Below, piece after piece: positions 1 through 64,000 of a stretch of 64,000 bases of DNA. The DNA is taken from the NCBI GenBank assembly GCA_948144175.1, contig CANXME010002654.1, positions 1,426,001-1,490,000 on the forward strand, in the 5' to 3' direction. Origin of the DNA: Closterium sp. NIES-65 (lineage: Eukaryota > Streptophyta > Zygnematophyceae > Desmidiales > Closteriaceae). How positions within the stretch are numbered: position 1 is the first letter of the stretch; every line of letters begins with the position of its first letter. A program made the translations under genes and the position numbers. A model generated the notes under the pieces. It searched no databases. It was not told the origin of the DNA and worked only from the letters and a program-made list of their open reading frames with translations.

Positions 1-1071
1 GCGGCTCTTGGATTTGCTCCTTCTACAGCCGACCCGTCGTTGTTTCTGCGCACCGACACCTCTTTGCCGCCGTTCTACATCCTCTTGTACGTCGACGACC
101 TGGTCTTTGCCACTGCTGACACTGCTGGACTCGCCCACGTGAAGTCCGAGCTGCAGAAGAGACACACGTGCACAGACCTGGGTGAACTGCGCAGCTACCT
201 TGGCTTGCAGATCACCCGGGACAGAGCACAGTGCACCATTACCCTGACTCAGTCACACATGGTGCAGCAGGTCCTTGAGCGCTTTGACTTCACGTACTCC
301 TCGCCACAGGCCACTCCTCTGTCTACTCACCACTCGCTCTCAGCTCTGCCTTCAGATGAGTCCGTAGAGCCGAGTGGCCCGTACCCAGAGCTTGTTGGCT
401 GCCTCATGTACCTGATGACCTGCACACGACCTGACCTTACATACCCTCTTAGCATCTTGGCACGCTATGTGGCTCCTGGGAGACACTGACCAGAGCACAT
501 GGCTGCAGCGAAGATGGTTTTGCGCTACTTGTGCAGCACGTCAGGCATGGGGCTAGTGCTTGGAGGGCAACGTCCACTGGTCCTCACTGGTCACGCAGAC
601 GCTTCTTGGGCTGACGACCAGGCTACGCAGCGGTCCTCACAGAGTTACACCTTCAGCCTTGGTTCCGGCTCTATCTTGTGGCGGTCTACCCGCTCGTCTT
701 CTGTTCTCGGCTCCAGCTGTGAGGTCGAGATCTACGCTGGGGCCATGGCTGCATAGGAGCTACGCTGGCTCACCTACCTGCTGATTGACCTTGGAGAGCA
801 GCCTCGTTCTCCTGCAGTTCTGTACGTGGACAACAAGGCCATGCTGGCCTTGTGTCGGGAGCACAGACTGGAGCACAGAACGAAGCACATTGCTCTTCGC
901 TACTTCCTTGCTCATGAGCTGCAGCAGCGGGGTCAGCTGCGCATTGCTTACGTGGCCTTTGAGGCCAACACTGCTGATATCTTTACCAAGGCACTTCCGC
1001 CTTGTGATCATCAGCGCTTGTGTACTTTGCTAGGTCTTGTGCCTAGTTGGCCTCACTTGCTCACCTCTTGA
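1..1071 (+). pseudogene. Copia pol part: RT end and RNase H (element K)
   Basis: Copia reverse transcriptase and RNase H would copy element RNA to cDNA in the cytoplasmic particle. Visible boxes are YVDDLVFATAD, TDLGELRSYLGLQITRD, CTRPDLTYPLSILARYVAPG, GHADASWADDQ, VDNKAMLALCREHRLEHRTKH and ANTADIFTKALPP. The region ends in the usual LLTS near 1071. The domain order and boxes are diagnostic of Ty1/copia. Broken copy. Confidence 0.85.
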
Positions 1072-1304
1072 CTTTGCTTGTACCGTGATCTATATGTACC
1101 TGCACTTGCATGCATACTCTTGCTAGGTTGTGATCATTGCCTTGTTTGTTCTTCTTGATGTATAACTCTGCTTGTGAACTGGTCTTGTGGCCTTGTGCCT
1201 GTGCTCAGATTGTATGGTGACGTTGTGATCCACCCTGGGCTTGCCTTGCTTCTCTTGACTGGTCTTGTGACCCCTTGTTCTCCCCCACTTTGCCTATGGG
1301 GGTG

Positions 1305-1435
1305 TGTCAAACTATATCTGCTATAGTCTGTTTAGGCTGTAGTGGGGTAGTCAATATGGGGTACAACACTTAAGGGGTTCCTACTTGTACTCTTCTTGCT
1401 GCTCAATGCAATCATTCCTTGTTTTCATTCTCACA
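1305..1435 (+). repeat. 3' LTR of element K (131 bp)
   Basis: It starts TGTCAAAC right after the polypurine tract and ends TTCTCACA (TG...CA). It carries the clan's LTR core (GTAGGCTGTAGTGGGGTA followed by ATATGGGGTACA). The closest LTR in the window is that of element J (60396-60521), so K and J belong to one LTR subfamily. Confidence 0.85.
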
Positions 1436-1480
1436 GCGATCAGCTATTGTTCAGACGTCAATTGTCCATAGTGAAGGACT

Positions 1481-1914
1481 GTGCATCTATCGTTAAAATG
1501 GCAATCATGGGCAAAGAAACGCCCACACTTTCTTGAGAAAACGGAGCCTTGCTACCGAACCGACCTCACGATCTCGCAGGATTGTCGGACTTGGAAGAAC
1601 GTTTGGTTTTACCGCGCGTTGTGTTTTCAAACATTACACAAACGCACGTTGGGAAACAGTACAAGATACGCGGCGGAGTAGTAAATGTTCCAGTTAAGGT
1701 TGTTGACATGGTAACTGCATTGCCTCGACTACTACAAGAAACTCATACTGTTCGTGTGCATTTTAAACGCAAATTGCAGAGTGGGCATAATGTGTATGAG
1801 GACAACGTGAGACCCGCCAAGATATTGCGAGCCATTTTGTATTTTGAGAAGAAATATTTGTTCAAGAAATTTGGAATTAGACTAGATAATGAAGTAATGG
1901 TTGAATCAAAATGA
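1481..1914 (+). pseudogene. Helitron protein, DUF6570-like N-terminal part
   Basis: One frame carries SIVKMAIMGKETPTLS up to about 1533, and the next carries ENGALLPNRPHDLAGLSDL and onward to VMVESK at 1911. The LEERLVxPRVxF and GxxVNVP boxes are those of the DUF6570 domain that precedes Helitron_like_N in Helitron transposases. Its role is unknown. The region upstream of 1481 (1436-1480) is in keeping with the same protein but too short to judge. Confidence 0.75.
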
Positions 1915-1917
1915 GAG

Positions 1918-2661
1918 ATGGATGATATCGATCTCCACAACCAGTTTTTATCGCACAGCAACAGTGATCAAACGAACAATCATTTGGAGACTAACGAAGG
2001 TGTGACTGGATTGGGAGTTGAGGAAGTGGAAGTGGATATTGACGAAGCCGATTTAAATGTCGATATCTTGGATACCATCATTTGTAATGAGCCATTGTAT
2101 CAAAATTTAGAGCAATACGTGGTAGAAATGGCGCCCAGCAAAAGGTCGCGACCGTTGCCTATTCTAATGGATAAACACGTCGAGGAGTTAGCATTTCCTA
2201 CATTATTTTGCGGAGAAGTTCGATTGCCAGGTATCGATGTATCCGCATTAAGTTATCGTAATATTGCAAAATGGGAACTCCTTCATAAAGATGCTCGTTT
2301 TTCTTCATGTGCGCATTTTTTTTTTAAAGATGTTTAAGCTAGAATTGATCCTGATGGACAACGTAATTGGCACACGTGTGCGACGAGAAATGATCGAGCA
2401 TGATGGAGAATATTCGGCTAAGGATATGCTGAATATTGATACGAGTCGATTATTACAAAAAAAAAAAAAAAAAAAAAAACGTTGTTCAACGAGTTCAAAA
2501 TTCTTCGCATGTCATCGAAGTACTATGAGAATTGTAGGAAAGATATGTTTGCAATGATACGTCAGTTAGGTCCACCAACATTCTTTTTAACGATATCTAT
2601 GGCCGATACAAAATGGATTGACCTGCACGTTATTCTACTGGAACATAACAGAAATACAGGA
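1918..2661 (+). pseudogene. Helitron protein, acidic linker and Helitron_like_N domain
   Basis: 1918-2315 encodes an acidic stretch (VEEVEVDIDEADLNVD), then PSKRSRPLPILMDKHVEELAFPTLF and YRNIAKWELLHKDARFSSCAHFFF. The frame then switches in the T run to KMFKLELILMDNVIGTRVRREM and, after the poly-A run, to FNEFKILRMSSKYYENC, MFAMIRQLGPPTFFLTISM and ADTKWIDLHVIL. The last part is the Helitron_like_N signature (QLGxPTFFxTxSxADxxW). Both frame changes fall in homopolymers, so either decay or base-calling error could explain them. Confidence 0.8.
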
Positions 2662-2783
2662 TGAGGAAATTAGAACGAGAATGAATTGACTATGGAATGG
2701 AAGTGATACAAATATGCAACCCTAGAAATGTGTACCCCATATGAGCTACCCCACTATAGCCTACACAAGATTATAATTTGACA
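2662..2783 (-). repeat. 3' LTR of element A (122 bp)
   Basis: On the + strand it runs from TGAGGAAATTAG to TTTGACA, that is TGTCA...CTCA on the element strand. It differs from 9117-9238 by one base near its end. It is followed (in the - reading, preceded) by the CCTATGGGGGTG polypurine tract at about 2784-2796. Confidence 0.93.
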
Positions 2784-2991
2784 CACCCCCATAGGCAAAG
2801 TGGGGGAGAACAAGGGGTCACAAGACCAGTCAACCAAAGCGAAGCAAAGCTCAGGGTGGATCACAAAGTCACCACACATTCCGAGCACAAGTTCAAGGCC
2901 AGAAGGCCAGTTCACATGCAGGAGCACATATATATATAAGAGGCTAAGCAAGCAAGAGCAAGAGTATATATATGTGACAGTACAAGCAAGG

Positions 2992-5900
2992 TCAAGAAGT
3001 GAGCAAGTGAGGCAAGACAGGCACAAGACCAAGCTGAGTACAGAAGCGCTGATGATCACAAGGCGCAAGCGCCTTGGTGAAAACATCGGCAGTGTTGGCC
3101 TCAGAGGCCACGTACGCAAGTCGCAACTGACCACGCTGCTGTAGCTCACGAGCAAGGAAGTAGCGAAGAGCAATGTGCTTTGTTCTATGCTCCAGTTGCT
3201 GCTCTCGACACAAGGCCAGCATGGCCTTGTTGTCTACGTACAGGACTGGAGGAGAACGAGGCGGCTCTCCAAGGTTGGTCAGAAGGTAGGTGAGCCAGTG
3301 AAGCTCCTGGGCAGCCATGGCCCCGGCGTAGATCTCAGCCTCACAAATGGAGCCGAGAACAGAAGACGAGCGAGTAGCCCGCCACGAAACAGAGCCGGAA
3401 CCAAGGCTGAAGGTGTAACCCTGTGACGACCGCTGCGTAGCCTGGTCGTCAGCCCAAGAAGCATCCGCGTGCCCAGTGAGGACCACAGGACTCCGCCCTC
3501 CAAGCACTAGCCCCATGCCCGACGTACTACACAAGTAGCGCAACACCCTCTTTGCTGCAGCCATGTGCTCTGGTCGGTGTCTCCCAGGAGCAACATAGCG
3601 TGCAAGAATGCTAAGAGGGTATGCAAGGTCAGGTCGTGTGCAGGTCATCAGGTACATGAGGCAACCAACAAGCTCTGGATACGGGCCACTCGACTCTACG
3701 GACTCATCCGAAGGCAGAGCTGAGAGTGAGTGGCGAGTAGGCAGAGGAGTGGCCTGAGGCGAGGAGTACGTGAAGCCGAAGCGCTGAAGGACCTGCTGCA
3801 CCATGTGTGACTGAGTCAGGGTAATGGTGCGGAATGCTCTGTCCCGGGTGATCTGCAAGCCAAGGTAGCTGCGCAGTTCACCCAGGTCAGTGCACGTGTG
3901 TCTCTTCTGCAGCTTAGACTTCACGTAGGCGAGTCCAACAGTGTCAGCTGTGGCAAAGACCAAGTCGTCGACGTACACGAGGATGTAGAACGGCGGCAGA
4001 GAGGTGTCGGTGCGCAGAATTAGCGACGTGTCGGCAGTAGAAGGAGCAAACCCAAGAGCCGCGAGTGTAGTCCTCAGTGTGTCGTGCCACTCACGTGGCG
4101 CCTGGCGGAGACCGTAGACTGGACGCCGGAGACTCCACTGGGTACCAGGAGGGAAAGACCTAGTGAAGCCAGGTGGGCGGCGCAGCCAGATCTCCTCGTG
4201 CAGGCTGCCCTGCAAGAAAGCAGTGCTGAAGTCAAGAGAGTGCAGCTCGTAGTCACGGTGAGCAGCAACGTGCAGCAGTACCCGAAGAGTGGTCATCTTC
4301 GGGGTGGGGGAGAAGGTCTGAAAGTAGTCAACTCCCTGCCGCTGACTGAAGCCACGAGCCACGTAATGCGCCTTGAAGACAGGCGGAGAACCCGGCGGCC
4401 GCTTCACCCTGAAGATCCACATGCCACTGACGATGTTCGCCCCAGGAGGGGGGACAGCGTCAACGTAGGTGCCTGTGGACTTCCAGGAAGCCATCTCTGC
4501 ATCCATAGCTGCCTGCCACTGAGAGGAGTAGGGACCCTCTATCGCCTCCGCGTAAGAGCGCGGAGTCGGGATGTCAAGTGCATCCGGGTCTCCCTCAGGG
4601 GTAAGCAGTACTGACACGATATGAGGTGAAGCAGCTGCCAGACACTGGAACTCCTCCTGCCTGTCCTCAAGGACGTCCGTGCCAAGGGCACACTCACCCC
4701 CGACGGACGGAGGACAGACAGACGCAGACTCAGTGACAAGACTAGCAGCGTAGTCTAGGCGACAGCGAGCAGCAAAGTCGACGAGCTCATTGACGAGGGC
4801 AGACGCAGCAGTAGACTCAAAAGAAGGGTTAGTGACGACAGTAGCAAGGAGACGCGTGACAGTAGGACTAGCAGCACGAAGAGAGTCTGACTCTGGGTCG
4901 GCAAGAGCAGGAAGATAGGACTCAGGAGGGGAAGGCAAAGGGGCACACAGAGGAGCAGTAGATGGACGCAGAGACATCCGGTGCGTGCCAGGGACAGGAG
5001 GAGGACGCTGACGCGAACCGCGACCACTAGTGCGAGCAGCACGAACAGGCGACGCTGGACGAGACGCAGGCTCACGACGCTCAGTAAGACCTCCAGTAGG
5101 ACCAGCGTAGGGAGAAGGAGCAGGCAAAGGGGAGGCAGGCTGTAGCTGTGACTGTGACGGGACAGGCTGTGGACCCTCTAAGGGAGGAGGAGGACCAGTA
5201 GATGGTGGAAGACCAAGAACCTGCTGCAGGAGTGGAACGAAGTACGGTCGAGGCCGCGTGGCGACGCCAGAAACAGCAGGGACAGCACCAGTACCCGCAG
5301 CAGGAGCACCCGCTCCAGCAGCACCTCCAGCAGCTCCAGAACCTCCAGCAGCACCAAGAGCACCCCCAGCAGGACCGCCAGTGGTAGTCTCAGCGCCAAC
5401 ACCCTCAGCAGTACCAGCTCCAGTCGAACCTGCAGGCCCAGCAGTATGAGCACCTCCGGGACCCGCGACAGCAGCACCCTCAGTAGCCGAAGAACCTCCA
5501 GCACCAGCAGCACGGCTCCAGCGCAGGGCAAACCACTCGCGCAGTTCCTGTGGAGAGAGTTGCTCCCGGCGAGACGAAGCACCTGGAGAACCTCCAGGCG
5601 GAGCACCTCCAGGCTCAGCACCCCCAGGCCCAGCACCCCCAGGTAAAGCACCTCCAAGCTCAGCACCCCCAGGCCCAGCACCCCCAGGCAAAGCACCCCC
5701 AGGCAAAGCACCCCCAGGCTCAGCACCCCCAGGCTCAGCACCCCCAGGCTCAGCACCCCCAGGCTTATCACCCCCAGGCTCAGCACCCCTAGGCTCCGCA
5801 CCCCCAGGCTCAGCACCCCCAGTCTCAGCACCCCTAGGCTCAGCATCCTCAGCTGCACCAGAGTCACCAGTGACCACGACAGGTTCGACTGCGTCTACCT

Positions 5901-6165
5901 TGGACACACCTGAAGGAGCAGGACCCTGAGGGGGAAGGGGGTCTACCGGGGGGGGATCTGGTACAAGGAAGAGCGGGGGCGGGGGGAGGGACGGAGTGCG
6001 GTAGGGGAAGAGGCGGTAGTAGGGGACCGACTCGTCGAACGTGACGTCTTGGGAGGACAGAACACGGCGAGAGGTGGGGTGGTAGAACTGCCACCCAGGC
6101 GCGTCGGGGGGGAACCCCAGGAAGACGCAAGGAGCAGCGCGAGGGGACAGCTTGTCCGCAGACAA
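2992..6165 (-). CDS. Copia pol part: integrase end, linker, RT, RNase H (element A)
   Basis: A 1057-codon open stretch, part of the copia polyprotein rather than a free-standing gene. Order: end of integrase (SADKLSPRAAPCVFLGFP, DVTFDESVPYYRLFPYRT), a GAEPG-type repeat tract, a SPQELREWFALRW box, a proline- and serine-rich linker, RT (WIFRVKRPPGS, HSLDFSTAFLQGSLHEEIW, YVDDLVFATAD), RNase H (CEAEIYAGAMAAQEL, YVDNKAMLALCRE, ANTADVFTKALAP), ending LLTS. It is in the same order and nearly the same length as in elements H and I. Confidence 0.88.
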   Translation of the reverse strand: MSADKLSPRAAPCVFLGFPPDAPGWQFYHPTSRRVLSSQDVTFDESVPYYRLFPYRTPSLPPPPLFLVPDPPPVDPLPPQGPAPSGVSKVDAVEPVVVTGDSGAAEDAEPRGAETGGAEPGGAEPRGAEPGGDKPGGAEPGGAEPGGAEPGGALPGGALPGGAGPGGAELGGALPGGAGPGGAEPGGAPPGGSPGASSRREQLSPQELREWFALRWSRAAGAGGSSATEGAAVAGPGGAHTAGPAGSTGAGTAEGVGAETTTGGPAGGALGAAGGSGAAGGAAGAGAPAAGTGAVPAVSGVATRPRPYFVPLLQQVLGLPPSTGPPPPLEGPQPVPSQSQLQPASPLPAPSPYAGPTGGLTERREPASRPASPVRAARTSGRGSRQRPPPVPGTHRMSLRPSTAPLCAPLPSPPESYLPALADPESDSLRAASPTVTRLLATVVTNPSFESTAASALVNELVDFAARCRLDYAASLVTESASVCPPSVGGECALGTDVLEDRQEEFQCLAAASPHIVSVLLTPEGDPDALDIPTPRSYAEAIEGPYSSQWQAAMDAEMASWKSTGTYVDAVPPPGANIVSGMWIFRVKRPPGSPPVFKAHYVARGFSQRQGVDYFQTFSPTPKMTTLRVLLHVAAHRDYELHSLDFSTAFLQGSLHEEIWLRRPPGFTRSFPPGTQWSLRRPVYGLRQAPREWHDTLRTTLAALGFAPSTADTSLILRTDTSLPPFYILVYVDDLVFATADTVGLAYVKSKLQKRHTCTDLGELRSYLGLQITRDRAFRTITLTQSHMVQQVLQRFGFTYSSPQATPLPTRHSLSALPSDESVESSGPYPELVGCLMYLMTCTRPDLAYPLSILARYVAPGRHRPEHMAAAKRVLRYLCSTSGMGLVLGGRSPVVLTGHADASWADDQATQRSSQGYTFSLGSGSVSWRATRSSSVLGSICEAEIYAGAMAAQELHWLTYLLTNLGEPPRSPPVLYVDNKAMLALCREQQLEHRTKHIALRYFLARELQQRGQLRLAYVASEANTADVFTKALAPCDHQRFCTQLGLVPVLPHLLTS
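5580..5870 (-). repeat. GAEPG-coding minisatellite (element A linker)
   Basis: Tandem 15-bp units (on the + strand, variants of CTCAGCACCCCCAGG) encode repeated GGAEP/GGALP pentapeptides between integrase and RT. About 19 units are present. The same tract, with other copy numbers, is present in C, L, G, H, I and E. Confidence 0.9.
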
Positions 6166-7041
6166 GTCGCGGACAAACGCCCGAGATCCTCAGACCCGGA
6201 ACGCCGACGCATCGCCAACCTTCCCCGTCCACATCAGGGCTGGGGAGGTCTCCGGCCTGGAGACCCTGGGGTGAAGGTTGATCTGATGCGCCGCGTACCT
6301 GACCGCAAACGGCCACAGAAAATGGGGGGCAGCCGCATGCATCATAGACGTACGAGCGACGTCCATGACCATGCCAATGCGGCGCTCAGCAATCCCATTT
6401 TGCTGCGGGGAGTCCGGAAGCGTGAAGTCTGACGGATGCCTCGTGCACGACAGTAGGCTCTCAGAAGGCCAGAGGAGAACTCTCCGCCTCTGTCATAGTG
6501 CAGACGCAGAATAGGAAAGTCCTAGCCAAAGCTCGAGACGAGCTGCGCGGATCCAGTCGATCAGCACCTCGGTGACATCACCCTTGCTGCGCAAGGGGAA
6601 GACTGCGGTGTAACGCGAGTACTCGTCAACAACCAGCAGGAAGTAGCGCTCGTGACCCTGTCCACGGACGCGGGCTGGGCCCCACACGTCCATGTGAAGC
6701 GTCTGCAGCGGGGCCTCTGTCGGAGGAAACTGGGAGGAGTGAGGGGCAGCACGCAGGCGCCCCTCGACACAGGGGACACAGGCAGGGCCAGGGCCCTGAG
6801 GAAGGGGAGGGAGGGACCGGGGCAGACCAGACACAAGAAGACGGGAGGCCATGCCTCTGAGCCGAAGCAGAGAGGGGTGACCAAGGCGGTGGTGCCAGAG
6901 GAGAGTCTTGTGAGACAGGAGACGACACGAACAGGGGGCAGAGTCAGGACCAGACCTGAACGCTGCAGCAAACACCTGACCCGACGCAGCGACCCGACCA
7001 GACTCAGCAACGGGAGGAGACGCATTGGTCAGTGTGTACAC
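5990..7041 (-). pseudogene. Copia integrase region (element A)
   Basis: Reading leftward from about 6930: the zinc-binding front HRLGHPSLLRLRGM and the core boxes DVWGPARVRGQGHERYF, VVDEYSRYTAVFPLRSKGD, SPQQNGIAERRIGMV-like, and WPFAVRYAAHQINLHPRVS. These are the copia GAG-pre-integrase and DDE integrase motifs, which join element cDNA into the genome. Broken. Confidence 0.82.
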
Positions 7042-7951
7042 TCACGGAGCTGCTGAGGGGGGGGGGATGTCCCGAGAACGCTGCTGCTGCTGCTGCTGGC
7101 GCTGACCACCACCAGTGCTGCTCCGCTGCGAAGCGCCACCCCGACCACCTCCACCTCCTCCTCCAACGCCTCCTCCACCCCCGCCACCATCGCTGCCTCC
7201 GCTAGGACCGCCGCCGCCTCCGCCGCCTCCGCCTCCACTGCTGCCACCGACACCTCCACCCCCGCCACCACTCCCACCGCCACCCCCACCGCCACCCCCA
7301 CTTCCTCCGCCGCCTCTACCGCCTCCTCCACCGCCGCCTCCACCGCCCCCGCTAGCTCCACCCGCACCCTTGCCCCCCTTGCCCTTGCCAGGGCGGTGTC
7401 TCCCGCTAGGGGCAGACGCCGCACCGACCGACTCAAGACCAACGAGGTGGGTGACTATAAAATAGAGAGTGATGTACATGGGGGTGGGGGGTCTTGGCGC
7501 AGAACTCAGCAAGAAGCGCGGCGCGGTAGCGAGTGTCACTAGTGCGGAGGTGCGTAATGAGGTCAGCGACTGTGGAAAAGGCAGCAAGGTCACGGAAGAG
7601 GAAGGGTAGCAAGAGGCGGCTCAGTGCAGCAGTGGCAGGGGAAGAGTAGCGTGCAACTACAGCGTCGTACAAGGTCTGAGCACTCTTGTACTGACTAAAT
7701 TGCGCGCACTCAGCGGTAGGCAGGTGGCGACGCACAGCAAGACGTGCAGCAGCATCGCGCGTGGCCCACTGGGAGCGAACAGTGGGGTCAGCATCAGCAG
7801 CAGGGGCAGGAGAGGCGCCAGAGGTAAGGTCAAAGAGAGAGAGACCGTCTGCCCTATCGCACTGTAAGTACAGCTGCAGGTCGTCGACCCAGACCTCAAA
7901 GTCAATGGTGCGACCCTCAGCGTCAAAAGCGAGGACACTGGGGGTAGCCAT
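7030..7951 (-). pseudogene. Copia gag region (element A)
   Basis: Starts at 7951 with MATPSVLAFDAEGR, the conserved Gag start of this clan (IDFEVWVDDLQLYLQCDRAD, DAAARLAVRRHLPT, YDAVVARYSSPATAALSRL, LRTSDTRYRAALLAEFCAK). It then enters an extreme glycine-rich tract (about 7100-7370) and a glutamine-rich end. Gag forms the particle shell; the Gly/Arg-rich tail would be the RNA-binding part. Broken. Confidence 0.82.
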
Positions 7952-8094
7952 GACAACAGTAGACTAGCAGTACCAACTGTAGGACAGGGGCAGTGCAGTG
8001 ACAGAGGCGCTGTTCTCACCAGACAGGGCGCTTGGGGCAGCTGAGCAGCATATCAAAACGGCAACACTGCTGCTCGGACGGCTCAGCAGCAACA

Positions 8095-8390
8095 GCGGCT
8101 CCGCGGTACCAGCGGCTCGGCTCCTCTGGCGGCTCGGGCGGCTCGGGCGGCTCGGCTCCTCAGCGGCTCTGGCGGCTCGGGCGGCTCGGCTCCTTAGCGG
8201 CTCGGGCGGCTCGGCTCCTCAGTGGCTCAGGCGGCCCGGGCGGATCATCAGGGTCGGGCAGCTCGGGCGGCTCAGGCGGCTCCGGCAGCTCGGCTCTCAC
8301 CGGCTCAGGCGGCTCCTTAGGCGGCTCGGGCGGCTCGACTCCTCGGCGGCTCAGGCAGCTGGGGCTGCTCGGGCGGAGCGGGCGGTGAAG
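8095..8390 (-). repeat. 9-bp CGGCTCGGG tandem tract (leader, element A)
   Basis: On the + strand, imperfect tandem CGGCTCGGG/CGGCTCCTC units lie just upstream of gag. Matching tracts sit in the same place in L (23835-24080), G (45370-45620), C (about 16790-16990) and, on the + strand, D (25920-26130). Reading frames through it are low-complexity and not taken as genes. Confidence 0.8.
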
Positions 8391-8539
8391 GGCGGCGGGG
8401 CCGCAAGGTAGGAGGCGGGGCCGCAGTAGGAGAGGCGGCGGGTCTGCAGAGAAGGAGGTGGCGGGGCCGCGACGAACGGCGGCGGGGCCGCAGTGGGAGA
8501 GGCGGCGGGGCCGTAGTGAAGGGCGGGGGAGCCGCTGAG

Positions 8540-8960
8540 AAGGGCGGCGGCGCCGCTGCGAGAGAGGCGGCGAGGCCGCGATGAAGGGCGGTGGGGCCGC
8601 GACGAAGGGCGGCAGGGCCGCGACGAAGGGCGGCGGGGCCGCGACGAAGGGTGGCGGGGCCGCGACGAAGGGCGGCGGGGCCGCGACGAAGGACGGCGGG
8701 GCCGCGACGAAGGGCGGCGGGGCCTCAGTGGGAGGCGGCGGGGCCGCTGAGAAGGTGGCGGGGCCGCACCGAGAGAGGCGGCGGGGCCGAATCGACGGGC
8801 GGCGGGGCCGTTAGGGTGGCGGGGCCTAATCGACGGGCGGCGGGGCCGAATCGACGGGCGACGAGGCCGTGAGGGCGGCTAGGCCTAATCGACGGGCGGC
8901 GGGGCCGAATCGACGGGCGGCGGGGCCTAATCGACGGGCGGCGGGGCCACTAGGGCGATG
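8540..8960 (-). repeat. 21-bp GC-rich leader minisatellite (element A)
   Basis: Near-exact 21-bp units occur from about 8578 to 8740 (core GCCGCGACGAAGGGCGGCGG). Degenerate relatives (GGCGGCGGGGCCGAATCGAC) run on to about 8960. The tract lies between primer site and gag, so it belongs to the untranslated leader. Confidence 0.85.
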
Positions 8961-9041
8961 GGGCCGCTAGGGCGTTGGGGCCGCTAGGGCGGCTCGACGA
9001 AGTGAGAGCCCGGAGCGCGACTCAGGCTGAGCGCGCTTCGG

Positions 9042-9116
9042 GCAGAAAAAAAAAAAAAAAAACTCGATGTGGTGGGCCCTAGGCACAGTTCCCAGGGGGG
9101 AACCTGCTCGATACCA
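9042..9116 (-). promoter_or_regulatory. Primer site, hairpin and T-tract of element A leader
   Basis: On the element strand the LTR is followed at once by TGGTATCGAGCAGG (9103-9116), a good match to the site for initiator tRNA-Met priming. A GTTCCC...GGGAAC hairpin (about 9088-9103), the palindromic CCTAGGGCCCACC box, a long T tract and CTGCCCGAAGCGCGC then follow. The same order recurs in C, D, G, L and J. Confidence 0.85.
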
Positions 9117-9238
9117 TGAGGAAATTAGAACGAGAATGAATTGACTATGGAATGGAAGTGATACAAATATGCAACCCTAGAAATGTGTACCCCATATGAG
9201 CTACCCCACTATAGCCTACACAAGATTATTATTTGACA
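9117..9238 (-). repeat. 5' LTR of element A (122 bp)
   Basis: Partner of 2662-2783 with one difference. On the + strand it starts TGAGGAAATTAG beside the primer site and ends TTTGACA. It is followed by CAGAA, the right copy of the target duplication. Confidence 0.93.
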
Positions 9239-9594
9239 CAGAAAATTTAGCTAGCCTTTCAAATACCATTGTAATCCCTCCTTTGGATTTCGAGAACTAT
9301 AGCTTTGCTCGTCAGTAGATCTGTACTGTGGATGCCCGATTGATCCTGGAGAGGGTTACAAGCGCGTTCACCTGGGGGGTGATAGGCGCACTGACCCGCT
9401 ACTCAAACAAGCCCTTTTATCCCAATGGTTTAGTGGTTGGGATTCTGACATTGCTCGTACGCACATACCCTGTTGTTAGCGCGCGATACTACGTCGAACG
9501 GAAAAATGCATTGTTTGGTGAGATTCTAACGAAGAAAAAGGGAACTCTGGGAGCAATTATAGATTATTTTGCTCTCGACGAGTTTCAACATAGG
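9239..9594 (+). mobile_element. Helitron block 2 (Rep, region before the HUH motif)
   Basis: AT-rich block whose + frame from 9241 reads ENLASLSNTIVIPPLDFENY, one in-frame stop near 9316, then ICTVDARLILERVTSAFTW, YPVVSARYYVERKNAL, KKGTLGAIIDYFALDEFQHR. The PVxxARYYxxR and DYFxxDEFQHRG boxes are those that lead into the HUH motif of Helitron Rep. The frame agrees in phase with block 1 once element A is set aside. The block stops at EFQHR. Beyond a shared CATAGG it becomes copia 3' UTR sequence of segment B without an intervening LTR. Confidence 0.82.
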
Positions 9595-9790
9595 CAAAGT
9601 GGGGGAGAACAGAGGGTCACAAGACCAGTCAAGCAAGGCAAAGCAAAGCTCAGGGTGGATCACAAAGTCACCACACATTCCGAGCACAAGTTCAAGGCCA
9701 CAAGGCCAGTTCACATGCAGGAGTACACATATATAAAGGGCTAGACAAGCAAGAGCAGGTATAAATATATATGTAACAGTACAAGCAAGG

Positions 9791-10886
9791 TCAAGAGGTG
9801 AGCAAGTGAGGCAAGACAGGCACAAGACCCAACTGAGTGCAGAAGCGCTGATGATCACAAGGCGGAAGTGCCTTGGTGAACACATCAGCAGTGTTGGCCT
9901 CAGAGGCCACGTACGCAAGCCGCAGCTGTCCACGCTGCTGTAGCTCACGAGCAAGGAAGTAGCGGAGAGCAATGTGCTTCGTTCTATGCTCCAGTCGCTG
10001 CTCTCGACACAAGGCCAGCATGGCCTTGTTGTCTACGTACAGAATTGGAGGAGAACGAGGTGGCTCTCCAAGGTCGGTCAGCACGTAGGTGAGCCAGCGA
10101 AGCTCCTGTGCAGCCATGGCCCTAGCATAGATCTCAGCCTCACAGCTGGAGCCGAGAATAGAAGACCAGCGAGTAGCCCGCCACGAGACAGAGCCGGAAC
10201 CAAGGCTGAAGGTGTAACCCTGTGACGACCGCTGTGTAGCCTGGTCGTCAGCCCAGGAAGCGTCTGCGTGCCCAGTGAGGACCACTGGACTGCGCCCTCC
10301 AAGCACTAGCCCCATGCCCGACGTACTGCACAAGTAGCGCAACACCCTCTTCGCTGCAGCCATGTGCTCTGGTCGGTGTCTCCCAGGAGCAACATAGCGT
10401 GCGAGAATGCTAAGAGGGTATGCAAGGTCAGGTCGTGTGCAGGTCATCAGGTACATGAGGCAGCCAACAAGCTCTGGATACGGGCCACTCGACTCTACGG
10501 ACTCATCCGATGGCAGAGCTGAGAGCGAGTGGCGAGTAGGCAGAGGAGTGGCCTGAGGCGAGGAGTACGTGAAGCCGAATCGCTGAAGGACCTGCTGCAC
10601 CATGTGTGACTGAGTCAGGGTAATGGTGCGGCGTGCTCTGTCCCGGGTGATCTGCAAGCCAAGGTAGCTGCGCAGTTCACCCAGGTCTGTGCACGTGTGT
10701 CTCTTCTGCAGCTCGGACTTCACGTAGGCGAGTCCAGCAGTGTCAGCTGTGGCAAAGACCAAGTCGTCGACGTACACGAGGATGTAGAACGGCGGCAGAG
10801 AGGTGTCGGTGCGCAGAAACAACGACGGGTCAGCAGTAGAAGGAGCAAACCCAAGAGCCGCAAGTGTAGTCCTCAGTGTGTCGTGC
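9791..10886 (-). pseudogene. Copia pol part: RT end and RNase H (segment B)
   Basis: An open stretch from HDTLRTTLAALGFAPSTADP through YVDDLVFATAD (10763-10774), LGELRSYLGLQITRDRARR, RPDLAYPLSILARYVAPG and GHADASWADDQ, to CEAEIYARAMAAQEL, YVDNKAMLALCREQRL, ANTADVFTKALPP and LLTS. It is nearly identical to the matching parts of A and H. Confidence 0.85.
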
Positions 10887-11543
10887 CCTCTTTTTGTCTT
10901 CAGTGTCGCCGCCCTCACTCGGCCCGTTGCTGCCTGTTGCGGCCCATCGCCACCCTTCCGCGGCCCGCCGCCACCCTTACACGGCCCCTTGCCGCCCTTA
11001 TCCGGCCCGTCGCCGCCCTCAGCAGCTCGGCGCCGCCCTTCCCGGCCCTTTGCGCCGCCCTAACGGCTCGCTGCCGTCCTCTCACGGCCCGCCGTCGCCG
11101 CCCTTCGGCTCAGCCCACCGTGCGCCACCCTACACGGCCTCGGCGCCTCCTCCTCCTATCCCACGGCCTCGGCGCCTCCTCCTCCTATCCCACGGCCGCC
11201 CCACCTCCACTCGGGCCGTCGTCACGGAGGCAGGAGCCGTCGCAGCCGGGCCGCCGAGCCGCCGAGCAGCCGAGCCGCCGAGCCGCCGAGCCGCCCAGCC
11301 GCCGAGCTGCCCAGCAGCCGAGCCGCCCTACAGCCGAGTCGCCCGCACTTCCGAGCCACCCGAGCAGCCCTGTCTGGTAACTGCGGCGCCTCTGTCCCTG
11401 CACTGCCCTTACCCTACTGGTCGCGCTACTAGTCTACTGCTGTCATGGCTACCCCTAGTGTCCTAGCTTTTGACGATGAGGGTCGGGCCATTGACTTTGA
11501 CGTCTGGGTAGACGACCTGAAGCTTTTCCTCCAGTGTGCGCCT
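10887..11543 (+). mobile_element. Copia leader and gag start, inverted relative to B and C
   Basis: GC-rich leader on the + strand (CGGCCC-type repeats, then CCGAGCCGC units at 11245-11340), with a CTGGTAACTG-like site. A Gag start follows at 11445 (MATPSVLAFDDEGRAIDF, DVWVDDLKLFLQC). It then passes into segment C, which reads on the other strand. Only the opposite orientation to its neighbours sets this piece apart. Confidence 0.78.
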
Positions 11544-11565
11544 GGCAGAGACCGTATACTCGACT

Positions 11566-13391
11566 CCAGCCCAAGAAGCGTCCGCGTGCCCAGTGAGGAC
11601 CACTGGACTCCGCCCTCCAAGCACTAGCCCCATGCCCGACGTAGTGCACAAGTAGCGCAACACCCTCTTCGCTGCAGCCATGTGCTCTGGTCGGTGTCTC
11701 CCAGGAGCAACAAAGCGTGCGAGAATGCTAAGATGGTATGCAAGGTCAGGTCGAGTGCAGGTCATCAGGTACATGAGGCAGCCAACAAGCTCTGGATACG
11801 GGCCACTCGACTCTATGGACTCATCCGAAGGCAGAGCTGAGAGTGAATGGCGAGTAGACAGAGGAGTGGCGTGAGGCGAGGAGTACGTGAAGCCGAAGCG
11901 CTGAAGGACCTGCTGCACCATGTGTGACAGAGTCAGGGTAATGGTGCGGTGTGCTCTGTCCCGGGTGATCTGCAAGCCAAGGTAGCTGCGCAGTTCACCC
12001 AAGTCAGTGCACGTGTGTCTCTTCTGCAGCTCGGACTTCATGTAGGCGAGTCCAGTAGTGTCAGCTGTGGCAAAGACCAAGTCGTCGACGTACACGAGGA
12101 TGTAGAACGGCGGCAGAGAGGTGTCGGTGCGCAGAAACAGCGACGGGTCGGCAGTAGAAGGAGCAAACCCAAGAGCCGCAAGCGTAGACCTCAGTGTGTC
12201 GTGCCACTCACGTGGCGCCTGGCGGAGACCGTAGACTGGACGACAAAGACTCCACTGGGTGCCAGGAGGGAAAGACCCAATGAAGCCAGGCAGGCGGCGC
12301 AGCCAGATCTCCTCGTGCAGGCTGCCCTGCAAGAAAGCAGTGCTGAAGTCGAGAGAGTGCAGCTCGTAGTCACGGTGAGCAGCAACGTGCAGCAGTACCC
12401 GAAGAGTGGTCATCTTCAGGGTGGGAGAGAAGGTCTGAAAGTAGTCAACTCCCTGCCGCTGACTGAAGCCACGAGCCACGTACCTTGCCTTGAAGATAGG
12501 CGGAGAACCCGGCGGCCGCTTCACCCTGAAGATCCACATGCCACTAACGATGTTCGCCCCAGGCGGGGGAACCTTGTCAACGTAGGTGCCTCTGGACTTC
12601 CAGGAAGCCATCTCTGTGTCCATAGTTGCTTGCCACTGAGAAGAGTAGGGACCCTCTATCGCCTCTGCGTAAGAGCGCGGAGTTGGGATGTCAAGTGCAT
12701 CCAGGTCTCCCTTAGGGGTAAGCAGTACGGACACGAGATGAGGTGAAGCAGCAGCCAGACACTGGAACTCCTCCTGCCTGTCCTCAAGGACGTCCGTGCC
12801 AAGGGCACACTCACCCCCGACGGACGGAGGACAGACAGACTCAGACTCAGCGACAAGACTGGCAGCGTAGTCTAGGCGACAGCGAGCAGCAAAGTCGACG
12901 AGCTCAGCAGCTAGGGCAGACGAAGCAGTGGACTCTAAAGAAGGGTCAGTGATAACAGTAGCAAGGAAACGCGTGACAGTAGGACTGGCAGCACGAAGAG
13001 AGTCCGACTCCGGGTCAGCAAGAGCAGCAAGAGAGGACTCAGGAGGAGAAGGCAAAGGGGCACGCAGAGGAGCAGTGGACGGACGCAGAGACATCCGGTG
13101 CGTGCCAGGGATAGGAGGAGGACGCTGACACGAACCACGACCACTAGTGCGACCAGCACGGACAGGCGACGCAGGGCGAGACGCAGGCTCACGACGCTTA
13201 GCACGACCTCCAGTAGGATCAGTGTAGGGAGAAGGAGCAGGCAAAGGGGAGGCAGGCTGCAACTGTAACTGTGACGGGACAGGCTGTGGACACTCTAAAG
13301 AAGGAGGAGGACCTGTAGAAGGTGGAAGACCAAGAACCTGCTGAAGGAGTGGAACGAAGTACGGTCGAGGCCGCGCGGCGACGCTAGACAC
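11566..13391 (-). CDS. Copia pol part: linker, RT, RNase H front (segment C)
   Basis: A long open stretch with a proline-rich linker (TSGRGSCQRPPPIPGTHRMS), ESVCPPSVGGECALGTDVLE, WIFRVKRPPGS, HSLDFSTAFLQGSLHEEIW, YVDDLVFATADTTGLAY, CTRPDLAYHLSILARFVAPG and GHADASWA. Gene order and boxes place it in Ty1/copia. Confidence 0.83.
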
Positions 13392-13639
13392 AGCAGGGAC
13401 AGCACCAGTACCCCCAGCAGGACAGCGAGCAATAGGCTCAGCACCAACGCCCGCTGCAGCACCAGCTCCAGTCGAACTCGCAGGCCCAGCAGCTCCAGTA
13501 CTCCCGGTACGAGCACCTCCGGGACCCCCGGCACCAGCAACCTCAGCAGTCGAAGAACTTCCAGCTCCAGTAGCACGCCTCCAGCGCCGGGCAAACCTCT
13601 CGCGAAGCTCCGGTGGAGAGAGTGGCTCCCGGCGAGACG

Positions 13640-13880
13640 AAGCACCCGGAGGACCTCCAGGCGTAGCACCTCCAAGCTCAGCACCCCCAAGCTAAGCACC
13701 CCCAGGCTCAGCACCCCCAGGCACAGCACCCCGAGGCGTTTCACCCCCAGGCTCAGCACCCCTAGGCTTAGCACCTGCAGTCTCAGCACCCCCAGGCGCA
13801 GCACCCCTAGGCTCAGCACCCCCAGTCTCAGCACCCCCAGGCTCAGCACCCTCAGCAGCACCAGAGTCACCAGTAACCTT
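13640..13880 (-). repeat. GAEPG-coding minisatellite (segment C linker)
   Basis: 15-bp units coding GGAEP, RGAAP and GGAETA variants, about 15 units, between integrase and RT. More degenerate than in A. Confidence 0.82.
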
Positions 13881-14050
13881 GAGAGGCTTAACTGCGTCCA
13901 CCTGGGACACTCTGAAGGGGCAGGACCCTGAGGGGGGAGGGGGTCTACCGGGGGGGGACCTGGGACCAGAAAGAGCGGGGGCGGGGGGAGGGACGGAGTG
14001 CGGTAGGGGAAGAGGCGGTAGTAGGGGACCGACTCGTCAAACGTGACGTC

Positions 14051-15400
14051 CTAGGAGGACAGAACACGGCGAGAGGTGGGGTGGTAGAACTGCCACCTTG
14101 ACGCGTCAGGGGGAAACCCCAGGAAGACACAACGAGCAGCACGAGGGGACAGCTTGTCCGCAGACAAGTCGCGGACAAACGCCCGAGATCCCCAGACCCG
14201 GAACGCCGACGCATCGCCAACCTTCCACGTCCACAGCAAGGCTGGGGAGGTCTCCGGCATGGTGACCCTGGGGTGGAGGTTGATCTGATGCGCCGCGTAC
14301 CTCACCGCAAACGGCCACAGAAAATGGGGGGCAGCCGCATGCATCATGGACGTACGAGTGACGTCCATGACCATGCCAATGCGGCACTCAGCAATCCCAT
14401 TTTGCTGCGGAGAGTCCGGAAGCGTGAAGGTCTGACTGATGCCTCGTGCGCGAAAGTAGGCTCTCGGAAGGCCAGAGGAAAACTCCCCGCCTCTGTCCGA
14501 GTGCAGACGAAGAACAGGAAAGTCCGAGCCAAAGCTCTGCCGGAGCTGGAGACGAGCTGCGCGGATCCAGTCGATCAGCACCTCAGTGACATCACCCTCG
14601 CTGCGCAAGGGGAAGACTGCGGTGTAACGCGAGTAGTCGTCAACAACGAGCAGGAAGTAGCACTCGTGACCCTGTCCATGGACGCGGGCTGGGCCCCACA
14701 TGTCCATGTGAAGCGTCTGCAACGGGGCCTCTGTCGGAGGAAACTGGGAGGAGTGAGGGGCAGCCCGCTCGCGCCCCTCGACACAGGGGACACAGGTAGG
14801 ACCAGAGCCCTGAGGAAGGGGAGGGAGGGACCGGGGGAGACCAGAAACAAGAAGACGGGAGGCCATGCCTCTGAGCCGAAGCAGAGAGGGGTGACCAAGG
14901 CGGTGGTGCCAAAGGAGAGTCTCGTGAGACAGGAGACGACATGAACAGGGGGCGTACTCAGGACCAGACCTGGACGCTGCAGCAAACACCTGACCCGACG
15001 CAGCTACCCTACGCAGTGGTCAGTGTGTACAGGCTCGACCCCGGCTGATGAGTAAACGTAGCCAGGTGTCGGCCTGTGCTAGCCTCTGTGCAGTGCGTCA
15101 CCCGCTGACGCGCAGGAGTGAACTGGTGGACTCCCCCATCCTGTAGGTCAGCACCACTCACCAGGTTCGTAGAGAACGAGGGGAGGTAGAGACCAGACAG
15201 GGTGCCAGAGGGAGACGCCGGACACGGGAGGACTGTGGAGAAGTGAGACAGGAAAGGACCCCCAGAGGGGTCAGCCAGAGACACCGCAACCGGCCGACTA
15301 AGCGGCGTGAGTGTGGTGCGGTCCCGAAAGAAGGAGCGAGAAGCCCCAGAGTCAAGGGTGAAGGTGAGGGAGGCCGAAGCCGACGTAGTACCTTAGAGCG
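14051..15400 (-). pseudogene. Copia protease and integrase region (segment C)
   Basis: Aspartic protease box LDSGASRSFF near 15320-15360; LPSFSTNLVSGADLQ and VTHCTEASTGRHLATF; then LLSHETLLWHHRLGHPSLL, DMWGPARVHGQGHECYF, VVDDYSRYTAVFPLRSEGD, HSDRGGEFSSGL, SPQQNGIAECRIG and WPFAVRYAAHQINLHPRV. Broken. Confidence 0.82.
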
Positions 15401-15639
15401 CAGACTCACCAGTACCTGAGGACGCAGACACACTAGCACCTAAAGCAGCAGTTTCGCAAGCACCTAGGGCAGCCGCCTCACCAGTACCTAGAGCAGCACT
15501 GTCAATGCCCGGATCGGGCGGGAAACACCGGTAACAGTCACCCTCATTACTAATAGACACAGCATATATGGCAGAAAGAATAGCATCAAAATCAAGATCA
15601 TAGATGGCTACTCCCGCCCTAGACAGCTCGCCCCAGCGA

Positions 15640-16711
15640 GGGATCTTTGTGGCCTCCGGGAATTGGTGACGCCACGCGTCCGTCAGGCGGCCAAAGCAGC
15701 GCTGGGTGGGGTGCGCACCCCCACACTACTCACCCGCATGGTCGCCGGTGCGCATGACGTAGGTGCACGGACCAAAACCCCCACCCCGCTGGCGTGCAGT
15801 GTAACACTCACGGAGCTGCTGAGGGGACAGGGTCTCACGACCGCGCTGCTGCTGCTGGCGCGGACCACCAGTGGAGCCACTCCGCTGCGTAGACCCGCGA
15901 CCAGCTCCACCGCCACCCCCACCGCCTCTGCCGCCTCCGCTGCTACCGCCGCCTCTGCCGCCTCCTCCACTGCCGCCACCTTCGCCACCTCTGCTCCCAC
16001 CGCCACCGCCGCCGCCGCCTCCGCCTCCACTGCCGCCACCGACACCTCCACCCCCACCTGCACTCCCACCGCAACCCCCACTCCCCCCGCCGCCTCCACC
16101 TCCACCTCCACCGCCCCCGCTCACGCCTCTAGTGCCCCTACTCCCCTTACCCTTGCCAGAGCGGCGCCAGGGAGTGGTCCCTGACTACGCGAAGGGAGTC
16201 AGGGAGGCGAGTGACTATGTAGTAGAGAGTGATGTACACGGGGGGGGTGGTTCTTGGCACAGAAGTTAGCAGGAAGCGCAGCGCGGTAGCGAGTGTCACT
16301 AGTGCGGAGGTGTGTAATGAGGTCAGCGACTGTGGGAAAGGCAGCAAGGTCAGGGAAGAGGTACGGTAGCATGAGACGGCTCAGTGCAGCAGTGGGAGGA
16401 GAGGAGTAGCGCGCAACTACAGCGTCGTACAAGGTGTGAGCACTCTTGTACGGACTAAAGTGCGCACGCTCGGAGGTAGGGAGGTGGCGGCGCACAGCAA
16501 GACGTGCAGCAGCGTCGCGCGTGGCCCACTGGGAGCGAACAGTGGCGTCGGCATCAGCAGCAGGGGCAGGAGAGGCCCCAGAGGTGAGGTCAAAGAGTAA
16601 GAGACCGTCTACCCTATCGCACTTTAAAAACAGCTGCATGTCATCTACCTAGACGTCAAAGTCAATGGCTCGTCCCTCAGCGTCAAAAGCGAGGACACTA
16701 GGGGTAGCCAT
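15640..16711 (-). pseudogene. Copia gag region (segment C)
   Basis: The Gag start ATG on the - strand is at 16711 (MATPSVLAFDAEGRAIDFDV). Next come FDLTSGASPAPAADADAT, YDAVVARYSSPPTAALSRL, a glycine-rich tract (about 15900-16130), LSPQQLRECY, and the spaced zinc-knuckle region CTYVMRTGDHAGE. Broken. Confidence 0.8.
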
Positions 16712-17059
16712 GACCACAGTAGACTAGTAGTGCAACAGTAGGGTGAGGGCAGTGCAGTGAAAGAGGCACTGTGCGCACCGGACGGGGCTGCTCGGGCGGC
16801 TCGGAGGTAGGGCGGCTCTACGGCTCGGCGGCTCGGCTGCACGGCGGCTCGGCTGCAGGGCGGCTCGGTTGCTGGGCGGCTCGGCTGCAGGGCGGCTCGG
16901 CTGCTCGGTTGCTGGGCAGCTCGGCTGCTCGGCTACTGGGCGGCTTGGCTGCTCGGCTGCTCAGCTGCTGGGCGGCCCGGCCGTGCTGCTGCAGGGCGGC
17001 TCGGCGGTCGGCTGCTCGGCGAGGTGAGGCGGCCCGGGCGGCTCAGGTGGCGGGCGGCG

Positions 17060-17560
17060 TTGCAGCAGGTGACGGGGCCGCAGGGAAGTCGGGTGGGCCG
17101 CAGGTAAGGGCAGCGAGGCCGAAGTTGAGGGCGGTGGGGACCGCAGGTGAGGGGGGCGAGGCCGAAGGTAAGGGCTGCGAGGCCGCAGTTGAGGGCGGCG
17201 GGGACCGCAGGTGAGGGCGGCGAGGCCGCAGTTGAGGGCAGCGGGGACCGCAGGTAAGGGCGGCGGGGACCGCAGGTAAGGGCGGCGGGGCCGCAGGTAA
17301 GGGCGGCGAGGCCGCAAGGGCGGCGCGTGGGGTCGACGGGTGGCGTAAGGCGCCACTAGGGCGGCGCGCGGGGTCGACGGGCGGCGCAGGGGGGGGGGGG
17401 CGCTAGGGCGGCGCGCGGGGTCAACAGGCGGCGCAGGGGGCCGCTAGGGCGGTGCGCGGGGTCGACGGGCGGCGCAAGGAGCCGCTAAAGCGGCGCGCGG
17501 GGTCGACGGGTGGCGCAAGGAGGGGCCGCTAGGGCAGCGCGTGGGGTCGACGGGCAGCGC
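17060..17560 (-). repeat. 21-bp leader minisatellite (segment C)
   Basis: Tandem units such as GCAGGTAAGGGCGGCGAGGCC (17095-17330), then longer GGCGGCGCGNGGGGTCGACGG units to about 17560. This is untranslated leader. Confidence 0.82.
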
Positions 17561-17640
17561 GAGGAGCCACAAAGGGCGGCGCGACGGTAGGGAGGGCACA
17601 CGGGGCGCGCGCAACTCGGTCTAGTCTGAGGCGCGCTCCG

Positions 17641-17707
17641 GGCAGGAAAAAAAAAGTCGTGGTGGGCCCTAGGTAGCGTTCCCACTAGGGAACCTGCTCT
17701 GAAACCA
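17641..17707 (-). promoter_or_regulatory. Primer site, hairpin and T-tract (segment C leader)
   Basis: On the element strand: TGGTTTCAGAGCAGG next to the LTR, GTTCCCTAGTGGGAAC hairpin, CCTAGGGCCCACC, short T tract, CCTGCCCGGAGCGCGC. The primer site is closer to the standard TGGTATCAGAGC than in A or L. Confidence 0.83.
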
Positions 17708-17836
17708 TGAGAAGAAACGAGAATGATTGCATTGAGCAGCATGAGGAGTACAAGTAGGAAACCCTAATTGGGTTGTACCCCCTATGGGATACCCCACTAC
17801 AGCCTACACAAAAGCATAAGCTATAATGTTTTGACA
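17708..17836 (-). repeat. 5' LTR of segment C (129 bp, unpaired)
   Basis: On the + strand it runs from TGAGAAGAAACG to TTTTGACA. It contains the shared core in reverse (TACCCCACTACAGCCTAC). No partner LTR is present at the left end of the mosaic. CACCT follows. Confidence 0.85.
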
Positions 17837-18113
17837 CACCTCATACTCATTGCCTAATATGGAGTGAGTTTTTGACTTGCGATGATGCAATTCCTCTAGA
17901 AAGGATTCTTGCATTTGCCGATAAACATATATCGTGTCACGAACAAGAACTTGCTGAAGATTCACAAACAAGCGATCAATTGAAAGTGAATACTCATAGC
18001 CATACAAGAACGTGCAAAATAAAGAAGAATCGGACATCGCGTAAATCTCCTTTCGGTATACCCAAGTGTCCACTTCCTAATACGTTAGTCTTGATGCCTT
18101 TTGGTAAAAATTG
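17837..18113 (+). mobile_element. Helitron block 3 (Rep HUH motif and following region)
   Basis: AT-rich, open from the first bases. From 17839 it reads PHTHCLIWSEFLTCDDAIPL, giving the HxH pair of the HUH nuclease (His codons 17842-17844 and 17848-17850), then ILAFADKHISCHEQEL, KINRT-like basic residues, FGIPKCPLPNTLVLMPFGKN. In Helitron Rep this motif follows EFQHRGSP, and EFQHR is where block 2 stops. The HUH histidines bind the metal used to nick DNA, and a downstream tyrosine forms the covalent link. The block ends inside a codon at the LTR of element L; the phase continues at 24830. Confidence 0.85.
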
Positions 18114-18240
18114 TGAGAAGAAATGAGAATGATTGAACTATGAAACAGTTGGGTACAAGTAATAACCCTAATTGGGTTGTACCCCTTATGGGCTACCCCA
18201 CTACAGCCTACACAAATGTATAAGCTATAACGTTCTGACA
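18114..18240 (-). repeat. 3' LTR of element L (127 bp)
   Basis: On the + strand it runs from TGAGAAGAAATG to GTTCTGACA, next to the polypurine tract at about 18241-18253. Four differences from 24698-24824. Confidence 0.93.
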
Positions 18241-18491
18241 CACCCCCATAGGCAAAGTGGGGGAGAACAAGGGGTCACAAGACCAGTCAAGCAAAGCAAA
18301 GCAAAGCAAGCTCGGGGTGGATCACCAAGTCACCACACATTTCGAGCACAAGTTCAAGGCCACAAGACCAGTTCACATGCAGGAGTACATATATATAGAA
18401 AGGCTACACAAGCAAGAGCAGGTGTATGTATATATATGTAACAGTACAAGCAAGGTCAAGAGGTAAGCAAGTGAGGCAAGGCAGGCACAAG

Positions 18492-20423
18492 TCACAGCTG
18501 AGTACAGAAGCATTGATGATCACAAGGCGCAAGCGCCTTGGTGAAGATATCAGCAATGTTGGCCTCAGAGGCCACGTACGCAAGACGCAGCTGACCACGC
18601 TGCTGTAGCTCACAAGCAAGGAAGTAGCGGAGAGCAATGTGCTTCGTTCTGTGCTCCAGTTTCTGCTCCCGACACATGGCCAGCATGGCCTTGTTGTCTA
18701 CGTACAGCACTGGAGGAGAACGAGGCGGCTCTCCGAGGTCAGTCAGCAGGTAGGTGAGCCAGCGAAGCTCCTGTGCAGCCATGGCTCCTGCGTAGATCTC
18801 AGCCTCACAACTGGAGCCGAGAACAGAAGACGAGCGAGTAGCCCGCCACGAAACAGAGCCGGAACCAAGGCTGAAGGTGTAACCCTGTGACGACCGCTGC
18901 GTAGCTTGGTCGTCAGCCCAAGAAGCGTCTGCATGCCCAGTGAGGACCACTGGACTCTGCCCTCCAAGCACAAGCCCCATGCCCTCACGCGGTGCCTGGC
19001 AGAGACCGTAGTCTAGCCTCCGGAGGCTCCACTGGGTGCCAGGAGGAAAAGACCTAGTGAAGCCAGGTTGGCGACGAAGCCAGATCTCCTCGTGCAGGCT
19101 GCCCTGCAAGAAAGCAATGCTGAAGTCAAGAGAGTGCAGCTCGTAGTCGCGGTGAGCAGCTATGTGCAGCAGTACCCAAAGAGTGGTCATCTTTGGGGTG
19201 GGAGAGAAGGTCTGAAAGTAGTCAACTCCCTGCCGCTGACTGAAGCCACAAGCCACGTAACGCGCCTTGAAGACAGGCGGAGAACCCGGCGGCCGCTTCA
19301 CCCTGAAAATCCACATGCCACTGACGATGTTCGCCCCAGGCGGGGGAACCTCATCAACATAGGTGCCTGTGGACTTCAAGGAAGCCATCTCTGTGTCCAT
19401 AGCTGCCTGCAACTGAGAGGAGTAGGGACCCTCTATCGCCTCCGTGTAAGAGCGCGGAGTCGGGATGTCAAGTGCATCCGGGTCTCCCTCAGGGGTAAGC
19501 AGTACGGACACGAGATGAGGTGAAGCAGCGACCAAACACTGGAACTCCTCCTGCCTGTCCTCAAGGACGTCCGTGCCAAGGGCACACTCACCCCAGACGG
19601 ACGGAGGACAGAAAGACTCAGACTCAGCGACAAGACTAGCAGCGTAGTCTAGACGACAGCGAGCAGCAAAGTCGACGAGCTCAGCAACTAGGGCAGACGT
19701 AGCAGTGGAGTCAAAGGAAGGGTCAGTGACGAGAGTAGCAAGGAGACGCGTGACATTAGGGCTGGCAGCACGAAAAGAGTCCGACTCCTGGTCGGCAAGA
19801 GCAGGAAGAGAGGACTCAGGAGGAGAAGGCAAAGGGGCACGCAAAGGAGCAGTGGACGGATGCAGAGACATCCGGTGCGTGCCAAGGACAGGAGGAGGAC
19901 GCTGACGCGAACCACGACCACTAGTGCGAGCAGGACGGACAGGCAACGCAGGGTGAGACGAAGGCTCAAGACGCTCAGCAAGACCTCCAGTAGGACCAGT
20001 GTAGGGAGAAGGAGTAGGCAGTGGGGAGGCCGGCTGTAACTGTAACTGTGACGGGACAGGCTGTGGACACTCTAAGGGAGGAGGAGGACCAGTAGAAGGC
20101 GGGAGACCAAGAACCTGCTGAAGGAGCAGAACGAAGTACAGCCGAGGCCGCGCGGCGACTCTAGACACAGCAGGGGCAGCACCAGTACCCCCAGCGGGAG
20201 CACCAGCGCCAGTAGCACCTCCAGCTCCAGTACCTCCAGCAGCACCAGTAGCACCTCCAGCAGGACCGCATCCAGGACCGACAGCAGTAGCCTCAGCGCC
20301 AACACCCTTAGCAGCACGCCTCCAGCGCTGGGCAAAGCACTCGCGCAGCTCCTGTGGAGAGAGTGGCTCCCGCCGAGATGAAGCACCCGGAGAACCTCCA
20401 GGCCCAGCACCACCAGACGCCAC
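18492..20423 (-). CDS. Copia pol part: linker, RT region, RNase H (element L)
   Basis: A 643-codon open stretch: SPGASSRREPLSPQELRECF box, proline-rich linker, CPPSVWGECALGTDVLE, WIFRVKRPPGS, LHSLDFSIAFLQGSLHEE, then GHADASWADDQ, CEAEIYAGAMAAQEL, YVDNKAMLAMCREQKLEH and ANIADIFTKALAP. It is shorter than the same stretch in A and H. Broken as an RT. Confidence 0.83.
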   Translation of the reverse strand: MASGGAGPGGSPGASSRREPLSPQELRECFAQRWRRAAKGVGAEATAVGPGCGPAGGATGAAGGTGAGGATGAGAPAGGTGAAPAVSRVAARPRLYFVLLLQQVLGLPPSTGPPPPLECPQPVPSQLQLQPASPLPTPSPYTGPTGGLAERLEPSSHPALPVRPARTSGRGSRQRPPPVLGTHRMSLHPSTAPLRAPLPSPPESSLPALADQESDSFRAASPNVTRLLATLVTDPSFDSTATSALVAELVDFAARCRLDYAASLVAESESFCPPSVWGECALGTDVLEDRQEEFQCLVAASPHLVSVLLTPEGDPDALDIPTPRSYTEAIEGPYSSQLQAAMDTEMASLKSTGTYVDEVPPPGANIVSGMWIFRVKRPPGSPPVFKARYVACGFSQRQGVDYFQTFSPTPKMTTLWVLLHIAAHRDYELHSLDFSIAFLQGSLHEEIWLRRQPGFTRSFPPGTQWSLRRLDYGLCQAPREGMGLVLGGQSPVVLTGHADASWADDQATQRSSQGYTFSLGSGSVSWRATRSSSVLGSSCEAEIYAGAMAAQELRWLTYLLTDLGEPPRSPPVLYVDNKAMLAMCREQKLEHRTKHIALRYFLACELQQRGQLRLAYVASEANIADIFTKALAPCDHQCFCTQL

Positions 20424-20429
20424 ACGAGC

Positions 20430-20690
20430 AGGCCCAGCTCACTCAGGCTTTGCACCCCCAGGCTCAGCACCTCCAGGCGTAGCACCCCCAGGCTCAGCAC
20501 CCCCAGGCGTAGCACCCCCAGGCTCAGCACCCCCAGGCTCAGCACCCTCAGTGGTAGCACCCCCAGGCTCAACACCCTCAGGCTCAGCACCCGCAGTAGT
20601 AGCACCCTTAGGCTCAGCACCCCAGGCGTAGCACCCCACGCTCAGCACCCCCAGAGTCAGCACCCCCATGCTGAGCACCCTCAGTAGCAC
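20430..20690 (-). repeat. GAEPG-coding minisatellite (element L linker)
   Basis: 15-bp units coding GGAEP alternating with GGATP/EGATT forms, about 16 units, between integrase and the SPQELRE box. Confidence 0.86.
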
Positions 20691-20774
20691 TAGAGTCACC
20701 AGTAACCTCGACAGGCTCGACTGCGTCTACCTGGGAGACACCTGAAGGGGCAGGACCCTGAGGGGGGAGGGGTT

Positions 20775-22421
20775 CTACCGGGGGGGTCCTGGCACAAGGA
20801 AGAGCGGTGGCGGGGGGAGGGACGGAGTGCGGTAGGGGAAGAGGCGGTAGTAGGGGACTGACTCGTCAAACGTGACGTCCTGGGAGGACAGAACACGGCG
20901 AGAGGTGGAGTGGTAGAACTGCCACCCTGGCGCGTCAGGGGGGAAGCCAAGGAAGACGAAGGGAGCAGCACGAGGGGACACCTTGTCCGCAGACAAGTCG
21001 CGGACAAACAACCGAGATCCCCAGACACGGAACGCGGACGCATCGCCAACCTTCCCCGTCCACAGAAAAGCTGGGGAGGTCACCGGCATGGAGACCCTGG
21101 GGTGAAGGTTGATCTGATGCGCCGCGTACCAAACCGCAAACGGCCACAGAAAATGGGGGGCAGCCGCATGCATCATGGACGTACGGGCGACGTCCATGAC
21201 CATGGCAATGCGGCGCTCAGCAATCCCATTTTGCTGTGGAGAGTCCGAAAGCGTGAAGGTCTGGCGGATGCCTCGTGCACGACAGTAGGCTCGCTGAAGG
21301 CCAGAGGAGAACTCTCCGCCTCTGTCAGAGTGCAGACGCAGAACAGGAAAGTCCGAGCTGAAGCTCTGCCTGAGCTGGAGACGAGCTGCGCGGATCCAGT
21401 CGATCAACACCTCAGTGACATCACCCTTGCTGCGCAAGGGGAAGACAGTGGTATAACGCGAGTAGTCGTCAACCACCAGCAGGAAGTAGCGCTCGTGACC
21501 CTGTCCACGGACGCGGGCCGGGCCCCACATGTCCATGTGAAGCGTCTGCAGCTAGGCCTCTGTCGGAGGAAACTGGGAGGAGTGAGGGGCAGCCCACTGG
21601 CGCCCCTCGACACAGGGGACGCAGGTAGGGCCAGGCCCCGGAGGAAGGGGAGAGATGGACCGGGGAAGACCAGAGACAAGGACACGGGAGGCCATGCCTC
21701 GGAGACGAAGCAGGGAGGGGTGACCAAGGCGGTGGTGCCAGAAGAGAGTCTCGTGAGACAGGAGGCGACACGAGCAGGGGGCAGACTCAGGACCAGACCT
21801 GGACGCTACAGCAAACACCTTACCCGACGCAGCTACCTAACCAGACGCAGTGACTGGAGGAGACGCAGTGGTCAGTGTTTACAGGCTCAACCGTGACCTA
21901 CGTGTAAACGTGGCCACGTGTCGGCCTGTCCGAGCGTCTGTGCAGTGGGTCACCCGCTGACTCGCAGGAGTGAACTGGTGAACCCCCGCATCTTGTAGGT
22001 CAGCACCACTCACCAAGTTCGTAGAGAACGAGGGGAGGTAATGACCAGACAGGGTGCCAGAAGGGGCCGCCGGACACGGGAGGACAGTGGAGAAGTGAGC
22101 AAGGACAGGACCCCCAGAGGCGTCTGCCTGAGAGACTGCAACTGGCCAGCCAAGCGGCGTGAGTGTGGTGCGGTCTCGAAAGAAGGAGCGAGAAGCCCCC
22201 GAGTCAAGGGTGAAGGTGTGGGAGGCCGAAGCCGACGCAGTACCTGAGAGAGCAGACTCACCAGCACCTGAGGACGCAGACGCACGAGCACCTAGAGCAG
22301 CAGCCTCGCTAGCACCTAGAGCAGCAGCCTCACCAGTACCTAGAGCAGTAGTCTCAATGCCCGGGTCGGGCGGAAAACACCGGTAACAGTCACCCTCATC
22401 ACTAATAGTCACAGCATACAT
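20775..22421 (-). pseudogene. Copia protease and integrase region (element L)
   Basis: Leftward from 22421: MYAVTISDEGDCYRCFPPDPG, repeated ALGAxEAA units, the protease box FTLDSGASRSFFRDR (22171-22214), LYLPSFSTNLVSGADLQDAG-like, LLSHETLFWHHRLGHPSLL, DMWGPARVRGQGHERYF, VVDDYSRYTTVFPLRSKGD, HSDRGGEFSSGL, SPQQNGIAERRIA, DVTFDESVPYYRLFPYRT. Broken. Confidence 0.85.
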
Positions 22422-22483
22422 GGCAGCAAGAATAGCATCAAAGTCAAGGTCAAAGACAGCTACTCCCGCCCTAGACAGCTCGC

Positions 22484-23753
22484 TTAGCGGGGGATCTCAG
22501 TGGCCTCCGGGAACTGGTGACGCCAAGCGTCCGTCAGGCGGCCAAAGCAGCGCTGGGTGGAGTGCGCACCCCCGCACTGCTCACCCGCGCGGTCGCCGGT
22601 GCGTAGGACGTAGGTGCACGGACCAGAACCCCCACCCCGCTGGCGAGCAGCGTACCACTCACGGAGCTGCTGAGGGGGGGGGGGGGGGGGGATGTCACGA
22701 GTGCGCTGCTGCTGCTGGCGCTTACCACCACCGGAGCCAACACTGCGCAGCATCACCCCGACCAGCTCCACCTCCTCCGCCACCGCCTCCTCCACCACCG
22801 CCACCTCCGCCACCTCCGCTCCCACCGCCACCGCCGCCGCCGCCTCCGCCTCCACTGCCACCACCGGCACCTCCACCCCCGCCACCACCCCCACCGCCAC
22901 CCCCACCCCCTCCGCCGCCTCCACCGCCGCCTCCACCGCCCCCGCTAGCTCCTCCAGCGCCCCTGCCCCCCTTGCCCTTGCCAAGGCGTCGTCTCCCGCT
23001 AGGGGGTAGACGCCGCACCGACTGACTCAAGACCAACGAGGTCGGCCGCAGCAGCAGAGGCAACAGAGGGCAAAAGGGGGAAGGGGGAACACCCCTCAAA
23101 GATGGGGGTGCGAGGGTCACCACGAGAGGCTCCTACAGCTACTATGCTCTTCTCTGGTACTAGGAGGGCCTTCTCGAGGAGGTCAACGGTGAGAGTGGTG
23201 GGGCAAACTGAGAGGAAGTGGTCCCTGACTACGCGAAGGGAGTCAGGGAGCCGGGTGACTATATAGTAGAGGGTGATGTACATGGGGGGGGGGTTCTTGG
23301 CGCAAAACTCAGCAGGAAGCGCAGCGTGGTAGCGAATGTAACTAGTGTGGAGGTGCGTAATGAGGTCAGCGACTGTGGGAGAGGCAGCAAGGTCAGGGAA
23401 GAGGTACGGTAGCATGAGGCGGCTCAGTGCAGCAGTGGCAGGGGAGGAGTAGCGTGCAATTACAGCGTCGTACAAGGTCTGAGCGCTTTTTACTGACTAA
23501 ATTGCGCACGCTCAGAGGTAGACAGGTGGCAACGCACAGCAAGACGTGCAGTAGCATCGTGTGTGGCCCACTGTGAGTGAACAGTGGCGTCGGCATCAGC
23601 AGCAGGGGCAGGAGAGGCACCAGAGGTGAGGTCAAAGAGGGAGAGGCCGTCTGCCCTATCGCACTGTAGGAAAATCTGCAGGTCAAATACCCAGACGTCA
23701 AAGTCAATGGCCCGACCCTCAGCGTCAAAAGCGAGGACACTAGGGGTAGCCAT
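22484..23753 (-). pseudogene. Copia gag region (element L)
   Basis: Start at 23753 (MATPSVLAFDAEGRAIDFDV), then FDLTSGASPAPAADADAT, YDAVIARYSSPATAALSRL, CPTTLTVDLLEKALLVPEKS, GASRGDPRTPIFEGCSPFPL, a glycine-rich tract (22740-22990), LREWYAARQRGGGSG, and a spaced zinc knuckle C-x13-C-x3-H-x4-C (CTYVLRTGDRAGEQC, GGAH, STQRC) ending QFPEATEIPR. Broken. Confidence 0.84.
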
Positions 23754-23834
23754 GATAGCAGTAGACTAGTAGCGCGAACAGTAGGGTAAGGGCAGTGCAG
23801 TGATAGAGGCGCTGCTCTTACCGGACACGGCGGC

Positions 23835-24080
23835 TCGGGCGGCTCGGCGGCTCGGCGGCTCGGCAAATCGGCGGCTCGGGCGGCTCGGGCGGCTCGGGCG
23901 GCTCGGCGGTGCGGCGGCTCGGCAGCAACTGCGGCTCGGCGACTCGGCAGCTCGGGCGGCTCGAGCGGCTCGGCGGTACGGCGGCTCGGCAGCAACTGCA
24001 GTCCAGCGGCTCGGCGACCCGGCGGCTCGGGCAGCTCGGGTGGATCGGGCGGCTCGGCAGCAGCTCCGCGGCGCCGGCGG
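23835..24080 (-). repeat. 9-bp CGGCTCGGG tandem tract (leader, element L)
   Basis: Imperfect CGGCTCGG(G/C) units upstream of gag, same position and unit as in A and G. Confidence 0.8.
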
Positions 24081-24322
24081 CTCGGTGGTGACGGCGGGGC
24101 CGCGTGGGGATGGCAGCGGGGCCGGGTGGAGTGGCGGCAGGGCCGGGTGGAGCGGCGTCGGGGCCGGATGGAGCGGCGTCGGGGCCGGGTGGAGCGGCGT
24201 CGGGGCCAGTAGAGGCGGCGCCGGGGCCGGGAAGGGCAGCTCCGGGGCCGCAGGGGTAGGCGACGGGGCCAGCAGAGGCGGCGCCGGGGCAGGGGTAGGC
24301 GACGGGGCCGCTAGGGCGGCTA

Positions 24323-24330
<8 letters not shown>

Positions 24331-24360
<30 letters not shown>
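24331..24360. repeat. Poly-G run of about 30 bases
   Basis: An almost unbroken G homopolymer on the + strand inside the leader of element L. Such runs vary in length and are error-prone in reads. They could also form G-quadruplex DNA. Confidence 0.8.
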
Positions 24361-24361
<1 letters not shown>

Positions 24362-24635
24362 CGCGATTGCGGCTTGAAGAGGCCGCGAGGGCGGCACGAA
24401 GGGGCCGCGAGGGCGGCGCGACGCGACGGAGCCGCGAGGGCGGCGGATCGGGGCCGCGAGGGCGGCGCGACGTGGCCGCTAGGGCGGCGCGACGTCGAGG
24501 GGCCGCGAGGGCGACTCGACGGGGCCGCAAGCGCGACGCGACAGGGCCGCTAAGGCGGCTCGACAGGGTCGAAAGGGCGGCGCGACGGGGCCGTTAGAGG
24601 GGAGCGCGACTCGGGCAGTATAGAGCGCGCTTCGG

Positions 24636-24697
24636 GCAGGAAAAAAAAGGTGGTGGGCCCTAGGAACAGTTCCCACAGGGGAACCTGCTCGATACCA
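24636..24697 (-). promoter_or_regulatory. Primer site, hairpin and T-tract (element L leader)
   Basis: On the element strand: TGGTATCGAGCAGG, GTTCCCCTGTGGGAAC hairpin, TGTTCCTAGGGCCCACC, 8-T run, CCTGCCCGAAGCGCGC. Confidence 0.85.
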
Positions 24698-24824
24698 TGA
24701 GAAGAAACGAGAATGATTGAACTATGAAACAGTTGTGTACAAGTACTAACCCTAATTGGGTTGTACCCCTTATGGGCTACCCCACTACAGCCTACACAAA
24801 TGTATAAGCTATAATGTTCTGACA
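24698..24824 (-). repeat. 5' LTR of element L (127 bp)
   Basis: On the + strand it runs from TGAGAAGAAACG to GTTCTGACA, then AATTG, the right target duplication. Partner of 18114-18240. Confidence 0.93.
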
Positions 24825-25217
24825 AATTGCACCGATGAGGAAAAACATAGGTCGAATTGAAAGACAGTGGATGAATATTTAAACGGTCTTGGGAAAAATC
24901 ATTTAATTGAAACTTCGAACTTAACTTTTGCCGTATTCTTGGACACGGTGCGCCTAACATACGACGATTATATTAGCTGCCTGCGTGTAGGTTTAAAAAT
25001 ACGAACACTTTTTCATGCGAGGTATGTACGGGACTGTTACGTGAACAATTTTAACAAAATAATACTTTCAGTTTGGCGAGGTAACATGGATATTCAACTG
25101 TGCATCAACCCATATAGTGTGGCAACATATATTGTTGCATATATGACGAAATCAGGTAAAGGTGTATGTAAGATTATTGAGAACGCAAAAAGATTTGCAG
25201 CTGTGCAAGGTACGGGC
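24825..25217 (+). mobile_element. Helitron block 4 (C-terminal part of Rep)
   Basis: AT-rich. The frame continues from block 3 (CTDEEKHRSN, one stop near 24858, then KTVDEYLNGLGKNHLIETSN). Next come FAVFLDTVRLTYDDYISCLR, LFHARYVRDCYVNNFN, ILSVWRGNMDIQLCINPYSV, ATYIVAYMTKSGKGV and IIENAKRFAAVQGTG. The CYVNNxN...WRxNMDIQ...YxxxTYIVxYMTK string is the end of the Helitron Rep region. The YIVAYMTK box lies where the catalytic tyrosine and lysine of Rep sit in the family. The block stops at the LTR of segment D. Confidence 0.87.
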
Positions 25218-25344
25218 TGTCAGATTTATATGACATAGCTACTGTAGGCTATAGCGGGGTAGCACATATGGGGTACAGCTTTCTAGGGTTTGTACTTGTA
25301 CCCAACTTTCCCTTACTCATTTCATTCTCGTTTCAGTTTTCTCA
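25218..25344 (+). repeat. 5' LTR of segment D (127 bp, unpaired)
   Basis: TGTCAGATTTATATGACATAGC, then the shared core (GTAGGCTATAGCGGGGTA, ATATGGGGTACA), ending CAGTTTTCTCA. It resembles the LTR of H most. The primer site TGGTATCGAGCAGG follows at once. Confidence 0.85.
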
Positions 25345-25410
25345 TGGTATCGAGCAGGTTCCCTCGTGGGAACTGTTCCTAGGGCCCACCGTTTTTTTTT
25401 TTCCTGCCCG
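25345..25410 (+). promoter_or_regulatory. Primer site, hairpin and T-tract (segment D leader)
   Basis: TGGTATCGAGCAGG at 25345, GTTCCCTCGTGGGAAC hairpin, TGTTCCTAGGGCCCACC, an 11-T run, CCTGCCCGTAGCGC. This is the clearest + strand example of the clan's leader head. Confidence 0.87.
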
Positions 25411-26200
25411 TAGCGCACTCAGCCCCTACCCGAGTCGCGCTCCCCTCTCTCTCGGCCCCTAGCGGCCCTGTCGCGCCGCCCTTACGGCCCCGACGCTTCG
25501 CGCCGCCCTTGCAGCCCCGTCGCGCCGCGTTCGCGACCCCCTCGCGTCGCGCCGCCTTCGCGGCCCCGTCGCGCCGCCTTCGCGGCCTTATCGCGCTGCC
25601 CTCGTGGCCCCTTTCGCGCCGCCCTCGCGGCCCCTTCGCGCCGCCCTCGCGGCCCCTTCGCACCGCCCTCGCGACCTCTTCGAGCCGCCCTCGCGGCTCC
25701 GTCGCCCCACCCTCGCGCCCCCTGCGCCGCTCTTACCGGCCCAGGCGCCGCCCCTACCGGCCCCGTCGCCCTACCCTAGCGACCCCACGGCCCCACCCTC
25801 GCGGCGCCGGCCGCCACCCTTCATGGCCCCACTGCCGCCCTTAGCGGCCTCGTCGCCGCCCCAGACGGCCCTCCCGCCGTCCCTTCAGCGGCTCTGCCGC
25901 CCTTCACGGCCCCGCCGTCACCACTGAGCCGCCGTTGCCGCTGTGCCGCCGAGCCGCCGTTGCCTCTGTGCTGCCGAGCCGCCACTGCTGCCGAACCGCC
26001 CGAGCCACCCGAGCCGCCCGAGCCGCCGCTGCTGCCGAGCCACCCGAGCCACCCGAGCCGCCGAGCCGCCAAGCTGCAGTTGCTGCCGAGCCGCCGAGCC
26101 GCCAAGCCACCGAGCCGCCCGAGCCGCCCTGTCCGGTAAGAGCGGCACCTCTACCACTGCACTGCCTTTAGCCTACTGCTCGCGCTGCTAGTCTACTGCT
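25411..26200 (+). repeat. GC-rich leader of segment D
   Basis: CGCGGCCCC-type repeats (25480-25900), then CCGAGCCGC 9-bp units (25920-26130). A donor-like CCGGTAAGAG lies at about 26130. No gene is seen. The long arginine/proline and alanine frames here are low-complexity. Confidence 0.75.
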
Positions 26201-26203
26201 GTC

Positions 26204-26680
26204 ATGGCGACCCCCAGTGTCCTCGCTTTTGACGCTGAGGGTCGGGCCATTGACTTTGACGTCTGGGTAGATGACCTCCAGCTTTTCTTACAGTGCGATA
26301 GGGCAGACGGCCTCTCCCTCTTTGACCTCACTTCTGGTGCCTCTCCTGCCCCTGCTGCTGATGCTGACGCCACAGTTTGCTCACAGTGGGCCACACGCGA
26401 TGCTGCTGCACGTCTTGCTGTGCGTCGCCACCTGCCTACCTCTGAGCGTGCGCACTTTAGCCAGTAGAAGAGTGCTAAGACCTTGTACGACGCTGTAGTT
26501 GCACGCTACTCTTCCCCTGCCACTGCTGCACTTAGCCGCCTCATCCTGCCGTACCTCTTCCCTGACCTCGCAGCTTTTCCCACAGTCGCTGACCTCATTA
26601 CGCACCTTCGCACTAGTGACATTCGCTTCCGCGCTGCCCTTCCCGTTGAGTTCTGTGCTAAGAACCCCCCCCCTATGTAC
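26204..26680 (+). pseudogene. Copia gag, N-terminal part (segment D)
   Basis: MATPSVLAFDAEGRAIDFDV start at 26204, then WVDDLQLFLQCDRADGLSLF, DLTSGASPAPAADADATVC, YDAVVARYSSPATAALSRL, LRTSDIRFRAALPVEFCAKN up to the point where element E begins. The ATG follows a CTGCTGTC context shared by all copies. Confidence 0.83.
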
Positions 26681-26808
26681 GGTCAAACAATATATGTGTT
26701 GTATTTGTGTAGGCTACAGTGGGTTAGCCTTTAGGGGGTACATCATTCTAGGGTTAGGTACTTGTACTCCCATTCCTTTCTAGTTCAACCACTTCTCTCA
26801 TTCTAACA
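26681..26808 (+). repeat. 5' LTR of element E (about 128 bp)
   Basis: From about GGTCAAACAATATATG to CTCATTCTAACA, with the core GTAGGCTACAGTGGGTTA and GGGGTACATC. The exact left edge is uncertain because no partner is present. The primer site TGGTATTACGAGCC follows. Confidence 0.7.
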
Positions 26809-26866
26809 TGGTATTACGAGCCTAGGTTAGGAACCTAGGACCGAATGTTCTAAGGGCCCACCGTTC
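26809..26866 (+). promoter_or_regulatory. Primer site and hairpin (element E leader)
   Basis: TGGTATTACGAGCC next to the LTR, then a strong inverted repeat CCTAGGTTAGGAACCTAGG and AAGGGCCCACC. The hairpin is at the same place as in the other elements but differs in sequence, which points to a kept structure. Confidence 0.75.
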
Positions 26867-27376
26867 CGTTTCCTCTCTACCTACTAGCGCCCTCGTGCGC
26901 CCCCCCTCCTTAACGGCCCCTTAAGGCCCAGCGACCCGCGCGCCGCCCCTTACCGGTCCTGTCGACCCCACGCGCCGCCCCTTAGAGGCCCCGCTGACCC
27001 TGTCGAGCCCGCGCGCAACCCGCTTAGAGGCGCCGCTGGCCCTGTCGACCCCTCGCGCGAGCCGCCTAGAGGCCCCACTGGCCCCGTCTACCGCGCGCCG
27101 CTCCCGCTTAGCGGCCCCGCTGGCCTCGTCCACCCCGTGCGCCGCCCCTTAGCGCCCCGGAAACGACAGCCACGGCCCCGCCAGAACCGCGACGCCCGCA
27201 CGAGCCGAGCCGCGCCACCCGAACCGAGCCGCCCGAACTGAGCCGCCCGAACCGAGCTGCCCGAACCGAGCCGCCTGAACCGAGCCGCCCGAACTGAGCC
27301 GCCCGAACCGATCCGCGCCGCCCTCCCCGTACTGAAAAGTCCTCTCTGGACCGAGCCGCCCTATTGCTGTTAGGGT

Positions 27377-28489
27377 TTGCCTACTGCTCCTACTGCTACT
27401 ATGGCTAGGCCTCCTGTGCTAGCCTTCGATACTGAGGGTCGTCCAGTGAAGTTTGACACCTGGCTAGATTACCTGCACCTCTTCCTACAGCTCACTGCCA
27501 AGGAGGACATCTCACTATACGATCACGCCCTAGGCCATGCCACTGCCCCTGCTGCTACTCCTTGCAGCACTGCCCGTTCACAGTGGCAGACTCGTGACGC
27601 CCACGCTCGCTTTGCTTTTCGTAACTCCCTGCCGATAGATGAGCGTGAGCACTTTGGCCAGCACAAGACTGCACAGGCACTGTACAGTGCTGTCGTTGCT
27701 CGCTACTCCTCACCTGCCTCTGCCGCACAAGGACGCCTCTCACTCCCCTACCTGTTCCCCGACCTGGCCTCCTTCCACACTGTCGCTGACCTCATCACGC
27801 ACCTCCGTACTAGTGAGGCCTGCTTCCGTGCCGCCATGCCCGATGAGTTTCTTGCCACGAACCCCCCCCCCCCCCCCCCCCCCGCACTGGCTCACTCTCT
27901 ACCACCTAGTCACCCGCCTCCCTGACACTCTACGTGCTGTCAGTGATCACTTCCTAGCTCGCTGCCCCACTGAGCTCACCATTGCCCTCCTCGAGAAGGA
28001 ACTGCTTGCAGATGAGGCTAGCATAGTCGCTGTAGGCGCCTCTCGTGGCGACCCCCGCACCCCTTTCTTTGAGGGGTGTTCCCCTTCCCCCCTTCTTCCC
28101 TCTGTAGCCTCTGCTTCTGCTGTCGACCTCCTTGGTTTTGAGAAGGTCGAGGCTGCCTCTGCTTCGAGCGGGTGCCGCAGCGGCAAGGGCAAAGGGGGCA
28201 AGGGAGGCGGAGGTGACGGCGGGGGAGGCGGTGGTGGGGGCGGTGACGGCGGTGGGGGTGGTGGTGAGACTGGGGGGACTAGTGGCAGCGGTGGGGGTGG
28301 TGGCGGCAGCGGCGGGGGAGGTGGCAGGGGCGGGGGTGGTGGTGGGGGCGGCGGTGGACGCAGCGGCGGCAGGGGAGGGGGTGGTCGAGGAGGTGGCGGC
28401 GGCGGTGGTGGTCGTGGAGGCACTAGCGGTGGCCAGAGCCTGCAGCACACTCCGTCGCCCCAGGAGCTCCGTGAGTGGTACGCTCAGCA

Positions 28490-28530
<41 letters not shown>

Positions 28531-28710
28531 GGCCTTAGCTGTACGTACGTCATCCGCACTGGTGACCGCACTGGTTAGACGTGTGGGAGGGCGCACCCCA
28601 CGCAGCGCTGCTTCTCACGCCTAGACGACGCTTGGCGTACTCAGTTCCCTGATGCCACTGAGCTGCCCCGCTGGGCTAATCTGATGAAGCAAAACATTGA
28701 TATCTTTTCT
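27377..28710 (+). pseudogene. Copia gag region (element E)
   Basis: Gag start at 27401 after a CTGCTACT context (MARPPVLAFDTEGRP), then LFLQLTAKEDISLYDHAL, YSAVVARYSSPASAAQGRL, CPTELTIALLEKELLADE, GASRGDPRTPFFEGCSPSPL, a glycine-rich tract (28190-28430), SPQELREWYAQHGGGG, a long poly-G run, and a zinc-knuckle-like CTYVIRTGDRTG. Broken. Confidence 0.8.
28490..28529. repeat. Poly-G run of about 40 bases
   Basis: G homopolymer in the glycine-rich end of the E gag. A related C run (about 20) lies at 27864-27884. Length is likely unstable. Confidence 0.82.
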
Positions 28711-30471
28711 CTAGACTTTGATGCTATTCTCACTGCCATGTATGTGATGTCTATTAGTGGAGAGGGTGCTCAGTACCTGCGTGTTCCGCCCGACCCGGGC
28801 ATTCGAACCGGTGAGGCTGCCGCTCTAGGTGCTAGAGTGTCTGCTACCCCAGGTGTTGGTGAGGCTGCTGCTCTAGGTGCTAGTGCGTCTGCTCCCCCTG
28901 GTACTGAGTCGACTGAGGCACTGCACACCTTTACACTAAACTCCCGCTGTTTCTTTCGTGATCGCACGGCTCTTAAGCAGCTTGCTCGGCCCGTTGCAGT
29001 CTCTCTTGCTGGCCCCTCTGGGGGTCCAGTCCTTGCGACCTCCTCCACTGTCCTCCCCTGTCCGGCCGTCCCGTCGGGCACACTGTCCGGTCTCTACCTC
29101 CCCTCGTTCTCTACGAACTTGGTGGCGGGTAGTGCGCTCCAGGACAGGGGTGTCCACCAGTTCACCCCTGCCTACGAGCGCGTGACACACTGCACGTGTG
29201 CTCGGACGGGCCGTCACCTGGCTACCTTCACACGGCAGCCAGGGTCGGACCTGTACACACTGACTACTGAGTCCCCTCAGGTAGCTGCGTCTGCGTCTGC
29301 ATCAGGTCAGCTGTCGCCCCCCTGCTCGTGCCGCTCTCTGACGCACGAGACCGTCCTCTGGTACCACCGACTTGGTCACCCGTCCGTGCAGCGCCTTCGG
29401 GCAATGCACAAACGTTACCTTGTCTCTGGTCTTCCCAGAGTTCTCCCTCCCCTCCCACCCTCGCCTGCTCCTCCCTGCCTTCCCTGTGTCGAGGGGCGGC
29501 AGCGCGCTGCTCCTCACTCCTCCTCGTTTCCCCCGATAACTGCTTCCTTGCAGATGCTCCACATAGACGTGTGGGGCCCCGCCCGCGTCCGTGGTCAGGG
29601 TCAGGAGAGGTACTTCCTGATAGATGTTGACGACTACTCGCGCTACACCACGGTCTTCCCCTTGCGCACCAAGGGTGAGGTCCCTGATGTTTTGATCCCT
29701 TGGATCCACGCTTCTCATCTCCAGCTCAGCGAGCGTTTCCACTCGGACTTTCCTGTCCTGCGCTTGCACTCTGACAGAGGTGGTGAGTTCTCCTCCGACC
29801 TTTTTGCAGCCTACTGTGCGGAGCACGGCATCTGCCAGTCGTTCACGCTTCTGGCCTCTCCACAGCAAAATGGGGTTGCTGAGCGCCGCATTGGCCTCAT
29901 CATGGAGGTCGCTCGTACCTCCTTGATCCATGCGGCTGCCCCCCACTTTCTATGGCCGTTTGCGGTCCGATACGCTGCGCATCAGCTCAACCTCTGGTCC
30001 CGTGTCTCCTTGCCGGAGACCTCCCCGACACTGCGTTGGACAGGAGAGGTTGGCGATGCGTCGTGTTTTCGAGTCTGGGGATCTCGAGCTTTTGTTCGCG
30101 ATACGTCCGAGGACAAGCTCTCCTCCCGCGCTGTTCCTTGTGTCTTCCTAGGCTTTGTTCCGGACGCGTCTGGTTGGCAATTTTACCACCTATCTCGCGC
30201 TGTGTTCTCGCCTCTCAGGACGTTACCTTTGACGAGTCGGTACCCTTCTACCACCTCTTCCCCTACCGCACTGCCCCGCTCCCTCCCCCGCCTCTCTTCC
30301 TCGCGCCAGGTGCTGCTGTGGTAGACCCCCTCCCCCCTCAGGGTGCCGCTCCCTCAGGTGTGTCCCAGGTAGACCCGGTTGAGCCTGTCGAGGTAGCTGT
30401 CGACTCTCGTCCTGCTAGGGGTGCTGAGCCTGAGCGTGCGGAGCCTGGGGTTGCGGAGTCTGGGGGTGCTG
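28684..30471 (+). pseudogene. Copia protease and integrase region (element E)
   Basis: FDAILTAMYVMSISGEGAQY, ALGARVSAxPG repeats, FTL...FFRDRTALKQL protease-like box, VTHCTCARTGRHLATFTRQP, LTHETVLWYHRLGHPSVQRL, IDVWGPARVRGQGQERYF, DVDDYSRYTTVFPLRTKGE, HSDRGGEFSSDLF, SPQQNGVAERRIGLI, WPFAVRYAAHQLNL, then the start of the acidic GAEPG-type linker. Broken. Confidence 0.83.
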
Positions 30472-31330
30472 TGTTAGAGACTAAGGACGGAGTCTATGAA
30501 GATTAGGTGCCTAAACTTCTCAAAATCGTTGGTCCCTATTTCTGGACAGAATAGTTGCGCTCACAAGAAACGCCGTCGACAAAACGTGCACTGTCAAAAC
30601 TTCACTAAACTCATATGTGTTGTAGCCCTACTCCGTGGCTACAATTCCCAAGTTACAACGTATCAAGAGGTGAATGAAATCTCGACTTATCAATTTCGGC
30701 GCACAGGGGGGTATGCTGCCATAAGAACTTAACTCAATCACAAAGTTCACACAAGAGAATTGGAGTAGCACTAAACCAGGTGGAAGGGATGAGGAGGACG
30801 AGAGGGAAGGTCCCAAGAGAGTCCCCAACCAAGGAAACCCCATGCCATACAATTCCCTTCCCAATAGGTAACCCAACTTTGACCTTTGTCACTATCCCAA
30901 CCTCCACAATCCACCTCAACCCAACTTGGCCAAACTTGCCAACCTGGTTTGGTTTCTCCCAACCATTTGGCAGCAACTACAGTAGAAAAGACGAATTTCC
31001 CAACCCCCAAAAGTCTCTACCCCATATTGAGTCAACCCTACAACTTCCCATAGTCACCACAACCAAATAGCAAAAGCATACGAACTCCAACGTTCGTAAC
31101 TTTCTTGTTCGTGCTCTGATTGAAGCGATACTTGGTTCCTCGGAAAGCTCTTGAGCAGAGGAGTCACTTCAGATATCTACTCAAGCCAAATAACATTCAC
31201 ACACACACACTCAGAAAAACCAAACCGCACAAAACACAAATTCTTGCACACACTCACAACACGCATGCAACGCACGAACTTATGATGGGAGGCAGACAGA
31301 CGTGAATGCGAATGGTAGTATCACTCAACA
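30472..31330 (-). repeat. 3' LTR of element F (859 bp)
   Basis: Runs from TGTTAGAGACTAAGG to ATCACTCAACA. Next to it, AACTCCCCCTCT is the reverse of a polypurine tract. By eye it differs from its partner by about 3-4% plus small length changes. Confidence 0.92.
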
Positions 31331-31564
31331 AACTCCCCCTCTGGCTGCCAACCATCATCCCACATGCCATAGCTCAAGCATGCATCCTCAATGCACACTC
31401 ATCCCAGCAAGCTTCATGCCCTTCCAATGCTCAGATTCAGCCAGGCGCTTGGTGAGAATGTCAGCCGCCTGCTGATGGGTCTTCACCGAGTTGAAGCTAG
31501 CATCTGTGTAGCAGGTCAGGAGCATCTCCCCCTTGCTCAAATCAGCTGCACCCCTCTGCAGCCT

Positions 31565-33407
31565 CTACCTCACAGCACTGTACTCCAAACCCACTGATGC
31601 CGTTGCACTCACATAGCAGACCAACCTCTTGGCCGCTTCCAGCTGCTCATGACTGGGGCGTGAAACCACACTGGCAAGCCTGGATGTTGCAAAGGCAATG
31701 TCAGGCCGTGTGTGGTTAGCCGCATAGTTGAGTGCCCCAACCATGGAATGAAAAAGTTTCCTGTCACTCTCACCCACCACCTCCTCATCAGCACAGGGCT
31801 CCACAATGAACCCCGAAGGCAGTGGGGTGGCTGGCTTTCCTCCATCTTGCAGCCCATACTTCTCAGCCAGCCCCTCAATACTTTCTCTGGTGCAACCTCA
31901 ACACTCCCTTGTCAAGGTCCCTCTCCACATGCATCCCTAAATAGTACTTCACATCTTCCATCTTGGAGCACTTAAACTGCATCTCCAGCATCTCCTCCAC
32001 ATGCTCAATCATTGCAGACGACTCAGAGAAGAGCAGGATGTCGTCCACATACACCAGGAGCATGAGAAACTGCTCCTTCTCCTGCATCAGGAACAAGCTG
32101 TGAGGGTTGTAAGGCACTGTGAGCTGATGCTGGATCCCCTTCCGCTTCAGCTCCTTCTCAAAATCAGCGCCGATGAACTCTCCTCCGTTGTCAGTGCGGA
32201 TCACCTTCACCTTGTGTCCGCTCTCCCTTTGTGCTCTCGGCATCCACTCCTTACGAACAGCCGCTGCCACCTCCCCCTTAGTCTTGAGAGGGTACACCCA
32301 CACCGCACGCGTGTGGTTGTCCACAATCGTCAAGAAGTAGCGGCTGCCCGAGAGAGAAAGGGCCCTCGTGGGGCCCACCACATCCGTGTGCACTAGTGCA
32401 AGTGGTGCCTTGGCTGGTCCTGTGCTGCTGCTGAAGGGAAACTTCGTGAATTTGGTCTCAAGGCAGGTAGGGCAGCTCCCAATCTCCTTTGCTCCCCCCT
32501 TCACCTCCAGCCCCTTCAAGCACCCATCCTTTACCAAATTCTGCAGCATAGGAATGTTCACATGGCACAGCCTCTCATGCCACGTCTCCCAATCAGCCTC
32601 ACCACTCCTAGATGAAGCCTTTGCCCATGCAGCTGTCGCATCCACACTAGCAAGCACCTCACCATGTGGCTGCTGTGGCTGCTGAACCTTCTTGACTGCA
32701 TCCAGGGCCCCAGCAGTTGGTGCAGTCTCCTCTCCTCCCACAGTTGCTTTAGCCGCTGCAGCTGCCTTTGCCGTTGCTGGTGGTTTCCCCTTCCAAGGGA
32801 TGATGGGCAGCTGCCACAAGTCCTTGATGCAGCTGCTCTTCTCCTCCAAGTTCCAGAGCAGCAACTTCCCAAGCTTTGCACGGCAGCTGTTTGGGCCGAA
32901 GGTAACTTCAGCCTTGCTCTTCTGCAGCTGGGGAACAGAAAGAAGGTTAGCGGACAAACCTTCAACCAACAGCACATTCCCAAGCCCCACAAGCTCTCCA
33001 TTGGCTCCCATCACTTCAGCATTCCCAACACCAATCACAGGGAGCAAAGCACCTGAAGCGGCAGCCACAAACTTGATCTTCCCAGGAGGTTTTACCTCAT
33101 CAAGCAAATCTTCCCGTGGGGTCGTATGACTCGTGCAACCTGAATCGATCACCCAGTGAGTGAGGGGGTGCATCACAACCTTCCCAACTGAACCCACATC
33201 ACCCCCACTCCCTTGCACATCCTCAACCATGAGGAACATCCCAGGGTCGGCTTTACCTTGTGCACCATCACCTTGTGCACCTGATCCTTGCACAGCGCCA
33301 CCGCGTGCACGTTCACCACCTGGCGGCTTCATGCCTGGAGGGGCCCATCCCTCAGGCCGGCTGAAACACTTGAACCACGGTGTCCAGCCTTCTTGCAGTA
33401 CCAGCAC
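31565..33407 (-). pseudogene. Copia pol region (element F)
   Basis: Leftward: protease box IDSGCTSHTTPREDL, WHERLCHVNIPMLQNL (GAG-pre-integrase), HTDVVGPTRALSLSGSRYF, VDNHTRAVWVYPLKTKGE, RTDNGGEFIGADFEKEL (integrase), LLVYVDDILLFSESSAM and YYLGMHVERDLDKGVLRL (RT), then GALNYAANHTRPDIAFATSR and PSHEQLEAAKRLVCYV (RT end). This is a plant-type copia pol, not closely related to the rest of the window. Broken. Confidence 0.86.
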
Positions 33408-34201
33408 GCACCCTCCATTCAGGTGCTCCCCTTGCCACCAGAGCTCCCATGCCCCTCATTGTAGTCACCTCGGCCTCTCCCTCTGCAATAGCCTCTCCCA
33501 CGGCCTCGGCCTCTCCCTCCCCCTCTCCCCCTGCTGCCTCCTGCAGCTCCATACCCCTCAGTAGTTTTGTTGGCAGCACCACCTCCCGTGTGGCGCCTGC
33601 GGAAGTCCTCTTGCAGAATCTGCTGCCGTAGCCACTCAGGCGTCCATTTGTCCTGCTGAACGTTGAGGGTGGGGATGAGGTTGTCCCACGAGTTGTCGAG
33701 CACCGAGATGATCTTGGTGCACTGTTGCATCTGCGACACTTCGCTGCCCGCCGCTGCCATCCTCGCATAGGTGTCCTTGATCTTGTCAAGGACCAGATTC
33801 ACATCATCTCCCGGTTTCATGGAGAGGGCAGCCAACTCCTTCTCCAACACAATCACCATCGGCAACGTGTTGGGCTGAATCACGTCGCGTAGCAGCTTCC
33901 ATGCCTTCGGTCCGGAATCATCCAATTCCACCAAATCCTTGATGTGCTAGAACATGTCGTTGTTGACCGATTGGAGGATGAGGTCGTACAGCACCGCGCT
34001 CTTCTCAATCCACCGATCGCGGGCATCTCCTTCCCCCGGCATCTTCTCCTCTCCCATTGCAATTTTCAGTAGCTTGTAGCGCTTGAAGGCGCTCCGCATC
34101 CGCCCGCTCCATTTCTCATAGTTGGAGCCATCCAAAGCTTCGATCTTGGATGGTGGCGGTTCACTCCTCTTCTCAGCTGCATCTCCACTCCCTTGATTCA
34201 T
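33400..34201 (-). pseudogene. Copia gag region (element F)
   Basis: Start at 34201 after the leader. It reads PPPSKIEALDGSNYEKWSGR, FKRYKLLKIAMGEE, RWIEKSAVLYDLILQSVNND, LDDSGPKAWKLLRDVI, LEKELAALSMKPGDDVNLVL, DNSWDNLIPTLNVQQDKWTP, then a Gly/Arg-rich tail. This is the UBN2-type Gag usual in copia elements of plants. Broken. Confidence 0.84.
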
Positions 34202-34421
34202 CTCCTATGCTCCCAATCAGAGGTTTCAGCTCCCCCTTTTGCTGGTCACAATGTAGATCCACACAATCTTCACAAGTGTCGGCGCCAACGAAATTTCGGC
34301 AGAGTTTCCCCTTAGCGGAAGTCACATCCAAGCTCCAGAACTCCACTTAGGCATGCGCACAGGCCATGGTGGGTCTAGGAGGGTCTTCACACTTCAGTAG
34401 ACTCTCCACAAAGTCCTTAAT

Positions 34422-34435
34422 CAGCTCTGATACCA
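34422..34435 (-). promoter_or_regulatory. Primer site of element F (initiator tRNA-Met type)
   Basis: Reverse complement reads TGGTATCAGAGCTG, two bases from the LTR edge. It is the standard copia site. Confidence 0.88.
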
Positions 34436-34437
34436 CT

Positions 34438-35303
34438 TGTTAGAGACTAAGGACGCAGTCTATGAAGATTAGGTGCCTAAACTTCTCAAAATCGTTGGTC
34501 CCTATTTCTGGACAGAATAGTTGCGCTCACAAGAAACGCCGTCGACGAAACGTGCACATTTAAAACTTCACTAAACTCATATATGGTGTAGCCCTACTCC
34601 GTGGCTACAATTCCCAAGTTGAAACGTATCAAGAGGTGAACTTTATCTCGACTTATTAATGTCGGCGCACAGGGGGGTATGCTGCCATAAGAACTTAACT
34701 CAATCACAAAGTTCACACAAGTTCACACAAGAGAATTGGAGTAGCACTAAACCAGGTGGAAGGGATGAGGAGGACGAGAGGGAAGGTCCCAAGAGAGTCC
34801 CCAACCAAGGAAACCTCATGCCATACAATTCCCTTCCCCATAGGCAACCCAAGTTTGACCTTTGTCACTATCCCAACCTACACAATCCACCTCAACCCAA
34901 CTTGGCCAAACTTGCCAACCTGGTTGGTTTCTCCCAAGCATTTGGCAGCAACTACAGTAGAAAAGACGAATTTCCCAACCCCCAAAAGTCTGTACCCCAT
35001 ATTGAGTCAACCCCACAACTTCCCATAGTCACCACAACCAAATAGCAAAAGCATACGAACTCCAACATTCGTAACTTTCTTGTTCGTGCTCCGATTGAAG
35101 CGATACTTGGTTCCTCGGAAAGCTCTTGAGCAGAGGAGTCACTTCCGATATCTGCTCAAGCCAAATAACATTCACAAACACACTCAGAAAAACCAAACCA
35201 CACAAAACACAAATTCTTGCACACACTCACAACACGCATGCAACGCACGAACATATGATGGGAGGCAGACAGACGTGAATGAGAATGGTAGCATCACTCA
35301 ACA
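34438..35303 (-). repeat. 5' LTR of element F (866 bp)
   Basis: Same ends as 30472-31330. Contains a short local duplication (GTTCACACAA twice near 34710). TGTTG follows, matching TGCTG on the other side but for one base. Confidence 0.92.
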
Positions 35304-37650
35304 TGTTGAGCCTGGGGGTGCGGAGTCTGGGGGTACTGAGCCTGGGGGTGCTGAGCCTGGGAGTACGGAGCCTGCGGGTGCTGAGTCTGGGGGTGCTGAG
35401 TCTGGGGGTGCTGAGTCTGGGGGTACTGCTACACCTGGAGGAGCTCTCTCCTCACAGCAGCTGCGTAAGTGGTACTTACAGTACTGCAGCCTCAGGAGAG
35501 GTGCTTCTGGAGCTAGGAGTGCTGCTGGAGCTGGTGCTCGTGCTTCCTCTCCTAGGCGGAAGCTGCCCTCTCCCCAGCGACTCCGTGAGTGGTACGAACG
35601 GCGCTGCAGTCTCAGTAGTGGCGCTCCTAGTGTCGCGGACACCGCTACTGGTACTGCGGACCCTGGAGTTGGAGCTACTGCTGGTGCTGCGGACCTGGGC
35701 GTTGGAGCTGCTGCTGGTGCTGCGGACCCTGAAGTTGGGGTCGCTACTGGTGCTGCGGACCCGGGAGTTGGAGCTGCTGCTGGTGCTGCAGACCCGGGCG
35801 TTGGAGCTGCTGCTGGTGCTGCGGACCCTGGAGTTGGTACTGCTGTTGGTGCTGCAGACCCTGGCGTTGGAGCTGCTGCTGGTGCTGCGGACCCTGGCGT
35901 TTGAGCTGCTGCTGGTGTTGCGGACCCTGGATTTGGGGCTGCTGCTGGTGCTGCGGACCCAGGCGTTGGAGCTGCTGGAGCAGCTGGTCCTGCAAGTGCT
36001 TGTGGTGGAGGTACTGGAGGTACTGGAGGTGCTGCTGGAGCTGCTGGAGGTTCTGGTGCTGTCTCCGCTGCTGCAAGGGGCACCTCACGGCCGCGGCCGT
36101 ACTTCGTTCCACTCCTTCAGCAAGTTCTTGGTCAGTCACCTCCGGCTGGTCCCCCTCCCTCTGTAGAGTGTCCACCGCCGGTCCAGTCGCAGTCACAGCT
36201 ACCGCCTTCCTCGCCACTTCCTCGTCCTTCTCCCTACACTGGTCCTACAGGCGGTCTTACAGAGCGTCGTCAGCCTGCGTCTCGTCCTGTGTCGCCTGTG
36301 TCCCTTCCTGAGTCACCTGTTCGTACTACTTCCACCAGTTGCAGTACACCACGTGAGCGGCCGCCACCTGTCCCTGGCACACACCGGATGTCACTACGTC
36401 CCTCCACTACTCCACAGCGTGTCCCTCTGCCGTCTCCTCGTGAGTCCTCTCTTCCTGCTCTTGCTGACCCGGAGTCTGACTCTCTTCGTGCTGCCAATCC
36501 TACTGTCACACGTCTCCTGGCCACTGCTGTCACTGACCCTTCGTTTGAGTCTGCTGCTGCGTCTGCCCTAGTTGCTGAGCTTGTCGACTTTGCTGCTCGC
36601 TGTCGTCTAGACTACGCTGCTAGTCTTGTCGCTGAGTCTAAGTCTGTCTGTCCTCCGTCCGTCGGGGGTGAGTGTGCTCTTAGCACGGACGTCCTTGAGG
36701 ACAGACAGGAGGAGTTGAGTGTCTTGCAGCCGCTGCGCCCCATCTTGTGTCCATGCTAGTTGGCCCTGAGGGAGACCCATATACACCAGACATCCCGACT
36801 CCTTGATTGTACGCTAAGGCGATCGAGGGTCCCTACTCCTCACAGTGGCAGTCAGCCATGGACGCAGAGATGGCTTCCTGGAAGTCCACAGGCGCCTACG
36901 TCGACGAGGTTCCCCCACCTGGGGCGAACATCGTCACTGGCATGTGGATTTTCAAGGTGAAGCGGCCGCCTGGTTCTCCGCGTGTCTTCAAGGCTGGTTA
37001 CGTTGCTCGAGGCTTCAGTCAGTGAGAGGGAGTAGACTTCTTTCAGACCTTCTCTCCCACCCCGAAGATGACCACTCTTCGGGTACTACTGCACGTTGCT
37101 GCTCAGCGCGACTACGAGCTTCACTCTCTTGACTTCAGCACAGCTTTCTTGCAGGGCAGTCTGCACGAGGAGATCTGGCTGAGCCACCCTCCTGGCTTCA
37201 CTGAGTCGTTTTCTCCAGGTACCCAGTGGAGCCTCCGGCGGCCGGTCTACGGTCTCCGCCAGGCGCCACGTGAGTGGCACGACACACTCATGACTACTCT
37301 TGCGGCACTTGGGTTCTCTCCTTCTACTGCTGACCCGTCGCTGTTTCTACGCACCGACTCTTCACTGCCGCCGTTGTACATCCTCGTGTACGTTGAAGAC
37401 TTGGTGTTTGCCACAGCCAACACTGAATCTCTTGCCTACGTGAAGTCGGAGCTGCAGAAGAGACACACGTGCACAGACCTGGGTGAAATGCGCAACTACC
37501 TTGGCTTGCAGATCTCCCGGGACAGAGCACGCCGCACCATTACCCTGACTCAGTCGCACATGGTGCAGCAGGTCCTTCAGCACTTTGGCTTCACCTGGTC
37601 CTCAGCACAGGCCACTCCTCTGGCTATAAGACACTCACTCTCAGCTCTTC
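35304..37650 (+). pseudogene. Copia pol part: linker and RT front (element E, resumed)
   Basis: Resumes the GAEPG repeats (35309-35450), then LSSQQLRKWYLQYCSLRRGA, SPQRLREWYERRCSLSSGA, an 11-residue minisatellite, a proline-rich linker and RT boxes VDEVPPPGANIVTGMWIF, HSLDFSTAFLQGSLHEEIW, EWHDTLMTTLAALGFSPST, LGEMRNYLGLQISRDRARR. Two copies of the SPQxLREWY box stand side by side here. Broken. Confidence 0.8.
35640..35990 (+). repeat. 33-bp minisatellite coding GAADPGVGAAA (element E linker)
   Basis: About ten units of 33 bp (core GCTGCTGGTGCTGCGGACCC) code an 11-residue alanine/glycine repeat. It stands in the integrase-RT linker and is not found in the other elements of the window. Confidence 0.88.
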
Positions 37651-40099
37651 CTTCGAGTGTCCACAGCCTGTCCCGTCACAGTTACAGTTACAGCCGGCCT
37701 CCCCACTGCCTGCTCTTTCTCCCTACACTGGTCCTACTGGAGGTCTTGCTGAGCATCGTGAGCCTGCGTCTCGCCCTGCGTTGCCTGTACGTGCTGCTCG
37801 CACTAGTGGTCGTGGTTCGCGTCAGCGTCCTCCTCCTGTCCCTGGCACGCACCGGATGTCTCTGCGTCCGTCCACTGCTCCTCTGCGTGCCCCTTTGCCT
37901 TCTCCTCCTGAGTTCTCTCTTCCTGCTCTTCCTGACCCCGAGTCGGACTCTCTTCGTGCTGCCAGTCCTACTGTCACGCGTCTCCTTGCTACTGTTGTCA
38001 CTGACCCTTCCTTTGGGTCCACTGCTGCGTCTGCCCTAGTTGCTGAGCTCGTCGACTTTGCTGCTCGCTGTCGTCCAGAGTACGCTGCTAGTCTTGTCGT
38101 TGAGTCTACGTCTGTCTGTCCTCCGGTCGTCGGGGGTGAGTGTGCCCTTGGCACGGACGTCCTTGAGGACAGGCAGGAGGAGTTCCAGTGTCTGGCTGCT
38201 GCTTCACCTCATCTCGTGTCCGTACTGCTTACCCCTGAGGGAGACCCGGATGCACTTGACATCCCGACTTCGCGCTCTTACGCAGAGGCGATAGAGGGTC
38301 CCTACTCCTCTAAGTGGCAGGCAGCTATGGACGCAGAGATGGCTTCCTGGAAGTCCACAGGCACCTACGTTGACGAGGTTCCCCCGTCTGGGGCGAACAT
38401 CATCAGTGGCATGTGGATTTTCAGGGTGAAGCGGCCGCCGGCTTCTCCTCCTGTCTTCAAGGCGCGTTACGTGGCTCGTGGCTTCAGTCAGCGGCAGGGA
38501 GTTGACTACTTTCAGACCTTCTCTCCCACCCCGAAGATGACCACTCTTCGGGTACTGCTGCACATTGCTGCTCACCGTGACTACGAGCTGCACTCTCTTG
38601 ACTTCAGCACTGCTTTCTTGCAGTGCAGCCTGCACGAGGAGATCTGGCTGCGTCGCCCACCTGGCTTCTCTGGGTCTTTTCCTCTTGGCACCCTGTGGAA
38701 CCTCCGGCGACCAGTCTACGGTCTCCGCCAGGCACCACATGAGAGGCACGACACACTGAGGACTACACTTGCGGCTCTTGGATTTGCTCCCTCTACTGCC
38801 GACCCGTCGCTGTTTCTGCGCACCGACACTTCCTTGCTGCCGTTCTACATCCTCGTGTACGTCGACGACTTGGTCTTTGCCACAGCTGACACTGCTGGAC
38901 TCGCCCACGTGAAGTCCGAGCTGCAGAAGAGTCACACGTGCACAGACCTGGGTGAACTGCGCAGCTACCTTGGCTTGCAGATCACCCGGGACAGAGCACG
39001 CCGCACCATTACTCTGACTCAGTCACACATGGTGCAGCAGGTCCTTCAGCGCTTCGGCTTCACGTACTCCTCGCCTCAGGCCACTCCTCTGCCTACTCGC
39101 CACTCGCTCTCAGCTCTGCCTTCAGATGAGTCCGTAGAGCCGAGTGGCCCGTACCCAGAGCTTGTTGGCTGCCTCATGTACCTGATGACCTGCACACGAC
39201 CTGACCTTGCATACCCTCTTAGCATTCTTGCACGCTATGTTGCTCCTGGGAGACACCGACCAGAGCACATGGCTGCAGCGATGAGGGGGTTGCGCTACTT
39301 GTGCAGTACGTCGGGCATGGGGCTAGTGCTTGGAGGGCGGAGTCCGATGGTCCTCAGTGGGCACGCAGACGCTTCTTGGGCTGACGACCAGGCTACTCAG
39401 CGGTCGTCACAGGGTTACACCTTCAGCCTTGGTTCCGGCTCTGTTTCGTGGCGGGCTACCCGCTCGTCTTCTGTTCTCGGCTCCAGTTGTGAGGCTGAGA
39501 TCTACGCAGGAGCCATGGCTGCACAGGAGCTTCGCTGGCTTACCTACCTGCTGACTGACCTCGGAGAGCCGCCTCGTTCTCCTCCAGTGCTGTACGTAGA
39601 CAACAAGGCCATGCTGGCCTTGTGTCGAGAGCAGAGACTGGAGCACAGAACGAAGCACATTGCTCTTCGCTACTTCCTTGCTCGTGAGCTGCAGCAGTGT
39701 GGTCAGCTTCGTCTTGCGTACGTGGCCTCTGAGGCCAACACTGCTGATATATTCACCAAGGCGCTTGCGCCTTGTGATCATCAGCGCTTCTGTACTCAGC
39801 TGGGTCTTGTGCCTGCCTTGCCTCACTTGCTCACCTCTTGACCTTGCTTGTACTGTTACATATATATATACACCTGCTCTTGCTTGTTTAGCCTTTTATG
39901 TATATATGTACTCTTGCATGTGAACTGGCCTTGTGGCCTTGACCTTGTGCTCGGACTATATGGTGACTTTGTGATCCACCCTTAGCTTGCTTTGCTTTGA
40001 TTGACTGGTCTTGTGACCCCTTGTTCTTCCCCACTTTGCCTATGGGGGTGTGTCAGAACATTATAGCTTACTTATTTGTGTAGGCTATCGTGGGGTATC
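37650..40099 (+). mobile_element. I-like copia 3' half with LTR start
   Basis: Follows the RT front of E. It has a proline-rich linker, then a 686-codon open stretch 37781-39841 with complete RT (YVDD at 38858-38869) and RNase H ending ALPHLLTS. Next are a 3' UTR, the polypurine tract TATGGGGGTG, and the first 49 bases of an LTR (40051-40099) like that of element I. It then passes into segment G on the other strand at a shared CATGAGG. The RT looks whole; the element is only a part. Confidence 0.85.
37781..39841 (+). CDS. Copia pol part: linker, RT and RNase H (I-like segment)
   Basis: Boxes in order: TSGRGSRQRPPPVPGTHRMS, VGGECALGTDVLEDRQEEF, WIFRVKRPPASPPVFKARY, FSQRQGVDYFQTFSPTPKM, LDFSTAFLQ, YVDDLVFATADTAGLAHV, LGELRSYLGLQITRDRARR, GHADASWADDQATQRSSQGY, CEAEIYAGAMAAQELRW, YVDNKAMLALCREQRLEH, ANTADIFTKALAP. 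It is one of the longest undisturbed RT-RNase H frames in the window. Confidence 0.88.
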   Translation: MPVRAARTSGRGSRQRPPPVPGTHRMSLRPSTAPLRAPLPSPPEFSLPALPDPESDSLRAASPTVTRLLATVVTDPSFGSTAASALVAELVDFAARCRPEYAASLVVESTSVCPPVVGGECALGTDVLEDRQEEFQCLAAASPHLVSVLLTPEGDPDALDIPTSRSYAEAIEGPYSSKWQAAMDAEMASWKSTGTYVDEVPPSGANIISGMWIFRVKRPPASPPVFKARYVARGFSQRQGVDYFQTFSPTPKMTTLRVLLHIAAHRDYELHSLDFSTAFLQCSLHEEIWLRRPPGFSGSFPLGTLWNLRRPVYGLRQAPHERHDTLRTTLAALGFAPSTADPSLFLRTDTSLLPFYILVYVDDLVFATADTAGLAHVKSELQKSHTCTDLGELRSYLGLQITRDRARRTITLTQSHMVQQVLQRFGFTYSSPQATPLPTRHSLSALPSDESVEPSGPYPELVGCLMYLMTCTRPDLAYPLSILARYVAPGRHRPEHMAAAMRGLRYLCSTSGMGLVLGGRSPMVLSGHADASWADDQATQRSSQGYTFSLGSGSVSWRATRSSSVLGSSCEAEIYAGAMAAQELRWLTYLLTDLGEPPRSPPVLYVDNKAMLALCREQRLEHRTKHIALRYFLARELQQCGQLRLAYVASEANTADIFTKALAPCDHQRFCTQLGLVPALPHLLTS

Positions 40100-41632
40100 C
40101 CATGAGGCATCCAACAAGCTCTGGGTACGGGCCACTTGACTCTACGGGTTCATCCGAAGGCAGAGCTGAGAGTGAGTGGCGAGTAGGCAGAGGAGTGGCC
40201 TGAGGCGAGGAGTACGTGAAGCCGAAGCGCTGAAGGACCTGCTGCACCATGTGTGACTGAGTCAGAGTAATGGTGCGGCGTGCTCTGTCCCGGGTGATCT
40301 GCAAGCCAAGGTAGCTGCACAGTTCACCCAGGTCTGTGCACGTGTGTCTCTTCTACAGCTCGGACTTCACGTGGGCGAGTCCAGCAGTGTCAGCTGTGGC
40401 AAAGACCAAGTCGTCGACGTACACAAGGATGTAGAACGGCGGCAAAGAAGTGTCGGTGCGCAGAAACAGCGATGGGTCGGCAGTAGAGGGAGCAAACCCA
40501 AGAGCCGCAAGCGTAGTCCTCAGTGTGTCGTGCCACTCACGCGGTGCCTGGCGGAGACCGTAGACTGGCCGTCGGAGGCTCCACTGGGTGCCAGGAGGAA
40601 AAGACCCAATGAAGCCAGGTGGGCGGCGCAGCCAGATCTCCTCGTGCAGGCTGCCCTGCAAGAAAGTAGTGCTGAAGTCAAGAGAGTGCATCTCGTAGTC
40701 ACGGTGACCAGCTACGTGCAGCAGTACCTGAAGAGTGGTCATCTTCGGGGTGGAAGAGAAGGTCTGAAAGTAGTAAACTCCCTGCCGCTGACTAAAGCCA
40801 CGAGCCACGTAACGCGCCTTGAAGACAGGCGGAGAACCTGGCGGCCGCTTCACCCTGAAGATCCACATGCCACTGACGATGTTCGCCCCAGGCGGGGGAA
40901 CCTCGTCCACGTAGGTGCCTGTGGACTTCCAGAAGAGTAGGGACCCTCTATCGCCTCCGTGTAAGAGCGCGGAGTCGGGATGTCTGGTGCATCCAAGTCT
41001 CCCTCAGAGGTAAGCAGCATGGACACGAGATGAGGTGAAGCAACAGCCAAGCACTGGATCTCCTCCTGCCTGTCCTTAAGGACATCCGTGCCAAGGGCAC
41101 ACTCACCCCCGACGGACGGAGGACAGACAGACGTAGACTCAGCGACAAGACTAGCAGCGTAGTCTAGGCGACAGCGAGCAGCAAAGTCGACGAGCTCAGC
41201 AACTAGGGCAGACTCAGCAGTGGACGCAAAGGAAGGGTCAGTGACGACAGTAGCAAGGAGACGTGTGACAGTAGGACTGGCAGCACGAAGAGAGTCCGAC
41301 TCCGGGTCGGCAAGAGCAGGAAGAGTGGACGCAGGAGGAGACGGCAAAGGGGCACGAAGAGGAGCAGTGGACGGACGCGGGGACATCCGGTGCGTGCCAG
41401 GGACACGAGGAGAACGCTGACGCGAACCAAGACCACTAGCGCGAGCGGCATGGATAGGCGACGCAGGGCGAGACGCAGGCTCACGACGCTCAGCAAGACC
41501 TCCAGTAGGACCAGTGTAGGGAGAAAAAGCAGGCAGTGGGGAGGCCGGCTGTAACTATAACTGTGACGGAACAGGCTCTGGACACTCTGAGGGAGGAGGA
41601 AGACCAGGAGAAGGCACGACACCAAGAACCTG

Positions 41633-44084
41633 CTAAAGGAGCGGAATGAAGTACGGCCGAGGCCGCGCGGCGACTCTAGACACAGCAGGGACAGCACCAG
41701 CACCCCTAGCGGCACCACCAGCGCCAGCAGCACCTCCAGCTCCAGTACCTCCAGCAGCACAAGTAGCACCCTCTGCAGGACCTCCTCCAGGACCGACAGC
41801 AGTAGCCTCAGCGCCAACACCCTCAACAGCTCCAGCTCTAGTCGTACCTGCAGGCCCAGCAGCTCCAGTACTCCCAGTAGGAGCACCTCCAGGACCCGCG
41901 GGACCAGCACCCTCAGCAGCCGAAGAACCTCCAGCTCCAGCAGCACGCCTCCAGTGACGGGCAAACCACTCGCGCAGCTCCGGTGGAGAGAGTGGCTCCC
42001 GCCGAGACGAAGCACCTGGAGAACCTCCAGGCCCAGCACCACTAGATGCCACACGAACAGGCCGAGCTCCCTCAGGCTCCACACCAACAGGCTCAGCATC
42101 ACCAGACGTAGCACCCCCAAGCTCAGCACCCCTAGGCGTAATACCCCCAGGCTCAGCACCCCCAGGCTTAGCACCCCCAGTAGTAGCACCTCCAGGCTCA
42201 GCACCCCCAGGCGCGGCACCCCCAGGCTCAGCACCCCCAGGCTCAGCACCCCCAGTAGTAACACCCTGAGGCTCAGCACCCCCAGGCGTAGCACTCACAC
42301 GCTCAGCACCCCCAGAGTCAGCACCCCCAGGCTCAGCACCCTCAGCAGCACCAGAGTCACCAGTAACCTCGACAAGCTCGACTGCGTCTACCTGGGACAC
42401 ACCTGAAGGGGTAGGACCCTGAGGGGGGAGGGGGTCTACCGGGGGGGGACCTGGTACAAGGAAGAGCGGTAGCGGGGGGAGGGACGGAGTGCGGTAGGGG
42501 AAGAGGCGGTAGTAGGGGACCGACTCGTCAAACGTGACGTCCTGGGAGGACAGAACACGGCGAGAGGTGGGGTGGTAGAACTGCCACCCTGGCGCGTCAA
42601 GGGGGAAGCCAAGGAAGACGCAAGGAGCAGCACGAGGGGACAGCTTGTCCGCAGACAAGTCGCGGACAAACGCCCGAGATCCCCAGACATGGAACGCAGA
42701 CGCATCGCCAACCTTCCCCGTCCACAGCAATGCTGGGGAGGTCTCTGGCCTAGAGACCCTGGGGTGAAGGTTGATCTGATGAGCCGCGTACCGAACCGCA
42801 AACGGCCACAGAAAATGGGGGGCAGCCGCATGCATCATGGACGTACGAGCGACGTCCATGACCATGCCAATGCGGCGCTCAGCAATCCCATTTTGCTGTG
42901 GAGAGTCCGGATGCGTGAAGGTCTGACGGATGCCTCGTGCATGACAGTAGGCTCGCAGAAGGCCAGAGGAGAACTCTCTGCCTCTGTCAGAGTGCAAACG
43001 CAGAACAGGAAACTCCGAGCCGAAGCTCTGCCTGAGCTGGAGACGAGCTGCGCGGATCCAGTCGATCAACACCTCAGTGACATCACCCTTGCTGCGCAAG
43101 GGGAAGACTGTGGTGTAACGCGAGTAGTCGTCAACCACCAGCAGGAAGTAGCGCTCGTGACCCTGTCCACAGACGCGGGCCGGGCCCCACACGTCCATGT
43201 GAAGCGTCTGCAGTGGGGCCTCTGTCGGAGGAAACCGGGAAGAGTGAGGGGCAGCCCGCTGGCGCCCCTCGACAAAGGGGACACAGGTAGGGCCAGGCCC
43301 CGGAGGAAGGGGAGGGAGGGACCGGGGAAGACCAGAAACAAGGAGACGGGAGTTCATGCCTCTGAGACGAAGCAGAGAGGGGTGATTAAGGCGGTGGTGC
43401 CAGAGGAGAGTCTCGTGAGACAGGAGGCGACACGAGCAGGGGGCAGACTCAAGACCAGACCTGGACGCTGCAGCAAACACCTGACCCGACGCAGCTACCT
43501 GACCAGACACAGGGACAGGAGGAGACGTAGTGGTCAGTGTGTACAGGCTCGACCTCGGCCGACGTGTAAACGTGGCCAAGTGTCGGCCCGTCCGAGCGTC
43601 CGTGCAGTGGGTCACCCGCTGGCTCGAAGGAGTGAACTCGTGAACTCCCCCATCCTGTAGGTCAGCACCACTCACCAAGTTCGTAGAGAACGAGGGGAGG
43701 TAAAGACCAGACAGGGTGCCAGAGGGAGTCGCCGGACACGGGAGGACAGTGGAGAAGTGAGCAAGGACAGGACCCCCAGAAGGGGTCTGCCAGAGAGACT
43801 GCAACTGGCCGACCAAGCGGCGTGAGTGTGGTGCGGTCTCGAAAGAAGGAGCGAGAAGCCCCCGAGTCAAGGGTGAAAGTGAGGGAGGCCGAAGCCGACG
43901 CAGTACCTGAGAGAGCAGACTCACCAGCACCTGAGGACGAAGACGCACTAGCACCTAGAGCAGCAGCCTCTCTAGCACCTAGAGCAGCAGCCTCGCCAGT
44001 ACCTAGAGCAGCAGTCTCAATGCCCGGGCCGGGCGGGAAACACCGGTAACAGTCACCCTCATCACTAATAGTCACAGCATACAT
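41633..44084 (-). pseudogene. Copia protease, integrase and linker (segment G)
   Basis: MYAVTISDEGDCYRCFPP start at 44084, ALGAREAA repeats, protease box LDSGASRSFFRDR, LLSHETLLWHHRLNHPSLL, DVWGPARVCGQGHERYF, VVDDYSRYTTVFPLRSKGD, SPQQNGIAERRIGMV, DVTFDESVPYYRLFPYRT, the GAEPG-type tract and a SPPELREWFARHWRR box. Confidence 0.84.
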
Positions 44085-44129
44085 GGCAGCAAGAATAGCA
44101 TCAAAGTCAAGGTCAAAGACAGCTACTCC

Positions 44130-45340
44130 CGCCCTAGACAGCTCACCCCAGCGGGGGATCTCAGTAACCCCCGGGAACTGGTGACGCCAGGCGTCCGTTA
44201 GGCGGCCAAAGCAGCGCTGGGTGAAGTGCGCACCCCCACACTGCTCACCCGCGCGGTCGTCGGTGCGTAGGACGTAGGTGCACAGACCAGCCCCCCCATC
44301 CCGCTGGCGTACAGCGTACCACTCACGGAGCTGCTGAGGGGGGGGGATGTCACGAGTGCACTGCTGCTGCTGCTGGCGCTTACCACTACCAGAGTTGACC
44401 CTCTGTGCAGCGCCACCCCGACCAGCTCCACCTCCTCCGCGACTGCCTCCTCCACCGCCGCCACCTCCGCTACCTCCGCTCCCACCGCCACCGCCGCCGC
44501 CTCCTCCGCCTCCACTGCCGCCACCTCCACCTCCACCCCCACCGCCATCCCCACCCCCTCCGCCGCCTCCACCGCCGCCTCCACCGCCCCCGCTAGCTCC
44601 TCCAGCGCCCCTGCCCCCCTTGCCCTTGCCAGGGCGGCGCTTCCCGCTAGGGGTAGACGCCGCACCGACCGACTCCAGACCAACGAGGTCGGCCGCAGCA
44701 GCAGAGGCAATAGAGGGTAAAAGGGGGGACGGGGAACACCCCTCAAAGATGGGGGTGCGAGGGTCACCACGAGAGGCTCCTACAGCTACTATGCTCTTCT
44801 TCGCTGCTAGGAGGGCCTTCTCGAGGAGGTCAATAGTGAGAGTGGTGGGGCAAACTGAGAGGAAGTGGTTCTGACTACGCGAAGGGAGTCAGGGAGCCGG
44901 GTGACTATGTAGTAGAGGGTGATGTACATGGGGGGGTGGGGTTCTTGGCGCAGAACTCAGCAGGAAGCGCAGCACGGTAGCGAGTGTCACTAGTGCGGAG
45001 GTGCGTAATGAGGTCAGTGACTGTGGGAAAGGTAGCAAGGTCAGGGAAGAGGTACGATAGCATGAGGCAGCTCAGTGCAGCAGCGGCAGGGTAGGAGTAG
45101 CGTGCAACTACAGCGTCGTACAAGGTCTGAGCACTCTTGTACTGACTAAAGTGCGCATGCTCAGAGGTAGGCAGGTGGCGACGCACAGCAAGACGTGCAG
45201 CAGCATCGCGTGTGGCCCATTGTGAGCGAACAATGGCGTCGGCATCAGCAGTAGGGGCAGGAGAGGCACCAGAGGTGGGATCAAAGAGAGAGAGGCCGTC
45301 TGCCCTATCGCACTGTAGGAAAAGCTGCAGGTCATCTACC
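44130..45340 (-). pseudogene. Copia gag region (segment G)
   Basis: DDLQLFLQCDRADGLSLF-like front near 45300, RRHLPTSEHAHFSQYKSAQT, YDAVVARYSYPAAAALS, LLEKALLAAKKS-like, GASRGDPRTPIFEGCSPSPL, glycine-rich tract (44400-44620), then LREWYAVRQRDGG and the spaced zinc knuckle. Broken. Confidence 0.78.
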
Positions 45341-45359
45341 CAGACGTCAAAGTGACAGA

Positions 45360-46190
45360 GGCGCTGCTCTTACCGGACAGGGCGGCTCGGGCGGCTCGGC
45401 GGCTCGGCGGCTCGGCAACTCGGCGGCTCGGGCGGCTCGGGCGGCTCGGCGGCAACTGCGGCTCGGCGACTCGGCGGCTCGGGCGACTCGGGCGGCTCGG
45501 GCGGCTCGGGCGGCTCGGCGGCTCGGGCGGCTCGGGCGGCTCGGGCGACGCGGCAGCTCGGGCGGCTCGGCGTGGTGCGGTGGCTCGGGCGGCTCGGCGT
45601 GGTGCAGCGGCTCGGGCGGCTCGGGTGGCGGGCGGCTCGGCAGCAGGTGACGGCGCCGGCGGCTCGGTGACGGCGGCGGGGCCAGCAGAGGCGGCGCCGG
45701 GGCCGCAGGTAGGCGACGGGGCCAGCAAGGGTGGGGCCGGGTCGAGAAGGGCGGCGTCAGGGCCGCGGGGTAGGCGACGGGGCTGCAGGGCGGCGGATCG
45801 GGGCCGGGAAGGGCGGCGCCAGGGCCACGGGGTAGGCGACGGGGCCGCAGGGCGGCGGATCGGGGCCGGGAAGGGCGGCGACAGGGCCGCGTGGTAGGCG
45901 ACGGGGCCGCAGGGCGGCGAATCGGGGCCGGGAAGGGCGGCGCGAGGGCCGCGGGGTAGGCGACGGGGTCGCAGGGCGGCGGTCCGGGGCCAGGAAGGGT
46001 GGGGCGAGGGCCGCGGGGTAGGCGACGGGGCCGCTAGGGCGGCGGATCGGGGCCGTCAAGGGCGGCGCCGGGGCCGCAGGGGTAGGCGACGGGTCTCTAG
46101 GGCAGCGGATCGGGGCCGCAAGGGCGGCGCGACGGGGTCGAGAAAGGGGAGCGCAACTCGAGCGAGGGCTGAGCGCGCTCCGGGCAGGAA
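45360..46190 (-). repeat. GC-rich leader repeats (segment G)
   Basis: CGGCTCGGG units (45370-45620), then about 60-bp units built on GGCGGCGGATCGGGGCCGGGAAGG (45780-46050). No gene is seen. Confidence 0.8.
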
Positions 46191-46249
46191 AAAAAATCGA
46201 ATCGGTGGGCCCTAGGAATAGTTCCCACGAGGGAACCTGCTCGATACCA
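46182..46249 (-). promoter_or_regulatory. Primer site, hairpin and T-tract (segment G leader)
   Basis: On the element strand: TGGTATCGAGCAGG, GTTCCCTCGTGGGAAC, CCTAGGGCCCACCG, T run, CCTGCCCGGAGCGCGC. Near-identical to D. Confidence 0.85.
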
Positions 46250-46380
46250 TGAGAAAACTGAAACGAGAATGAATGAACTATGAAACAGTTGGGTACAATT
46301 ACTAACCCTAATTGGGTTGTACCCCTTATGGTCTACCCCACTACAGCCTACACAAATGCATAAGCTATAATGTTCAGACA
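46250..46380 (-). repeat. 5' LTR of segment G (131 bp, unpaired)
   Basis: On the + strand it runs from TGAGAAAACTGAAACG to GTTCAGACA, carrying the shared core in reverse. GATCA of Helitron block 5 follows. It is most like the LTR of L. Confidence 0.86.
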
Positions 46381-46703
46381 GATCAATCCAGAAAGGATAA
46401 ACCGATTACCCCAGATGGGTTTGCGACAACTTCATCACATGGGTTATATTCGGTTCTTGAGCTTTTTATCAGCTCGCGTGTTCACATGGTTTGTAATCTG
46501 GATACGTCAGATGGGCTTGCTAATGGCACACCTGGCGTTGCAGTTCATTTCACACTGAATGCAAACAACACGGTGGAAGTTGTATGGGTCCAATTCGACG
46601 ATGAATCTGTTGGCAGAAATATGCGCTTGAAGTCTCGATCATTGTTCTCTATGAATGCGGAAGTAAAACCATCGTGGACGCCTATACAACGGATAGAGAA
46701 AAC
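46381..46703 (+). mobile_element. Helitron block 5 (late PIF1-type helicase)
   Basis: AT-rich, open in one + frame to the edge: KPITPDGFATTSSHGLYSVL, DTSDGLANGTPGVAVHFTL, NNTVEVVWVQFDDESVGRNM, SRSLFSMNAEVKPSWTPIQR, IEKT. The GLxNGTxG box and IPI-like WTPIxR are the late part of PIF1/Helitron helicases, just before the motif that touches DNA and ATP near the C-end. The early helicase with the Walker motifs is not in the window. The frame passes in phase into block 6. Confidence 0.84.
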
Positions 46704-46834
46704 TGTGAAATAAATGACCAGGAATGGGAATGACTAAGTCAGAGTTGGGTACAAATACAACCCTAGAAAGCTGTACCCCATATGTGCTACCCCACTATAG
46801 CCTACAAACATGCATCAGCTATAATAATCTGACA
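46704..46834 (-). repeat. 3' LTR of element H (131 bp)
   Basis: On the + strand it runs from TGTGAAATAAATGACC to AATCTGACA, followed by the reverse polypurine tract CACCCCCATAGG. Two differences from 53245-53375. Confidence 0.94.
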
Positions 46835-47059
46835 CACCCCCATAGGCAAAGTGGGGGAGAACAAGGGGTCACAAGACCAGTCAAGCAAAGCAAAGCAGAG
46901 CAAGCTCAGGGTGGATCACAAAGTCACCACACAGTCCGAGCACAAGAGCAGGGCCAGAGGCCAGTTCACATGCAGGAGTACAGACATATATATATAAAAC
47001 TAGACAAGCAGGAGAAGGTATATATATGTCACAGTACAAGAAAAGTCAAGAGGAGAGCA

Positions 47060-49200
47060 AGTGAGGCAAGACAGGCACAAGACCCAGCTGGGTGCAAAAG
47101 CGCTGATGGTCACAAGGCGCGAGTGCCTTGGTGAACACATCAGCAGTGTTGGCCTCAGAGGCCACGTACGCAAGTCGCAACTGACCACGCTGCTGCAGCT
47201 CACGAGCAAGGAAGTAGCGGAGCGCAATGTGCTTCGTTCAGTGCTCCAAGCGCTGCTCTCGACACAAGGCCAGCATGGCCTTGTTGTCTACGTACAGCAC
47301 TGGAGGAGAACGAGGCGGCTCTCCAAGGTCAGTCAGCAGGTAGGTGAGCCAGCGAAGCTCCTGTGCAGCCATGGCCCCGGCGTAGATCTCAGCCTCACAA
47401 CTGGAGCCGAGAACTGAAGACGAACGAGTAGACCGCCACGAGACAGAGCCGGAACCAAGACTGAAGGTGTAACCCTGTGACGACCGCTGCGTAGCCTGGT
47501 CGTCAGCCCAAGAAGCGTCTGCGTGGCCTGTAAGGACCACTGGACTCCGCCCTCCAAGCACTAGCCCCATGCCCGACGTACTGCACAGGTAGCGCAATAC
47601 CCTCTTCGCTGCAGCCATGTGCTCTGGTCGGTGTCTCCCAGGAGCAACATAGCGTGCAAGAATGCTCAGAGGGTATGCAAGGTCAGGTCGTGTGCAGGTC
47701 ATCAGGTACATGAGGCAGCCAACAAGCTCTGGGTACGGGCCACTCGACTCTACGGACTCATCCGAAGGCAGAGCTGAGAGCGAGTGGCGAGTAGACAGAG
47801 GAGTGGCCTGAGGCGAGGAGTACGTGAAGCCGAAGCGCTGAAGGACCTGCTGCACCATGTGTGACTGAGTCAAGGTGATGGTGCGGCGTGCTCTATCCCG
47901 AGTGATCTGCAAGCCAAGGTAGCTGCGCAGTTCACCCAGGTCTGTGCACGTGTGTCTCTTCAGCAGCTCGGACTTCACGTAGGCGAGTCCAGCAGTGTCC
48001 GCTGTGGCAAAGACCAAGTCGTCGACGTACACGAGGATGTAGAACGGCGGCAGTGACGTGTCGGTGCGCAGAAACAGCGACGGGTCAGCAGTAGAGGGAG
48101 CAAACCCAAGAGCCGCAAGCGTAGTCCTCAGTGTGTCGTGCCATTCACGTGGCGCCTGGCGGAGACCGTAGACTGGCCGTCGGAGGCTCCACTGGGTGCC
48201 AGGAGGGAAAGTCCCAGTGAAGCCAGGTGGACGGCGCAGCCAGATCTCCTCGTGCAGGCTACCCTGCAAGAACGCAGTGCTGAAGTCGAGAGAGTGAAGC
48301 TCGTAGTCGCGCTGAGCGGCTATGTGCAGCAGCACCCGAAGAGTGGTCATCTTCGGGGTGGGAGAGAAGGTCTGAAAGTAGTCAACTCCCTGCCGCTGAC
48401 TGAAGCCACGAGCAACGTACCGCGCCTTGAAGACAGGTGGAGAGCCCGGCGGCCGCTTCACCCGGAAGATCCACATGCCACTGACGATGTTCGCCCCAGG
48501 AGGGGGAACTGCGTCAACGTAGGTGCCTGTGGACTTCTAGGAAGCCATCTCTGCATCCATAGCTGCCTGCCACTGAGAGGAGTAGGGACCCTCTACGGCC
48601 TCCGCGTAAGAGCGCGGAGTCGGGATGTCTAGTGCATCCGGGTCTCCCTCAGGAGCAAGCAGTACAGACGCGAGATGAGGTGAAGCAGCAGCCAGAGACT
48701 GTAACTCCTCGTGCCTGTCCTCTAGGACGTCCGTGCCAAGAGCACACTCACCCCCGACGGACGGAGGACAGACAGACGCAGACTCAGCAACAAGACTAGC
48801 AGCGTAGTCTAGACGACAGCGAGCAGCAAAGTCGACGAGCTCAGCGACAAGAGCAGACGCAGCAGTGGACTCAAACGAGGGGTCAGTAACGACAGTAGCA
48901 AGCAGACGCGTGACAGTAGGACTGGCAGCACGAAGAGAGTCCGACTCAGGGTCAGCAAGCACAGGAAGAGAGGACTCAGGAGGAGAAGGCAAAGGGGCAC
49001 GCAGAGGAGCAGTGGACGGACGCAGAGACATCCGGTGCGTGCCAGGGACAGGAGGAGGACGCTGACGCGAACCGCGACCACTAGCGCGAGCAGCACGAAC
49101 AGGCGACGCGGGACGAGATGCAGGCTCACGACGCTCAGCAAGACCTCCAGTAGGACAAGTGTAAGGAGAGGGAGCAGGCAGAGGAGAGGAAGGCTCCAAC
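47060..49200 (-). pseudogene. Copia pol part: linker, RT, RNase H (element H)
   Basis: TCPTGGLAERREPASRPASP, GECALGTDVLEDRHEE, WIFRVKRPPGSPPVFKARY, LDFSTAFLQGSLHEEIW, YVDDLVFATADTAGLAYV, CTRPDLAYPLSILARYVAPG, GHADASWADDQATQRSSQGY, CEAEIYAGAMAAQELRW, YVDNKAMLALCREQRLEH, then ANTADVFTKAL near 47130. Broken. Confidence 0.85.
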
Positions 49201-49595
49201 AGTGACTGCGACTGGACAGGCCGTGGAGACTCTACCGGAGGAGAAAGACCAAGAACCTGCTGCAGGAGCGGAACGAAGTACGGCCGAGGCCGCGCGGCAG
49301 CTCCAGACTCAGCAGGGATAGCACCAGCACCCTCAGCGACAGCACCAGCGCCACCAACACCTCCAGCGGCAGGACCTCCAGCAGCACCAGCAGCAGAACC
49401 ACCGCGAGGACAGACAGTAGTGGTCTCAGCACCAACACCCTCAGCAGCGCCAGCTCCAGTAGGACCCGCAGGCCCAGCAGCTCCGGGACCGGCAGCACCA
49501 GCACCCTCGACGGTCGAAGAAGCTCCAGCTCCAGCAGCACGCCTCCAGCGGCGAGCAAACCACTCGCGCAGCTCCTGTGGAGAGAGGGGCTCCCG

Positions 49596-51533
49596 TCAAG
49601 ACGCAGCAGCAGGAGAAACCCAAGGCTCAGCAGCTCCAGACCCAGCACCCCCAGGCTCAGCAGTCCCAGACTCAGCACCCCCAGGCTCAGCAGCACCCAA
49701 CTCAGCACCCCCAGGCTCAGCAGCTCCAGGCACAGCACCCCCCGGCTCAGCACCCCCAGGCTCAGCACCCTCCGCAGTAGCACCCCCAGGCCCAGCACCC
49801 CCAGGCTCAGCACCCCCAGTAGCAGCACCTCCAGGCCCGGCACCCCCGCGCACAGCACCCCCAGAGTCAGCACCCCCAGGCTCAGCACCCGCAGCAGCAC
49901 CAGAGTCACCAGTAACCTCGACCGGGTCAACTGCGTCTACCTGGGACACACCTGAGGGGGCAGGAACCTGAGGGGGGAGGGGGTCTACCGGGGGGGGAAC
50001 TGGCACAAGGAAGTCTGGCGGGGGGGGGAGGGAAGGAGTGCGGTAGGGGAAGAGGCGGTAAAAGGGGACTGACTCGTCGAACGTGACGTCCTGGGAGGAC
50101 AGAACACGACGAGAGGAGGGGTGGTAAAACTGCCACCCTGGAGCGTCAGTGGGGAAGCCAAGGAAGACACAGGGAGCAGCACGAGGGGACAGCTTGTCCG
50201 CAGACAAGTCGCGGACAAACGCCCGAGATCCCCAGACACGGAACGTCGACGCATCGCCAACCTTCCCCGTCCACAGCAAGACTGGGGACATCGCGGGCCG
50301 AGAGACCCTGGGGTGAAGGTTGAGCTGATGCGCCGCGTACCTCACAGCAAACGGCCACAGAAAATGGGGGGCAGCCGCATGCATCATGGACGTACGAGCG
50401 ACATCCATGACCATGCCAATGCGGCGCTCAGCAATCCCATTTTGCTGTGGAGAGTCCGGAAGCGTGAAGGTCTGGCGGATCCCCCGAGCACGACAAGAGT
50501 CTCGCAGAAGGCGAGAGGAGAACTCTCCGCCTCTGTCCAAGTGCAGACGCAGAACAGGAAAGTCCGAGCCGAAGCTCTTCCTGAGCTGGAGACGAGCCTC
50601 GCGGATCCAGTCGATCAGCACCTCAGTGACAGCACCCTTGCTGCGCAAGGGGAGGACTGTGGTGTAACGCGAGTAGTCGTCAACCACCAACAGGAAGTAG
50701 CGCTCGTGACCCTGCCCACGGACGGGGGCTGGGCCCCACACGTCCATGTGAAGCGTCTGCAGAGGAGCCTCTGTCGGGGGGAACTGGGAGGAGTGAGGAG
50801 TAGCCCGGAGGCGACCCTCGACACAGGGGACACAGGAAGGTCCAGGCCCGGAGGGAAGGGGAGGGAGAGACTGGGGAAGACCAGAGACAAGGACACGGGA
50901 AGCCATGCTCTGAAGATGGGGCAAGGACGGGTGGCCAAGACGGTGGTGCCACAGGAGAGTCTCGTGAGACAGGAGGCGACAAGAACAGGGGGCAGACTCA
51001 GGACCTGACCGGGACGCAGCAGCAAGCACCTGACCTGACGCAGCTACCTGACCGGACGCAGGGACAGGAGGAGACGTAGAGGTCAGGGTGTAGAGACTCG
51101 ACCCCGGCCGACGTGAGAAGGTGGCCAGGTGTCGGCCTGTGCGTGCGTCCGTGCAGTGGGTCACCCACTGACTCGCAGGAGTGAACTGGTGAACCCCCGC
51201 ATCCTGCAGGTCCGCTCCACTCACCAAGTTCGTAGAGAACGAGGGAAGGTACAGACCAGTCAGGGTGCCCGCAGGGGCAGCCGGACACGGGAGGATAGTG
51301 GAGAAGTGAGACAGGACAGGACCCCCAGAGGGGTCAGCAAGGGAGACTGCAACCGGCCGGCCGAGCGGCGTAAGGGTAGTGCGGTCTCGAAAGAAGGAGC
51401 GAGAAGCCCCGGAGTCAAGTGTGAAAGTGAGGGAGGACGAGGACGACACAGTACCTGAGAGCGCAGTCTCACCAGTACCTGAGAGCGCAGACGCACTGGC
51501 ACCTAGAGCAGCAGCCTCACAAGCACCTAGCAC
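49596..51533 (-). CDS. Copia pol part: protease, integrase, repeat linker (element H)
   Basis: A 645-codon open stretch: LGASASALSGTGETALSG repeats, protease box LDSGASRSFFRDR (51381-51425), VSGADLQDAGVHQFTPAS, LLSHETLLWHHRLGHPSLP, DVWGPAPVRGQGHERYF, VVDDYSRYTTVLPLRSKGA, RGGEFSSRLLRDSCRARG, SPQQNGIAERRIGMV, DVTFDESVPFYRLFPYRT, then the GAEPG tract (49620-49900) including PGGAELGAAEPGGAESG. This is the best protease-integrase frame in the window. Confidence 0.9.
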   Translation of the reverse strand: MLGACEAAALGASASALSGTGETALSGTVSSSSSLTFTLDSGASRSFFRDRTTLTPLGRPVAVSLADPSGGPVLSHFSTILPCPAAPAGTLTGLYLPSFSTNLVSGADLQDAGVHQFTPASQWVTHCTDARTGRHLATFSRRPGSSLYTLTSTSPPVPASGQVAASGQVLAAASRSGPESAPCSCRLLSHETLLWHHRLGHPSLPHLQSMASRVLVSGLPQSLPPLPSGPGPSCVPCVEGRLRATPHSSQFPPTEAPLQTLHMDVWGPAPVRGQGHERYFLLVVDDYSRYTTVLPLRSKGAVTEVLIDWIREARLQLRKSFGSDFPVLRLHLDRGGEFSSRLLRDSCRARGIRQTFTLPDSPQQNGIAERRIGMVMDVARTSMMHAAAPHFLWPFAVRYAAHQLNLHPRVSRPAMSPVLLWTGKVGDASTFRVWGSRAFVRDLSADKLSPRAAPCVFLGFPTDAPGWQFYHPSSRRVLSSQDVTFDESVPFYRLFPYRTPSLPPPPDFLVPVPPPVDPLPPQVPAPSGVSQVDAVDPVEVTGDSGAAAGAEPGGADSGGAVRGGAGPGGAATGGAEPGGAGPGGATAEGAEPGGAEPGGAVPGAAEPGGAELGAAEPGGAESGTAEPGGAGSGAAEPWVSPAAAS

Positions 51534-51599
51534 AGCAGTACCAATGCCCGGGTCGGGCTGGAAACACCGGTAACCCCAGTCTCCTCACTAATAGTCACA

Positions 51600-52789
51600 G
51601 CATACATAGCAGCAAGGATAGCATCAAAATCAAGATCAAAGATCGCTACACCAGCCCTAAGAAGCTCATCCCAGCGAGGGATCTCACTAGCCCCGGGGAA
51701 CTGCTGACGCCAAGCGTCCGTCAGGCGGCCAAAGCAGCGCTGGTTGGGGTGGGCACCCCCACACTGCTCACCCGCGCGGTCGCCGGAACGAAGGACGTAG
51801 GTGCAAGGACCAGTACCCCCACCCCTCTGACGCTGAGTGTACCACTCACGAAGCTGCTGAGGCGGAGGGATGTCCCGCGAACGCTGCTGCTGCTGCTGCT
51901 GCGAGCGCTGGCCACCACCACCGCCGCTCCGCTGCTGGGTACCACCCCGACCAGCTCCACCCCCTCCACCACCACCGCCTCCCCCGCTGCCTCCTCCGCC
52001 GCCTCCACCTCCGCCGCTGCCACCACCACCACCGCTGCCACCACCACCGCCGCCTCCGCCGCTGCTGCCACCACCACCACCACCCCCGGCACTACTCCCG
52101 CCGCCACCCCCACTCCCTCCGCCGCCTCCGCCGCCACCGCCACCGCCCCCTCCAGCTCCACCCGCGCCCTTGCCCCCCTTGCCCTTGCCAGAGCGACGTC
52201 TCCCACTAGGGGCAGACGCCGCGCCGACCGACTCAAGACCAAGCAGGTCGGCAGCAGCAGCAGAGGCAACAGAGGGCAGCAAGGGGGAAGGAGAGCACCC
52301 CTCAAAGATGGGGGTGCGAGGGTCACCACGAGAAGCTCCTACAGCGACTATGCTCTTCTCCGCTGCGAGGAGGGCCTTCTCGAGGACGTCGACGGTGAGG
52401 GTGGTGGGACAGACCGCGAGAAAGTGGTCCCTGACTACGCGAAGGGAGTCAGGGAGGCGCGCGACTATGTAGTAGAGAGTGATGTACATGGGGGGGGGGT
52501 TCTTAGCGCAGAACTCAGCAGGAAGGGCAGCGCGGTAGCGAGTGTCACTAGTGCGGAGGTGCGTAATGAGGTCAGCGACAGTGGGAAAGGCAGAGAGGTC
52601 AGGAAAAAGGTAGGGAAGCATGAGACGGCTCAGTGCAGCAGTGGCAGGGGAGGAGTAGCGCGCAACTACAGCGTCGTACAAGGTCTGAGCACTCTTGTAC
52701 TGACTAAAGTGCGCGCGCTCAGAGGTAGGGAGGTGGCGACGCACAGCAAGACGTGCAGCAGCATCGCGGGTGGCCCACTGAGAGCGCAC
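51600..52789 (-). CDS. Copia gag part (element H)
   Basis: Open stretch, leftward: SQWATRDAAARLAVRRHLPT, YDAVVARYSSPATAALSRL, LRTSDTRYRAALPAEFCAK, CPTTLTVDVLEKALLAAEKS, GASRGDPRTPIFEGCSPSPL, a long glycine-serine tract (about 51960-52170), QQLREWYTQRQRGGGTG, the spaced zinc knuckle CTYVLRSGDRAGEQC-GGAH-PNQRC, RLTDAWRQQFPGASEIPRW and FDLDFDAILAAMYAVTIS. The last part overlaps the usual start of the protease reading frame. Confidence 0.86.
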
Positions 52790-52829
52790 AGTGGGATCAG
52801 CATCAGCAGCAGGAGCAGGAGAGGCGCCG

Positions 52830-53160
52830 CGTCGTAGCGGGCGGCGGGGCCGCGTCAGATCAGGCGGCGGGGCCGCGTCGTAGCGGGCGGCGGGACCGCG
52901 TCAGAGCAGGCGGCAGGGCCGCGTCGAGCAGGCGGTGGGGCCGCTCCGTAGCGGGCGGCGTGGCCGCGTCAGAGCAGGCGGCAGGGCCGCGTCGAGCAGG
53001 CGGCGGGGCCGCGTCGTAGCTGGCGGCGGGGCCGCGATCGGGTGGCGGGGCCGCGACGTGGCGGCGGGGCCGCGATCGGGTGGCGGGGCCGCGATCAGAA
53101 GGGGTGGCGGGGCCGCGTCTGAGGGACGGCGGGGCCACGAGGGAAAGGGCGACTCGAGGG
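52830..53160 (-). repeat. GC-rich leader repeats (element H)
   Basis: Units built on GGCGGCGGGGCCGCGTC with GTAGC/AGAGCA variants (about 35 bp), shorter than in other copies. No gene is seen. Confidence 0.8.
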
Positions 53161-53166
53161 GTCGCT

Positions 53167-53244
53167 AAAAAAAAAGGTGCGCGCCTCGGGGCGCGCTTCG
53201 GTGGGCCCTAGGCAACGTTCCCACAGGGAACTCGCTCTATACCA
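53167..53244 (-). promoter_or_regulatory. Primer site, hairpin and GC arm (element H leader)
   Basis: On the element strand: TGGTATAGAGCGAG, GTTCCCTGTGGGAAC hairpin, TGCCTAGGGCCCACCG, then a second hairpin GCGCGCCCCGAGGCGCGC, T run and AGCGACCC. The second hairpin replaces the CCTGCCC box of the other subfamily; I has a related one. Confidence 0.84.
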
Positions 53245-53375
53245 TGTGAAATATATGACCAGGAATGGGAATGACTAAGTTAGAGTTGGGTACAAATACA
53301 ACCCTAGAAAGCTGTACCCCATATGTGCTACCCCACTATAGCCTACAAACATGCATCAGCTATAATAATCTGACA
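53245..53375 (-). repeat. 5' LTR of element H (131 bp)
   Basis: On the + strand it runs from TGTGAAATATATGACC to AATCTGACA, then AAAAC, the right target duplication. Confidence 0.94.
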
Positions 53376-54003
53376 AAAACCTTTTCGGTGAATTCTCGCT
53401 ATGACACAATATCTCGAATGCAGTTTCCATTGCGACCAAGTAATGCGATAAGTTTTCATCGAAGTCAAGGTGCCACTTTCGAGAGTGGAGTCATACATTT
53501 TGAATCCGAAGTCTTTCCCCAAGGAGCATACGTTGCTTTGAGTCGATTTCGCAGTCCTGCTCGATTGTTTCTTCGAAGTTTTTTCATAAACATGCATTAA
53601 AACGGATTCTCGTGTAGTGGCGGAAATGCGTCGTCTACATGAGAGACTCCTTGTTTTGAATCCAAGACCGATTGGTGCGATCGTTCAACAACAGTCATTG
53701 ATGAAGTTTGCATTTCAAAATGTGAGGAACTTTCGAGGGCATCATAGAGATGTTAATATCAACAGTCTTGATGGATTTGATTTCACAGTTCTCTTTGAGA
53801 CACACTTGGGTGAGAATGATGCGTTACCAAACTCGACGAACAACATCTTCAGGATTGTTCGTTTTGATTACAAATCTGGTGGGATTCTTTTATACCATCG
53901 TACTTCAATAAGAAACGTACAATATGTTGAAAACTCAAAAGTCGAGTTGTTAACTTTTTCTATCAACGCAAAAGATGAAGAAGTTGAGTTGTTATCGTAA
54001 TCC
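53376..54003 (+). mobile_element. Helitron block 6 (helicase end and EEP endonuclease start)
   Basis: AT-rich. First frame, in phase with block 5: FSVNSRYDTISRMQFPLRPS, NAISFHRSQGATFESGVIHF, GAYVALSRFRSPARLFLRSF. This holds the PIF1 C-terminal motifs HRSQGxT and YVALSRxRS and ends with a stop at about 53598. Second frame from about 53617: MRRLHERLLVLNPRPIGAIV, KFAFQNVRNFRGHHRDV, FTVLFETHLGENDAL, RIVRFDYKSGGILLYHRTS, VELLTFSINAKDEEVELLS. Its FxNVRxFRGHxxDV, FxETHL and GGILLYxR match endonuclease/exonuclease/phosphatase domains, where E of ET and later acidic residues bind metal. A frame change lies between helicase and EEP. The block ends at the LTR of element I. Confidence 0.85.
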
Positions 54004-54137
54004 TGTCAGAACATTATAGCTTATATATATTTGTGTAGGCTATAGTGGGGTATCCCATAGGGGGTACAACCCAATCAGGGTTTCCTATATGTACTCACTT
54101 CATTCATAGTTGATTCATCCTCGTTCTCATTCTCACA
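54004..54137 (+). repeat. 5' LTR of element I (134 bp)
   Basis: TGTCAGAACATTATAGC to GTTCTCATTCTCACA, with a TTATATATATTTG A/T tract and the shared core. Two differences from 60163-60296. Confidence 0.94.
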
Positions 54138-54225
54138 TGGAATCAGAGCAGGTCCCCTCCTATGGACTGTTCCTAGGGCCCACCGAAGCGCGCCTCGAGT
54201 CGCGCTCTCCTTTTTTTTAGCGACC
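54138..54225 (+). promoter_or_regulatory. Primer site and leader head of element I
   Basis: TGGAATCAGAGCAGG directly after the LTR, GTCCCC...GGAC weak hairpin, TGTTCCTAGGGCCCACCG, GCGCGCCTCGAGTCGCGC inverted repeat, 8-T run, AGCGACCC. Same plan as H. Confidence 0.84.
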
Positions 54226-54299
54226 CTTCGTGTCGCCCCTAGCGGCCCGTCAGCGCCGCCTTTACGGTCGTGCCGAGCCGCCTTAGCGGCAGTGACGCG

Positions 54300-54750
54300 C
54301 CGCCCTTGCAGCGGCCTGTTGCGCCGCCCTACCTCGCGGCCCCGCCGCCCCATCGCGCGGCCTCGCCGCCCTACTCCTTCGGCCCCGCCACCCTACGTCG
54401 CGGCCCCGCCGCCCTACGCCGACGGCCCCGCCGCCCTACTCACGCGGCCCCGCCGCCCTACTCCTGCGGCCCCGCCGCCCTACGTCGCGGCTCCGCCGCC
54501 CTACACCGACGGCCCCGCCGCCCTACTCACGCGGCCCCGCCGCCCTACTCCTGCGGCCCCGCCGCCCTACGTCGCGGCCCCGCCGCCCTACCTTTCGACG
54601 GCCCCGCCGCCCTACGTCGCGGCCCCGCCGCACTACGCCGACGGCCCCGCCGTCCTACCTTTCGACGGCCCCGCCGCCCTACGTCGCGGCCCCGCCGCCC
54701 TTCTCGACGGCCCCGCCGTCCTACGTCGCGGCCCCGCCGACCTACTTTGC
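54300..54750 (+). repeat. 21-bp leader minisatellite (element I)
   Basis: About 20 units on the pattern CGGCCCCGCCGCCCTACGTCG, the reverse-strand relative of the unit in A. CCGAGCCGCC(GAGCAG) units follow to about 55075. No gene is seen. Confidence 0.86.
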
Positions 54751-55109
54751 GGCCCGCCAGCCGCCCTACCTGCTGCCATCCCGCAGCTCTACCTGCGGCC
54801 CACCCGCCGCCCTACCTGCGGCCCACCCGCCGCCCTACCCACGACCGCCGCGCCGCCCTGAACTAGCGCCACCGAGCCGCCCGACCGCTGGGTCGCCCAG
54901 CAGCCGAGCCGCCGAACCGCCCAGCAGCCGAGCCGCTGAACCGCCGAGCCGCCCAGCAGCCGAGCCGCCGAGCCGCCGAGCCGCCCAGCAGCCGAGCAGC
55001 CGAGCCACCGAGCCGCCCAGCAGCCAAGTCCCCCAGCAGCCAAGCCGCCCAGCAGCCGAGCCGCCGGCCGCTGAGCTGCCCTACTTCCAGACCGCCCGAT
55101 CTGCCCAGT

Positions 55110-56955
55110 GTGGTCGTGAGTCCCTGTCCCCTCAGCAGCTCCGGGAGTGGTACACTGCGCGCCAGCGGGGTGGGGGTTTTGGTTCGTGCACCTACGTCCT
55201 GCGCACCGGCGACCGTGCAGGTGAGCAGTGTGGGGGTGCGCACCCCTCCCAGCGCTGCTTTGGCCGCCTGACGGACGCGTGGCGTCACCAGTTCCCGGAG
55301 GCCTCAGAGATCCCTCGCTAGGGTGAGCTGTCTAGGGCGGGTGTTGCCATCTTTGATCTTGACTTTGATGCTATTCTCTCTGCCATGTATGCTGTGTCTA
55401 TTAGTGATGAGGGTGACTGTTACCGATGTTTCCCGCCCGATCCGGGCATTGAGTCTGCTGCTCTAGGTACTGGTGCGGCTGCTGCCCTAGGTGCTTGCGA
55501 CGCTGCTGCTCTAGGTGCTAGTGTGTCTGCGTCCTTAGGTACTGGTGAGTCTGCACTCTCAGGCACTACGTCGGCTTCGGCCTCCCTCACCTTCACTCTT
55601 GACTCTGGGGCATCTCGCTCCTTCTTTCGGGACCGCACCACACTCACGCCGCTCAGTCGGCCGGTTGCGGTGTCTCTGGCTGACCCCTTCGAGGGTCCTG
55701 TACTGTCTCGCTTCTCCACAGTCCTCCCGTGTCCGGCGGCTCCCTCTGGCGCCCTGTCTGGTCTTTACCTCCCCTCGTTCTCTACAAACCTGGTGAGTGG
55801 TGCTGACCTACAGGATGCAGGTGTCCACCAGTTCACTCCTGCGCGTCAGCGAGTGACGCACTGCACAGAGGCCAGCACAGGCCGACACCTGGCTACGTTC
55901 TCCTGTCAGCCGGGGTCGAGCCTATACACTCTGACCACTGCGTCTCCTCCAGTTGCTGAGTCTGGTAGGGTAGCTGCGTCGGGTCAGGTGTTTGCTGCGG
56001 CGTCCAGGTCTGGTCTTGAGTCTGCCCCCTGTTCGTGTCGTCTCCTGTCTCACGAGACTCTCCTCTGGCACCACCGCCTTGGCCACCCCTCTCTGCTTCG
56101 GCTCAAAGGCATGGCCTCCCGTCTTCTTGTATGTGGTCTCCCCCGGTCCCTCCCCTTCCACAGGGCCCTGGCCCTGCCTGAGTCCCTGGTGTCGAGGGGC
56201 GCCAGTGGGCTGCCCCTCACTCCTCCCAGTTTCCTCCGACAGAGGCCCTGTTGTAGACGCTACACATAGATGTGTGGGGCCCAGCCTGCGTCCGTGGACA
56301 GGGTCACGAGCGCTACTTCCTGCTCGTTGTTGACGAATACTCGCGTTACACCACAGTCTTCCCCTTGCGCAGCAAGGGTGATGTCACTGAGGTGCTGATC
56401 GACTGGATCCGCGCAGCTTGTCTCCAGCTCAGGCAGAGCTTTGGCTCGGACTTTCCTGTTTTGCATCTGCACTCGGACAGAGGCGGAGAGTTCTCCTCTG
56501 GCCTTCTGCGAGCCTACTGTCGTGCACGAGGCATCCGTCAGACCTTCACGCTTCCGGACTCACCGCAGCAAAATGGGATTGCTGAGCGCCGCATTGGCAT
56601 GGTCATGGACGTCGCTCGTACGTCTATGATGCATGCGGCTGCCCCCCATTTTCTGTGGCCGTTTGCGGTCAGGTACGCGGCGCATCAGATCAACCTTCAC
56701 CCCACGGTCTCCAGGCTGGAGACCTCCCCAGCCTTGCTGTGGACGGGGAAGGTTGGCGATGCGTCGGCGTTCTGGGTCTGGGGATCTCGGGCGTTTGTCC
56801 GCGACTTGTCTGCGGACAAGCTATCCCCTCGCGCTGCTCCCTGCGTCTTCCTGAGGTTCCCCCCCGAAGCCCCTGGGTGGCAGTTCTACCACCCCACCTC
56901 TCGTCGTGTTCTGTCCTCCCAGGACGTCACGTTCGACGAGTCTGTACCCTAATAC
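55110..56955 (+). pseudogene. Copia gag end, protease and integrase (element I)
   Basis: LSPQQLREWYTARQRGGGFG, spaced zinc knuckle CTYVLRTGDRAGEQC-GGAH-PSQRC, FDLDFDAILSAMYAVSIS, ALGAC/ALGAS repeats, protease box FTLDSGASRSFFRDR, LVSGADLQDAGVHQFTPAR, LLSHETLLWHHRLGHPSLL, VVDEYSRYTTVFPLRSKGD, HSDRGGEFSSGLLRAYCRAR, SPQQNGIAERRIGMV, DVTFDESV. Broken. Confidence 0.84.
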
Positions 56956-57105
56956 CGCCTCTTCCCCTACCGCACTCCGTCCCTACCCCCGCCCCTGCTC
57001 TTCCTTTTCCTAGGTCCCCCCCCCCGGTAGACCCCCTCCCCCCTCAGGGTCCTGCCCCTTCAGGTGTGTCCCAGGTAGACGCAGTCGAGCCTGTCGAGGT
57101 CACTG

Positions 57106-57320
57106 GTGACTCTGGTGCTGCTGAGGGTGCTGAGCATAGGGGTGCTCAGACTGGGGGTGCTGAGCCTGGGGGTGCTGCGCCTGGGGGTGCTGGGCCTGGG
57201 GGTGCGGAGCCTGGGGGTGCTGAGCCTGGGGGTGCTACGCCTGGAGGTGCCTTGCCTGGGGGTGCTGGGTCTGGGGGTGCTGGGCCTAGAGGTTCTACGG
57301 GTGCTTCGTCTCGCCGGGAG
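57106..57320 (+). repeat. GAEPG-coding minisatellite (element I linker)
   Basis: About 12 units of 15 bp (GGGGGTGCTGAGCCT) between integrase and the SRREPLSPQ box. The shortest such tract among the near-complete copies. Confidence 0.88.
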
Positions 57321-57349
57321 CCACTCTCTCCACAGTAGCTGCGCAAAAT

Positions 57350-59949
57350 TTGCCCGGCGCTGGAGCCGTGCTGCTGGTGCTGGAGGTTCGTCGGCTACTG
57401 AGGGTGCTGCTGTCGCGGGTCCCGGAGGTGCTCGTCCTGGGAGTACTGGAGCTGCTGGGCCTGCGGGTTCGACTGGAGCTGGTGATGCTGAGGGTGTTGG
57501 CGCTGAGACTACCACTGGCGGTCCGGCTGGCGGTGCTCCTGGTGCTGCTGGAGGTTCAGGAGCTGCTGGAGGAGCTGCTGGGGGTTCTGGAGCTGCTGGA
57601 GGTGCTGCTGGAGGTGCTGCTGGAGCGGGTACTCCTGCTGGGGGTACTGGTACTGTCCGTGCTGTGTCTGGCGTCGCGGCGCGGCCTCGACCGTACTTGG
57701 TTCCACTCCTGCAGCAGGTTCTTGGTCTTACACCTTCTTCTGGTCCTCCTCCTCCTCCCTTAGAGGGTCCACAGCCTGTCCAGTCACAGTCACAGCTACA
57801 GCCTGCCTCCCCTTTGCCTGCTCCTTCTCCCTACGCTGGTCCTAATTGAGGTCTTACTGAGCGTCGTCAGCCTGCGTCTCGTCCTGCGTCGCCTGTTCGT
57901 GCTGCGCGCGCTAGTGGTCGCAGTTCGCGTCGGCGTCCTCCTCCTGTCCCTGGCACGCACCGGATGTCTCTGCGTCCGTCTACTACTCCTCTGCGTGCCC
58001 CTTTGCCTTCTCCTCCTGCGTCCTCTCTTCCTGCTCTTGCCGACCCGGAGTCGGACTCTCTTCGTGCTGCCAGTCCTACTGTCACGCGTCTCCTTGCTAC
58101 TGCCGTCACTGACCCTTCTTTCGAGTCTACTGCTGCGTCTGCCCTCGTTACTGAGCTCGTCGACTTTGCAGCTCGCTGTCGTCTAGACTACGCTGCTAGT
58201 CTTGTCGCTGAGTCTGAGTCTGTCTGTCCTCCGTCCGTCGGGGGTGAGTGTGCCCTTGGCACGGACGTCCTTGAGGATAGGCAGGAGGAGTTCTAGTGTC
58301 TGGCCGCCGCTTCACCTCATCTCGTTTCCGTACTGCTCACCCCTGAGGGAGACCCGGATGCACTTGACATCCCGACTCCGCGCTCTTACGCGGAGGCGAT
58401 AGAGGGTCCCTACTCCTCTCAGTGGCAGGCAGCTATGGATGCAGAGATGGCTTCCTGGAAGTCCACAGGCACCTACGTTGACGCTGTCCCCCCTCCTGGG
58501 GCGAACATCGTTAGTGGCATGTGGATCTTCAGGGTGAAGCGGCCGCCGGGTTCTCCGCCTGTCTTCAAGGCGCGTTACGTGGCTCGTGGCTTCAGTCAGC
58601 GGCAGGGATTTGACTACTTTCATACCTTCTCCCCCCCCCCGAAGATGACCACTCTTCGGGTACTGCTGCACGTTGCTGCTCACCGTGACTACGAGCTGCA
58701 CTCTCTCGACTTCAGCACTGCTTTCTTGCAGGGCAGCCTGCACGAGGAGATCTGGCTGCGCCGCCCACCTGGCTTCGCTGGGTCTTTCCCTCCTGGTACC
58801 CAGTGGAGTCTCTGGCGTCCAGTCTACGATCTCCGCCAGGCGCCACGTGAGTGGCACGACACACTGAGGACTACGCTGGCGGCACTTGGGTTTGCTCCTT
58901 CTACTGCCGACCCGTCGCTGTTTCTGCGCACCGACACCTCTCTGCCGCCCTTCTACATCCTCGTGTACATTGACAACTTGGTCTTTGCCACAGCTGACAC
59001 TGCTGGACTCGCCTACGTGAAGTCCGAGCTGCAGAAGAGACACACGTGCACTGACCTGGGTGAACTGCGCAGCTACCTTGGCTTGCAGATCACCCGGGAC
59101 AGAGCACGCCGCACCATTACCCTGACTCAGTCACACATGGTGCAGCAGGTCATTGAGCGCTTCGGCTTCACGTACTCCTCGCCTCAGGCCACTCCTCTGC
59201 CTACTCGCCACTCGCTCTCAGCTCTGCCTTCGTATGAGTCCGTAGAGTCGAGTGGCCCGTATCCAGAGCTTGTTGGCTGCCTCATGTACCTGATGACCTG
59301 CACACGACCTGACCTTGCATACCCTCTTAGCATTCTTGCGCGCTATGTTGCTCCTGGGAGACACCGACCAGAGCACATGGCTGCAGCGAAGAGGGTGTTG
59401 CGCTACTTGTGCAGTACGTCGGGCATGGGGCTAGTGCTTGGAGGGCGCAGTAAAGTGGTCCTTACTGGGCACGCGGACGCTTCTTGGGCTGACGACCAGG
59501 CTACGCAGCGGTCGTCACAGGGTTACACCTTCAGTCTTGGTTCCGGCTCTGTTTCCTGGCGGGCTACCCGCTCGTCTTCTGTTCTCGGCTCTAGTTTTGA
59601 GGCTGAGATCTACGCCGCGGCTATGGCTGCCCAGGAGCTTCGCTGGCTCACCTACCTGCTGACCGACCTTGGAGAGCCGCCTCGTTCTCCCCCAGCCCTG
59701 TACGTAGACAACAAGGCCATGCTGGCCTTGTGTCGAGAGCAGCGATTGGAGCACAGGACAAAGCACATTCCTCTCCGCTACTTTCTTGCTCGTGAGCTAC
59801 AGCAGCGTGGACAGTTGCGGCTTGCGTACGTGGCCTCTGAGGCCAACACTGCTGATGTCTTCACCAAGGCACTTGCGCCTTGTGATCATCAGCGCTTCTG
59901 CACTCAGCTGGGTCTTGTGCTTGTTTTGCCTCACTTGCTCACTTCTTGA
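57350..59949 (+). pseudogene. Copia pol part: linker, RT and RNase H (element I)
   Basis: Alanine-glycine and proline-rich linker, GTHRMSLRPS-type box, VGGECALGTDVLEDRQEEF, WIFRVKRPPGSPPVFKARY, LDFSTAFLQGSLHEEIW, LGELRSYLGLQITRDRARR, CTRPDLAYPLSILARYVAPG, GHADASWADDQ, AEIYAAAMAAQELRW, YVDNKAMLALCREQRLEH, ANTADVFTKALAP and LLTS. A 504-codon open stretch covers 58435-59949. Broken copy overall. Confidence 0.85.
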
Positions 59950-60162
59950 TCTTGCTTGTACCTTTACCTATATATACTCTTGCTCTTGCTTGCTTGGCCT
60001 CTTGTATATATATATGTGTGATCTTGCATGTGAACTGGCCTTTTGGCCTTTGAACTTGTGCTCGGAATGTGTGGTGACTTTGTGATCCACCCTGAGCTTT
60101 GATTTGATTTGTTTGACTGGTCTTGTGACCCCTTGTTCTCCCCCACTTTGCCTATGGGGGTG

Positions 60163-60296
60163 TGTCAGAACATTATAGCTTATATATATTTGTGTTGGCT
60201 ATAGTGGGGTATCCCATAGGGGGTACAACCCAATCAGGGTTTGCTATATGTACTCACTTCATTCATAGTTGATTCATCCTCGTTCTCATTCTCACA
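60163..60296 (+). repeat. 3' LTR of element I (134 bp)
   Basis: Preceded by the polypurine tract CCTATGGGGGTG (about 60151-60162) and followed by AATCC, the right target duplication. Confidence 0.94.
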
Positions 60297-60395
60297 AATC
60301 CAACCAATCAACGTAATCATAACATCCTTTTTGATATGATTACATCCATCATTATTAAGCATATGGACTATAACATGATTTTTTTGGGCGATTTC
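60297..60395 (+). mobile_element. Helitron block 7 (EEP endonuclease, middle)
   Basis: Only 99 bp, AT-rich, open in one + frame: NPTNQRNHNILFDMITSII, then KHMDYNMIFLGDF. The xxIFLGDFN string is the aspartate-bearing motif of EEP endonucleases. It fits directly after the part of the EEP domain seen in block 6, though one base out of phase, so a small change lies near the junction. It ends at the LTR of element J. Confidence 0.75.
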
Positions 60396-60521
60396 TGTCA
60401 AACTTATAGGCTATAGTCTGTGTAGGCTGTACTGGGGTAGACAATATGGGGTACAACACTTTTAGGTTTTCCTACTTGTACCCACGTGTTTCCTAGTGCA
60501 TTCATCTCTTGTTCTTTCACA
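60396..60521 (+). repeat. 5' LTR of element J (126 bp)
   Basis: TGTCAAACTTATAGGC to GTTCTTTCACA, with GTAGGCTGTACTGGGGTA and ATATGGGGTACA. Most like the 3' LTR of K at the other end of the window. Confidence 0.86.
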
Positions 60522-60603
60522 TGGTATAGAGCAGGTTCCCTAGTGGGAACGTTTCCTAGGGCCCACCGAAAATTCGAAAAAAAAAAAAAAAAAATCCTGC
60601 CCG
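60522..60603 (+). promoter_or_regulatory. Primer site, hairpin and A-tract (element J leader)
   Basis: TGGTATAGAGCAGG, GTTCCCTAGTGGGAAC hairpin, TTCCTAGGGCCCACCG, an 18-A run where other copies have T, then TCCTGCCCGTAGCG. The A/T inversion of the tract suggests its sequence is not critical. Confidence 0.84.
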
Positions 60604-60609
60604 TAGCGA

Positions 60610-61050
60610 GCTTCACCCCTTCCCGAGTCGCGCCCCGCGTCCCCTGCCCTTCGTGGCCCCTTAGCCGCTCCTTCACGGCCCCTCTCACGGCCCCTCGCGA
60701 CCCCTTAGCCGCTCCCTCGTGGCCCCAGTCACGGCCTCTCGCGGCCCCTCTCTCACGGCCCCTCTCTCACGGCCCCTCGCGGCCCCTCCGCAGCCGTTTG
60801 CGGCCCCTCGCGGCCCCTCCGCGGCCGTTCGCGGCCCCTCGCGGCCCCTCCGCGGCCGTTCGCGGCCCCACGCGGCCCCTCTCCCGGCCCCTCGCGGCCC
60901 TGTCGCGGCCCCTCGCGGCCCCTCGTGACTCGTCGCGGCTCGTCGCGGCCCCTCCGCGGCCCCTCTCTAGGCCCCTGATGGCCCCGTCGCGGCTCCCTCG
61001 CGGCCCCGTTACGGCTCCTTCGTCGCCCCTGCCCGCCGCGTCGCCCCGCG
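60610..61050 (+). repeat. GC-rich leader repeats (element J)
   Basis: Imperfect repeats of CTCGCGGCCCCTCCGCGGCCGTT type (about 23-32 bp, clearest 60775-60880). No gene is seen. Confidence 0.8.
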
Positions 61051-61054
61051 CCCT

Positions 61055-61520
61055 GGAGCAGCCGCCCCTGTAGCAGCCGCCCCTGGAGCAGCCGCCTCTG
61101 CAGCAGCCGCCCCTGGAGCAGCCGCCATTGCAGCAGCAGCCCCTGGAGCAGCCGCCACTACAGCAGCCGCCCCTGGAGCAGCCGCCACTGCAGCAGCCGC
61201 CCCTTGAGCAGCTGCCACTGCAGCAGCCGCCCCTGGAACAACCGCCACTGCAGCAGCAGCCCCTGCAGCAGCCGCCCCTGCAGCAGCCGCCCTTGGAGCA
61301 GCCACCACTACAGCAGCCGCCCCTGGAGCAGCCACCCCTGCGGCAGCCGCCCCTGGAGCAAGCGCCGCTGCAGCAGCCGCCCCGGGAGCAGCCGCCCCTG
61401 CAGCAGCCGCCCCTGGAGCAGCCGCCCCTGCAGCAGCCGCCCCTGGAGCAGCCGCTCCTGCAGCACCCGACTCTGGAGCAGCCGCCCCTGCAGCAGCTGC
61501 CCCTACAGCAGCCGCGGAGC
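61055..61520 (+). repeat. 30-bp minisatellite coding PPLEQPPLQQ (element J)
   Basis: About 15 units of 30 bp (two 15-bp halves, CCGCCCCTGGAGCAG and CCGCCCCTGCAGCAG) in one open frame. The 10-residue repeat is rich in Pro, Leu and Gln. It stands where the other copies have the Gag N-terminal domain. Not found elsewhere in the window. Confidence 0.88.
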
Positions 61521-61639
61521 CCTCACCGTTGCAGCCGTCGTACGCCTGCCCTTCTCGCCCCTGGTGAGCACTGCATGTCTGTTACTGCTACTCTTGCTGC
61601 TACTGCTCTTTCAACTGCTACTGCTGCTCCTGGCGTGGC

Positions 61640-62180
61640 CAAATGCAGCTCCAGCGCTGACCACGTGAGTCCCTCGCCCCCCAACAGCTTCGTGAGTGGT
61701 ACGCTAGTTGGGGATGTAGGGGTGGCCGCGCTGCGACTACTGCTACTGCTTCTACTGCTGCTACTGCTGCTACTGCGGCTACCACTGCTCCTCCTGCTCC
61801 TGGCGGTGGCCAGATGCAGCTCCAGCGACGTCCCCGTGAGTCCCTCACGCCCCAGCAGCTTCGTGAATGGTACGCTACTTGGGGTTGTTGGGGTGGCCGT
61901 AGTGGGAGTCGTTCTGGCGTGAGGAGTTCGGGAGCTACTTGTAGTGGCCAGGTGCAGCTGCAGCGTAGTCTGCGCGCGGTCCTTTCGCCCCAGCAGCTTC
62001 GTGATTGGTACGCTCAGCGTGGAGGGTCACGGATTTCTGCCCGCTGTCCGTACGTCATTCGCACTGGTGTTCGGACTAGTCAGCCCTGCGGGACGCTTGG
62101 TCACGCCGAGTCCCGCTGCTTCGTCCGTCTGAGCGACGTCTGGCGTACGGAGTTTGGCGACGCCGCTGAGCTCCCCGACT
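61640..62180 (+). pseudogene. Copia gag end with three SPQQLREWY boxes (element J)
   Basis: Three successive copies of a module (about 140-160 bp each, near 61650, 61815 and 61945): Q-M/V-Q-L-Q-R, then RESLTPQQLREWYATWGCWG or AVLSPQQLRDWYAQRGG. The last is followed by the zinc knuckle CPYVIRTGVRTSQPC-GTLGH-AESRC (C-x13-C-x4-H-x4-C) and RLSDVWRTEFGDAAELPDW. Confidence 0.83.
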
Positions 62181-62189
62181 GGGTGGAGC

Positions 62190-63900
62190 TGCTTAGGCAG
62201 AGGATAGATATCTATGCTCTTGACTATGATGATATCCTCACTGCCATGTATGCATTGCCTACTAGTGATGTGGGTGACTGTTACCTGTGTGTTCCGCCTG
62301 ACCCGGGCATTGAGGCTGCTGCTCTAGGTGCTGGTGAGGCTGCTGCTCTAGGTGCAAGTGCGTCTGCTCCTCCAGGTGCTGGTGAGTCTGCTGCCCCAGG
62401 TGCTGGTGAGTCTGCTGCCCAAGGTGCTGGTGAGTCTGCTCTCTCATGTACCACGTCGTCTCAAGTGTTACACACCTTCACCCTTGACTCGGGTGCTTCC
62501 CGCTCCTTCTTTCGAGACCGCACCACACTCACGCCGCTTAGTTGGCCGGTTGCAGTCTCCCTGGCAGACCCCTCTGGGGGTCCCGTCCTTGCCCACTTCT
62601 CCACGGTCTTACCATGTCCGGCGGCCCCTTCTGGCTCTCTGTCGGGTCTTTACCTTCCCTCGTTCTCCACGATCTTGGTGAGTGGTGCTGACCTACAAGA
62701 CGCAGGGGTTGAGCAGTTCACTCCTGCGCGTCAGCGAGTGACCCACTGTACGTGTGCTAGGACGGGCCGACACTTGGCCACGTTTACCCGTCAGCCGGGG
62801 TCGAGCCAGTACACACTGACTACGGAGTCTCCTCAGGTAGCTGCGTCGAGTCAGGTGTGTGTTGCAGCGTCCAGGTCTGGTCCTGAGTCTGCCCCTTGCT
62901 CGTGTCGTCTCCTGTCCCACCAAACTCTCCTTTGGCAACACCGCCTTGGTCACCCCTCCCTGCCTCGTCTCCGAGGCATGGCCTCTCGTTTCCTTGTCTC
63001 GGGTCTCCCCTGGTCCCTCCCTTCTCTTCCTGCGGGGCCTGGCCCCACCTGCGTTCCCTGCGTCGAGGGGCGGCAGCGCGCCGCTCCTCACTCCTCCGAG
63101 TTTCCTCAGACAGAGGCTCCGCTGCAGATGCTTCACATGGACGTGTGGGGCTTAGCCCGCGTCCGTGGACAGGGTCACGAGCGTTACTTCCTGCTGGTGG
63201 TTGACGACTACTCGCGTTACACCGCAGTCTTCCCCTTGCGCAGCAAGGGTGAAGTCACTGAGGTGTTGATCAACTTGATCCGCGCAGCTCGTCTCCAGCT
63301 TAGAGAGAGTTTCGGCTCAGACTTTCCTGTCTTGCTTCTGCACTCCGACAGAGGCGGTGAGTTTTCCTCTGACCTTCTGTGAGCCTTCTGTCGTGCACAG
63401 GGCATCTGCCAGACGTTCACGCTTCCGACCTCTCCACAGAAAAATGGGATTGCTGAGCACCGCATTGGCATGGTCATGTACGTCGCTCGCACGTCCATGA
63501 TCCATGCGGCTGCTCCCCATTTTCTGTGGCCGTTCGCGGTTCAGTACGCAGCGCATCAGATCAACCTTCAGCCTCGGGTCTCCTTGCCGGAGACCTCCCG
63601 TACTCTGCGGTGGACGGGGAAGGTTGGCGATTCGTCTTCCTTTATGTCTGGGGATCTCGGGCTTTTGTCCGCGACTTGTCTGCGGACAAGCTGTCCCCCC
63701 GTGCTGTTCCCTGCGTCTTCCTTGGCTTCCCCCCTGAAGCGCCTGGTTGGCAGTTTTACCACCCCACCTCGCGCCGTGTTCTGTCGTCCTAGGACGTCAC
63801 CTTTGACGAGTCGGTCCCCTTCTACCGGCTCTTCCCCTACCGCACTGCCCCGCTCCCCCTCCGCCGCTCTTCCTCACGCCAGGTGCTGCCTTGGTAGACC
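62190..63900 (+). pseudogene. Copia protease and integrase (element J)
   Basis: YDDILTAMYALPTSDVGDCY, ASAPPGAGESAAPGAGES repeats, protease box FTLDSGASRSFFRDR, VSGADLQDAGVEQFTPAR, LLSHQTLLWQHRLGHPSLP, DVWGLARVRGQGHERYF, VVDDYSRYTAVFPLRSKGE, HSDRGGEFSSDLL, WPFAVQYAAHQINLQPRVS, DVTFDESVPFYRLFPYRT. Broken. Confidence 0.84.
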
Positions 63901-64000
63901 CCTCGCCTCCCCAACTTCCTGCTCCCTCAGGTGTTTCCCAGGTAGACCCGGTCGAGCCTGTCGAGGTAGCTGTCGACTCTGGTCCTGCGTGAGGTACTGA

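Follow-up and report, generated by a model that had tools for sequence, protein, structure and literature searches.

A probable single Helitron gene interrupted by repeated copia insertions in Closterium sp. NIES-65

Among rolling-circle transposons, the bat Helitron Helraiser (7lcc) offers a residue-level reference, the residues tested in the available part of its report being H593/H595, Y727/Y731, K1068 and R1457, in that order along the protein (PMC4778049). Helentrons are described, in the portion of the source at hand, as an endonuclease-bearing group of Helitrons (PMC4067079). Nested insertion of LTR retrotransposons is, as general knowledge and the accessible part of the REANNOTATE paper have it, common in repeat-rich eukaryotic genomes (PMC2672092). 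Our literature search found no paper joining Helitron and DUF6570, and none on a Copia element, with its target site duplication, inserted into a Helitron.

The DNA analysed here, referred to as the window, comprises 64,000 nucleotides of contig CANXME010002654.1 from Closterium sp. NIES-65, and very probably contains a single Helitron gene interrupted by repeated copia insertions. The locus is an ordinary transposon nest that leaves the general view unchanged; its use is as a worked example, in which a nested cluster is read back to one gene via reading phase, LTR pairs and target duplications.

Seven AT-rich blocks and the gene parts they carry

Seven AT-rich blocks on the + strand, with exact limits fixed from the ends of copia LTRs, total 3,282 bases at 30–46% G+C, in agreement with an earlier figure of about 3.3 kb of visible Helitron sequence. 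They account for seven of the 16 stretches of at least 60 bases that lie outside self-matches, all seven having a G+C content of 0.454 or less; the remaining nine range from 0.52 to 0.74. The rest of the window is mostly one G+C-rich copia family, the copies of which appear as long self-matches on both strands.

Successive blocks carry successive parts of the gene, and no part was seen twice. Block 1 (1436–2661) holds a DUF6570-like front and the first part of Helitron_like_N; block 2 (9244–9594) continues this domain and ends inside the HUH motif (EFQHR); block 3 (17837–18113) supplies the second half of that motif (PHTHCLIW) and the Rep region that follows; and block 4 (24830–25217) has the Rep end with a Y-x3-Y motif (TYIVAYM). 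The 2B region of a PIF1-like helicase lies in block 5 (46381–46703) and the last helicase motifs (SQGATF, AYVALSR) in block 6 (53381–54003), where they are followed by the start of a putative EEP domain, recognised at motif level (NVR, ETHL, GGILLY), which would continue, again at motif level, in block 7 (60302–60395), a block that ends at LGDF.

The Pfam scan covered ten open + strand pieces between stops, followed by joins in which each stop was given as X. Block 1 matched DUF6570 (PF20209) at 1e-10 and Helitron_like_N (PF14214) at 3.7e-8 over profile positions 88–131, with no Pfam match to its middle piece; block 2 alone reached positions 139–181 of the latter profile at 0.021, under the curated cut-off. 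Joined at the first insertion site (A), blocks 1 and 2 returned a single Helitron_like_N match of 47.2 bits (3.8e-12). Blocks 1–3 in window order, with X for missing residues, raised this to 61.9 bits (1.2e-16) over positions 88–191, the last of the 191 in the profile; with block 3 placed in front the match was 48.2 bits (2e-12) and stopped at 181. That the match grows with block 3 in window order, and hardly with block 3 in front, argues for one interrupted element. The joined blocks 1–3 combine Helitron_like_N with an HUH motif split between blocks 2 and 3 (EFQH...PHTH), as a RepHel protein does; a hydrophobic residue is usual, in the part of the HUH literature available, at the position where this motif has Thr (PMC6213432). 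The Y-x3-Y of block 4 falls 190 residues after the first HUH histidine in the joined frame, in a block lacking a profile match. A PDB search with the joined Rep part found nothing, and a structure model of block 4 (24861–25235) had a mean pLDDT of 51.5, too poor for comparison.

Block 5 alone reached the PIF1 2B profile (PF21530) at 0.0034, under cut-off, and PIF1 in the PDB at only 0.27; neither part of block 6 matched Pfam at cut-off. Joined at site H, the two blocks matched PIF1 (6hph) in the PDB search at 5.2e-8, block 5 aligning to residues 268–307 and block 6 to 336–389, in order. It is by the late motifs only that an SF1 PIF1-like helicase is recognised, no block showing a Walker A pattern in its three + frames. 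A profile check of every block, as the first-pass annotation had proposed, recovered DUF6570 and Helitron_like_N, while PIF1 came from the PDB search with joined blocks 5 and 6; the profiles gave no EEP match, and none at cut-off for blocks 3, 4 and 7 alone.

The EEP assignment made in that annotation was not confirmed. Neither Pfam nor NCBIfam profiles matched the region, and a PDB search returned two cystathionine gamma-lyase chains at 0.89, which we regard as chance hits; the support for the assignment is an ordered set of motifs. Blocks 6 and 7 contain, in order, NVR, ETH, GGILLY, YRNP and GDF, which we take to be EEP motifs; all five occurred in order in none of 200,000 shuffles, for a pattern written after the sequence was seen. 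The structure model of the EEP part of block 6 (53590–53997), at a mean pLDDT of 40.9, was too poor for comparison.

Besides its insertions, this Helitron copy has its own in-frame stops, at 1534, 1912 and 2335 in block 1, 9316 in block 2, 24858 in block 4 and 53598 in block 6, and its own frame breaks, at least one in block 1 (between ~2335 and 2480) and two in block 6: the copy is dead. It may have been decaying already when the insertions occurred. At ~2456–2479, in the Rep region, more than 20 consecutive A residues are probably a homopolymer expansion that followed the death of the gene.

Searches of prokaryote, plasmid and viral collections, in which absence says little, turned up no uninterrupted relative. 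Viral contigs searched with block 5, block 4, two HUH patterns and the copia RT protein gave no confirmed relative, nor did prokaryote genome contigs searched with an HUH pattern and the joined helicase. The tblastn search of plasmids matched 10 records, all at less than 60% identity, and in no record did a single place cover 80% of the query; the matched regions were annotated as PIF1 family helicase, AAA family ATPase, HRDC or tetratricopeptide proteins or had no name, and none was a Helitron. Five of the eight minus-strand frames of at least 50 aa in the blocks were scanned, none exceeding the Pfam cut-off. Over the window, Rfam gave nothing at gathering score and ARAGORN predicted no tRNA.

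Complete copia insertions

Single complete copia elements fill four of the six gaps between blocks, namely A (2662–9238), L (18114–24824) and H (46704–53375) on the − strand and I (54004–60296) on the + strand. Their LTR pairs are 97–99% identical, agreeing at 121 of 122 positions in A (2662–2783 and 9117–9238), 123 of 127 in L, 129 of 131 in H and 132 of 134 in I; differences at only 1–4 positions do not suffice for a chronology of the insertions. The 5-bp flanking duplications are exact at three sites, AATTG at L, AAAAC at H and AATCC at I, and agree at four of five bases at A (CAGGA/CAGAA), while random pairs of 5-mers from the blocks match at all five positions at a rate of 0.0017 and at four or more at 0.020. 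Reading phase is kept across the element plus one duplication at all four sites, at I in the frame CYRNPTNQRN, with a frame break just upstream, inside block 6. The first-pass annotation had described the kept phase and the duplications at A, L and H, and AATCC on both sides of I; each of these observations holds, and kept phase extends to I, beyond the original claim.

Element I encodes gag_pre-integrs and integrase (rve) followed by RVT_2, and element A RVT_2; the position of integrase before RVT_2 in element I identifies the family as Ty1/copia, and an LTR pair with a short duplication accompanies A, L, H and I. The sequence just inside the 5′ LTR may be a primer site, resembling the initiator-tRNA-Met site of plant copia elements, and would then suit a plant or algal host. 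The 5′ leaders (8100–8990, 54300–55080 and others) contain long G+C-rich arrays of short repeats that vary between copies. Repeats of 15 bp are also present in copia coding DNA (61051–61275, 5587–5886 and similar), with copy numbers that differ between elements, and are probably a spacer between integrase and reverse transcriptase.

Rearranged gaps and the number of Helitron copies

The two other gaps, the second and the fourth, are compound and rearranged, and their main-family elements are truncated and without intact LTR pairs. Gap 2 (9589–17836, − strand), between blocks 2 and 3, is made up of a 3′ copia piece without an LTR (9589–10887), an inverted leader fragment (10906–11536) and a copia element (11553–17836) whose 5′ LTR (17708–17836) adjoins block 3. 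The six bases CATAGG at 9589–9594 are common to block 2 and the copia piece, an overlap that makes it likely that a microhomology deletion took the LTR at this left junction; judging from EFQHR...PHTH, the Helitron itself appears to have lost only about four bases, within its HUH motif.

Gap 4 (25218–46380, mixed strands), between blocks 4 and 5, contains two or more + strand elements, a copia of a different kind and a − strand element. A + strand 5′ LTR starts at 25218 and a second + strand LTR lies at 26682; + strand pieces extend to ~40103, followed by the − strand element up to its 5′ LTR at 46250–46380. The different copia (30472–35303) is nested in a main-family copy, has LTRs of ~860 bp that are 94.9% identical and is flanked by TGCTG/TGTTG; its integrase runs straight into late RVT_2, and the intervening internal part is therefore missing. 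The inner ends of the gap meet, truncated, near 40101. At this head-on junction (40085–40110) a + strand element truncated in or close to its 3′ LTR abuts a − strand element truncated internally, a likely scar of the event by which the Helitron lost its middle through deletion. The gene part from after the Y-x3-Y of block 4 to before the 2B region of block 5 is absent, an estimated ~1.6 kb from the Rep end to mid-helicase, which would correspond to ~540 residues if Helraiser spacing applies.

Since gaps 2 and 4 lack intact main-family LTR pairs, blocks 4 and 5 are joined only by strand, order and composition. Blocks 1–4 might derive from one Helitron copy and blocks 5–7 from another, joined across 25218–46380, and to this we give little credence: the want of an intact main-family element in the gap, end elements that face opposite ways between different flanking 5-mers (CGGGC, GATCA), the long missing gene part and the weak match of block 5 by itself would all suit two copies, but both sets of blocks share a strand, stand in the right order without overlapping gene parts and are similar in G+C (0.381 in block 4, 0.443 in block 5), and one Helitron suffices for these facts if two elements inserted at different sites and the DNA between their inner ends was deleted. 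Seven independently scattered fragments, or an error of assembly, are scarcely conceivable, the highly repetitive setting and nothing else speaking for them against the matching 5-bp flanks and kept phase at four sites, the HUH motif split over blocks 2 and 3 and an ordered join that reaches the end of the profile.

A single interrupted Helitron is strongly favoured by successive, non-overlapping parts on one strand, by phase, by near-identical LTR pairs and by the 5-bp flanks at four sites; the earlier reading of seven in-order + strand pieces of one Helitron is thereby upheld by profiles, block order, phase, LTR pairs and flanks. The locus would have begun as one Helitron-type rolling-circle gene on the + strand, encoding DUF6570, a Helitron_like_N/HUH Rep, a PIF1-like helicase and, at the C-terminus, probably an EEP nuclease. 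A Ty1/copia family with LTRs of ~122–134 bp would have invaded it repeatedly, with 5 bp duplicated at every complete insertion, and some of the elements would have entered one another; later deletions would have removed LTR ends together with the Rep end and helicase sequence between blocks 4 and 5.

To the left, the 3′ part of a copia element (1–1435, + strand) adjoins block 1 with its LTR (1305–1435); to the right, the 5′ part of another (60396–64000, + strand) adjoins block 7 and runs off the window. Both Helitron ends, where a Helentron would have its subterminal inverted repeats, 3′ palindrome and T-rich target, lie past these flanking elements and outside the window. Inferring from junctions, nine copia hits adjoin Helitron DNA (one each at the left flank, A, gap 2, L, H, I and the right flank, and two at the ends of gap 4), the two flanking ones seen from one side only, and an earlier count of at least seven stands. 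Nine insertions within a former ~5 kb could mean that the family inserts preferentially into Helitrons or other AT-rich DNA, which we consider unlikely; if true, old Helitrons may serve as copia landing sites in the genome.

Relation to Helraiser, Helentrons and Ty1/copia

The copia family shares with Ty1/copia the order gag_pre-integrase, integrase, RVT_2 (element I), and LTRs of the TG...CA form with 5-bp duplications (A, L, H and I); unlike Ty1/copia, its LTRs are short (122–134 bp) and its leaders long, G+C-rich and repeat-bearing.

With Helraiser the Helitron shares the order HUH, a putative pair of catalytic tyrosines (Y-x3-Y) and helicase. In the available part of the Helraiser report (PMC4778049), Y727/Y731 provide the basis of comparison for the Y-x3-Y of block 4, and the tested residues run in the order in which blocks 2/3, 4 and 6 stand, the region of K1068 belonging to the missing part before block 6. 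At the level of sequence the likeness is weak, block 6 matching Helraiser residues 1410–1461 (7lcc) at 0.0099, and the DUF6570 front and probable EEP are differences from Helraiser, as is the missing Walker A part.

A C-terminal EEP, if present, would make this a Helentron-like element, and the Helentron order of Rep, PIF1-like helicase and EEP, in the portion of the Helentron source available, is the same here, the EEP being probable and at motif level only (PMC4067079). The same portion gives Leu in Helitrons and Ser in Helentrons as the residue before PHTH, and here that codon reads NCA, its first base lost, which excludes Leu and allows Ser. Of the diagnostic Helentron residues that it places before motif 2 (F/Y, then w/l/y/k, then R), only the first fits the F-A-L read in the block, and the V/I that it gives before E reads D. 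Membership of the Helentrons is likely from domain order, with the EEP recognised by motif only.
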